Shown: positions 1 to 64,000 of the stretch, piece after piece | Layout: each line of letters opens with the position of its first letter | Position numbering within the stretch: position 1 is the stretch's first letter | DNA from: Odiellus spinosus | Lineage: Eukaryota > Arthropoda > Arachnida > Opiliones > Phalangiidae | Length of the DNA: 64,000 bases | Direction of reading: 5' to 3' | Assembly (NCBI GenBank): GCA_963920705.1 | Contig: OY987234.1 | Location: 62,001-126,000, forward strand | Translations under genes and position numbers: made by a program | The notes under the pieces: generated by a model | Told to the model about the DNA's origin: nothing | Database searches by the model: none | The model's input: only the letters and a program-made list of their open reading frames with translations

Positions 1-69
1 TTGTGGATCTACACTTGGGAAATTTGTGGATCTGCACTTGTGAAATTTGTGGATCTGAACTTGGGAAAT

Positions 70-1430
70 TTGTGGATCTGCACTTGGGAAATTTGTGGAT
101 CTACACTTGGGAAATTTGATTATCTGCACTTGGGAAATTTGTGGATGTGCACTTGGGAAATTTGTGGATCTGCACTTGGGAACTTTGTGGATCTGCACTT
201 GGGAAAATTGTGGATCTGCACTTGGGAAATTTGTGGATCTGCACTTGGGAAATTTGTGGATCTGCACTTGGGAAATTTTTGGATCTGCACTTGGGAAATT
301 TGTGGATCTGCACTTGTTAAATTTGTGGATATGCACATGGGAAATTTGTGGATCTACATTTGGGAAATTTGTGGATCTACACTTGGGAAATTTTTGGATC
401 TACACTTGGGAAATTTGTGGATCTGCACTTGGGAAATTTGTGGATCTACACTTGGGAAATTTGTGGATCTACATTTGGGAAATTTGTGGATCTACACTTG
501 GGAAATTTGTGGGTCTACACTTGGGAAATTTGTGGATCTACACTTGGGAAATTTGATTATCTGCACTTGGGAAATTTGTGGATGTGCACTTGGGAAATTT
601 GTGGATCTGCACTTGGGAACTTTGTGGATCTGCCCTTGGGAAAAATGTGGATCTGCACTTGGGAAATTTGTGGATCTGCACTTGGGAAATTTGTGGATCT
701 GCACTTGGAAAATTTGTGGATCTGCACTTGGGAAATTTGTGGATCTGCACTTGGGAAATTTGTGGATCTACACTTGGGAAATTTGATTATCTGCACTTGG
801 GAAATTTGTGGATGTGCACTTGGGAAATTTGTGGATCTGCACTTGGGAACTTTGTGGATCTGCACTTGGGAAAATTGTGGATCTGCACTTGGGAAATTTG
901 TGGATCTGCACTTGGGAAATTTGTGGATCTGCACTTGGGAAATTTTTGGATCTGCACTTGGGAAATTTGTGGATCTGCACTTGTTAAATTTGTGGATATG
1001 CACATGGGAAATTTGTGGATCTACATTTGGGAAATTTGTGGATCTACACTTGGGAAATTTTTGGATCTACACTTGGGAAATTTGTGGATCTGCACTTGGG
1101 AAATTTGTGGATCTACACTTGGGAAATTTGTGGATCTACATTTGGGAAATTTGTGGATCTACACTTGGGAAATTTGTGGATCTACACTTGGGAAATTTGT
1201 GGATCTACACTTGGGAAATTTGATTATCTGCACTTGGGAAATTTGTGGATGTGCACTTGGGAAATTTGTGGATCTGCACTTGGGAACTTTGTGGATCTGC
1301 CCTTGGGAAAAATGTGGATCTGCACTTGGGAAATTTGTGGATCTGCACTTGGGAAATTTGTGGATCTGCACTTGGAAAATTTGTGGATCTGCACTTGGGA
1401 AATTTGTGGATCTGCACTTGGGAAATTTGT
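70..1430 (+). repeat. 667-bp HOR (29 monomers), two tandem copies
   Basis: GATTATC anchors at 118 and 555 recur at 785 and 1222, each exactly 667 bp (29 x 23) downstream. Between 118-555 and 785-1222 the order of variants matches monomer by monomer: GATGTGC, A22C, T23A, G3T, the GTTAAAT monomer, GATATGCACATGG, CTACATT and so on. The only difference I saw there is GGGTCTAC near 509. The match extends into the CCCTTGGGAAAAATG segments at 631 and 1298 and decays by about 1430. The first 70 bases of the window do not match the second copy well, so the left copy starts about there. Confidence 0.85.
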
Positions 1431-1579
1431 GGATCTGCACTTGGGAAATTTGTGGATATGCACTTGGGAAAATTGTGGATCTGCACTTGGGAAATTTTTG
1501 GATCTGCACTTGGGAAATTTTTGGATCTGCACTTGGGAAATTTGTGGATCTGCACTTGGGAAATTTGTGGATCTGCACT

Positions 1580-4500
1580 TGGGAAATTTGTGGATCTACA
1601 TTTGGGAAATTTGTGGATCTACACTTGGGAAATTTGTGGATCTACACTTGTGAAATTTGTGGATCTGCACTTGGGAAATTTGTGGATCTACAATTGGGAA
1701 ATTTGTGGATCTACATTTGGGAAATTTGTGGATATACACTTGGGAAATTTGTGGATCTGCACATGGGAAATTTGTGGATCTACATTTGGGAAATTTGTGG
1801 ATCTACACTTGGGAAATTTGTGGATCTACACTTGGGAAATTTGTGGATCTGAACTTGGGAAATTTGTGGATCTGCACTTGGGAAATTTTTGGATCTGCAC
1901 TTGGGAAATTTGTGGATCTGCACTTGGGAAATTTGTGGATCTGCACTTGGGAAATTTTTGGATCTGCACTTGGGAAATTTGTGGATCTGCACTTGGGAAC
2001 TTTGTGGATCTGCACTTGGGAAAATTGTGGATCTGCACTTGGGAAATTTGTGGATCTGCACTTGGGAAATTTGTGGATCTGCACTTGGGAAATTTGTGGA
2101 TCTGCACTTGGGAAATTTGTGGATCTGCACTTGGGAAATTTGTGGATCTGCACTTGGGAAATTTGTGGATCTGCACTTGGGAAATTTGGATTCGCACTTG
2201 GGAAATTTGTGGATCTACACTTGGGAAATTTGTGGATCTACACTTGGGAAATTTTCGGATCTATACTTGGGAAATTTGAGGATCTGCACTTGGGAAATTT
2301 TTGGATCTGCCCTTGGGAAAGTTGTGGATCTGCACTTGGGAAATTTGTGGATCTGCACATGGGAAATTTGTGGATCTACATTTGGGAAATTTGTGGATCT
2401 ACACTTGGGAAATTTGTGAATCTACACTTGGGAAATTTGTGGATCTGCACTTGGGAAATTTGTGGATCTACACTTGGGAAATTTGTGGATCTACACTTGG
2501 GAAATTTGTGGATCTGCACTTGGGAAATTTGTGGATCTACACTTGGGAAATTTGTGGATCTGCACTTGGGAAATTTGTGGATCTGCACTTGGGAAATTTG
2601 TGGATATACACTTGGGAAATTTGTGGATCTGCACTTGGGAAATTTGTGGATCTGCATTTGGGAAATTTGTGGATCTACACTTGGGAAATTTTTGGATCTA
2701 CACTTGGGAAATTTGTGGATCTGCACTTGGGAAATTTGTGGATCTACACTTGGGAAATTTGTGGATCTACATTTGGGAAATTTGTGGATCTACACTTGGG
2801 AAATTTGTGAATCTACACTTGGGAAATTTGTGGATCTACACTTGGGAAATTTGATTATCTGCACTTGGGAAAATTGTGGATGTGCACTTGGGAACTTTGT
2901 GGATCTGCCCTTGGGAAAAATGTGGATCTGCACTTGGGAAATTTGTGGATCTGCACTTGGGAAATTTGTGGATCTGCACTTGGGAAATTTGTGGATCTGC
3001 ACTTGGGAAATTTGTGGATCTGCACTTGGGAAATTTGTAGATATGCACTTGGGAAAATTGTGGATCTGCACTTGGGAAATTTTTGGATCTGCACTTGGGA
3101 AATTTGTGGATCTGCACTTGGGAAATTTGTGGATCTGCACTTGGGAAATTTTTGTCTGCACTTGGGAAATTTGTGGATCTGCACTTGGGAAATTTGTGGA
3201 TCTACATTTGGGAAATTTGTGGATCTACAATTGGGAAATTTGTGGATCTACATTTGGGAAATTTATGGATCTACACTTGGGAAATTTGTGGATATACACT
3301 TGGGAAATTTGTGGATCTGCACATGGGAAATTTGTGGATCTACATTTGGGAAATTTGTGGATCTACACTTGGGAAATTTGTGGATCTACACTTGGGAAAT
3401 TTGTGGATCTGAACTTGGGAAATTTGTGGATCTGCACTTGGGAAATTTTTGGATCTACACTTGGGAAATTTGTGGATCTGCACTTGGGAAATTTGTGGAT
3501 CTGCACTTGGGAAATTTTTGGATCTGCACTTGGGAAATTTGTGGATCTGCACTTGGGAACTTTGTGGATCTGCACTTGGGAAAATTGTGGATCTGCACTT
3601 GGGAAATTTGTGGATCTGCACTTGGGAAATTTGTGGATCTGCACTTGGGAAATTTGTGGATCTGCACTTGGGAAATTTGTGGATCTGCACTTGGGAAATT
3701 TGTGGATCTGCACTTGGGAAATTTGGATTCGCACTTGGGAAATTTGTGGATCTACACTTGGGAAATTTGTGGATCTACACTTGGGAAATTTTCGGATCTA
3801 TACTTGGGAAATTTGAGGATCTGCACTTGGGAAATTTTTGGATCTGCCCTTGGGAAAGTTGTGGATCTGCACTTGGGAAATTTGTGGATCTGCACATGGG
3901 AAATTTGTGGATCTACATTTGGGAAATTTGTGGATCTACACTTGGGAAATTTGTGAATCTACACTTGGGAAATTTGTGGATCTGCACTTGGGAAATTTGT
4001 GGATCTACACTTGGGAAATTTGTGGATCTACACTTGGGAAATTTGTGGATCTGCACTTGGGAAATTTGTGGATCTACACTTGGGAAATTTGTGGATCTGC
4101 ACTTGGGAAATTTGTGGATCTGCACTTGGGAAATTTGTGGATATACACTTGGGAAATTTGTGGATCTGCACTTGGGAAATTTGTGGATCTGCATTTGGGA
4201 AATTTGTGGATCTACACTTGGGAAATTTTTGGATCTACACTTGGGAAATTTGTGGATCTGCACTTGGGAAATTTGTGGATCTACACTTGGGAAATTTGTG
4301 GATCTACATTTGGGAAATTTGTGGATCTACACTTGGGAAATTTGTGAATCTACACTTGGGAAATTTGTGGATCTACACTTGGGAAATTTGATTATCTGCA
4401 CTTGGGAAATTTGTGGATGTGCACTTGGGAACTTTGTGGATCTGCCCTTGGGAAAAATGTGGATCTGCACTTGGGAAATTTGTGGATCTGCACTTGGGAA

Positions 4501-5760
4501 ATTTGTGGATCTGCACTTGGAAAATTTGTGGATCTGCACTTGGGAAATTTGTGGATCTGCACTTGGGAAATTTGTGGATCTGCACTTGGGAAATTTGTAG
4601 ATATGCACTTGGGAAAATTGTGGATCTGCACTTGGGAAATTTTTGGATCTGCACTTGGGAAATTTGTGGATCTGCACTTGGGAAATTTGTGGATCTGCAC
4701 TTGGGAAATTTTTGTCTGCACTTGGGAAATTTGTGGATCTGCACTTGGGAAATTTGTGGATCTACATTTGGGAAATTTGTGGATCTACAATTGGGAAATT
4801 TGTGGATCTACATTTGGGAAATTTATGGATCTACACTTGGGAAATTTGTGGATATACACTTGGGAAATTTGTGGATCTGCACATGGGAAATTTGTGGATC
4901 TACATTTGGGAAATTTGTGGATCTACACTTGGGAAATTTGTGGATCTACACTTGGGAAATTTGTGGATCTGAACTTGGGAAATTTGTGGATCTGCACTTG
5001 GGAAATTTTTGGATCTACACTTGGGAAATTTGTGGATCTGCACTTGGGAAATTTGTGGATCTGCACTTGGGAAATTTTTGGATCTGCACTTGGGAAATTT
5101 GTGGATCTGCACTTGGGAACTTTGTGGATCTGCACTTGGGAAAATTGTGGATCTGCACTTGGGAAATTTGTGGATCTGCACTTGGGAAATTTGTGGATCT
5201 GCACTTGGGAAATTTGTGGATCTGCACTTGGGAAATTTGTGGATCTGCACTTGGGAAATTTGTGGATCTGCACTTGGGAAATTTGGATTCGCACTTGGGA
5301 AATTTGTGGATCTACACTTGGGAAATTTGTGGATCTACACTTGGGAAATTTTCGGATCTATACTTGGGAAATTTGAGGATCTGCACTTGGGAAATTTTTG
5401 GATCTGCCCTTGGGAAAGTTGTGGATCTGCACTTGGGAAATTTGTGGATCTGCACATGGGAAATTTGTGGATCTACATTTGGGAAATTTGTGGATCTACG
5501 CTTGGGAAATTTGTGAATCTACACTTGGGAAATTTGTGGATCTGCACTTGGGAAATTTGTGGATCTACACTTGGGAAATTTGTGGATCTACACTTGGGAA
5601 ATTTGTGGATCTGCACTTGGGAAATTTGTGGATCTACACTTGGGAAATTTGTGGATCTGCACTTGGGAAATTTGTGGATCTGCACTTGGGAAATTTGTGG
5701 ATATACACTTGGGAAATTTGTGGATCTGCACTTGGGAAATTTGTGGATCTACACTTGGGA
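1580..5760 (+). repeat. HOR of about 1.54 kb (67-68 monomers), nearly three copies
   Basis: Cassette B anchors at 2256, 3793 and 5353 are spaced 1,537 and 1,560 bp. Short monomers at 2188, 3725 and 5285 keep the same spacing, and cassettes A at 2853 and 4390 are 1,537 bp apart. The 1,537-bp unit equals 67 monomers minus 4 bp, explained by two 21-bp monomers per unit (the GGATTCG monomer, and a TTTTGTCTGC monomer near 3150 and 4710). Copies differ mainly by gain or loss of whole monomers: an extra ATGGATCTACAC monomer near 3265 in copy 2, an extra CTGCAC monomer in the run at 2041-2190 of copy 1, and an extra monomer between 4402 and 4643. This is the pattern expected from slippage or unequal exchange in register. 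Confidence 0.8.
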
Positions 5761-7122
5761 AATTTGTGGATCTGCATTTGGGAAATTTGTGGATCTACAC
5801 TTGGGAAATTTGTGGATCTACACTTGGGAAATTTGTGGATCTACACTTGGGAAATTTGTGGATCTGCACTTGTGAAATTTGTGGATCTGAACTTGGGAAA
5901 TTTGTGGATCTGCACTTGGGAAATTTGTGGATCTACACTTGGGAAATTTGATTATCTGCACTTGGGAAATTTGTGGATGTGCACTTGGGAAATTTGTGGA
6001 TCTGCACTTGGGAACTTTGTGGATCTGCACTTGGGAAAATTGTGGATCTGCACTTGGGAAATTTGTGGATCTGCACTTATGAAATTTGTGGATCTGCACT
6101 TGGGAAATTTTTGGATCTGCACTTGGGAAATTTGTGGATCTGCACTTGTTAAATTTGTGGATATGCACATGGGAAATTTGTGGATCTACATTTGGGAAAT
6201 TTGTGGATCTACACTTGGGAAATTTTTGGATCTACACTTGGGAAATTTGTGGATCTGCACATGGGAAATTTGTGAATCTACACTTGGGAAATTTGTGGAT
6301 CTACATTTGGGAAATTTGTGGATCTACACTTGGGAAATTTGTGGATCTACACTTGGGAAATTTGTGGATCTGCACATGGGAAATTTGTGGATCTACATTT
6401 GGGAAATTTGTGGATCTACACTTGGGAAATTTGTGGATCTACACTTGGGAAATTTGTGGATCTGCACTTGGGAAATTTGTGGATCTACACTTGGGAAATT
6501 TGTGGATCTGCACTTGGGAAATTTGTGGATCTGCACTTGGGAACTTTGTGGATCTGCACTTGGGAAAATTGTGGATCTGCACTTGGGAAATTTGTGGATC
6601 TGCACTTGGGAAATTTGTGGATCTGCACTTGGGAAATTTGTGGATCTGCACTTGGGAAATTTGTGGATCTGAACTTGGGAAATTTGTGGATATGCACTTG
6701 GGAAATTTGTGGATCTGCACTTGGGAAATTTTTGGATCTGCACTTGGGAAATTTGTGGATCTGCACTTGGGAGATTTGTGGATCTACACTTGGGAAATTT
6801 GTGGATCTACATTTGGGAAATTTGTGGATCTACACTTCTGAAATTTGTGGATCTACACTTGGGAAATTTGTGGATCTGCACATGGGAAATTTGTGGATCT
6901 ACACTTGGGAAATTTGTGGATCGACACTTGGGAAATTTGTGGATCTGCACTTGGGAAATTTGTGGATCTACGCTTGGGAAATTTGTGGATCTGCACTTGG
7001 GAAATTTGTGGATCTGCACTTGGGAAATTTGTGGATATACACTTGGGAAATTTGTGGATCTACATTTGGGAAATTTGTGGATCTACACTTGGGAAATTTG
7101 TGGATCTACACTTGGGAAATTT

Positions 7123-8900
7123 GATTATCTGCACTTGGGAAATTTGTGGATGTGCACTTGGGAAATTTTTGGATCTGCACTTGGGAACTTTGTGGATCTG
7201 CCCTTGGGAAAAATGTGGATCTGCACTTGGAAAATTTGTGGATCTGCACTTGGGAAATTTGTGGATCTGCACTTGGGAAATTTGCGGATCTGCACTTGGG
7301 AAATTTGTGGATATGCACTTGGGAAAATTGTGGATCTGCACTTGGGAAATTTTTGGATCTGCACTTGGGAAATTTGTGGATCTGCACTTGGGAAATTTGT
7401 GGATCTGCACTTGGGAAATTTTTGGATCTGCACTTGGGAAATTTGTGGATCTGCACTTGGGAAATTTGTGGATCTACACTTGGGAAATTTGTGGATATGC
7501 ACTTGGGAAAATTGTGGATCTGCACTTGGGAAATTTGTGGATCTGCACTTGGGAAATTTGTGGATCTGCACTTGGGAAATTTTTGGATCTGCACTTGGGA
7601 AATTTGTGGATCTGCACTTGGGAAATTTGTGGATCTACATTTGGGAAATTTGTGGATCTACACTTGGGAAATTTGTGGATCTACACTTGTGAAATTTGTG
7701 GATCTGCACTTGGGAAATTTGTGGATCTACAATTGGGAAATTTGTGGATCTACATTTGGGAAATTTATGGATCTACACTTGGGAAATTTGTGGATATACA
7801 CTTGGGAAATTTGTGGATCTGCACATGGGAAATTTGTGGATCTACATTTGGGAAATTTGTGGATCTACACTTGGGAAATTTGTGGATCTACACTTGGGAA
7901 ATTTGTGGATCTGAACTTGGGAAATTTGTGGATCTGCACTTGGGAAATTTTTGGATCTGCACTTGGGAAATTTGTGGATCTGCACTTGGGAAATTTGTGG
8001 ATCTGCACTTGGGAAATTTTTGGATCTGCACTTGGGAAATTTGTGGATCTGCACTTGGGAACTTTGTGGATCTGCACTTGGGAAAATTGTGGATCTGCAC
8101 TTGGGAAATTTGTGGATCTGCACTTGGGAAATTTGTGGATCTGCACTTGGGAAATTTGTGGATCTGCACTTGGGAAATTTGTGGATCTGCACTTGGGAAA
8201 TTTGTGGATCTGCACTTGGGAAATTTGTGGATCTGCACTTGGGAAATTTGGATTCGCACTTGGGAAATTTGTGGATCTACACTTAGGAAATTTGTGGATC
8301 TACACTTGGGAAATTTTCGGATCTATACTTGGGAAATTTGAGGATCTGCACTTGGGAAATTTTTGGATCTGCCCTTGAGAAAGTTGTGGATCTGCACTTG
8401 GGAAATTTGTGGATCTGCACATGGGAAATTTGTGGATCTACATTTGGGAAATTTTTGGATCTACACTTGGGAAATTTGTGAATCTACACTTGGGAAATTT
8501 GTGGATCTGCACTTGGGAAATTTGTGGATCTACACTTGGGAAATTTGTGGATCTACACTTGGGAAATTTGTGGATCTGCACTTGGGAAATTTGTGGATCT
8601 ACACTTGGGAAATTTGTGGATCTGCACTTGGGAAATTTGTGGATCTGCACTTGGGAAATTTGTGGATATACACTTGGGAAATTTGTGGATCTGCACTTGG
8701 GAAATTTGTGTATCTGCACTTGGGAAATTTGTGGATCTACACTTGGGAAATTTGTGGATCTGCATTTGGGAAATTTGTGGATCTACACTTGGGAAATTTG
8801 TGGATCTACACTTGGGAAATTTGTGGATCTACACTTGGAAAATTTGTGGATCTGCACTTGTGAAATTTGTGGATCTGAACTTGGGAAATTTGTGGATCTG
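7123..8900 (+). repeat. Isolated further copy of the 1.5-kb type, transitional to domain II
   Basis: The block 7.7-8.36 kb repeats the order seen at about 1.64-2.30 kb: GTGAAAT, CTACAATT, CTACATT, ATATACAC, ACATGGG, CTGAAC, G3T monomers, the A22C and T23A pair, the short monomer at 8250 and cassette B at 8318. Offset is 6,062 bp for the part before the short monomer. Upstream, cassette A at 7123 carries the CCCTTGGGAAAAATG allele at 7198, the last I saw before 40 kb. Downstream the GTGTATCTGC variant (G6T) appears near 8709 and then becomes common in domain II. Cassette B here has a private CCCTTGAGAAAG third monomer. Confidence 0.7.
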
Positions 8901-10110
8901 CACTTGGGAAATTTGTGGATCTACACTTGGGAAATTTGATTATCTGCACTTGGGAAATTTGTGGATGTGCACTTGGGAAATTTGTGGATCTGCACTTGGG
9001 AACTTTGTGGATCTGCACTTGGGAAAATTGTGGATCTGCACTTGGGAAATTTGTGGATCTGCACTTGGGAAATTTTTGGATCTGCACTTGGGAAATTTGT
9101 GGATCTGCACTTGGGAAATTTGTGGATCTGCACTTGGGAACTTTGTGGATCTGCACTTGGGAAAATTGTGGATCTGCACTTGGGAAATTTGTGGATCTGC
9201 ACTTGGGAAATTTGTGGATCTGCACTTGGGAAATTTGTGGATCTGCACTTGGGAAATTTGTGGATCTGCACTTGGGAAATTTGTGGATCTGCACTTGGGA
9301 AATTTGTGGATCTGCACTTGGGAAATTTGTGGATCTGCACTTGGGAAATTTGTGGATCTGCACTTGGGAAATTTGTGGATCTGCACTTGGGAAATTTGTG
9401 GATCTGCACTTGGGAAATTTGGATTCGCACTTGGGAAATTTGTGGATCTACACTTGGGAAATTTGTGGATCTACACTTGGGAAATTTTCGGATCTATACT
9501 TGGGAAATTTGAGGATCTGCACTTGGGAAATTTTTGGATCTGCCCTTGGGAAAGTTGTGTATCTGCACTTGGGAAATTTGTGGATCTGCACATGGGAAAT
9601 TTGTGGATCTACATTTGGGAAATTTGTGGATCTACACTTGGGAAATTTGTGAATCTACACTTGGGAAATTTGTGGCTCTGCACTTGGGAAATTTGTGGAT
9701 CTACACTTGGGAAATTTGTGGATCTACACTTGGGAAATTTGTGGATCTGCACTTGGGAAATTTGTGGATCTACACTTGGGAAATTTGTGGATCTGCACTT
9801 GGGAAATTTGTGGATCTGCACTTGGGAAATTTGTGGATATTAACTTGGGAAATTTGTGGATCTGCACTTGGGAAATTTGTGTATCTGCACTTGGGAAATT
9901 TGTGGATCTACACTTGGGAAATTTGTGGATCTGCATTTGGGAAATTTGTGGATCTACACTTGGGAAATTTGTGGATCTACACTTGGGAAATTTGTGGATC
10001 TACACTTGGGAAATTTGTGGATCTGCACTTGTGAAATTTGTGGATCTGAACTTGGGAAATTTGTGGATCTGCACTTGGGAAATTTGTGGATCTACACTTG
10101 GGAAATTTGA
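8330..10110 (+). repeat. 1,171-bp repeat, two copies
   Basis: Short monomers at 8250 and 9421, cassettes B at 8318 and 9489, and cassettes A at 8938 and 10109 are each 1,171 bp apart (51 monomers minus the 2 bp of one short monomer). Variant order between the anchors agrees: ACATGGG, CTACATT, GTGAATC, alternating G/A at position 11, GATATACAC or GATATTAAC, GTGTATC, CTGCATT, GTGAAAT and CTGAAC. Differences include GATATACAC at about 8665 against GATATTAAC at about 9837, and the third cassette B monomer. Confidence 0.75.
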
Positions 10111-12690
10111 TTATCTGCACTTGGGAAATTTGTGGATGTGCACTTGGGAAATTTGTGGATCTGAACTTGGGAACTTTGTGGATCTGCACTTGGGAAAATT
10201 GTGGATCTGCACTTGGGAAATTTGTGGATCTGCACTTGGGAAATTTGTGGATCTGAACTTGGGAAATTTGTGGATCTGCACTTGGGAAATTTGTGGATCT
10301 ACACTTGGGAAATTTGATTATCTGCACTTGGGAAATTTGTGGATGTGCACTTGGGAAATTTGTGGATCTGCACTTGGAAACTTTGTGGATCTGCACTTGG
10401 GAAAATTGTGGATCTGCACTTGGGAAATTTGTGGATCTGCACTTGGGAAATTTGTGGATCTGCACTTGGGAAATTTTTGGATCTGCACTTGTGAAATTTG
10501 TGGATCTGCACTTGTTAAATTTGTGGATATGCACATGGGAAATTTGTGGATCTACATTTGGGAAATTTGTGGATCTACACTTGGGAAATTTTTGGATCTA
10601 CACTTGGGAAATTTGTGGATCTGCACTTGGGAAATTTGTGGATCTACACTTGGGAAATTTGTGGATCTACATTTGGGAAATTTGTGGATCTACACTTGGG
10701 AAATTTGTGGATCTACACTTGGGAAATTTGTGGATCTGCACATGGGAAATTTGTGGATCTACATTTGGGAAATTTGTGGATCTACACTTGGGAAATTTGT
10801 GGATCTACACTTGGGAAATTTGTGGATCTGCACTTGGGAAATTTGTGGATCTACACTTGGGAAATTTGTGGATCCGCACTTGGGAAATTTGTGGATCTGC
10901 ACTTGGGAACTTTGTGGATCTGCACTTGGGAAAATTGTGGATCTGCATTTGGGAAATTTGTGGATCTGCACTTGGGAAATTTTTGGATCTGCACTTGGGA
11001 AATTTGTGGATCTGCACTTGGGAAATTTGTGGATCTGCACTTGGGAAATTTTTGGATCTGCACTTGGGAAATTTGTGGATCTGCACTTGGGAACTTTGTG
11101 GATCTGCACTTGGGAAAATTGTGGATCTGCACTTGGGAAATTTGTGGATCTGCACTTGGGAAATTTGTGGATCTGCACTTGGGAAATTTGTGGATCTACA
11201 CTTGGGAAATTTGTGGATCTACACTTGGGAAATTTGTGGATCTGCACTTGGGAAATTTGTGGATCTACACTTGGGAAATTTGTGGATCTGCACTTGGGAA
11301 ATTTGTGGATCTGCACTTGGGAAATTTGTGGATATTAACTTGGGAAATTTGTGGATCTGCACTTGGGAAATTTGTGTATCTGCACTTGGGAAATTTGTGG
11401 ATCTACACTTGGGAAATTTGTGGATCTGCATTTGGGAAATTTGTGGATCTACACTTGGGAAATTTGTGGATCTACACTTGGGAAATTTGTGGATCTACAC
11501 TTGGGAAATTTGTGGATCTGCACTTGTGAAATTTGTGGATCTGAACTTGGGAAATTTGTGGATCTGCACTTGGGAAATTTGTGGATCTACACTTGGGAAA
11601 TTTGATTATCTGCACTTGGGAAATTTGTGGATGTGCACTTGGGAAATTTGTGGATCTGAACTTGGGAACTTTGTGGATCTGCACTTGGGAAAATTGTGGA
11701 TCTGCACTTGGGAAATTTGTGGATCTGCACTTGGGAAATTTGTGGATCTGAACTTGGGAAATTTGTGGATCTGCACTTGGGAAATTTGTGGATCTACACT
11801 TGGGAAATTTGATTATCTGCACTTGGGAAATTTGTGGATGTGCACTTGGGAAATTTGTGGATCTGCACTTGGAAACTTTGTGGATCTGCACTTGGGAAAA
11901 TTGTGGATCTGCACTTGGGAAATTTGTGGATCTGCACTTGGGAAATTTGTGGATCTGCACTTGGGAAATTTTTGGATCTGCACTTGTGAAATTTGTGGAT
12001 CTGCACTTGTTAAATTTGTGGATATGCACATGGGAAATTTGTGGATCTACATTTGGGAAATTTGTGGATCTACACTTGGGAAATTTTTGGATCTACACTT
12101 GGGAAATTTGTGGATCTGCACTTGGGAAATTTGTGGATCTACACTTGGGAAATTTGTGGATCTACATTTGGGAAATTTGTGGATCTACACTTGGGAAATT
12201 TGTGGATCTACACTTGGGAAATTTGTGGATCTGCACATGGGAAATTTGTGGATCTACATTTGGGAAATTTGTGGATCTACACTTGGGAAATTTGTGGATC
12301 TACACTTGGGAAATTTGTGGATCTGCACTTGGGAAATTTGTGGATCTACACTTGGGAAATTTGTGGATCCGCACTTGGGAAATTTGTGGATCTGCACTTG
12401 GGAACTTTGTGGATCTGCACTTGGGAAAATTGTGGATCTGCATTTGGGAAATTTGTGGATCTGCACTTGGGAAATTTTTGGATCTGCACTTGGGAAATTT
12501 GTGGATCTGCACTTGGGAAATTTGTGGATCTGCACTTGGGAAATTTTTGGATCTGCACTTGGGAAATTTGTGGATCTGCACTTGGGAACTTTGTGGATCT
12601 GCACTTGGGAAAATTGTGGATCTGCACTTGGGAAATTTGTGGATCTGCACTTGGGAAATTTGTGGATCTGCACTTGGGAAATTTGTGGAT
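9690..12690 (+). repeat. 1,495-bp tandem duplication (65 monomers)
   Basis: Cassettes A at 10109 and 10316 recur at 11604 and 11811, exactly 1,495 bp (65 x 23) away. Rare variants travel with them at the same offset: GATATTAAC (9837 and 11332), GTTAAAT (near 10512 and 12008), GATCCGCAC (near 10871 and 12366) and GGAAACTTTG (near 10376 and 11871). No internal length change was needed to align them. The copies look almost identical by eye, suggesting a recent event. Confidence 0.85.
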
Positions 12691-12849
12691 CTGCACTTGG
12701 GAAATTTGTGGATCTGCACTTGGGAAATTTGTGGATCTGCACTTGGGAAATTTGTGGATCTGCACTTGGGAAATTTGTGGATCTGCACTTGGGAAATTTG
12801 TGGATCTGCACTTGGGAAATTTGTGGATCTGCACTTGGGAAATTTGTGG

Positions 12850-13280
12850 ATCTGCACTTGGGAAATTTGGATTCGCACTTGGGAAATTTGTGGATCTACA
12901 CTTGGGAAATTTGTGGATCTGCACTTGGGAAATTTGTGGATCTACACTTGGGAAATTTGTGGATCTGCACTTGGGAAATTTGTGGATCTGCACTTGGGAA
13001 ATTTGTGGATATACACTTGGGAAATTTGTGGATCTGCACATGGGAAATTTGTGTATCTGCACTTGGGAAATTTGTGGATCTACACTTGGGAAATTTGTGG
13101 ATCTGCATTTGGGAAATTTGTGGATCTACACTTGGGAAATTTGTGGATCTACACTTGGGAAATTTGTGGATCTACACTTGGAAAATTTGTGGATCTGCAC
13201 TTGTGAAATTTGTGGATCTGAACTTGGGAAATTTGTGGATCTGCACTTGGGAAATTTGTGGATCTACACTTGGGAAATTT
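12850..13280 (+). repeat. Chimeric HOR junction: short monomer without cassette B
   Basis: The short monomer at 12869 is the only one of 22 not followed 68 bp later by CGGATCTATAC. After two CTACAC monomers the sequence continues with the alternating G/A block, GATATACAC, ACATGGG and GTGTATC that normally lies several hundred bases beyond cassette B. Cassette B and its downstream monomers are thus missing and the flanks are joined in register. Cassette A follows normally at 13281. This looks like an internal deletion by unequal exchange between HOR units. Confidence 0.75.
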
Positions 13281-14609
13281 GATTATCTGCACTTGGGAAA
13301 TTTGTGGATGTGCACTTGGGAAATTTGTGGATCTGCACTTGGGAACTTTGTGGATCTGCACTTGGGAAAATTGTGGATCTGCACTTGGGAAATTTGTGGA
13401 TCTGCACTTGGGAAATTTTTGGATCTGCACTTGGGAAATTTGTGGATCTGCACTTGGGAAATTTGTGGATCTGCACTTGGGAACTTTGTGGATCTGCACT
13501 TGGGAAATTTGTGGATCTGCACTTGGGAAATTTGTGGATCTGCACTTGGGAAATTTGTGGATCTGCACTTGGGAAATTTGTGGATCTGCACTTGGGAAAT
13601 TTGTGGATCTGCACTTGGGAAATTTGTGGATCTGCACTTGGGAAATTTGTGGATCTGCACTTGGGAAATTTGTGGATCTGCACTTGGGAAATTTGTGGAT
13701 CTGCACTTGGGAAATTTGTGGATCTGCACTTGGGAAATTTGTGGATCTGCACTTGGGAAATTTGGATTCGCACTTGGGAAATTTGTGGATCTACACTTGG
13801 GAAATTTGTGGATCTACACTTGGGAAATTTTCGGATCTATACTTGGGAAATTTGAGGATCTGCACTTGGGAAATTTTTGGATCTGCCCTTGGGAAAGTTG
13901 TGTATCTGCACTTGGGAAATTTGTGGATCTGCACATGGGAAATTTGTGGATCTACATTTGGGAAATTTGTGGATCTACACTTGGGAAATTTGTGAATCTA
14001 CACTTGGGAAATTTGTGGATCTGCACTTGGGAAATTTGTGGATCTACACTTGGGAAATTTGTGGATCTACACTTGGGAAATTTGTGGATCTGCACTTGGG
14101 AAATTTGTGGATCTACACTTGGGAAATTTGTGGATCTGCACTTGGGAAATTTGTGGATCTGCACTTGGGAAATTTGTGGATATACACTTGGGAAATTTGT
14201 GGATCTGCACTTGGGAAATTTGTGTATCTGCACTTGGGAAATTTGTGGATCTACACTTGGGAAATTTGTGGATCTGCATTTGGGAAATTTGTGGATCTAC
14301 ACTTGGGAAATTTGTGGATCTACACTTGGGAAATTTGTGGATCTACACTTGGGAAATTTGTGGATCTGCACTTGTGAAATTTGTGGATCTGAACTTGGGA
14401 AATTTGTGGATCTGCACTTGGGAAATTTGTGGATCTACACTTGGGAAATTTGATTATCTGCACTTGGGAAATTTGTGGATGTGCACTTGGGAAATTTGTG
14501 GATCTGCACTTGGGAACTTTGTGGATCTGCACTTGGGAAAATTGTGGATCTGCACTTGGGAAATTTGTGGATCTGAACTTGGGAAATTTGTGGATCTGCA
14601 CTTGGGAAA

Positions 14610-17600
14610 TTTGTGGATCTACACTTGGGAAATTTGATTATCTGCACTTGGGAAATTTGTGGATGTGCACTTGGGAAATTTGTGGATCTGCACTTGGAAA
14701 CTTTGTGGATCTGCACTTGGGAAAATTGTGGATCTGCACTTGGGAAATTTGTGGATCTGCACTTGGGAAATTTGTGGATCTGCACTTGGGAAATTTTTGG
14801 ATCTGCACTTGTGAAATTTGTGGATCTGCACTTGTTAAATTTGTGGATATGCACATGGGAAATTTGTGGATCTACATTTGGGAAATTTGTGGATCTACAC
14901 TTGGGAAATTTTTGGATCTACACTTGGGAAATTTGTGGATCTGCACTTGGGAAATTTGTGGATCTACACTTGGGAAATTTGTGGATCTACATTTGGGAAA
15001 TTTGTGGATCTACACTTGGGAAATTTGTGGATCTACACTTGGGAAATTTGTGGATCTGCACATGGGAAATTTGTGGATCTACATTTGGGAAATTTGTGGA
15101 TCTACACTTGGGAAATTTGTGGATCTACACTTGGGAAATTTGTGGATCTGCACTTGGGAAATTTGTGGATCTACACTTGGGAAATTTGTGGATCCGCACT
15201 TGGGAAATTTGTGGATCTGCACTTGGGAACTTTGTGGATCTGCACTTGGGAAAATTGTGGATCTGCATTTGGGAAATTTGTGGATCTGCACTTGGGAAAT
15301 TTTTGGATCTGCACTTGGGAAATTTGTGGATCTGCACTTGGGAAATTTGTGGATCTGCACTTGGGAAATTTTTGGATCTGCACTTGGGAAATTTGTGGAT
15401 CTGCACTTGGGAACTTTGTGGATCTGCACTTGGGAAATTTGTGGATATACACTTGGGAAATTTGTGGATCTGCACTTGGGAAATTTGTGTATCTGCACTT
15501 GGGAAATTTGTGGATCTACACTTGGGAAATTTGTGGATCTGCATTTGGGAAATTTGTGGATCTACACTTGGGAAATTTGTGGATCTACACTTGGGAAATT
15601 TGTGGATCTACACTTGGAAAATTTGTGGATCTGCACTTGTGAAATTTGTGGATCTGAACTTGGGAAATTTGTGGATCTGCACTTGGGAAATTTGTGGATC
15701 TACACTTGGGAAATTTGATTATCTGCACTTGGGAAATTTGTGGATGTGCACTTGGGAAATTTGTGGATCTGCACTTGGGAACTTTGTGGATCTGCACTTG
15801 GGAAAATTGTGGATCTGCACTTGGGAAATTTGTGGATCTGCACTTGGGAAATTTTTGGATCTGCACTTGGGAAATTTGTGGATCTGCACTTGGGAAATTT
15901 GTGGATCTGCACTTGGGAACTTTGTGGATCTGCACTTGGGAAAATTGTGGATCTGCACTTGGGAAATTTGTGGATCTGCACTTGGGAAATTTGTGGATCT
16001 GCACTTGGGAAATTTGTGGATCTGCACTTGGGAAATTTGTGGATCTGCACTTGGGAAATTTGTGGATCTGCACTTGGGAAATTTGTGGATCTGCACTTGG
16101 GAAATTTGTGGATCTGCACTTGGGAAATTTGTGGATCTGCACTTGGGAAATTTGTGGATCTGCACTTGGGAAATTTGTGGATCTGCACTTGGGAAATTTG
16201 GATTCGCACTTGGGAAATTTGTGGATCTACACTTGGGAAATTTGTGGATCTACACTTGGGAAATTTTCGGATCTATACTTGGGAAATTTGAGGATCTGCA
16301 CTTGGGAAATTTTTGGATCTGCCCTTGGGAAAGTTGTGTATCTGCACTTGGGAAATTTGTGGATCTGCACATGGGAAATTTGTGGATCTACATTTGGGAA
16401 ATTTGTGGATCTACACTTGGGAAATTTGTGAATCTACACTTGGGAAATTTGTGGATCTGCACTTGGGAAATTTGTGGATCTACACTTGGGAAATTTGTGG
16501 ATCTACACTTGGTAAATTTGTGGATCTGCACTTGGGAAATTTGTGGATCTACACTTGGGAAATTTGTGGATCTGCACTTGGGAAATTTGTGGATCTGCAC
16601 TTGGGAAATTTGTGGATATACACTTGGGAAATTTGTGGATCTGCACTTGGGAAATTTGTGTATCTGCACTTGGGAAATTTGTGGATCTACACTTGGGAAA
16701 TTTGTGGATCTGCATTTGGGAAATTTGTGGATCTACACTTGGGAAATTTGTGGATCTACACTTGGGAAATTTGTGGATCTACACTTGGGAAATTTGTGGA
16801 TCTGCACTTGTGAAATTTGTGGATCTGAACTTGGGAAATTTGTGGATCTGCACTTGGGAAATTTGTGGATCTACACTTGGGAAATTTGATTATCTGCACT
16901 TGGGAAATTTGTGGATGTGCACTTGGGAAATTTGTGGATCTGCACTTGGGAACTTTGTGGATCTGCACTTGGGAAAATTGTGGATCTGCACTTGGGAAAT
17001 TTGTGGATCTGCACTTGGGAAATTTGTGGATCTGAACTTGGGAAATTTGTGGATCTGCACTTGGGAAATTTGTGGATCTACACTTGGGAAATTTGATTAT
17101 CTGCACTTGGGAAATTTGTGGATGTGCACTTGGGAAATTTGTGGATCTGCACTTGGAAACTTTGTGGATCTGCACTTGGGAAAATTGTGGATCTGCACTT
17201 GGGAAATTTGTGGATCTGCACTTGGGAAATTTGTGGATCTGCACTTGGGAAATTTTTGGATCTGCACTTGTGAAATTTGTGGATCTGCACTTGTTAAATT
17301 TGTGGATATGCACATGGGAAATTTGTGGATCTACATTTGGGAAATTTGTGGATCTACACTTGGGAAATTTTTGGATCTACACTTGGGAAATTTGTGGATC
17401 TGCACTTGGGAAATTTGTGGATCTACACTTGGGAAATTTGTGGATCTACATTTGGGAAATTTGTGGATCTACACTTGGGAAATTTGTGGATCTACACTTG
17501 GGAAATTTGTGGATCTGCACATGGGAAATTTGTGGATCTACATTTGGGAAATTTGTGGATCTACACTTGGGAAATTTGTGGATCTACACTTGGGAAATTT

Positions 17601-19800
17601 GTGGATCTGCACTTGGGAAATTTGTGGATCTACACTTGGGAAATTTGTGGATCCGCACTTGGGAAATTTGTGGATCTGCACTTGGGAACTTTGTGGATCT
17701 GCACTTGGGAAAATTGTGGATCTGCATTTGGGAAATTTGTGGATCTGCACTTGGGAAATTTTTGGATCTGCACTTGCGAAATTTGTGGATCTGCACTTGG
17801 GAAATTTGTGGATCTGCACTTGGGAAATTTTTGGATCTGCACTTGGGAAATTTGTGTATCTGCACTTGGGAACTTTGTGGATCTGCACTTGGGAAAATTG
17901 TGGATCTGCACTTGGGAAATTTGTGGATCTGCACTTGGGAAATTTGTGGATCTGCACTTGGGAAATTTGTGGATCTGCACTTGGGAAATTTGTGGATCTG
18001 CACTTGGGAAATTTGTGGATCTGCACTTGGGAAATTTGTGGATCTGCACTTGGGAAATTTGTGGATCTGCACTTGGGAAAATTGTGGATCTGCACTTGGG
18101 AAATTTGTGGATCTGCACTTGGGAAATTTGTGGATCTGCACTTGGGAAATTTTTGGATCTGCACTTGTGAAATTTGTGGATCTGCACTTGTTAAATTTGT
18201 GGATATGCACATGGGAAATTTGTGGATCTACATTTGGGAAATTTGTGGATCTACACTTGGGAAATTTTTGGATCTACACTTGGGAAATTTGTGGATCTGC
18301 ACTTGGGAAATTTGTGGATCTACACTTGGGAAATTTGTGGATCTACATTTGGGAAATTTGTGGATCTACACTTGGGAAATTTGTGGATCTACACTTGGGA
18401 AATTTGTGGATCTGCACATGGGAAATTTGTGGATCTACATTTGGGAAATTTGTGGATCTACACTTGGGAAATTTGTGGATCTACACTTGGGAAATTTGTG
18501 GATCTGCACTTGGGAAATTTGTGGATCTACACTTGGGAAATTTGTGGATCCGCACTTGGGAAATTTGTGGATCTGCACTTGGGAACTTTGTGGATCTGCA
18601 CTTGGGAAAATTGTGGATCTGCATTTGGGAAATTTGTGGATCTGCACTTGGGAAATTTTTGGATCTGCACTTGGGAAATTTGTGGATCTGCACTTGGGAA
18701 ATTTGTGGATCTGCACTTGGGAAATTTTTGGATCTGCACTTGGGAAATTTGTGGATCTGCACTTGGGAACTTTGTGGATCTGCACTTGGGAAATTTGTGG
18801 ATATACACTTGGGAAATTTGTGGATCTGCACTTGGGAAATTTGTGTATCTGCACTTGGGAAATTTGTGGATCTACACTTGGGAAATTTGTGGATCTGTAT
18901 TTGGGAAATTTGTGGATCTACACTTGGGAAATTTGTGGATCTACACTTGGGAAATTTGTGGATCTACACTTGGAAAATTTGTGGATCTGCACTTGTGAAA
19001 TTTGTGGATCTGAACTTGGGAAATTTGTGGATCTGCACTTGGGAAATTTGTGGATCTACACTTGGGAAATTTGATTATCTGCACTTGGGAAATTTGTGGA
19101 TGTGCACTTGGGAAATTTGTGGATCTGCACTTGGGAACTTTGTGGATCTGCACTTGGGAAAATTGTGGATCTGCACTTGGGAAATTTGTGGATCTGCACT
19201 TGGGAAATTTTTGGATCTGCACTTGGGAAATTTGTGGATCTGCACTTGGGAAATTTGTGGATCTGCACTTGGGAACTTTGTGGATCTGCACTTGGGAAAA
19301 TTGTGGATCTGCACTTGGGAAATTTGTGGATCTGCACTTGGGAAATTTGTGGATCTGCACTTGGGAAATTTGTGGATCTGCACTTGGGAAATTTGTGGAT
19401 CTGCACTTGGGAAATTTGTGGATCTGCACTTGGGAAATTTGTGGATCTGCACTTGGGAAATTTGTGGATCTGCACTTGGGAAATTTGTGGATCTGCACTT
19501 GGGAAATTTGTGGATCTGCACTTGGGAAATTTGGATTCGCACTTGGGAAATTTGTGGATCTACACTTGGGAAATTTGTGGATCTACACTTGGGAAATTTT
19601 CGGATCTATACTTGGGAAATTTGAGGATCTGCACTTGGGAAATTTTTGGATCTGCCCTTGGGAAAGTTGTGTATCTGCACTTGGGAAATTTGTGGATCTG
19701 CACATGGGAAATTTGTGGATCTACATTTGGGAAATTTGTGGATCTGCACTTGGGAAATTTGTGGATCTACACTTGGGAAATTTGTGGATCTACACTTGGG
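14610..19800 (+). repeat. 3,356-bp long-period duplication (146 monomers minus 2)
   Basis: Blocks starting near 14.8 kb recur near 18.2 kb. Cassettes A at 15717 and 19073, short monomers at 16200 and 19533 (3,333, one monomer less) and cassettes B at 16268 and 19601 mark the alignment. The offset is 3,356 bp between about 14.8 and 16.1 kb, then 3,333 bp after one monomer difference. The 2-bp remainder is the one short monomer in the interval. GTTAAAT variants near 14833 and 18188 and GATCCGCAC near 15191 and 18547 also correspond. Confidence 0.75.
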
Positions 19801-21240
19801 AAATTTGTGGATCTGCACATGGGAAATTTGTGAATCTACACTTGGGAAATTTGTGGATCTGCACTTGGGAAATTTGTGGATCTACACTTGGGAAATTTGT
19901 GGATCTACACTTGGGAAATTTGTGGATCTGCACTTGGGAAATTTGTGGATCTACACTTGGGAAATTTGTGGATCTGCACTTGGGAAATTTGTGGATCTGC
20001 ACTTGGGAAATTTGTGGATATACACTTGGGAAATTTGTGGATCTGCACTTGGGAAATTTGTGTATCTGCACTTGGGAAATTTGTGGATCTACACTTGGGA
20101 AATTTGTGGATCTGCATTTGGGAAATTTGTGGATCTACACTTGGGAAATTTGTGGATCTACACTTGGGAAATTTGTGGATCTACACTTGGGAAATTTGTG
20201 GATCTGCACTTGTGAAATTTGTGGATCTGAACTTGGGAAATTTGTGGATCTGCACTTGGGAAATTTGTGGATCTACACTTGGGAAATTTGATTATCTGCA
20301 CTTGGGAAATTTGTGGATGTGCACTTGGGAAATTTGTGGATCTGCACTTGGGAACTTTGTGGATCTGCACTTGGGAAAATTGTGGATCTGCACTTGGGAA
20401 ATTTGTGGATCTGCACTTGGGAAATTTGTGGATCTGAACTTGGGAAATTTGTGGATCTGCACTTGGGAAATTTGTGGATCTACACTTGGGAAATTTGATT
20501 ATCTGCACTTGGGAAATTTGTGGATGTGCACTTGGAAACTTTGTGGATCTGCACTTGGGAAAATTGTGGATCTGCACTTGGGAAATTTGTGGATCTGCAC
20601 TTGGGAAATTTGTGGATCTGCACTTGGGAAATTTTTGGATCTGCACTTGTGAAATTTGTGGATCTGCACTTGTTAAATTTGTGGATATGCACATGGGAAA
20701 TTTGTGGATCTACATTTGGGAAATTTGTGGATCTACACTTGGGAAATTTTTGGATCTACACTTGGGAAATTTGTGGATCTGCACTTGGGAAATTTGTGGA
20801 TCTACACTTGGGAAATTTGTGGATCTACATTTGGGAAATTTGTGGATCTACACTTGGGAAATTTGTGGATCTACACTTGGGAAATTTGTGGATCTGCACA
20901 TGGGAAATTTGTGGATCTACATTTGGGAAATTTGTGGATCTACACTTGGGAAATTTGTGGATCTACACTTGGGAAATTTGTGGATCTGCACTTGGGAAAT
21001 TTGTGGATCTACACTTGGGAAATTTGTGGATCCGCACTTGGGAAATTTGTGGATCTGCACTTGGGAACTTTGTGGATCTGCACTTGGGAAAATTGTGGAT
21101 CTGCATTTGGGAAATTTGTGGATCTGCACTTGGGAAATTTTTGGATCTGCACTTGCGAAATTTGTGGATCTGCACTTGGGAAATTTGTGGATCTGCACTT
21201 GGGAAATTTTTGGATCTGCACTTGGGAAATTTGTGTATCT
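16800..21240 (+). repeat. Overlapping 3.38-3.40-kb duplication
   Basis: The doublet of cassettes A at 16888/17095 matches 20290/20497 (3,402 bp), and the following block at 17.3-17.9 kb matches 20.7-21.25 kb at 3,379 bp. Shared rare variants are CACTTGCGAAAT near 17774 and 21152, GATCCGCAC near 17651 and 21030, and GTGTATC near 17857 and 21235. The 23-bp change of offset reflects one monomer missing in the second copy, which goes straight from GATGTGC to GGAAACTTTG near 20530. This duplication overlaps the 3,356-bp one, so several events are superimposed. Confidence 0.7.
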
Positions 21241-21249
21241 GCACTTGGG

Positions 21250-21780
21250 AACTTTGTGGATCTGCACTTGGGAAAATTGTGGATCTGCACTTGGGAAATT
21301 TGTGGATCTGCACTTGGGAAATTTGTGGATCTGCACTTGGGAAATTTGTGGATCTGCACTTGGGAAATTTGTGGATCTGCACTTGGGAAATTTGTGGATC
21401 TGCACTTGGGAAATTTGTGGATCTGCACTTGGGAAATTTGTGGATCTGCACTTGGGAAATTTTTGGATCTGCACTTGGGAAATTTGTGGATCTGCACTTG
21501 GGAAATTTGTGGATCTGCACTTGGGAAATTTGTGGATCTGCACTTGGGAAATTTGTGGATCTGCACTTGGGAAATTTGTGGATCTGCACTTGGGAAATTT
21601 GTGGATCTGCACTTGGGAAATTTGTGGATCTGCACTTGGGAAATTTGTGGATCTGCACTTGGGAAATTTTTGGATCTGCACTTGGGAAATTTGTGGATCT
21701 GCACTTGGGAAATTTGTGGATCTGCACTTGGGAAATTTGGATTCGCACTTGGGAAATTTGTGGATCTACACTTGGGAAAT
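21250..21780 (+). repeat. Long homogeneous run of the G-type monomer
   Basis: About twenty consecutive monomers are the G11 consensus, broken only by G3T monomers near 21470 and 21670, before the short monomer at 21739. Similar G-type runs precede the short monomers in other units (for example 9140-9420, 12600-12870 and 13480-13764), but this one is longer and contains the extra G3T monomers. It suggests local expansion of identical monomers. Confidence 0.65.
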
Positions 21781-22769
21781 TTGTGGATCTACACTTGGGA
21801 AATTTTCGGATCTATACTTGGGAAATTTGAGGATCTGCACTTGGGAAATTTTTGGATCTGCCCTTGGGAAAGTTGTGTATCTGCACTTGGGAAATTTGTG
21901 GATCTGCACATGGGAAATTTGTGGATCTACATTTGGGAAATTTGTGGATCTACACTTGGGAAATTTGTGAATCTACACTTGGGAAATTTGTGGATCTGCA
22001 CTTGGGAAATTTGTGGATCTACACTTGGGAAATTTGTGGATCTACACTTGGGAAATTTGTGGATCTGCACTTGGGAAATTTGTGGATCTACACTTGGGAA
22101 ATTTGTGGATCTGCACTTGGGAAATTTGTGGATCTGCACTTGGGAAATTTGTGGATATACACTTGGGAAATTTGTGGATCTGCACTTGGGAAATTTGTGG
22201 ATCTACACTTGGGAAATTTGTGGATCTGCATTTGGGAAATTTGTGGATCTACACTTGGGAAATTTGTTGATCTACACTTGGGAAATTTGTGGATCTACAC
22301 TTGGGAAATTTGTGGATCTGCACTTGTGAAATTTGTGGATATGAACTTGGGAAATTTGTGGATCTGCACTTGGGAAATTTGTGGATCTACACTTGGGAAA
22401 TTTGATTATCTGCACTTGGGAAATTTGTGGATCTGCACTTGGGAACTTTGTGGATCTGCACTTGGGAAAATTGTGGATCTGCACTTGGGAAATTTGTGGA
22501 TCTGCACTTGGGAAATTTGTGGATCTGAACTTGGGAAATTTGTGGATCTGCATTGGGAAATTTGTGGATCTACACTTGGGAAATTTGATTATCTGCACTT
22601 GGGAAATTTGTGGATGTGCACTTGGGAAATTTGTGGATCTGCACTTGGGAACTTTGTGGATCTGCACTTGGGAAAATTGTGGATCTGCACTTGGGAAATT
22701 TGTGGATCTGCACTTGGGAAATTTGTGGATCTGCACTTGGGAAATTTTTGGATCTGCACTTGTGAAATT

Positions 22770-23760
22770 TGTGGATCTGCACATGGGAAATTTGTGGATC
22801 TACATTTGGGAAATTTGTGGATCTACACTTGGGAAATTTTTGGATCTACACTTGGGAAATTTGTGGATCTGCACTTGGGAAATTTGTGGATCTACACTTG
22901 GGAAATTTGTGGATCTACATTTGGGAAATTTGTGGATCTACACTTGGGAAATTTGTGGATCTACACTTGGGAAATTTGTGGATCTGCACATGGGAAATTT
23001 GTGGATCTACATTTGGGAAATTTGTGGATCTACACTTGGGAAATTTGTGTATCTACACTTGGGAAATTTGTGGATCTGCACTTGGGAAATTTGTGGATCT
23101 ACACTTGGGAAATTTGTGGATCTGCACTTGGGAAATTTGTGGATCTGCACTTGGGAACTTTGTGTATCTGCACTTGGGAAATTTGTGGATCTGCACTTGG
23201 GAAATTTTTGGATCTGAACTTGGGAAATTTGTGGATATGCACTTGGGAAATTTGTGGATCTGCACTTGGGAAATTTTTGGATCTGCACTTGGGAAATTTG
23301 TGGATCTGCACTTGGGAAATTTGTGGATCTACACTTGGGAAATTTGTGGATCTACACTTGGGAAATTTTCGGATCTATACTTGGGAAATTTGAGGATCTG
23401 CACTTGGGAAATTTTTGGATCTGCTTTTGGGAAAGTTGTGGATCTGCACTTGGGACATTTGTGGATCTACATTTGGGAAATTTGTGGATCTACACTTGGG
23501 AAATTGATGGATCTACACTTGGGAAATTTGTGGATCTACACTTGGGAAATTTGTGGATCTACATTTGGGAAATTTGTGGATCTACACTTCTGAAATTTGT
23601 GGATCTACACTTGGGAAATTTGTGGATCTGCACATGGGAAATTTGTGGATCTACACTTGGGAAATTTGTGGATCGACACTTGGGAAATTTGTGGATCTGC
23701 ACTTGGGAAATTTGTGGATCTACGCTTGGGAAATTTGTGGATCTGCACTTGGGAAAATTG
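22770..23760 (+). repeat. Block X, copy 1 (CTTTT-type cassette B, no short monomer)
   Basis: This roughly 1-kb block carries a different haplotype from its surroundings. Cassette B at 23370 has a CTTTTGGG third monomer, there is no short monomer upstream, and the rare variants TTGGGACATTT (near 23455), CTTCTGAAAT (near 23587), GATCGACAC (near 23674) and CTACGCTTGG (near 23723) follow in order. It recurs as copies 2 and 3 below, and a related order appears at 38.7-40.1 kb and, without cassette B, at 6.8-7.0 kb. It sits between ordinary domain II units. Confidence 0.75.
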
Positions 23761-24749
23761 TGGATCTGCACTTGGGAAATTTGTGGATCTGCACTTGGGA
23801 AATTTGTGGATCTGCACTTGGGAAATTTGTGGATCTGCACTTGGGAAATTTGTGGATCTGCACTTGGGAAATTTGTGGATCTGCACTTGGGAAATTTGTG
23901 GATCTGCACTTGGGAAATTTGTGGATCTGCACTTGGGAAATTTGTGGATCTGCACTTGGGAAATTTGTGGATCTGCACTTGGGAAATTTGTGGATCTGCA
24001 CTTGGGAAATTTGGATTCGCACTTGGGAAATTTGTGGATCTACACTTGGGAAATTTGTGGATCTACACTTGGGAAATTTTCGGATCTATACTTGGGAAAT
24101 TTGAGGATCTGCACTTGGGAAATTTTTGGATCTGCCCTTGGGAAAGTTGTGTATCTGCACTTGGGAAATTTGTGGATCTGCACATGGGAAATTTGTGGAT
24201 CTACACTTGGGAAATTTGTGAATCTACACTTGGGAAATTTGTGGATCTGCACTTGGGAAATTTGTGGATCTACACTTGGGAAATTTGTGGATCTACACTT
24301 GGGAAATTTGTGGATCTGCACTTGGGAAATTTGTGGATCTACACTTGGGAAATTTGTGGATCTGCACTTGGGAAATTTGTGGATCTGCACTTGGGAAATT
24401 TGTGGATATACACTTGGGAAAATTGTGGATCTGCACTTGGGAAATTTGTGGATCTACACTTGGGAAATTTGTGAATCTACACTTGGGAAATTTGTGGATC
24501 TGCACTTGGGAAATTTGTGGATCTACACTTGGGAAATTTGTGGATCTACACTTGGGAAATTTGTGGATCTGCACTTGGGAAATTTGTGGATCTACACTTG
24601 GGAAATTTGTGGATCTGCACTTGGGAAATTTGTGGATCTGCACTTGGGAAATTTGTGGATCTGCACTTGGGAAATTTTTGGATCTGCACTTGGGAAATTT
24701 GTGTATCTGCACTTGGGAAATTTGTGGATCTACACTTGGGAAATTTGTG

Positions 24750-27700
24750 GATCTGCATTTGGGAAATTTGTGGATCTACACTTGGGAAATTTGTGGATCT
24801 ACACTTGGGAAATTTGTGGATCTACACTTGGGAAATTTGTGGATCTGCACTTGTGAAATTTGTGGATCTGAACTTGGGAAATTTGTGGATCTGCACTTGG
24901 GAAATTTGTGGATCTACACTTGGGAAATTTGATTATCTGCACTTGGGAAATTTGTGGATGTGCACTTGGGAAATTTGTGGATCTGCACTTGGGAACTTTG
25001 TGGATCTGCACTTGGGAAAATTGTGGATCTGCACTTGGGAAATTTGTGGATCTGCACTTGGGAAATTTTTGGATCTGCACTTGGGAAATTTGTGGATCTG
25101 CACTTGGGAAATTTGTGGATCTGCACTTGGGAAATTTTTGGATCTGCACTTGGGAAATTTGTGGATCTGCACTTGGGAACTTTGTGGATCTGCACTTGGG
25201 AAAATTGTGGATCTGCACTTGGGAAATTTGTGGATCTGCACTTGGGAAATTTGTGGATCTGCACTTGGGAAATTTGTGGATCTGCACTTGGGAAATTGTG
25301 GATCTGCACTTGGGAAATTTGTGGATCTGCACTTGGGAAATTTGTGGATCTGCACTTGGGAAATTTGTGGATCTGCACTTGGGAAATTTGTGGATCTGCA
25401 CTTGGGAAATTTGTGGATCTGCACTTGGGAAATTTGTGGATCTGCACTTGGGAAATTTGTGGATCTGCACTTGGGAAATTTGGATTCGCACTTGGGAAAT
25501 TTGTGGATCTACACTTGGGAAATTTGTGGATCTACACTTGGGAAATTTTCGGATCTATACTTGGGAAATTTGAGGATCTGCACTTGGGAAATTTTTGGAT
25601 CTGCCCTTGGGAAAGTTGTGTATCTGCACTTGGGAAATTTGTGGATCTGCACATGGGAAATTTGTGGATCTACATTTGGGAAATTTGTGGATCTACACTT
25701 GGGAAATTTGTGAATCTACACTTGGGAAATTTGTGGATCTGCACTTGGGAAATTTGTGGATCTACACTTGGGAAATTTGTGGATCTACACTTGGGAAATT
25801 TGTGGATCTGCACTTGGGAAATTTGTGGATCTACACTTGGGAAATTTGTGGATCTGCACTTGGGAAATTTGTGGATCTGCACTTGGGAAATTTGTGGATA
25901 TACACTTGGGAAATTTGTGGATCTGCACTTGGGAAATTTGTGTATCTGCACTTGGGAAATTTGTGGATCTACACTTGGGAAATTTGTGGATCTGCATTTG
26001 GGAAATTTGTGGATCTACACTTGGGAAATTTGTGGATCTACACTTGGGAAATTTGTGGATCTACACTTGGGAAATTTGTGGATCTGCACTTGTGAAATTT
26101 GTGGATCTGAACTTGGGAAATTTGTGGATCTACACTTGGGAAATTTGATTATCTGCACTTGGGAAATTTGTGGATGTGTACTTGGGAAATTTGTGGATCT
26201 GCACTTGGGAACTTTGTGGATCTGCACTTGGGAAAATTGTGGATCTGCACTTGGGAAATTTGTGGATCTGCACTTGGGAAATTTTTGGATCTGAACTTGG
26301 GAAATTTGTGGATCTGCACTTGGGAAATTTGTGGATCTACACTTGGGAAATTTGATTATCTGCACTTGGGAAATTTGTGGATGTGCACTTGGGAAATTTG
26401 TGGATCTGCACTTGGGAACTTTGTGGATCTGCACTTGGGAAAATTGTGGATCTGCACTTGGGAAATTTGTGGATCTGCACTTGGGAAATTTGTGGATCTG
26501 CACTTGGGAAATTTTTGGATCTGCACTTGTGAAATTTGTGGATCTGCACTTGTTAAATTTGTGGATATGCACATGGGAAATTTGTGGATCTACATTTGGG
26601 AAATTTGTGGATCTACACTTGGGAAATTTTTGGATCTACACTTGGGAAATTTGTGGATCTGCACTTGGGAAATTTGTGGATCTACACTTGGGAAATTTGT
26701 GGATCTACATTTGGGAAATTTGTAGATCTACACTTGGGAAATTTGTGGATCTACACTTGGGAAATTTGTGGATCTGCACATGGGAAATTTGTGGATCTAC
26801 ATTTGGGAAATTTGTGGATCTACACTTGGGAAATTTGTGGATCTACACTTGGGAAATCTGTGGATCTGCACTTGGGAAATTTGTGGATCTGCACTTGGGA
26901 AATTTGTGGATCTGCACTTGGGAAATTTGTGGATCTGCACTTGGGAAATTTGTGGATCTGCACTTGGGAAATTTGGATTCGCACTTGGGAAATTTGTGGA
27001 TCTACACTTGGGAAATTTGTGGATCTACACTTGGGAAATTTTCGGATCTATACTTGGGAAATTTGAGGATCTGCACTTGGGAAATTTTTGGATCTGCCCT
27101 TGGGAAAGTTGTGTATCTGCACTTGGGAAATTTGTGGATCTGCACATGGGAAATTTGTGGATCTACATTTGGGAAATTTGTGGATCTACACTTGGGAAAT
27201 TTGTGAATCTACACTTGGGAAATTTGTGGATCTGCACTTGGGAAATTTGTGGATCTACACTTGGGAAATTTGTGGATCTACACTTGGGAAATTTGTGGAT
27301 CTGCACTTGGGAAATTTGTGGATCTACACTTGGGAAATTTGTGGATCTGCACTTGGGAAATTTGTGGATCTGCACATGGGAAATTTGTGGATCTACACTT
27401 GGGAAATTTGTGAATCTACACTTGGGAAATTTGTGGATCTGCACTTGGGAAATTTGTGGATCTACACTTGGGAAATTTGTGGATCTACACTTGGGAAATT
27501 TGTGGATCTGCACTTGGGAAATTTGTGGATCTACACTTGGGAAATTTGTGGATCTGCACTTGGGAAATTTGTGGATCTGCACTTGGGAAATTTGTGAATA
27601 TACACTTGGGAAAATTGTGGATCTGCACTTGGGAAATTTGTGGATCTGCACTTGGGAAATTTGTGGATCTGCACTTGGGAAATTTGTGGATCTGCACTTG

Positions 27701-30700
27701 GGAAATTTGTGGATCTGCACTTGGGAAATTTGTGGATCTGCACTTGGGAAATTTGTGGATCTGCACTTGGGAAATTTGTGGATCTGCACTTGGGAAATTT
27801 GGATTCGCACTTGGGAAATTTGTGGATCTACACTTGGGAAATTTGTGGATCTACACTTGGGAAATTTTCGGATCTATACTTGGGAAATTTGAGGATCTGC
27901 ACTTGGGAAATTTTTGGATCTGCCCTTGGGAAAGTTGTGTATCTGCACTTGGGAAATTTGTGGATCTGCACATGGGAAATTTGTGGATCTACACTTGGGA
28001 AATTTGTGAATCTACACTTGGGAAATTTGTGGATCTGCACTTGGGAAATTTGTGGATCTACACTTGGGAAATTTGTGGATCTACACTTGGGAAATTTGTG
28101 GATCTGCACTTGGGAAATTTGTGGATCTACACTTGGGAAATTTGTGGATCTGCACTTGGGAAATTTGTGGATCTGCACTTGGGAAATTTGTGGATATACA
28201 CTTGGGAAAATTGTGGATCTGCACTTGGGAAATTTGTGGATCTGCACTTGGGAAATTTGTGGATCTGCACTTGGGAAATTTGTGGATCTGCACTTGGGAA
28301 ATTTGTGGATCTGCACTTGGGAAATTTGTGGATCTGCACTTGGGAAATTTGTGGATCTGCACTTGGGAAATTTGGATTCGCTCTTGGGAAATTTGTGGAT
28401 CTACACTTGGGAAATTTGTGGACCTACACTTGGGAAATTTTCGGATCTATACTTGGGAAATTTGAGGATCTGCACTTGGGAAATTTTTGGATCTGCCCTT
28501 GGGAAAGTTGTGGATCTGCACTTGGGAAATTTGTGGATCTGCACATGGGAAATTTGTGGATCTACATTTGGGAAATTTGTGGATCTACACTTGGGAAATT
28601 TGTGAATCTACACTTGGGAAATTTGTGGATCTGCACTTGGGAAATTTGTGGATCTACACTTGGGAAATTTGTGGATCTACACTTGGGAAATTTGTGGATC
28701 TGCACTTGGGAAATTTGTGGATCTACACTTGGGAAATTTGTGGATCTGCACTTGGGAAATTTGTGGATCTGCACTTGGGAAATTTGTGGATATACACTTG
28801 GGAAATTTGTGGATCTGCACTTGGGAAATTTGTGTATCTGCACTTGGGAAATTTGTGGATCTACACTTGGGAAATTTGTGGATCTGCATTTGGGAAATTT
28901 GTGGATCTACACTTGGGAAATTTGTGGATCTACACTTGGGAAATTTGTGGATCTACACTTGGGAAATTTGTGGATCTGCACTTGTGAAATTTGTGGATCT
29001 GAACTTGGGAAATTTGTGGATCTGCACTTGGGAAATTTGTGGATCTACACTTGGGAAATTTGATTATCTGCACTTGGGAAATTTGTGGATGTGCACTTGG
29101 GAAATTTGTGGATCTGCACTTGGGAACTTTGTGGATCTGCACTTGGGAAAATTGTGGATCTGCACTTGGGAAATTTGTGGATCTGCACTTGGGAAATTTT
29201 TGGATCTGCACTTGGGAAATTTGTGGATCTGCACTTGGGAAATTTGTGGATCTGCACTTGGGAAATTTTTGGATCTGCACTTGGGAAATTTGTGGATCTG
29301 CACTTGGGAACTTTGTGGATCTGCACTTGGGAAAATTGTGGATCTGCACTTGGGAAATTTGTGGATCTGCACTTGGGAAATTTGTGGATCTGCACTTGGG
29401 AAATTTGTGGATCTGCACTTGGGAAATTTGTGGATCTGCACTTGGGAAATTTGTGGATCTGCACTTGGGAAATTTGTGGATCTGCACTTGGGAAATTTGT
29501 GGATCTGCACTTGGGAAATTTGTGGATCTGCACTTGGGAAATTTGTGGATCTGCACTTGGGAAATTTGTGGATCTGCACTTGGGAAATTTGGATTCGCAC
29601 TTGGGAAATTTGTGGATCTACACTTGGGAAATTTGTGGATCTACACTTGGGAAATTTTCGGATCTATACTTGGGAAATTTGAGGATCTGCACTTGGGAAA
29701 TTTTTGGATCTGCCCTTGGGAAAGTTGTGTATCTGCACTTGGGAAATTTGTGGATCTGCACATGGGAAATTTGTGGATCTACATTTGGGAAATTTGTGGA
29801 TCTACACTTGGGAAATTTGTGAATCTACACTTGGGAAATTTGTGGATCTGCACTTGGGAAATTTGTGGATCTACACTTGGGAAATTTGTGGATCTACACT
29901 TGGGAAATTTGTGGATCTGCACTTGGGAAATTTGTGGATCTACACTTGGGAAATTTGTGGATCTGCACTTGGGAAATTTGTGGATCTGCACTTGGGAAAT
30001 TTGTGGATATACACTTGGGAAATTTGTGGATCTGCACTTGGGAAATTTGTGTATCTGCACTTGGGAAATTTGTGGATCTACACTTGGGAAATTTGTGGAT
30101 CTGCATTTGGGAAATTTGTGGATCTACACTTGGGAAATTTGTGGATCTACACTTGGGAAATTTGTGGATCTACACTTGGGAAATTTATGGATCTGCACTT
30201 GTGAAATTTGTGGATCTGAACTTGGGAAATTTGTGGATCTACACTTGGGAAATTTGATTATCTGCACTTGGGAAATTTGTGGATGTGTACTTGGGAAATT
30301 TGTGGATCTGCACTTGGGAACTTTGTGGATCTGCACTTGGGAAAATTGTGGATCTGCACTTGGGAAATTTGTGGATCTGCACTTGGGAAATTTGTGGATC
30401 TGAACTTGGGAAATTTGTGGATCTGCACTTGGGAAATTTGTGGATCTACACTTGGGAAATTTGATTATCTGCACTTGGGAAATTTGTGGATGTGCACTTG
30501 GGAAATTTGTGGATCTGCACTTGGGAACTTTGTGGATCTGCACTTGGGAAAATTGTGGATCTGCACTTGGGAAATTTGTGGATCTGCACTTGGGAAATTT
30601 GTGGATCTGCACTTGGGAAATTTTTGGATCTGCACTTGTGAAATTTGTGGATCTGCACTTGTTAAATTTGTGGATATGCACATGCGAAATTTGTGGATCT

Positions 30701-31480
30701 ACATTTGGGAAATTTGTGGATCTACACTTGGGAAATTTTTGGATCTACACTTGGGAAATTTGTGGATCTGCACTTGGGAAATTTGTGGATCTACACTTGG
30801 GAAATTTGTGGATCTACATTTGGGAAATTTGTAGATCTACACTTGGGAAATTTGTGGATCTACACTTGGGAAATTTGTGGATCTGCACATGGGAAATTTG
30901 TGGATCTACATTTGGGAAATTTGTGGATCTACACTTGGGAAATTTGTGGATCTACACTTGGGAAATCTGTGGATCTGCACTTGGGAAATTTGTGGATCTG
31001 CACTTGGGAAATTTGTGGATCTGCACTTGGGAAATTTGTGGATCTGCACTTGGGAAATTTGTGGATCTGCACTTGGGAAATTTGGATTCGCACTTGGGAA
31101 ATTTGTGGATCTACACTTGGGAAATTTGTGGATCTACACTTGGGAAATTTTCGGATCTATACTTGGGAAATTTGAGGATCTGCACTTGGGAAATTTTTGG
31201 ATCTGCCCTTGGGAAAGTTGTGTATCTGCACTTGGGAAATTTGTGGATCTGCACATGGGAAATTTGTGGATCTACATTTGGGAAATTTGTGGATCTACAC
31301 TTGGGAAATTTGTGAATCTACACTTGGGAAATTTGTGGATCTGCACTTGGGAAATTTGTGGATCTACACTTGGGAAATTTGTGGATCTACACTTGGGAAA
31401 TTTGTGGATCTGCACTTGGGAAATTTGTGGATCTACACTTGGGAAATTTGTGGATCTGCACTTGGGAAATTTGTGGATCT
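24750..31480 (+). repeat. 4.1-kb direct duplication, copies about 24.75-27.36 and 28.88-31.47 kb
   Basis: Short monomers at 25482 and 26975 recur at 29591 and 31084, and cassettes A at 26147 and 26354 recur at 30256 and 30463, all exactly 4,109 bp apart (179 monomers minus 8 bp for four short monomers). Cassette A at 24931 and 29062 is 4,131 bp apart because copy 1 holds one extra 22-bp monomer near 25290. Shared rare variants are GATGTGTAC (near 26173 and 30282), TTGTAGATC (near 26721 and 30830) and GGGAAATCTG (near 26856 and 30965). Between the copies lie compressed units with short monomers at 27801 and 28374. Confidence 0.8.
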
Positions 31481-32139
31481 GCACTTGGGAAATTTGTGGA
31501 TATACACTTGGGAAATTTGTGGATCTGCACTTGGGAAATTTGTGGATCTACACTTGGGAAATTTGTGGATCTGCATTTGGGAAATTTGTGGATCTACACT
31601 TGGGAAATTTGTTGATCTACACTTGGGAAATTTGTGGATCTACACTTGGGAAATTTGTGGATCTGCACTTGTGAAATTTGTGGATCTGAACTTGGGAAAT
31701 TTGTGGATCTGCACTTGGGAAATTTGTGGATCTACACTTGGGAAATTTGATTATCTGCACTTGGGAAATTTGTGGATGTGCTCTTGGGAAATTTGTGGAT
31801 CTGCACTTGGGAACTTTGTGGATCTGCACTTGGGAAAATTGTGGATCTGCACTTGGGAAATTTGTGGATCTGCACTTGGGAAATTTGTGGATCTGAACTT
31901 GGGAAATTTGTGGATCTGCATTGGGAAATTTGTGGATCTACACTTGGGAAATTTGATTATCTGCACTTGGGAAATTTGTGGATGTGCACTTGGGAAATTT
32001 GTGGATCTGCACTTGGGAACTTTGTGGATCTGCACTTGGGAAAATTGTGGATCTGCACTTGGGAAATTTGTGGATCTGCACTTGGGAAATTTGTGGATCT
32101 GCACTTGGGAAATTTTTGGATCTGCACTTGTGAAATTTG

Positions 32140-33190
32140 TGGATCTGCACATGGGAAATTTGTGGATCTACATTTGGGAAATTTGTGGATCTACACTTGG
32201 GAAATTTTTGGATCTACACTTGGGAAATTTGTGGATCTGCACTTGGGAAATTTGTGGATCTACACTTGGGAAATTTGTGGATCTACATTTGGGAAATTTG
32301 TGGATCTACACTTGGGAAATTTGTGGATCTACACTTGGGAAATTTGTGGATCTGCACATGGGAAATTTGTGGATCTACATTTGGGAAATTTGTGGATCTA
32401 CACTTGGGAAATTTGTGTATCTACACTTGGGAAATTTGTGGATCTGCACTTGGGAAATTTGTGGATCTACACTTGGGAAATTTGTGGATCTGCACTTGGG
32501 AAATTTGTGGATCTGCACTTGGGAACTTTGTGTATCTGCACTTGGGAAAATTGTGGATCTGCATTTGGGAAATTTGTGGATCTGCACTTGGGAAATTTGT
32601 GGATCTGCACTTGGGAAATTTGTGGATCTGCACTTGGGAAATTTTTGGATCTGAACTTGGGAAATTTGTGGATATGCACTTGGGAAATTTGTGGATCTGC
32701 ACTTGGGAAATTTTTGGATCTGCACTTGGGAAATTTGTGGATCTGCACTTGGGAAATTTGTGGATCTACACTTGGGAAATTTGTGGATCTACACTTGGGA
32801 AATTTTCGGATCTATACTTGGGAAATTTGAGGATCTGCACTTGGGAAATTTTTGGATCTGCTTTTGGGAAAGTTGTGGATCTGCACTTGGGACATTTGTG
32901 GATCTACATTTGGGAAATTTGTGGATCTACACTTGGGAAATTTGTGGATCTACACTTGGGAAATTTGTGGATCTACACTTGGCAAATTTGTGGATCTACA
33001 TTTGGGAAATTTGTGGATCTACACTTCTGAAATTTGTGGATCTACACTTGGGAAATTTGTGGATCTGCACATGGGAAATTTGTGGATCTACACTTGGGAA
33101 ATTTGTGGATCGACACTTGGGAAATTTGTGGATCTGCACTTGGGAAATTTGTGGATCTACGCTTGGGAAATTTGTGGATCTGCACTTGGG
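32140..33190 (+). repeat. Block X, copy 2
   Basis: Same variant order as copy 1: CTTTT cassette B at 32807, TTGGGACATTT near 32890, CTTCTGAAAT near 33026, GATCGACAC near 33111 and CTACGCTTGG near 33160. The offset from copy 1 is 9,368 bp at the left and 9,437 bp at the right, so this copy is three monomers longer. The extra length lies around 32540-32600. One monomer near 32985 has a private TTGGCAAAT. The 22-bp CTGCATTGGG monomer near 31919, just upstream, also has its counterpart near 22551 upstream of copy 1, so the shared segment starts before the block. Confidence 0.75.
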
Positions 33191-33469
33191 AAAATTGTGG
33201 ATCTGCACTTGGGAAATTTGTGGATCTGCACTTGGGAAATTTGTGGATCTGCACTTGGGAAATTTGTGGATCTGCACTTGGGAAATTTGTGGATCTGCAC
33301 TTGGGAAATTTGTGGATCTGCACTTGGGAAATTTGTGGATCTGCACTTGGGAAATTTGTGGATCTGCACTTGGGAAATTTGTGGATCTGCACTTTTGAAA
33401 TTTGTGGATCTGCACTTGGGAAATTTGTGGATCTGCACTTGGGAAATTTGTGGATCTGCACTTGGGAAA

Positions 33470-36400
33470 TTTGGATTCGCACTTGGGAAATTTGTGGATC
33501 TACACTTGGGAAATTTGTGGATCTACACTTGGGAAATTTTCGGATCTATACTTGGGAAATTTGAGGATCTGCACTTGGGAAATTTTTGGATCTGCCCTTG
33601 GGAAAGTTGTGTATCTGCACTTGGGAAATTTGTGGATCTGCACATGGGAAATTTGTGGATCTACACTTGGGAAATTTGTGAATCTACACTTGGGAAATTT
33701 GTGGATCTGCACTTGGGAAATTTGTGGATCTACACTTGGGAAATTTGTGGATCTACACTTAGGAAATTTGTGGATCTGCACTTGGGAAATTTGTGGATCT
33801 ACACTTGGGAAATTTGTGGATCTGCACTTGGGAAATTTGTGGATCTGCACTTGGGAAATTTGTGGATATACACTTGGGAAATTTGTGGATCTGCACTTGG
33901 GAAATTTGTGTATCTGCACTTGGGAAATTTGTGGATCTACACTTGGGAAATTTGTGGATCTGCATTTGGGAAATTTGTGGATCTACACTTGGGAAATTTG
34001 TGGATCTACACTTGGGAAATTTGTGGATCTACACTTGGGAAATTTGTGGATCTGCACTTGTGAAATTTGTGGATCTGAACTTGGGAAATTTGTGGATCTG
34101 CACTTGGGAAATTTGGATTCGCACTTGGGAAATTTGTGGATCTACACTTGGGAAATTTGTGGATCTACACTTGGGAAATTTTCGGATCTATACTTGGGAA
34201 ATTTGAGGATCTGCACTTGGGAAATTTTTGGATCTGCCCTTGGGAAAGTTGTGTATCTGCACTTGGGAAATTTGTGGATCTGCACATGGGAAATTTGTGG
34301 ATCTACACTTGGGAAATTTGTGAATCTACACTTGGGAAATTTGTGGATCTGCACTTGTGAAATTTGTGGATCTACACTTGGGAAATTTGTGGATCTGCAC
34401 TTGGGAAATTTGTGGATCTACACTTGGGAAATTTGTGGATCTGCACTTGGGAAATTTGTGGATCTGCACTTGGGAAATTTGTGGATATACACTTGGGAAA
34501 TTTGTGGATCTGCACTTGGGAAATTTGTGTATCTGCACTTGGGAAATTTGTGGATCTACACTTGGGAAATTTGTGGATCTGCATTTGGGAAATTTGTGGA
34601 TCTACACTTGGGAAATTTGTGGATCTACACTTGGGAAATTTGTGGATCTACACTTGGGAAATTTGTGGATCTGCACTTGTGAAATTTGTGGATCTGAACT
34701 TGGGAAATTTGTGGATCTGCACTTGGGAAATTTGGATTCGCACTTGGGAAATTTGTGGATCTACACTTGGGAAATTTGTGGATCTACACTTGGGAAATTT
34801 TCGGATCTATACTTGGGAAATTTGAGGATCTGCACTTGGGAAATTTTTGGATCTGCCCTTGGGAAAGTTGTGTATCTGCACTTGGGAAATTTGTGGATCT
34901 GCACATGGGAAATTTGTGGATCTACACTTGGGAAATTTGTGAATCTACACTTGGGAAATTTGTGGATCTGCACTTGGGAAATTTGTGGATCTACACTTGG
35001 GAAATTTGTGGATCTACACTTGGGAAATTTGTGGATCTGCACTTGGGAAATTTGTGGATCTACACTTGGGAAATTTGTGGATCTGCACTTGGGAAATTTG
35101 TGGATCTGCACTTGGGAAATTTGTGGATATACACTTGGGAAATTTGTGGATCTGCACTTGGGAAATTTGTGTATCTGCACTTGGGAAATTTGTGGATCTA
35201 CACTTGGGAAATTTGTGGATCTGCATTTGGGAAATTTGTGGATCTACACTTGGGAAATTTGTGGATCTACACTTGGGAAATTTGTGGATCTACACTTGGG
35301 AAATTTGTGGATCTGCACTTGTGAAATTTGTGGATCTGAACTTGGGAAATTTGTGGATCTGCACTTGGGAAATTTGTGGATCTACACTTGGGAAATTTGA
35401 TTATCTGCACTTGGGAAATTTGTGGATGTGCACTTGGGAAATTTGTGGATCTGCACTTGGGAACTTTGTGGATCTGCACTTGGGAAAATTGTGGATCTGC
35501 ACTTGGGAAATTTGTGGATCTGCACTTGGGAAATTTGTGGATCTGAACTTGGGAAATTTGTGGATCTGCACTTGGGAAATTTGTGGATCTACACTTGGGA
35601 AATTTGATTATCTGCACTTGGGAAATTTGTGGATGTGCACTTGGGAAATTTGTGGATCTGCACATGGGAAATTTGTGGATCTACATTTGGGAAATTTGTG
35701 GATCTACACTTGGGAAATTTTTGGATCTACACTTGGGAAATTTGTGGATCTGCACTTGGGAAATTTGTGGATCTACACTTGGGAAATTTGTGGATCTACA
35801 TTTGGGAAATTTGTGGATCTACACTTGGGAAATTTGTGGATCTACACTTGGGAAATTTGTGGATCTGCACATGGGAAATTTGTGGATCTACATTTGGGAA
35901 ATTTGTGGATCTACACTTGGGAAATTTGTGTATCTACACTTGGGAAATTTGTGGATCTGCACTTGGGAAATTTGTGGATCTACACTTGGGAAATTTGTGG
36001 ATCTGCACTTGGGAAATTTGTGGATCTGCACTTGGGAACTTTGTGTATCTGCACTTGGGAAAATTGTGGATCTGCATTTGGGAAATTTGTGGATCTGCAC
36101 TTGGGAAATTTGTGGATCTGCACTTGGGAAATTTGTGGATCTGCACTTGGGAAATTTTTGGATCTGAACTTGGGAAATTTGTGGATATGCACTTGGGAAA
36201 TTTGTGGATCTGCACTTGGGAAATTTTTGGATCTGCACTTGGGAAATTTGTGGATCTGCACTTGGGAAATTTGTGGATCTACACTTGGGAAATTTGTGGA
36301 TCTACACTTGGGAAATTTTCGGATCTATACTTGGGAAATTTGAGGATCTGCACTTGGGAAATTTTTGGATCTGCTTTTGGGAAAGTTGTGGATCTGCACT

Positions 36401-38490
36401 TGGGACATTTGTGGATCTACATTTGGGAAATTTGTGGATCTACACTTGGGAAATTTGTGGATCTACACTTGGGAAATTTGTGGATCTACACTTGGCAAAT
36501 TTGTGGATCTACATTTGGGAAATTTGTGGATCTACACTTCTGAAATTTGTGGATCTACACTTGGGAAATTTGTGGATCTGCACATGGGAAATTTGTGGAT
36601 CTACACTTGGGAAATTTGTGGATCGACACTTGGGAAATTTGTGGATCTGCACTTGGGAAATTTGTGGATCTACGCTTGGGAAATTTGTGGATCTGCACTT
36701 GGGAAAATTGTGGATCTGCACTTGGGAAATTTGTGGATCTGCACTTGGGAAATTTGTGGATCTGCACTTGGGAAATTTGTGGATCTGCACTTGGGAAATT
36801 TGTGGATCTGCACTTGGGAAATTTGTGGATCTGCACTTGGGAAATTTGTGGATCTGCACTTGGGAAATTTGTGGATCTGCACTTGGGAAATTTGTGGATC
36901 TGCACTTTTGAAATTTGTGGATCTGCACTTGGGAAATTTGTGGATCTGCACTTGGGAAATTTGTGGATCTGCACTTGGGAAATTTGGATTCGCACTTGGG
37001 AAATTTGTGGATCTACACTTGGGAAATTTGTGGATCTACACTTGGGAAATTTTCGGATCTATACTTGGGAAATTTGAGGATCTGCACTTGGGAAATTTTT
37101 GGATCTGCCCTTGGGAAAGTTGTGTATCTGCACTTGGGAAATTTGTGGATCTGCACATGGGAAATTTGTGGATCTACACTTGGGAAATTTGTGAATCTAC
37201 ACTTGGGAAATTTGTGGATCTGCACTTGGGAAATTTGTGGATCTACACTTGGGAAATTTGTGGATCTACACTTGGGAAATTTGTGGATCTGCACTTGGGA
37301 AATTTGTGGATCTACACTTGGGAAATTTGTGGATCTGCACTTGGGAAATTTGTGGATATACACTTGGGAAATTTGTGGATCTGCACTTGGGAAATTTGTG
37401 TATCTGCACTTGGGAAATTTGTGGATCTACACTTGGGAAATTTGTGGATCTGCATTTGGGAAATTTGTGGATCTACACTTGGGAAATTTGTGGATCTACA
37501 CTTGGGAAATTTGTGGATCTACACTTGGGAAATTTGTGGATCTGCACTTGTGAAATTTGTGGATCTGAACTTGGGAAATTTGTGGATCTGCACTTGGGAA
37601 ATTTGGATTCGCACTTGGGAAATTTGTGGATCTACACTTGGGAAATTTGTGGATCTACACTTGGGAAATTTTCGGATCTATACTTGGGAAATTTGAGGAT
37701 CTGCACTTGGGAAATTTTTGGATCTGCCCTTGGGAAAGTTGTGTATCTGCACTTGGGAAATTTGTGGATCTGCACATGGGAAATTTGTGGATCTACACTT
37801 GGGAAATTTGTGAATCTACACTTGGGAAATTTGTGGATCTGCACTTGGGAAATTTGTGGATCTACACTTGGGAAATTTGTGGATCTACACTTGGGAAATT
37901 TGTGGATCTGCACTTGGGAAATTTGTGGATCTACACTTGGGAAATTTGTGGATCTGCACTTGGGAAATTTGTGGATCTGCACTTGGGAAATTTGTGGATA
38001 TACACTTGGGAAATTTGTGGATCTGCACTTGGGAAATTTGTGTATCTGCACTTGGGAAATTTGTGGATCTACACTTGGGAAATTTGTGGATCTGCATTTG
38101 GGAAATTTGTGGATCTACACTTGGGAAATTTGTGGATCTACACTTGGGAAATTTGTGGATCTACACTTGGGAAATTTGTGGATCTGCACTTGTGAAATTT
38201 GTGGATCTGAACTTGGGAAATTTGTGGATCTGCACTTGGGAAATTTGTGGATCTACACTTGGGAAATTTGATTATCTGCACTTGGGAAATTTGTGGATGT
38301 GCACTTGGGAAATTTGTGGATCTGCACTTGGGAACTTTGTGGATCTGCACTTGGGAAAATTGTGGATCTGCACTTGGGAAATTTGTGGATCTGCACTTGG
38401 GAAATTTGTGGATCTGAACTTGGGAAATTTGTGGATCTGCACTTGGGAAATTTGTGGATCTACACTTGGGAAATTTGATTATCTGCACTT
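33470..38490 (+). repeat. 619-bp repeats within a 3.5/2.9-kb duplication
   Basis: Short monomers at 34115 and 34734 are 619 bp apart (27 monomers minus 2), as are 36986 and 37605; 33473 to 34115 is 642, one monomer more. Each unit holds the short monomer, cassette B, ACATGGG, GTGAATC, an alternating G/A block, GATATACAC, GTGTATC, CTGCATT, GTGAAAT and CTGAAC, and then returns to the next short monomer with no cassette A. The whole segment is duplicated: 33541 matches 37054 (3,513 bp), and 34734-35606 matches 37605-38477 (2,871 bp). One fewer 619-bp unit in the second copy accounts for most of the change in offset. Confidence 0.8.
35650..36700 (+). repeat. Block X, copy 3
   Basis: Aligned with copy 2 at a constant 3,513 bp: cassettes B at 32807 and 36320 and GATCGACAC near 33111 and 36624. 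TTGGCAAAT is shared, near 32985 and 36495, which groups copies 2 and 3 against copy 1. The 3,513 bp equals 153 monomers minus 6, matching three short monomers in the interval (33473, 34115, 34734). At the left edge, cassette A (35606) passes from GATGTGC straight into the ACATGGG monomer, skipping about eight monomers present at 31955, which marks a junction. Confidence 0.75.
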
Positions 38491-38699
38491 GGGAAATTTG
38501 TGGATGTGCACTTGGGAAATTTGTGGATCTGCACTTGGGAACTTTGTGGATCTGCACTTGGGAAAATTGTGGATCTGCACTTGGGAAATTTGTGGATCTG
38601 CACTTGGGAAATTTGTGGATCTGCACTTGGGAAATTTTTGGATCTGCACTTGGGAAATTTGTGGATCTGCACTTGTTAAATTTGTGGATATGCACATGT

Positions 38700-40400
38700 G
38701 AAATTTGTGGATCTACATTTGGGAAATTTGTGGATCTACACTTGGGAAATTTTTGGATCTACACTTGGGAAATTTGTGGATCTGCACTTGGGAAATTTGT
38801 GGATCTACACTTGGGAAATTTGTGGATCTACACTTGGGAAATTTGTGGATCTACACTTGGGAAATTTTCGGATCTATACTTGGGAAATTTGAGGATCTGC
38901 ACTTGGGAAATTTTTGGATCTGCTTTTGGGAAAGTTGTGGATCTGCACTTGGGAAATTTGTGGATCTACATTTGGGAAATTTGTGGATCTACACTTGGGA
39001 AATTTGTGGATCTACACTTGGGAAATTTGTGGATCTGCACTTGGGAAATTTGTGGATCTACACTTGGGAAATTTGTGGATCTACATTTGGGAAATTTGTG
39101 GATCTACACTTCTGAAATTTGTGGATCTACACTTGGGAAATTTGTGGATCTGCACATGGGAAATTTGTGGATCTACACTTGGGAAATTTGTGGATCGACA
39201 CTTGGGAAATTTGTGGATCTGCACTTGGGAAATTTGTGGATCTACGCTTGGGAAATTTGTGGATCTACATTTGGGAAATTTGTGGATCTACACTTGGGAA
39301 ATTTGTGGATCTACACTTGGGAAATTTGTGGATCTGCACATGGGAAATTTGTGGATCTACATTTGGGAAATTTGTGGATCTACACTTGGGAAATTTGTGG
39401 ATCTACACTTGGGAAATTTGTGGATCTGCACTTGGGAAATTTGTGGATCTACACTTGGGAAAATTGTGGATCTGCACTTGGGAAATTTGTGGATCTGCAC
39501 TTGGGAAATTTGTGGATCTGCACTTGGGAAATTTGTGGATCTGCACTTGGGAAATTTTTGGATCTGAACTTGGGAAATTTGTGGATATGCACTTGGGAAA
39601 TTTGTGGATCTGCACTTGGGAAATTTTTGGATCTGCACTTGGGAAATTTGTGGATCTGCACTTGGGAAATTTGTGGATCTACACTTGGGAAATTTGTGGA
39701 TCTACACTTGGGAAATTTTCGGATCTATACTTGGGAAATTTGAGGATCTGCACTTGGGAAATTTTTGGATCTGCTTTTGGGAAAGTTGTGGATCTGCACT
39801 TGGGAAATTTGTGGATCTACATTTGGGAAATTTGTGGATCTACACTTGGGAAATTTGTGGATCTACACTTGGGAAATTTGTGGATCTGCACTTGGGAAAT
39901 TTGTGGATCTACACTTGGGAAATTTGTGGATCTACATTTGGGAAATTTGTGGATCTACACTTCTGAAATTTGTGGATCTACACTTGGGAAATTTGTGGAT
40001 CTGCACATGGGAAATTTGTGGATCTACACTTGGGAAATTTGTGGATCGACACTTGGGAAATTTGTGGATCTGCACTTGGGAAATTTGTGGATCTACGCTT
40101 GGGAAATTTGTGGATCTGCACTTGGGAAATTTGTGGATCTGCACTTGGGATATTTGTGGATATACACTTGGGAAATTTGTGGATCTACATTTGGGAAATT
40201 TGTGGATCTACACTTGGGAAATTTGTGGATCTACACTTGGGAAATTTGATTATCTGCACTTGGGAAATTTGTGGATGTGCACTTGGGAAATTTGTGGATC
40301 TGCACTTGGGAACATTGTGGATCTGCCCTTGGGAAAAATGTGGATCTGCACTTGGGAAATTTGTGGATCTGCACTTGGGAAATTTGTGGATCTGCACTTG
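38700..40400 (+). repeat. 851-bp tandem duplication (37 monomers)
   Basis: Cassettes B with the CTTTT allele at 38869 and 39720 are exactly 851 bp (37 x 23) apart, as are the CTTCTGAAAT monomers near 39113 and 39964 and GATCGACAC at 39193 and 40044. After GATCGACAC and CTACGCTTGG the copies diverge: the first continues with CTACATT near 39267, the second with CTGCAC and a private TTGGGATATTTG near 40147. The unit is closely related to block X but lacks its GGGACATTT variant. Confidence 0.8.
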
Positions 40401-43400
40401 GAAAATTTGTGGATCTGCACTTGGGAAATTTGTGGATCTGCACTTGGGAAATTTGTGGATCTGCACTTGGGAAATTTGTGGATATGCACTTGGGAAAATT
40501 GTGGATCTGCACTTGGGAAATTTTTGGATCTGCACTTGGGAAATTTGTGGATCTGCACTTGGGAAATTTTTGGATCTGCACTTGGGAAATTTGTGGATCT
40601 GCACTTGGGAAATTTGTGGATCTGCACTTGGGAAATTTTTGGATCTGCACTTGGGAAATTTGTGGATCTGCACTTGGGAAATTTGTGGATCTACACTTGG
40701 GAAATTTGTGGATCTACACTTGGGAAATTTTCGGATCTATACTTGGGAAATTTGAGGATCCGCACTTGGGAAATTTTTGGATCTGCACTTGGGAAAATTG
40801 TGGATCTGCACTTGGGAAATTTGTGGATCTGCACATGGGAAATTTGTGGATCTACATTTGGGAAATTTGTGGATCTACACTTGGGAAATTTGTGGATCTA
40901 CACTTGGGAAATTTGTGGATCTGCACTTGGGAAATTTGTGGATCTACACTTGGGAAATTTGTGGATCTACATTTGGGAAATTTGTGGATCTATACTTGGG
41001 AAATTTGAGGATCTGCACTTGGGGAAAGTTGTGGATCTGCACTTGGGAAATTTGTTTATCTACATTTGGGAAATTTGTGGATCTACACTTGGGAAATTTG
41101 TGGATCTACACTTGGGAAATTTGTGGATCTGCACTTGGGAAATTTGTGGATCTACACTTGGGAAATTTGTGGATCTGCACTTGGGAAATTTGTGGATCTA
41201 CACTTGGGAAATTTGTGGATCTACATTTGGGAAATTTGTGGATCTACACTTCTGAAATTTGTGGATCTACACTTGGGAAATTTTTGGATCTGAACTTGGG
41301 AAATTTGTGGATCTGCACTTGGGAAATTTGTGGATCTGCACTTGGGAAATTTTTGGATCTGCACTTGGGAAATTTGTGGATCTGCACTTGGGAAATTTGT
41401 GGATCTACATTTGGGAAATTTGTGGATCTACACTTGTGAAATTTGTGGATCTGCACCTGGGAAATTTGTGGATCTACAATTGGGAAATTTGTGGATCTAC
41501 ATTTGGGAAATTTATGGATCTACACTTGGGAAATTTGTGGATATACACTTGGGAAATTTGTGGATCTGCACATGGGAAATTTGTGGATCTACATTTGGGA
41601 AATTTGTGGATCTACACTTGGGAAATTTGTGGATCTACACTTGGGAAATTTGTGGATCTGAACTTGGGAAATTTGTGGATCTACACTTGGGAAATTTGTG
41701 GATCTGCACTTGGGAAATTTGTGGATCTGCACTTGGGAAATTTGTGGATCTGCACTTGTGAAATTTGTGGATCTGAACTTGGGAAATTTGTGGATCTGCA
41801 CTTGGGAAATTTGTGGATCTGCACTTGGGAAATTTGTGGATCTACACTTGGGAAATTTGATTATCTGCACTTGGGAAATTTGTGGATGTGCACTTGGGAA
41901 ATTTGTGGATCTGCACTTGGGAACTTTGTGGATCTGCACTTGGGAAAATTGTGGATCTGCACTTGGGAAATTTGTGGATCTGCACTTGGGAAATTTGTGG
42001 ATGTGCACTTGGGAAATTTGTGGATCTGCACTTGGGAACTTTGTGGATCTGCACTTGGGAAAATTGTGGATCTGCACTTGGGAAATTTGTGGATCTGCAC
42101 TTGGGAAATTTTTGGATCTGCACTTGGGAAATTTGTGGATCTGCACTTGGGAAATTTGTGGATATGCACAGGGAAATTTGTGGATCTACATTTGGGAAAT
42201 TTGTGGATCTACACTTGGGAAATTTTTGGATCTACACTTGGGAAATTTGTGGATCTGCACTTGGGAAATTTGTGGATCTACACTTGGGAAATTTGTGGAT
42301 CTACACTTGGGAAATTTGTGGATCTGCACTTGGGAAATTTGTGGATCTGCACATGGGAAATTTGTGGATCTACATTTGGGAAATTTGTGGATCTACACTT
42401 GGGAAATTTGTGGATCTACACTTGGGAAATTTGTGGATCTGCACTTGGGAAATTTGTGGATCTACACTTGGGAAATTTGTGGATCTGCACTTGGGAAATT
42501 TGTGGATCTGCACTTGGGAAATTTGTGGATCTGAACTTGGGAAATTTGTGGATATGCACTTGGGAAATTTGTGGATCTGCACTTGGGAAATTTTTGGATC
42601 TGCACTTGGGAAAGTTGTGGATCTGCACTTGGGAAATTTGTGGATCTGCACATGGGAAATTTGTGGATCTACATTTGGGAAATTTGTGGATCTACACTTG
42701 GGAAATTTGTGGATCTACATTTGGGAAATTTGTGGATCTGCACTTGGGAAATTTGTGGATCTACACTTGGGAAATTTGTGGATCTACATTTGGGAAATTT
42801 GTGGATCTACACTTCTGAAATTTGTGGATCTACACTTTGGAAATTTGTGGATCTGCACATGGGAAATTTGTGGATCTACACTTGGGAAATTTGTGGATCT
42901 ACACTTGGGAAATTTGTGGATCTGCACTTGGGAAATTTGTGGATCTACACTTGGGAAATTTGTGGATCTGCACTTGGGAAATTTGTGGATCTGCACTTGG
43001 TAACTTTGTGGATCTGCACTTGGGAAAATTGTGGATCTGCACTTGGGAAATTTGTGGATCTTTACTTGGGAAATTTGTGGATCTGCACTTGGGAAATTTG
43101 TGGATCTGCACTTGGGAAATTTGTGGATCTGAACTTGGGAAATTTGTGGATATGCACTTGGGAAATTTGTGGATCTGCACTTGGGAAATTTTTGGATCTG
43201 CACTTGGGAAATTTGTGGATCTGCACTTGGGAAATTTGTGGATCTACACTTGGGAAATTTGTGGATCTACACTTGGGAAATTTGTGGATCTACATTTGGG
43301 AAATTTGTGGATCTACACTTCTGAAATTTGTGGATCTACACTTGGGAAATTTGTGGATCTGCACATGGGAAATTTGTGGATCTACACTTGGGAAATTTGT

Positions 43401-46400
43401 GGATCTACACTTGGGAAATTTGTGGATCTGCACTTGGGAAATTTGTGGATCTACGCTTGGGAAATTTGTGGATCTGCACTTGGGAAATTTGTGGATCTGC
43501 ACTTGGGAAATTTGTGGATATACACTTGGGAAATTTGTGGATCTACATTTGGGAAATTTGTGGATCTACACTTGGGAAATTTGATTATCTGCACTTGGGA
43601 AATTTGTGGATGTGCACTTGGGAAATTTGTGGATCTGCACTTGGGAACTTTGTGGATCTGCCCTTGGGAAAAATGTGGATCTGCACTTGGGAAATTTGTG
43701 GATCTGCACTTGGGAAATTTGTGGATCTGCACTTGGAAAATTTGTGGATCTGCACTTGGGAAATTTGTGGATCTGCACTTGGGAAATTTGTGGATCTGCA
43801 CTTGGGAAATTTGTGGATATGCACTTGGGAAAATTGTGGATCTGCACTTGGGAAATTTTTGGATCTGCACTTGGGAAATTTGTGGATTTGCACTTGGGAA
43901 ATTTGTGGATCTGCACTTGGGAAATTTTTGGATCTGCACTTGGGAAATTTGTGGATCTGCACTTGGGAAATTTGTGGATCTACATTTGGGAAATTTGTGG
44001 ATCTACACTTGGGAAATTTGTGGATCAACACTTGTGAAATTTGTGGATCTGCACTTGGGAAATTTGTGGATCTACAATTGGGAAATTTGTGGATCTACAT
44101 TTGGGAAATTTATGGATCTACACTTGGGAAATTTGTGGATATACACTTGGGAAATTTGTGGATCTGCACATGGGAAATTTGTGGATCTACATTTGGGAAA
44201 TTTGTGGATCTACACTTGGGAAATTTGTGGATCTACACTTGGGAATTTGTGGATCTGAACTTGGGAAATTTGTGGATCTACACTTGGGAAATTTGTGGAT
44301 CTGCACTTGGGAAATTTGTGGATCTGCACTTGTGAAATTTGTGGATCTGAACTTGGGAAATTTGTGGATCTGCACTTGGGAAATTTGTGGATCTGCACTT
44401 GGGAAATTTGTGGATCTACACCTGGGAAATTTGATTATCTGCACTTGGGAAATTTGTGGATGTGCACTTGGGAAATTTGTGGATCTGCACTTGGGAACTT
44501 TGTGGATCTGCACTTGGGAAAATTGTGGATCTGCACTTGGGAAATTTTTGATCTGCACTTGGGAAATTTGTGGATCTGCACTTGGGAAATTTGTGGATCT
44601 ACACTTGGGAAATTTGTGGATCTACACTTGGGAAATTTGTGGATCTACATTTGGGAAATTTGTGGATCTACACTTCTGAAATTTGTGGATCTACACTTGG
44701 GAAATTTGTGGATCTGCACATGGGAAATTTGTGGATCTACACTTGGGAAATTTGTGGATCTACACTTGGGAAATTAGTGGATCTGCACTTGGGAAATTTG
44801 TGGATCTACGCTTGGGAAATTTGTGGATCTGCACTTGGGAAATTTGTGGATCTGCACTTGGGAAATTTGTGGATCTACACTTGGGAAATTTGTGGATCTA
44901 CATTTGGGAAATTTGTGGATCTACATATGGGAAATTTGTGGATCTACACTTGGGAAATTTGTGGATATGCACAGGGAAATTTGTGGATCTACATTTGGGA
45001 AATTTGTGGATCTACACTTGGGAAATTTTTGGATCTACACTTGGGAAATTTGTGGATCTGCACTTGGGAAATTTGTGGATCTACACTTGGGAAATTTGTG
45101 GATCTACATTTGGGAAATTTGTGGATCTACACTTGGGAAATTTGTGGATCTACACTTGGGAAATTTGTGGATCTGCACATGGGAAATTTGTGGATCTACA
45201 TTTGGGAAATTTGTGGATCTACACTTGGGAAATTTGTGGATCTACACTTGGGAAATTTGTGGATCTGCACTTGGGAAATTTGTGGATCTACACTTGGGAA
45301 ATTTGTGGATCTGCACTTGGGAAATTTGTGGATCTGCACTTGGTAACTTTGTGGATCTGCACTTGGGAAAATTGTGGATCTGCACTTGGGAAATTTGTGG
45401 ATCTGCACTTGGGAAATTTGTGGATCTGCACTTGGGAAATTTGTGGATCTGCATTTGGGAAATTTGTGGATCTGAACTTGGGAAATTTGTGGATATGCAC
45501 TTGGGAAATTTGTGGATCTGCACTTGGGAAATTTTTGGATCTGCACTTGGGAAATTTGTGGATCTGCACTTGGGAAATTTGTGGATCTACACTTGGGAAA
45601 TTTGTGGATCTACACTTGGGAAATTTTCGGATCTATACTTGGGAAATTTGAGGATCTGCACTTGGGAAATTTTTGGATCTGCACTTGGGAAAGTTGTGGA
45701 TCTGCACTTGGGAAATTTGTGGATCTGCACATGGGAAATTTGTGGATCTACATTTGGGAAATTTGTGGATCTACACTTGGGAAATTTGTGGATCTACACT
45801 TGGGAAATTTGTGGATCTGCACTTGGGAAATTTGTGGATCTACACTTGGGAAATTTGTGGATCTACATTTGGGAAATTTGTGGATCTACACTTCTGAAAT
45901 TTGTGGATCTACACTTGGGAAATTTGTGGATCTGCACATGGGAAATTTGTTGATCTACACTTGGGAAATTTGTGGATCTACACTTGGGAAATTTGTGGAT
46001 CTGCACTTGGGAAATTTGTGGATCTACACTTGGGAAATTTGTGGATCTACACTTGGGAAATTTGTGTATCTGCACTTGGGAAATTTGTGGATCTGCACTT
46101 GGGAAATTTGTGGATCTGCATTTGGGAAATTTGTGGATCTACACTTGGGAAATTTGTGGATCTGCACTTGGGAAATTTTTGGATCTGCACTTGGGAAATT
46201 TGTGGATCTGCACTTGGGAAATTTGTGGATCTACACTTGGGAAATTTGTGGATCTACACTTGGGAAATTTGTGGATCTACATTTGGGAAATTTGTGGATC
46301 TACACTTCTGAAATTTGTGGATCTACACTTGGGAAATTTGTGGATCTGCACATGGGAAATTTGTGGATCTACACTTGGGAAATTTGTGGATCTACACTTG

Positions 46401-49374
46401 GGAAATTTGTGGATCTGCACTTGGGAAATTTGTGGATCTACGCTTGGGAAATTTGTGGATCTGCACTTGGGAAATTTGTGGATCTGCACTTGGGAAATTT
46501 GTGGATATACACTTGGGAAATTTGTGGATCTACATTTGGGAAATTTGTGGATCTACACTTGGGAAATTTGTGGATCTACACTTGGGAAATTTGATTATCT
46601 GCACTTGGGAAATTTGTGGATGTGCACTTGGGAAATTTGTGGATCTGCACTTGGGAACTTTGTGGATCTGCCCTTGGGAAAAATGTGGATCTGCACTTGG
46701 GAAATTTGTGGATCTGCACTTGAGAAATTTGTGGATCTGCACTTGGAAAATTTGTGGATCTGCACTTGGGAAATTTGTGGATCTGCACTTGGGAAATTTG
46801 TGGATCTGCACTTGGGAAATTTGTGGATATGTACTTGGGAAAATTGTGGATCTGCACTTGGGAAATTTTTGGATCTGCACTTGGGAAATTTGTGGATCTG
46901 CACTTGGGAAATTTGTGGATCTGCACTTGGGAAATTTTTGGATCTGCACTTGGGAAATTTGTGGATCTGCACTTGGGAAATTTGTGGATCTACATTTGGG
47001 AAATTTGTGGATCTACACTTGGGAAATTTGTGGATCTACACTTGTGAAATTTGTGGATCTGCACTTGGGAAATTTGTGGATCTAGAATTGGGAAATTTGT
47101 GGATCTACATTTGGGAAATTTATGGATCTACACTTGGGAAATTTGTGGATATACACTTGGGAAATTTGTGGATCTGCACATGGGAAATTTGTGGATCTAC
47201 ATTTGGGAAATTTGTGGATCTACACTTGGGAAATTTGTGGATCTACACATGGGAAATTTGTGGATCTGAACTTGGGAAATTTGTGGATCTACACTTGGGA
47301 AATTTGTGGATCTGCACTTGGGAAATTTGTGGATCTGCACTTGGGAAATTTGTGGATCTGCACTTGTAAATTTGTGGATCTGAACTTGGGAAATTTGTGG
47401 ATCTGCACTTGGGAAATTTGTGGATCTGCACTTGGGAAATTTGTGGATCTACACTTGGGAAATTTGATTATCTGCACTTGGGAAATTTGTGGATGTGCAC
47501 TTGGGAAATTTGTGGATCTGCACTTGGGAACTTTGTGGATCTGCACTTGGGAAAATTGTGGATCTGCACTTGGGAAATTTGTGGATCTGCACTTGGGAAA
47601 TTTGTGGATGTGCACTTGGGAAATTTGTGGATCTGCACTTGGGAACTTTGTGGATTTGCACTTGGGAAAATTGTGGATCTGCACTTGGGAAATTTGTGGA
47701 TCTGCACTTGGGAAATTTGTGGATCTGCACTTGGGAAATTTTTGGATCTGCACTTGGGAAATTTGTGGATCTGCACTTGGGAAATTTGTGGATATGCACA
47801 GGGAAATTTGTGGATCTACATTTGGGAAATTTGTGGATCTACACTTGGGAAATTTTTGGATCTACACTTGGGAAATTTGTGGATCTGCACTTGGGAAATT
47901 TGTGGATCTACACTTGGGAAATTTGTGGATCTACATTTGGGAAATTTGTGGATCTACACTTGGGAAATTTGTGGATCTACACTTGGGAAATTTGTGGATC
48001 TGCACATGGGAAATTTGTGGATCTACATTTGGGAAATTTGTGGATCTACACTTGGGAAATTTGTGGATCTACACTTGGGAAATTTGTGGATCTGCACTTG
48101 GGAAATTTGTGGATCTACACTTGGGAAATTTGTGGATCTGCACTTGGGAAATTTGTGGATCTGCACTTGGGAAAATTGTGGATCTGCACTTGGGAAATTT
48201 GTGGATCTGCACTTGGGAAATTTGTGGATCTGCACTTGGGAAATTTGTGGATCTGCACTTGGGAAATTTGTGGATCTGCACTTGGGAAATTTGTGGATCT
48301 GAACTTGGGAAATTTGTGGATATGCACTTGGGAAATTTGTGGATCTGCACTTGGGAAATTTTTGGATCTGCACTTGGGAAATTTGTGGATCTGCACTTGG
48401 GAAATTTGTGGATCTACACTTGGGAAATTTGTGGATCTACACTTGGGAAATTTTCGGATCTATACTTGGGAAATTTGAGGATCTGCACTTGGGAAATTTT
48501 TGGATCTGCACTTGGGAAAGTTGTGGATCTGCACTTGGGAAATTTGTGGATCTGCACATGGGAAATTTGTGGATCTACATTAGGGAAATTTGTGGATCTA
48601 CACTTGGGAAATTTGTGAATCTACACTTGGGAAATTTGTGGATCTGCACTTGGGAAATTTGTGGATCTACACTTGGGAAATTTGTGGATCTACATTTGGG
48701 AAATTTGTGGATCTACACTTCTGAAATTTGTGGATCTACACTTGGGAAATTTGTGGATCTGCACATGGGAAATTTGTTGATCTACACTTGGGAAATTTGT
48801 GGATCTACACTTGGGAAATTTGTGGATCTGCACTTGGGAAATTTGTGGATCTACACTTGGGAAATTTGTGGATCTGCACTTGGGAAATTTGTGGATCTGC
48901 ACTTGGTAACTTTGTGGATCTGCACTTGGGAAAATTGTGGATCTGCACTTGGGAAATTTGTGGATCTGCACTTGGGAAATTTGTGGATCTGCACTTGGGA
49001 AATTTGTGGATCTGCACTTGGGAAATTTGTGGATCTGAACTTGGGAAATTTGTGGATATGCACTTGGGAAATTTGTGGATCTGCACTTGGGAAATTTTTG
49101 GATCTGCACTTGGGAAATTTGTGGATCTGCACTTGGGAAATTTGTGGATCTACACTTGGGAAATTTGTGGATCTACACTTGGGAAATTTGTGGATCTACA
49201 TTTGGGAAATTTGTGGATCTACACTTCTGAAATTTGTGGATCTACACTTGGGAAATTTGTGGATCTGCACATGGGAAATTTGTGGATCTACACTTGGGAA
49301 ATTTGTGGATCTACACTTGGGAAATTTGTGGATCTGCACTTGGGAAATTTGTGGATCTACACTTGGGAAATTTG
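40248..49374 (+). repeat. HOR of about 2.8-3.3 kb, three copies
   Basis: Three successive units each start with a CCCTTGGGAAAAATG-bearing cassette A (40248, 43583, 46593), pass through CTACAATT-type monomers (near 41475, 44080, 47092), reach a second plain cassette A (41859, 44433, 47466) and then a 22-bp GATATGCACAGGG monomer (42161, 44964, 47791). Spacings are 3,335 and 3,010 bp for the first anchor, 2,803 and 2,827 for the last. The residues relative to 23 are explained by single-base deletions near 42165, 44244, 44548, 44968 and 47366 and an insertion near 41021. Cassette B is present at 40732, 45628 and 48455, with a 4.9-kb gap lacking it in the first unit. Confidence 0.7.
42161..47812 (+). 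repeat. 22-bp GATATGCACAGGG monomer, three copies
   Basis: One base is lost relative to GATATGCACATGGG, giving a 22-bp monomer at 42161, 44964 and 47791. All three sit at the same place in the 2.8-3.3-kb HOR and precede CTACATT, CTACAC and G3T monomers. The intact 23-bp version occurs at the corresponding place in domains I and II (for example near 335, 1002, 10527, 12023, 14848), where it follows the GTTAAAT monomer. The deletion therefore arose in domain III and spread with the HOR. Confidence 0.85.
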
Positions 49375-51100
49375 ATTATCTTCACTTGGGAAATTTGTGG
49401 ATGTGCACTCTGGAAATTTGTGGATCTGCACTTGGGAACTTTGTGGATCTGCACTTGGGAAAATTGTGGATCTGCACTTGGGAAATTTGTGGATCTGCAC
49501 TTGGGAAATTTGTGGATCTGCACTTGGGAAATTTTTGGATCTGCACTTGGGAAATTTGTGGATCTGCAATTGGGAAATTTGTGGATATGCACATGGGAAA
49601 TTTGTGGATCTACATTTGGGAAATTTGTGGATCTACACTTGGGAAATTTTTGGATCTACACTTGGGAAATTTGTGGATCTGCACTTGGGAAATTTGTGGA
49701 TCTACACTTGGGAAATTTGTGGATCTACATTTGGGAAATTTGTGGATCTACACTTGGGAAATTTGTGGATCTACACTTGGGAAATTTGTGGATCTGCACA
49801 TGGGAAATTTGTGGATCTACATTTGGGAAATTTGTGGATCTACACTTGGGAAATTTGTGGATCTACACTTGGGAAATTTGTGGATCTGCACTTGGGAAAT
49901 TTGTGGATCTGCACTTGGGAAATGTGTGGATCTGCACTTGGGAACTTTGTGGATCTGCACTTGGGAAAATTGTGGATCTGCACTTGGGAAATTTGTGGAT
50001 CTGCACTTGGGAAATTTGTGGATCTGCACTTGGGAAATTTGTGGATCTGCACATGGGAAATTTGTGGATCTACATTTGGGAAATTTGTGGATCTACACTT
50101 GGGAAATTTGTGGATCTACACTTGGGAAATTTGTGGATCTGCACTTGGGAAATTTGTGGATCTACACTTGGGAAATTTGTGGATCTGCACTTGGGAAATT
50201 TGTGGATCTGCACTTGGTAACTTTGTGGATCTGCACTTGGGAAAATTGTGGATCTGCACTTGGGAAATTTGTGGATCTGCACTTGGGAAATTTGTGGATC
50301 TGCACTTGGGAAATTTGTGGATCTGCACTTGGGAAATTTGTGGATCTGAACTTGGGAAATTTGTGGATATGCACTTGGGAAATTTGTGGATCTGCACATG
50401 GGAAATTTGTGGATCTACATTTGGGAAATTTGTGGATCTACACTTGGGAAATTTGTGGATCTACACTTGGGAAATTTGTGGATCTGCACTTGGGAAATTT
50501 GTGGATCTACACTTGGGAAATTTGTGGATCTACATTTGGGAAATTTGTGGATCTACACTTCTGAAATTTGTGGATCTACACTTGGGAAATTTGTGGATCT
50601 GCACATGGGAAATTTGTGGATCTACACTTGGGAAATTTGTGGATCTACACTTGGGAAATTTGTGGATCTGCACTTGGGAAATTTGTGGATCTACACTTGG
50701 GAAATTTGTGGATCTGCACTTGGGAAATTTGTGGATCTGCACTTGGTAACTTTGTGGATCTGCACTTGGGAAAATTGTGGATCTGCACTTGGGAAATTTG
50801 TGGATCTGCACTTGGGAAATTTGTGGATCTGCACTTGGGAAATTTGTGGATCTGCACTTGGGAAATTTGTGGATCTGAACTTGGGAAATTTGTGGATATG
50901 CACTTGGGAAATTTGTGGATCTGCACTTGGGAAATTTTTGGATCTGCACTTGGGAAATTTGTGGATCTGCACTTGGGAAATTTGTGGATCTACACTTGGG
51001 AAACTTGTGGATCTACACTTGGGAAATTTGTGGATCTACATTTGGGAAATTTGTGGATCTACACTTCTGAAATTTGTGGATCTACACTTGGGAAATTTGT
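48690..51100 (+). repeat. 1,840-bp repeat with CTTCTG pairs 506 bp apart
   Basis: The block 48.69-49.25 kb recurs at 50.53-51.09 kb with an offset of 1,840 bp (80 x 23). CTTCTGAAAT monomers at about 48719/49225 and 50560/51066 form pairs 506 bp (22 monomers) apart; a similar pair is at about 42813/43319. TTGGTAACTTTG, a rare form, accompanies the blocks near 48906, 50216 and 50747, and also near 43000 and 45344. The two copies differ in TGTTGATC (near 48776), absent from the second. Confidence 0.7.
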
Positions 51101-51429
51101 GGATCTGCACATGGGAAATTTGTGGATCTACACTTGGGAAATTTGTGGATCTGCACTTGGGAAATTTGTGGATCTACATTTGGGAAATTTGTGGATCTAC
51201 ACTTGGGAAATTTGTGGATCTACACTTGTGAAATTTGTGGATCTGCACTTGGGAAATTTGTGGATCTACACTTGGGAAATTTGTGGATCTACATTTGGGA
51301 AATTTGTGGATCTACACTTGGGAAATTTGTGGATATACACTTGGGAAATTTGTGGATCTGCACATGGGAAATTTGTGGATCTACATTTGGGAAATTTGTG
51401 GATCTACACTTGGGAAATTTGTGGATCTA

Positions 51430-53900
51430 CACTTGGGAAATTTGTGGATCTGCACTTGGGAAATTTGTGGATCTACACTTGGGAAATTTGTGGATCTGCA
51501 CTTGGGAAATTTGTGGATCTACACTTGGGAAATTTGTGGATCTGCACTTGGGAAATTTGTGGATCTGCACTTGGGAACTTTGTGGATCTGCACTTGGGAA
51601 AATTGTGGATCTGCACTTGGGAAATTTGTGGATCTGCACTTGGGAAATTTGTGGATCTGCACTTGGGAAATTTGTGGATCTGCACTTGGGAAATTTGTGG
51701 ATCTGAACTTGGGAAATTTGTGGATATGCATTTGGGAAATATGTGGATCTGCACTTGGGAAATTTTTGGATCTGCACTTGGGAAATTTGTGGATCTGCAC
51801 TTGGGAAATTTGTGGATCTACACTTGGGAAATTTGTGGATCTACACTTGGGAAATTTTCGGATCTATACTTGGGAAATTTGAGGATCTGCACTTGGGAAA
51901 TTTTTGGATCTGCACTTGGGAAAGTTGTGGATCTGCACTTGGGAAATTTGTGGATCTGCACATGGGAAATTTGTGGATCTACATTTGGGAAATTTGTGGA
52001 TCTACACTTGGGAAATTTGTGGATCTACACTTGCGAAATTTGTGGATCTGCACTTGGGAAATTTGTGGATCTCCACTTGTGAAATTTGTGGATCTACATT
52101 TGGGAAATTTGTGGATCTACACTTCTGAAATTTGTGGATCTACACTTGGGAAATTTGTGGATCTGCACATGGGAAATTTGTGGATCTTCACTTGGGAAAT
52201 TTGTGGATCTGCACTTGGGAAATTTGTGGATCTACACTTGGGAAATTTGTGGATCTACACTTGGGAAATTTGTGGATCTACACTTGGGAAATTTGTGTAT
52301 CTGCACTTGGGAAATTTGTGGATCTGCACTTGGGAAATTTGTGGATCTGCATTTGGGAAATTTGTGGATCTACACTTGGGAAATTTGTGGATCTACACTT
52401 GGGAAATTTGATTATCTGCACTTGGGAAATTTGTGGATGTGCACTTGGGAAATTTGTGGATCTGCACTTGGGAAATTTGTGGATATGCACTTCGGAAATT
52501 TGTGGATCTGCACTTGGGAAATTTTTGGATCTGCACTTGGGAAATTTGTGGATCTGCACTTGGGAAATTTGTGGATCTACATTTGGGAAATTTGTGGATC
52601 TACACTTGGGAAATTTGTGGATCTACACTTGTGAAATTTGTGGATCTGCACTTGGGAAATTTGTGGATCTACAAATGGGAAATTTGTGGATCTACATTTG
52701 GGAAATTTGTGGATCTACACTTGGGAAATTTGTGGATATACACTTGGGAAATTTGTGGATCTGCACATGGGAAATTTGTGGATCTACATTTGGGAAATTT
52801 GTGGATCTACACTTGGGAAATTTGTGGATCTACACTTGGGAAATTTGTGGATCTGCACTTGGGAAATTTGTGGATCTACACTTGGGAAATTTGTGGATCT
52901 GCACTTGGGAAATTTGTGGATCTGCACTTGGGAAATTTGTGGATCTGAACTTGGGAAATTTGTGGATATGCATTTGGGAAATATGTGGATCTGCACTTGG
53001 GAAATTTTTGGATCTGCACTTGGGAAATTTGTGGATCTGCACTTGGGAAATTTGTGGATCTACACTTGGGAAATTTGTGGATCTACACTTGGGAAATTTT
53101 CGGATCTATACTTGGGAAATTTGAGGATCTGCACTTGGGAAATTTTTGGATCTGCACTTGGGAAAGTTGTGGATCTGCACTTGGGAAATTTGTGGATCTG
53201 CACATGGGAAATTTGTGGATCTACATTTGGGAAATTTGTGGATCTACACTTGGGAAATTTGTGGATCTACACTTGCGAAATTTGTGGATCTGCACTTGGG
53301 AAATTTGTGGATCTCCACTTGTGAAATTTGTGGATCTACATTTGGGAAATTTGTGGATCTACACTTCTGAAATTTGTGGATCTACACTTGGGAAATTTGT
53401 GGATCTGCACATGGGAAATTTGTGGATCTTCACTTGGGAAATTTGTGGATCTGCACTTGGGAAATTTGTGGATCTACACTTGGGAAATTTGTGGATCTAC
53501 ACTTGGGAAATTTGTGGATCTACACTTGGGAAATTTGTGTATCTGCACTTGGGAAATTTGTGGATCTGCACTTGGGAAATTTGTGGATCTGCATTTGGGA
53601 AATTTGTGGATCTACACTTGGGAAATTTGTGGATCTACACTTGGGAAATTTGATTATCTGCACTTGGGAAATTTGTGGATGTGCACTTGGGAAATTTGTG
53701 GATCTGCACTTGGGAAATTTGTGGATATGCACTTCGGAAATTTGTGGATCTGCACTTGGGAAATTTTTGGATCTGCACTTGGGAAATTTGTGGATCTGCA
53801 CTTGGGAAATTTGTGGATCTACATTTGGGAAATTTGTGGATCTACACTTGGGAAATTTGTGGATCTACACTTGTGAAATTTGTGGATCTGCACTTGGGAA
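51430..53900 (+). repeat. 1,242-bp tandem duplication (54 monomers)
   Basis: Cassettes B at 51859 and 53101 and cassettes A at 52410 and 53652 are exactly 1,242 bp (54 x 23) apart. Rare variants repeat at the same offset: GCATTTGGGAAATATGTGG (near 51729 and 52971), CACTTGCGAAAT (near 52032 and 53274), ATCTCCACTTGTG (near 52071 and 53313), ATCTTCACTT (near 52185 and 53427) and CACTTCGGAAAT (near 52490 and 53732). Copies appear essentially identical over this span. A partial third copy from 54.3 kb shares the CTACAAATGG monomer (52672 and 54420, offset 1,748). Confidence 0.85.
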
Positions 53901-55700
53901 ATTTGTGGATCTGCCCTTGGGAAAAATGTGGATCTGCACTTGGGAAATTTGTGGATCTGCACTTGGGAAATTTGTGGATATGCACTTGGGAAAATTGTGG
54001 ATCTGCACTTGGGAAATTTTTGGATCTGCACTTGGGAAATTTGTGGATCTGCACTTGGGAAATTTGTGGATCTGCACTTGGGAAATTTTTGGATCTGCAC
54101 TTGGGAAATTTGTGGATCTGCACTTGGGAAATTTGTGGATCTACACTTGGGAAATTTGTGGATCTACACTTGGGAAATTTTCGGATCTATACTTGGGAAA
54201 TTTGAGGATCTGCACTTGGGAAATTTTTGGATCTGCACTTGGGAAAGTTGTGGATCTGCACTTGGGAAATTTTTGGATCTGCACTTGGGAAATTTGTGGA
54301 TCTGCACTTGGGAAATTTGTGGATCTACATTTGGGAAATTTGTGGATCTACACTTGGGAAATTTGTGGATCTACACTTGTGAAATTTGTGGATCTGCACT
54401 TGGGAAATTTGTGGATCTACAAATGGGAAATTTGTGGATCTACATTTGGGAAATTTGTGGATCTACACTTGGGAAATTTGTGGATATACACTTGGGAAAT
54501 TTGTGGATCTGCACATGGGAAATTTGTGGATCTACATTTGGGAAATTTGTGGATCTACACTTGGGAAATTTGTGGATCTACACTTGGGAAATTTGTGGAT
54601 CTGCACTTGGGAAATTTGTGGATCTACACTTGGGAAATTTGTGGATCTGCACTTGGGAAATTTGTGGATCTGCACTTGGGAAATTTGTGGATCTGCACTT
54701 GGGAAATTTGTGGATATACACTTGGGAAATTTGTGGATCTACATTTGGGAAATTTGTGGATCTACACTTGGGAAATTTGTGGATCTACACTTGGGAAATT
54801 TGATTATCTGCACTTGGGAAATTTGTGGATGTGCACTTGGGAAATTTGTGGATCTGCACTTGGGAACTATGTGGATCTGCCCTTGGGAAAAATGTGGATC
54901 TGCACTTGGGAAATTTGTGGATCTGCACTTGGGAAATTTGTGGATATGCACTTGGGAAAATTGTGGATCTGCACTTGGGAAATTTTTGGATCTGCACTTG
55001 GGAAATTTGTGGATCTGCACTTGGGAAATTTGTGGATCTGCACTTGGGAAATTTTTGGATCTGCACTTGGGAAATTTGTGGATCTGCACTTGGGAAATTT
55101 GTGGATCTACACTTGGGAAATTTGTGGATCTACACTTGGGAAATTTTCGGATCTATACTTGGGAAATTTGAGGATCTGCACTTGGGAAATTTTTGGATCT
55201 GCACTTGGGAAAGTTGTGGATCTGCACTTGGGAAATTTGTGGATCTGCACATGGGAAATTTGTGGATCTACATTTGGGAAATTTGTGGATCTACACTTGG
55301 GAAATTTGTGGATCTACACTTGGGAAATTTGTGGATCTGCACTTGGGAAATTTGTGGATCTACACTTGGGAAATTTGTGGATCTACATTTGGGAAATTTG
55401 TGGATCTACACTTCTGAAATTTGTGGATCTACACTTGGGAAATTTGTGGATCTGCACATGGGAAATTTGTGGATCTACACTTGGGAAATTTGTGGATCTA
55501 CACTTGGAAAATTTGTGGATCTGCACTTGGGAAATTTGTGGATCTACGCTTGGGAAATTTGTTTATCTGCACTTGGGAAATTTGTGGATCTGCACTTGGG
55601 AAATTTGTGGATATACACTTGGGAAATTTGTGGATCTACATTTGGGAAATTTGTGGATCTACACTTGGGAAATTTGTGGATCTACACTTGGGAAATTTGA
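53880..55700 (+). repeat. 966-1,081-bp spaced cassette B units
   Basis: Cassettes B at 53101, 54182 and 55148 are 1,081 and 966 bp apart (47 and 42 monomers). In each the preceding segment holds the CCCTTGGGAAAAATG, GATATGCAC, T23A, G3T order (53913 and 54880), but at 53913 it is joined to a CTGCAC monomer without cassette A, while at 54802 it follows cassette A and a private GAACTATGTGG. A G3T monomer after GAAAGTTG near 54263 replaces the usual G3 monomer and marks another junction. Confidence 0.6.
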
Positions 55701-57600
55701 TTATCTGCACTTGGGAAATTTGTGGATGTGCACTTGGGAAATTTGTGGATCTGCACTTGGGAACTTTGTGGATCTGCCCTTGGGAAAAATGTGGATCTGC
55801 ACTTGGGAAATTTGTGGATCTGCACTTGGGAAATTTGTGGATCTGCACTTGGAAAATTTGTGGATCTGCACTTGGGAAATTTGTGGATCTGCACTTGGGA
55901 AATTTGTGGATCTGCACTTGGGAAATTTGTGGATATGCACTTGGGAAAATTGTGGATCTGCACTTGGGAAATTTTTGGATCTGCACTTGGGAAATTTGTG
56001 GATCTGCACTTGGGAAATTTGTGGATCTGCACTTGGGAAATTTTTGGATCTGCACTTGGGAAATTTGTGGATCTGCACTTGGGAAATTTGTGGATCTACA
56101 TTTGGGAAATTTGTGGATCTACACTTGGGAAATTTGTGGATCTACACTTGTGAAATTTGTGGATCTGCACTTGGGAAATATGTGGATCTACAATTGGGAA
56201 ATTTTTGGATCTGCACTTGGGAAAGTTGTGGATCTGCACTTGGGAAATTTGTGGATCTGCACATGGGAAATTTGTGGATCTACATTTGGGAAATTTGTGG
56301 ATCTACACTTGGGAAATTTGTGGATCTACACTTGGGAAATTTGTGGATCTGCACTTGGGAAATTTGTGGATCTACACTTGGGAAATTTGTGGATCTACAT
56401 TTGGGAAATTTGTGGATCTACACTTCTGAAATTTGTGGATCTACACTTGGGAAATTTGTGGATCTGCACATGGGAAATTTGTGGATCTACACTTGGGAAA
56501 TTTGTGGATCTACACTTGGGAAATTTGTGGATCTGCACTTGGGAAATTTGTGGATCTACACTTGGGAAATTTGATTATCTGCACTTGGGAAATTTGTGGA
56601 TGTGCACTCTGGAAATTTGTGGATTTGCACTTGGGAACTTTGTGGATCTGCACTTGGGAAAATTGTGGATCTGCACTTGGGAACTTTGTGGATCTGCCCT
56701 TGGGAAAAATGTGGATCTGCACTTGGGAAATTTGTGGATCTGCACTTGGGAAATTTGTGGATCTGCACTTGGAAAATTTGTGGATCTGCACTTGGGAAAT
56801 TTGTGGATCTGCACTTGGGAAATTTGTGGATCTGCACTTGGGAAATTTGTGGATATGCACTTGGGAAAATTGTGGATCTGCACTTGGGAAATTTTTGGAT
56901 CTGCACTTGGGAAATTTGTGGATCTGCACTTGGGAAATTTGTGGATCTGCACTTGGGAAATTTTTGGATCTGCACTTGGGAAATTTGTGGATCTGCACTT
57001 GGGAAATTTGTGGATCTACATTTGGGAAATTTGTGGATCTACACTTGGGAAATTTGTGGATCTACACTTGTGAAATTTGTGGATCTGCACTTGGGAAATA
57101 TGTGGATCTACAATTGGGAAATTTTTGGATCTGCACTTGGGAAAGTTGTGGATCTGCACTTGGGAAATTTGTGGATCTGCACATGGGAAATTTGTGGATC
57201 TACATTTGGGAAATTTGTGGATCTACACTTGGGAAATTTGTGGATCTACACTTGGGAAATTTGTGGATCTGCACTTGGGAAATTTGTGGATCTACACTTT
57301 GGAAATTTGTGGATCTACATTTGGGAAATTTGTGGATCTACACTTCTGAAATTTGTGGATCTACACTTGGGAAATTTGTGGATCTGCACATGGGAAATTT
57401 GTGGATCTACACTTGGGAAATTTGTGGATCTACACTTGGGAAATTTGTGGATCTGCACTTGGGAAATTTGTGGATCTACACTTGGGAAATTTGATTATCT
57501 GCACTTGGGAAATTTGTGGATGTGCACTCTGGAAATTTGTGGATTTGCACTTGGGAACTTTGTGGATCTGCACTTGGGAAAATTGTGGATCTGAACTTGG
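55700..57600 (+). repeat. 920-bp tandem duplication (40 monomers)
   Basis: Cassettes A at 56573 and 57493 are exactly 920 bp (40 x 23) apart. The fused junction monomers TTGGGAAATATGTGG followed by CTACAATTGGG and then a G3T monomer recur near 56175 and 57095, and CTTCTGAAAT near 56424 and 57344. CACTCTGGAAAT recurs near 56605 and 57525. In the first copy cassette A passes from GAAAATTG straight into a second GAACTTT and CCCTTGGGAAAAATG; in the second it leads into a CTGAAC monomer, so they diverge after about 57590. Confidence 0.8.
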
Positions 57601-58199
57601 GAAATTTGTGGATCTGCACTTGGGAAATTTGTGGATCTGCACTTGGGAAATTTTTGGATCTGCACTTGGGAAATTTGTGGATCTGCACTTGGGAAATTTG
57701 TGGATATGCACATGGGAAATTTGTGGATCTACATTTGGGAAATTTGTGGATCTACACTTGGGAAATTTTTGGATCTACACTTGGGAAATTTGTGGATCTA
57801 CATTTGGGAAATTTGTGGATCTACACTTGGGAAATTTGTGGATCTACACTTGGGAAATTTGTGGATCTGCACATGGGAAATTTGTGGATCTACATTTGGG
57901 AAATTTGTGGATCTACACTTGGGAAATTTGTGGATCTACACTTGGGAAATTTGTGGATCTGCACTTGGGAAATTTGTGGATCTACACTTGGGAAATTTGT
58001 GGATCTGCACTTGGGAAATTTGTGGATCTGCACTTGGGAACTTTGTGGATCTGCACTTGGGAAAATTGTGGATCTGCACTTGGGAAATTTGTGGATCTGC
58101 ACTTGGGAAATTTGTGGATCTGCACTTGGGAAATTTGTGGATCTGCACTTGGGAAATTTGTGGATCTGAACTTGGGAAATTTGTGGATATGCACTTGGG

Positions 58200-59420
58200 A
58201 AATTTGTGGATCTGCACTTGGGAAATTTTTGGATCTGCATTTGGGAAATTTGTGGATCTGCACTTGGGAAATTTGTGGATCTACACTTGGGAAATTTGTG
58301 GATCTACACTTGGGAAATTTTCGGATCTATACTTGGGAAATTTGAGGATCTGCACTTGGGAAATTTTTGGATCTGCACTTGGGAAAGTTGTGGATCTGCA
58401 CTTGGGAAATTTGTGGATCTGCACATGGGAAATTTGTGGATCTACATTTGGGAAATTTGTGGATCTACACTTGGGAAATTTGTGGATCTACACTTGGGAA
58501 ATTTGTGGATCTACACTTGGGAAATTTGTGGATCTGCACTTGGGAAATTTGTGGATCTCCACTTGGGAAATTTGTGGATCTACATTTGGGAAATTTGTGG
58601 ATCTACACTTCTGAAATTTGTGGATCTACACTTGGGAAATTTGTGGATCTGCACATGGGAAATTTGTGGATCTTCACTTGGGAAATTTGTGGATCTGCAC
58701 TTGGGAAATTTGTGGATCTACACTTGGGAAATTTGTGGATCTACACTTGGGAAATTTGTGGATCTACACTTGGGAAATTTGTGTATCTGCACTTGGGAAA
58801 TTTGTGGATCTGCACTTGGGAAATTTGTGGATCTGCATTTGGGAAATTTGTGGATCTACACTTGGGAAATTTGTGGATCTACACTTGGGAAATTTGATTA
58901 TCTGCACTTGGGAAATTTGTGGATGTGCACTTGGGAAATTTGTGGATCTGCACTTGGGAAATTTGTGGATATGCACTTGGGAAATTTGTGGATCTGCACT
59001 TGGGAAATTTTTGGATCTGCACTTGGGAAATTTGTGGATCTGCACTTGGGAAATTTGTGGATCTACATTTGGGAAATTTGTGGATCTACACTTGGGAAAT
59101 TTGTGGATCTACACTTGTGAAATTTGTGGATCTGCACTTGGGAAATTTGTGGATCTACAATTGGGAAATTTGTGGATCTACATTTGGGAAATTTGTGGAT
59201 CTACACTTGGGAAATTTGTGGATATACACTTGGGAAATTTGTGGATCTGCACATGGGAAATTTGTGGATCTACATTTAGGAAATTTGTGGATCTACACTT
59301 GGGAAATTTGTGGATCTACACTTGGGAAATTTGTGGATCTGCACTTGGGAAATTTGTGGATCTACACTTGGGAAATTTGTGGATCTGCACTTGGGAAATT
59401 TGTGGATCTGCACTTGGGAA
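58200..59420 (+). repeat. Dispersed copy of the 51.7-52.9-kb unit
   Basis: This segment repeats the order of the 1,242-bp unit at an offset of 6,463 bp (281 monomers) for cassette B (51859 and 58322), changing to 6,486 bp (282) for cassette A (52410 and 58896). It shares the ATCTCCACTT and ATCTTCACTT variants. It lacks CACTTGCGAAAT and CACTTCGGAAAT and reads CTACAATT where the tandem pair reads CTACAAATGG, so it is the less derived version at those sites. Confidence 0.75.
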
Positions 59421-59599
59421 ATTTGTGGATCTTCACTTGGGAAATTTGTGGATCTGCACTTGGGAAATTTGTGGATCTACACTTGGGAAATTTGTGGATC
59501 TACACTTGGGAAATTTGTGGATCTACACTTGGGAAATTTGTGTATCTGCACTTGGGAAATTTGTGGATCTGCACTTGGGAAATTTGTGGATCTACACTT

Positions 59600-62500
59600 T
59601 TGAAATTTGTGGATCTACACTTGAGAAATTAGATTATCTGCACTTGGGAAATTTGTGGATGTGCACTTGGGAAATTTGTGGATCTGCACTTGGGAACTTT
59701 GTGGATCTGCTCTTGGGAAAATTGTGGATCTGCACTTGGGAAATTTGTGGATCTGCACTTGGGAAATTTGTGGATCTGCACTTGGAAAATTTGTGGATCT
59801 GCACTTGGGAAATTTTTGGATCTGCACTTCGGAAATTTGTGGATCTGCACTTGGGAAATTTGTGGATATGCACTTGGGAAATTTGTGGATCTGCACTTGG
59901 GAAATTTTTGGATCTGCACTTGGGAAATTTGTGGATCTGCACTTGGGAAATTTGTGGATCTACACTTGGGAAATTTGTGGATCTACACTTGGGAAATTTG
60001 CGGATCTATACTTGGGAAATTTGAGGATCTGCACTTGGGAAATTTTTGGATCTGCACTTGGGAAATTTGTGGATCTGCACTTGGGATATTTGTGGATCTG
60101 CACATGAGAAATTTGTGGATCTACATTTGGGAAATTTGTGGATCTACACTTTGGAAATTTGTGGATCTACACTTGGGAAATTTGTGGATCTGCACTTGGG
60201 AAATTTGTGGATCTACACTTGGGAAATTTGTGGATCTACATTTGGGAAATTTGTGGATCTACACTTGGGAAATTTGTGGATCTACACTTGGGAAATTTGA
60301 TTATCTGCACTTGGGAAATTTGTGGATCTGCACATGAGAAATTTGTGGATCTACATTTGGGAAATTTGTGGATCTACACTTGGGAAATTTGTGGATCTAC
60401 ACTTGGGAAATTTGTGGATCTGCACTTGGGAAATTTGTGGATCTACACTTGGGAAATTTGTGGATCTACATTTGGGAAATTTGTGGATCTGCACTTGGGA
60501 ACTTTGTGGATCTGCTCTTGGGAAAATTGTGGATCTGCACTTGGGAAATTTGTGGATCTGCACTTGGGAAATTTGTGGATCTGCACTTGGAAAATTTGTG
60601 GATCTGCACTTGGGAAATTTTTGGATCTGCACTTGGGAAATTTGTGGATCTGCACTTGGGAAATTTGTGGATATGCACTTGGGAAATTTGTGGATCTGCA
60701 CTTGGGAAATTTTTTTATCTGCACTTGGGAAATTTGTGGATCTGCACTTGGGAAATTTGTGGATCTACACTTGGGAAATTTGTGGATCTACACTTGGGAA
60801 ATTTGCGGAACTATAATTGGGAAATTTGAGGATCTGCACTTGGGAAATTTTTGGATCTGCACTTGGGAAATTTGTGGATCTGCACTTGGGATATTTGTGG
60901 ATCTGCACATGAGAAATTTGTGGATCTACATTTGGGAAATTTGTGGATCTACACTTGGGAGATTTGTGGATCTACACTTGGGAAATTTGTGGATCTGCAC
61001 TTGTAAAATTTGTGGATCTACACTTGGGAAATTTGTGGATCTACATTTGGGAAATTTGTGGATCTACACTTGGGAAATTTGTGGATCTACACTTGGGAAA
61101 TTTGATTATCTGCTCTTGGGAAATTTGTGGATCTGCACATGAGAAATTTGTGGATCTACATTTGGGAAATTTGTGGATCTACACTTGGGAAATTTGTGGA
61201 TCTACACTTGGGAAATTTGTGGATCTGCACTTGGGAAATTTGTGGATCTACACTTGGGAAATTTGTGGATCTACATTTGGGAAATTTGTGGATCTGCACT
61301 TTTGAAATTTGTGGATCTGCACTTGGGAAATTTGTGGATCTGCACTTGGGAAATTTGTGGATCTGCATTTGGGAAATTTGTGGATATGCACTTGGGAAAA
61401 TTGTGGATCTCCACTTGGGAAATTTTTGGATCTGCACTTGGGAAATTTGTGGATCTGCACTTGGGAAATTTTTGGATCTGCACTTGGGAAATTTGTGGAT
61501 CTGAACTTGGGAAATTTGTGGATATGCACTTGGGAAATTTGTGGATCTGCACTTTGGGAAATTTTTGGATCTGCACTTGGGAAATTTGTGGATCTGCACT
61601 TGGGAAATTTGTGGATCTACACTTGGGAAATTTGTGGATCTACACTTGGGAAATTTTCGGATCTATACTTGGGAAATTTGAGGATCTGCACTTGGGAAAT
61701 TTTTGGATCTGCACTTGGGAAAGTTGTGGATCTGCACTTGGGAAATTTGTGGATCTGCACATGGGAAATTTGTGGATCTACATTTGGGAAATTTGTGGAT
61801 CTACACTTGGGAAATTTGTGGATCTACACTTGGGAAATTTGTGGATCTGCACTTGGGAAATTTGTGGATCTCCACTTGGGAAATTTGTGGATCTACATTT
61901 GGGAAATTTGTGGATCTACACTTCTGAAATTTGTGGATCTACACTTGGGAAATTTGTGGATCTGCATATGGGAAATTTGTGGATCTTCACTTTTGAAATT
62001 TGTGGATCTGCACTTGGGAAATTTGTGGATCTACACTTGGGAAATTTGAGGATCTGCACTTGGGAAATTTTTGGATCTACACTTGGGAAATTTGTGTATC
62101 TGCACTTGGGAAATTTGTGGATCTGCACTTGGGAAATTTGTGGATCTGCATTTGGGAAATTTGTGGATCTACACTTGGGAGATTTGTGGATCTACACTTG
62201 GGAAATTTGTGGATCTGCACTTGGGAAATTTGTGGATCTACACTTGGGAAATTTGTGGATCTACATTTGGGAAGTTTGTGGATCTACACTTGGGAAATTT
62301 GTGGATCTACACTTGGGAAATTTGATTATCTGCACTTGGGAAATTTGTGGATCTGCACATGAGAAATTTGTGGATCTACATTTGGGAAATTTGTGGATCT
62401 ACACTTGGGAAATTTGTGGATCTACACTTGGGAAATTTGTGGATCTACACTTGGGAAATTTGTGGATCTGCACTTGGGAAATTTGTGGATCTACACTTGG

Positions 62501-64000
62501 GAAATTTGTGGATCTACATTTGGGAAATTTGTGGATCTGCACTTTTGAAATTTGTGGATCTGCACTTGGGAAATTTGTGGATCTGCACTTGGGAAATTTG
62601 TGGATCTGCATTTGGGAAATTTGTGGATATGCACTTGGGAAAATTGTGGATCTCCACTTGGGAAATTTTTGGATCTGCACTTGGGAAATTTATGGATCTG
62701 CACTTGGGAAATTTGTGGATCTGCACTTGGGAAATTTTTGGATCTGCACTTGGGAAATTTGTGGATCTGAACTTGGGAAATTTGTGGATATGCACTTGGG
62801 AAATTTGTGGATCTGCACTTTGGGAAATTTTTGGATCTGCACTTGGGAAATTTGTGGATCTGCACTTGGGAAATTTGTGGATCTACACTTGGGAAATTTG
62901 TGGATCTACACTTGGGAAATTTTCGGATCTATACTTGGGAAATTTGAGGATCTGCACTTGGGAAATTTTTGGATCTGCACTTGGGAAAGTTGTGGATCTG
63001 CACTTGGGAAATTGGTGGATCTGCACATGGGAAATTTGTGGATCTACATTTGGGAAATTTGTGGATCTACACTTGGGAAATTTGTGGATCTACACTTGGG
63101 AAATTTGTGGATCTGCACTTGGGAAATTTGTGGATCTCCACTTGGGAAATTTGTGGATCTACATTTGGGAAATTTGTGGATCTACACTTCTGAAATTTGT
63201 GGATCTACACTTGGGAAATTTGTGGATCTGCATATGGGAAATTTGTGGATCTTCACTTGGGAAATTTGTGGATCTGCACTTGGGAAATTTGTGGATCTAC
63301 ACTTGGGAAATTTGTGGATCTACACTTGGGAAATTTGTGGATCTACACTTGGGAAATTTGTGTATCTGCACTTGGGAAATTTGTGGATCTGCACTTGGGA
63401 AATTTGTGGATCTGCATTTGGGAAATTTGTGGATCTACACTTGGGAAATTTGTGGATCTACACTTGGGAAATTTGATTATCTGCACTTGGGAAATTTGTG
63501 GATGTGCACTTGGGAAATTTGTGGATCTGCACTTGGGAAATTTGTGGATATGCACTTGGGAAATTTGTGGATTTGCACTTGGGAAATTTTTCGATCTGCA
63601 CTTGGGAAATTTGTGGATCTGCACTTGGGAAATTTGTGGATCTACATTTGGGAAATTTGTGGATCTACACTTGGGAAATTTGTGGATCTACACTTGTGAA
63701 ATTTGTGGATCTGCACTTGGGAAATTTGTGGATCTACAATTGGGAAATTTTCGGATCTACATTTGGGAAATTTGTGGATCTACACTTGGGAAATTTGTGG
63801 ATATACACTTGGGAAATTTGTGGATCTGCACATGGGAAATTTGTGGATCTACATTTGGGAAATTTGTGGATCTACACTTGGGAAATTTGTGGATCTACAC
63901 TTGGGAAATTTGTGGATCTGCACTTGGGAAATTTGTGGATCTACACTTGGGAAATTTGTGGATCTGCACTTGGGAAATTTGTGGATCTGCACTTGGGAAA
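59600..64000 (+). repeat. Domain IV: degenerate right part with private variants
   Basis: Monomers here differ more from the consensus than elsewhere: CACTTGAGAAATTAG (59620), CTGCTCTTGGG (59709, 60515, 61111), GAACTATAATTGG (60808), GAAATTTTTTTATC (60710), TTGGGATATTTG (60082, 60889), CACTTGTAAAAT (61002), GGAAGTTTG (62271), GAAATTGGTGG (63010) and TTTTTCGATC (63588). The CACATGAGAAAT monomer (T15A plus G18A) is private to this end, at 60101, 60331, 60906, 61136 and 62356. Cassettes A at 60299, 61104 and 62324 have lost the GATGTGC partner. The segment ends inside the array. Confidence 0.7.
61170..63700 (+). repeat. 1.24-1.27-kb HOR, two copies
   Basis: The block from about 61.3 kb recurs from about 62.55 kb. 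The offset is 1,243 bp at the left (54 monomers plus 1) and 1,266 bp at cassette B (61658 and 62924). The odd base is a 24-bp CACTTTGGGAAAT monomer present in both copies near 61553 and 62819. Shared rare variants are CACTTTTGAAAT (61299 and 62542), ATCTCCACTTGGGAAATTTT (61411 and 62651) and CTGCATATGGG (61972 and 63230). The final 500 bases resemble 58.6-59.2 kb, with cassettes A at 58896 and 63475. Confidence 0.75.

What the first reader, a model, noticed from the sequence alone, without database searches (positions are those of the whole stretch)
8900..38600. Domain II looks like a younger amplification inserted into an older array
Two independent variants, CCCTTGGGAAAAATG and CTACAATT, occur on both sides (up to 7.7 kb, and from 40.3 kb) but I found neither between about 8 and 40 kb. 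In that interval cassettes A become doublets and the short monomer is amplified. Shared flanks around a distinct core is what layered expansion would give. Alternatives are gene conversion homogenising the core or loss of the variants there.
Basis: inference. Interest (0 to 1): 0.7.

Follow-up and report, generated by a model that had tools for sequence, protein, structure and literature searches.

The report
Local growth inside a satellite array
The middle of this 64-kb stretch of 23-base tandem repeats looks like a recent local multiplication of part of a larger repeat unit whose fuller form lies on its left, which is ordinary satellite-DNA growth rather than a young core set into one older array.

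Summary
The window is wholly one 23-bp satellite (2,785 monomers, one orientation) with a higher-order unit of up to 128 monomers. They are not independent: both lie in one segment of the unit (positions 99 to 9, about 0.9 kb), which as a whole is missing from the core. Core II consists (95%) of repeated copies of positions 10-79, spread in 23-bp register in blocks of up to 2.7 kb. It does look like a localised, fairly recent amplification: uniform-turnover simulations reached such a gap in 5 of 1,140 runs, local-burst runs in 228 of 1,800. But the flanks are not one older layer. Left flank I shares 38 long collinear blocks with II and 2 with III (rims left out), though window by window half of I is nearer to II and half, more remotely, to III. 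III is the most diverged. II is itself uneven, probably three sub-amplifications. Best reading: II grew from I-type units beside an older relative, III; a hybrid origin of I is not excluded. Organism and function are unknown; the process is a known kind.

The parts
1..64000 (+). One uninterrupted 23-bp satellite array, consensus TTGTGGATCTGCACTTGGGAAAT, 2,785 monomers; both window ends lie inside it
   Evidence: TRF: 2785.0 copies, 92% matches; 2,726 of 2,785 monomers are 23 bp, none shorter than 21
1..9050 (+). Domain I: carries the fullest higher-order unit, both marker variants and the 22-bp pair; 7,972-9,050 is a II-like transition
4754..7695 (+). Higher-order unit of 128 monomers (2,942 bp) from one CTACAATT monomer block to the next, used as reference; the only full-length passage found
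7029..7925 (+). One copy of the segment (reference 99 to 9) that holds both marker variants and is missing from the core
9051..38865 (+). Domain II core: 95% of monomers thread to reference 10-79; 0.2% to the 99-9 segment, against 28% in I and 27% in III
   Evidence: 0-4.8% in II over 15 parameter settings
9051..21999 (+). Sub-block IIa, the most homogeneous part (mean 2.3 mismatches per 460 bp to the nearest copy in the sub-block)
22000..31799 (+). Sub-block IIb, mixed (5.4 within itself, 7.3 to IIa)
31800..38865 (+). Sub-block IIc (3.7 within itself, 13.0 to I)
32137..38520 (+). Recent tandem duplication: 32,137-35,649 followed by a second copy from 35,650; 1 mismatch in the first 74 monomers, 4 in a later 68; second copy about 28 monomers shorter
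38406..38819 (+). Right rim of II: nearest relative is in domain I (1 mismatch in 414 bp to the window starting at 47), but II copies follow at 2-3
38866..64000 (+). Domain III: more diverged, own arrangement; both marker variants present, no GGATTCG 22-bp monomer

Best explanation
The array is an ordinary satellite in which runs of whole 23-bp monomers are tandemly duplicated and deleted by misaligned homologous exchange (unequal crossing-over or break-induced replication). Domain I carries the fullest higher-order unit. Domain II arose next to and out of I-type units: a part of the unit (positions 10-79) was multiplied again and again, probably in at least three sub-bursts, while the segment 99-9 was left behind or deleted. 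Both marker variants went with that one segment. Domain III is an older or less often renewed domain of related units. Shown: single-segment absence, recurrent junctions, in-register blocks, many more and closer shared blocks for I-II than for I-III, greater divergence of III. Inferred: direction I to II, the exchange mechanism, relative ages.
For: None of the II monomers (7,972-38,600) threads to reference 99-127 or 0-7. II has 75 threading junctions of 31 kinds; 56-48 recurs nine times, 56-12 four, 79-10 four (42-42, ten times, is a one-monomer insertion). Collinear duplicates reach 117 monomers (2.7 kb) at 0.41%. Perfect 460-bp duplicates cover 85% of II, 13% of III, 40% of I. Blocks of 25 or more monomers: I-II 51, I-III 2, II-III 7, II-II 115, III-III 28, I-I 7 with bounds 9,051/38,866; I-II 41 and I-III 2 with 7,972/38,600; 38 and 2 with rims left out. 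I-II divergence is below I-III in all four segments that the three share, with all three sets of bounds (e.g. rims out: 1.03 v 3.60, 1.12 v 2.64, 2.67 v 3.63, 1.22 v 2.07%) and in all four tree segments. Uniform-turnover simulations reach the observed gap in 1 of 240 and 4 of 900; local-burst runs in 228 of 1,800.
Against: Window by window, I is nearer to II in 166 and to III in 166 of 339 cases, 7 ties, and best partners outside I are shared about equally (77 II, 78 III). In three of five stretches of the reference unit the best III match beats the best II match: 99-127 (11.9 v 15.2 mismatches per 460 bp), 5,856-6,560 (7.8 v 8.1), 6,592-7,006 (7.6 v 20.5). Twenty of 109 words are shared by I and III but not II; 5 of 140 rotations of the bounds reach that, the unrotated one included. 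In segment 57-79 II-III is as close as I-II (2.69 v 2.67%). III largely lacks positions 10-23, so its high divergence at 10-47 is partly forced threading. 8.9-kb windows at 17.5-28.5 kb inside II (means 7.7 and 9.0) are as uneven as I and the better III windows. Trees are poorly resolved. Nearness of I and II may be mere neighbourhood. I is cut by the window and has 1-5 copies per segment. With a III unit as reference up to 8 II monomers per position fall on the segment's counterpart.
Confidence: 0.6

Rival explanations
1. Layered expansion: I and III are one older array, split by a younger amplification II.
For: Shared 99-9 segment in I and III, absent from II; 20 of 109 two-monomer words with that pattern; greater overall homogeneity of II than of III; half of I's windows are nearer to III; the right rim of II is nearest to an I unit.
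Against: The shared marks are mostly one linked segment (17 of 20 words). I is closer on average to II than to III in all four shared segments and shares 38-51 v 2 collinear blocks. I's coverage by perfect duplicates, 0.40, is nearer the size-matched mean of II (0.54; range 0.13-0.93) than that of III (0.16; range 0-0.41), though inside both ranges.
Confidence: 0.15
2. Domain I is a hybrid made by exchange between a II-type array and a III-type array, so its full unit is not ancestral.
For: I's unit is close to the union of II-type and III-type parts; its 99-127 and 80-98 parts are nearest to III, its 10-47 part to II; equal shares of windows nearer to II and to III.
Against: The monomer order of I across 88-109 also occurs in III at 39,901-40,406, so it need not be a new join; no single switch point is seen.
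Confidence: 0.25
3. Gene conversion homogenised the core and erased the two variants.
For: High identity among II copies.
Against: The absence is of a whole 0.9-kb segment, not of single bases. II copies share junctions and collinear blocks of 1-2.7 kb, longer than the tracts a review gives for conversion (mostly under 500 bp in humans, about 125 bp in Arabidopsis centromeres; PMC12321929, passages). I ran no direct test for conversion tracts.
Confidence: 0.08
4. Assembly artefact: collapsed or multiplied repeats.
For: Near-perfect multi-kb tandem copies are prone to misassembly; the source and its reads are not held.
Against: Many copies differ by private variants and indels, and the three domains differ in structure.
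Confidence: 0.05

Closest known systems
Layered (nested) expansion of human alpha-satellite higher-order repeats, as described in PMC12321929 (passages seen)
   Same: Homogeneous inner higher-order repeat beside more diverged relatives
   Different: Only one side (III) is clearly more diverged; the left side shares most long blocks with the core. Kinetochore occupancy is unknown. Scale is tens of kb
In-frame gain and loss of whole centromere monomers (1-31) from adjacent sequence in Arabidopsis lines (Dong et al. 2025, as summarised in PMC12321929, passage)
   Same: Whole-monomer, in-register blocks copied locally
   Different: Monomer is 23 bp, not 178; blocks here reach 117 monomers; no pedigree
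23-bp Chio holocentromere satellite of Chionographis japonica (PMC12722358, passages)
   Same: Monomer length
   Different: Its 9-bp TTCGTACGA is absent here even with one mismatch
Equid 2PI satellite, 23-bp repeat (PMC9024551, passages)
   Same: Monomer length
   Different: Sequence not given in the passages seen; not compared

Membership tests
Higher-order-repeat satellite | Multi-monomer units whose copies are far more alike than the monomers within a unit | tested here: met
   Blocks of 25 or more monomers, picked for likeness, are 0-2.1% apart, position-matched copies within a domain 0.4-3.3%; monomers at large 7.0-7.8%. Only one full 128-monomer passage was found
Layered expansion | Inner array more homogeneous than its surroundings | tested here: inconclusive
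   Clear against III as a whole (0.85 v 0.13), not against I once size-matched; the 17-28 kb part of II is not more homogeneous
Layered expansion | The two flanks are more alike than either is to the core | tested here: not met
   I-II closer on average than I-III in all four shared segments; 38-51 v 2 blocks; but windows of I split 166 to 166
Layered expansion (centromeric) | CENP-A/CENH3 on the inner array | not testable with these tools
   No organism, no chromatin data
Local in-register satellite turnover | Rearrangements keep monomer phase | tested here: met
   165 threading junctions but no monomer shorter than 21 bp among 2,785
Chio satellite | TTCGTACGA in the monomer | tested here: not met
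   0 matches with up to one mismatch
Equid 2PI satellite | Monomer sequence | not tested
   Its sequence was not in the passages seen; the window's monomer forms are in no held paper as unbroken strings

The most novel reading that the evidence does not exclude
A 23-bp satellite carries a true higher-order unit of about 113-128 monomers, and II is the freshly expanding, possibly kinetochore-linked part of a centromeric array that grows one-sidedly from one rim rather than from the middle outward.
Probability: 0.1. Interest if true: 0.55.

Novelty: new member of a known kind. Interest (0 to 1): 0.3.

Why it matters
It is a compact, readable case in which a satellite domain can be traced to the multiplication of part of a neighbouring higher-order unit, with breakpoints in monomer register. 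It also shows that 'variants on both flanks but not in the core' need not mean that the flanks are one older layer: a single missing segment does it.

Tried and rejected
Mean monomer divergence does not separate the domains (7.0-7.8%). Threading on a III-type unit was tried and is worse, because that unit lacks the 10-47 block. Open reading frames of up to 1,386 aa exist but follow from a stop-poor repeat and are taken as meaningless. A hairpin in six monomers is not unusual (z -1.52, 19 of 200 shuffles as good).

Source: no match in genome contigs, viral contigs or phages (one 1-kb query, with a low-complexity filter that may hide repeats). No held paper prints six short forms of the monomer or a 20-base form as unbroken strings. 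Chio was considered and dropped. The bovine 1.706 satellite, recalled from memory as 23-bp based, gave no paper in a four-term search.

Limits: domain bounds differ between calls (8,900/38,600; 7,972/38,600; 9,051/38,866; all three kinds compared, where 143 of 2,785 monomers were dropped in the version without rims). Rows with too little coverage (under 60-85% of the segment) were dropped from the trees, and duplicate pairs under 25 monomers from the pair counts. The simulations start from a perfect 128-monomer array, ignore point changes, and were compared on one statistic chosen after seeing the data.

On checking this report against the calls I found that the count of 51 I-II blocks included the II-like transition at 7,972-9,050; one search recounts it (41 or 38). 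The same check brought in that I's windows split evenly between II and III, for which I lowered the best explanation from 0.7 to 0.6 and raised the hybrid rival from 0.2 to 0.25.

Full report
What is there. The whole window is a single 23-bp satellite, 2,785 copies at 92% matches, in one orientation. 2,726 monomers are exactly 23 bp, the others 21-24 bp. Written as a string of monomer types it shows a higher-order organisation. The reference unit, 4,754-7,695, has 128 monomers and is the only full-length passage; the array can be threaded along it with 165 junctions. A III-type counterpart has 113 monomers.

The observation. Both variants are distributed as stated. Threading shows why: they sit in one segment of the unit, reference 99 to 9. 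None of the II monomers threads to positions 99-127 or 0-7 (bounds 7,972-38,600); with bounds 9,051-38,865 the share on 99-9 is 0.2%, against 28% in I and 27% in III. Over 15 parameter settings the share in II is 0-4.8%, the top value at the stiffest setting. Of the 109 two-monomer words with three or more copies, 20 are in I and III but not II, 12 in I and II but not III, 7 in II and III but not I. Seventeen of the 20 lie in the 99-9 segment. So the two variants count as one mark, and marks such as GGATTCG (4, 18, 0) and CCCTTGGGAAAG (3, 17, 0) tie I to II instead.

Is II younger? By nearest copy anywhere over 460 bp, the mean is 2.2 mismatches in II, 4.5 in I and 7.4 in III. Coverage by perfect 460-bp duplicates is 85%, 40% and 13%. 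But I is small and cut by the window: 15 windows of its size give 0.13-0.93 (mean 0.54) in II and 0-0.41 (mean 0.16) in III, so I (0.40) is inside both ranges and nearer the mean of II. The closest duplicate blocks are about equally young: 0.08% in I, 0.00% in II, 0.09% in III. II is uneven: 8.9-kb windows over 8.7-22 kb have means of 2.0-2.6, those over 17.5-28.5 kb 7.7-9.0, like I (7.5) and the better III windows (from 8.3). By position in the unit, divergence within II is below III in four of four segments, above I in two of three; on the tree rows II is above III in one of four, because of the rare subfamily.

Do I and III belong together? On balance no. Mean I-II divergence is below I-III in all four segments that the three share, with three sets of bounds. 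Collinear blocks of 25 or more monomers number 38-51 for I-II by bounds, 2 for I-III and 6-7 for II-III. With rims left out, 83 of 339 windows of I lie within 5 mismatches of II and 23 within 5 of III; yet 166 are nearer to II and 166 to III. So I is a mosaic: part is a recent relative of II, part an older relative of III. The four segment trees are weakly resolved and never put I with III apart from II with support; in one, two of three I rows are identical with eleven II rows while the third falls weakly with III, and in another the single I row groups (80/87) with two II rows and the III copy at 39,901. Neighbourhood alone could explain part of the I-II likeness.

How II was built. II junctions recur and blocks of up to 2.7 kb are copied with them, for example 32,137-35,649 and its second copy from 35,650. 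II can be divided into three sub-blocks: 9-22 kb is homogeneous, 22-31.8 kb mixed, 31.8-38.9 kb has its own copies; distance to I rises along them (7.2, 9.6, 13.0 mismatches per 460 bp). I set these bounds by eye. The right rim, 38,406-38,819, is nearest to a domain I unit, 1 mismatch in 414 bp, against 2-3 for II copies; the difference is one or two bases, so this is a hint that I-type sequence stands on both sides of II.

Chance. In simulations of duplication and deletion with equal rates along the array, a gap in a 36-position segment as long as that observed (1,407 monomers) arose in 1 of 240 runs and 4 of 900. With half or more of the events drawn to one inherited stretch it arose in 228 of 1,800. 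This favours a local burst, within the limits of a simple model.

Comparison. A review describes human alpha-satellite arrays as nested layers with the youngest unit in the centre, and Arabidopsis centromere changes as in-frame gains and losses of whole monomers, with insertions from adjacent sequence (PMC12321929, passages seen). The second fits; the first fits only on the right side. The organism is unknown: the own-genome search could not be reached and collections gave no match. That the source is a eukaryote is inference from the kind of repeat.

Noticed in passing
22,700-23,760; 32,068-33,220; 35,650-36,730; 38,900-40,100: A rare subfamily with GCTTTTGGGAAAG and GATCGACAC monomers occurs three times in II and twice just right of it (GATCGACAC also once in I), a link between II and the rim of III.
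   Followed up: partly
window 41,765-42,155 and 47,372-47,800: Domain III has a partial doublet of the GATTATC cassette (GHED..HED), so doubling there may be older than, or independent of, that in II.
   Followed up: no
whole window: Because 23 is not a multiple of 3 and the consensus lacks stops, long open frames (up to 1,386 aa) appear; they are a by-product of the repeat.
   Followed up: partly
59,700-62,900: The 1-kb bin at 60 kb is the farthest from I and II (21.8 and 21.3 mismatches per 460 bp); the stretch has own repeats of roughly 0.8-1.3 kb and threads poorly to the reference unit.
   Followed up: no
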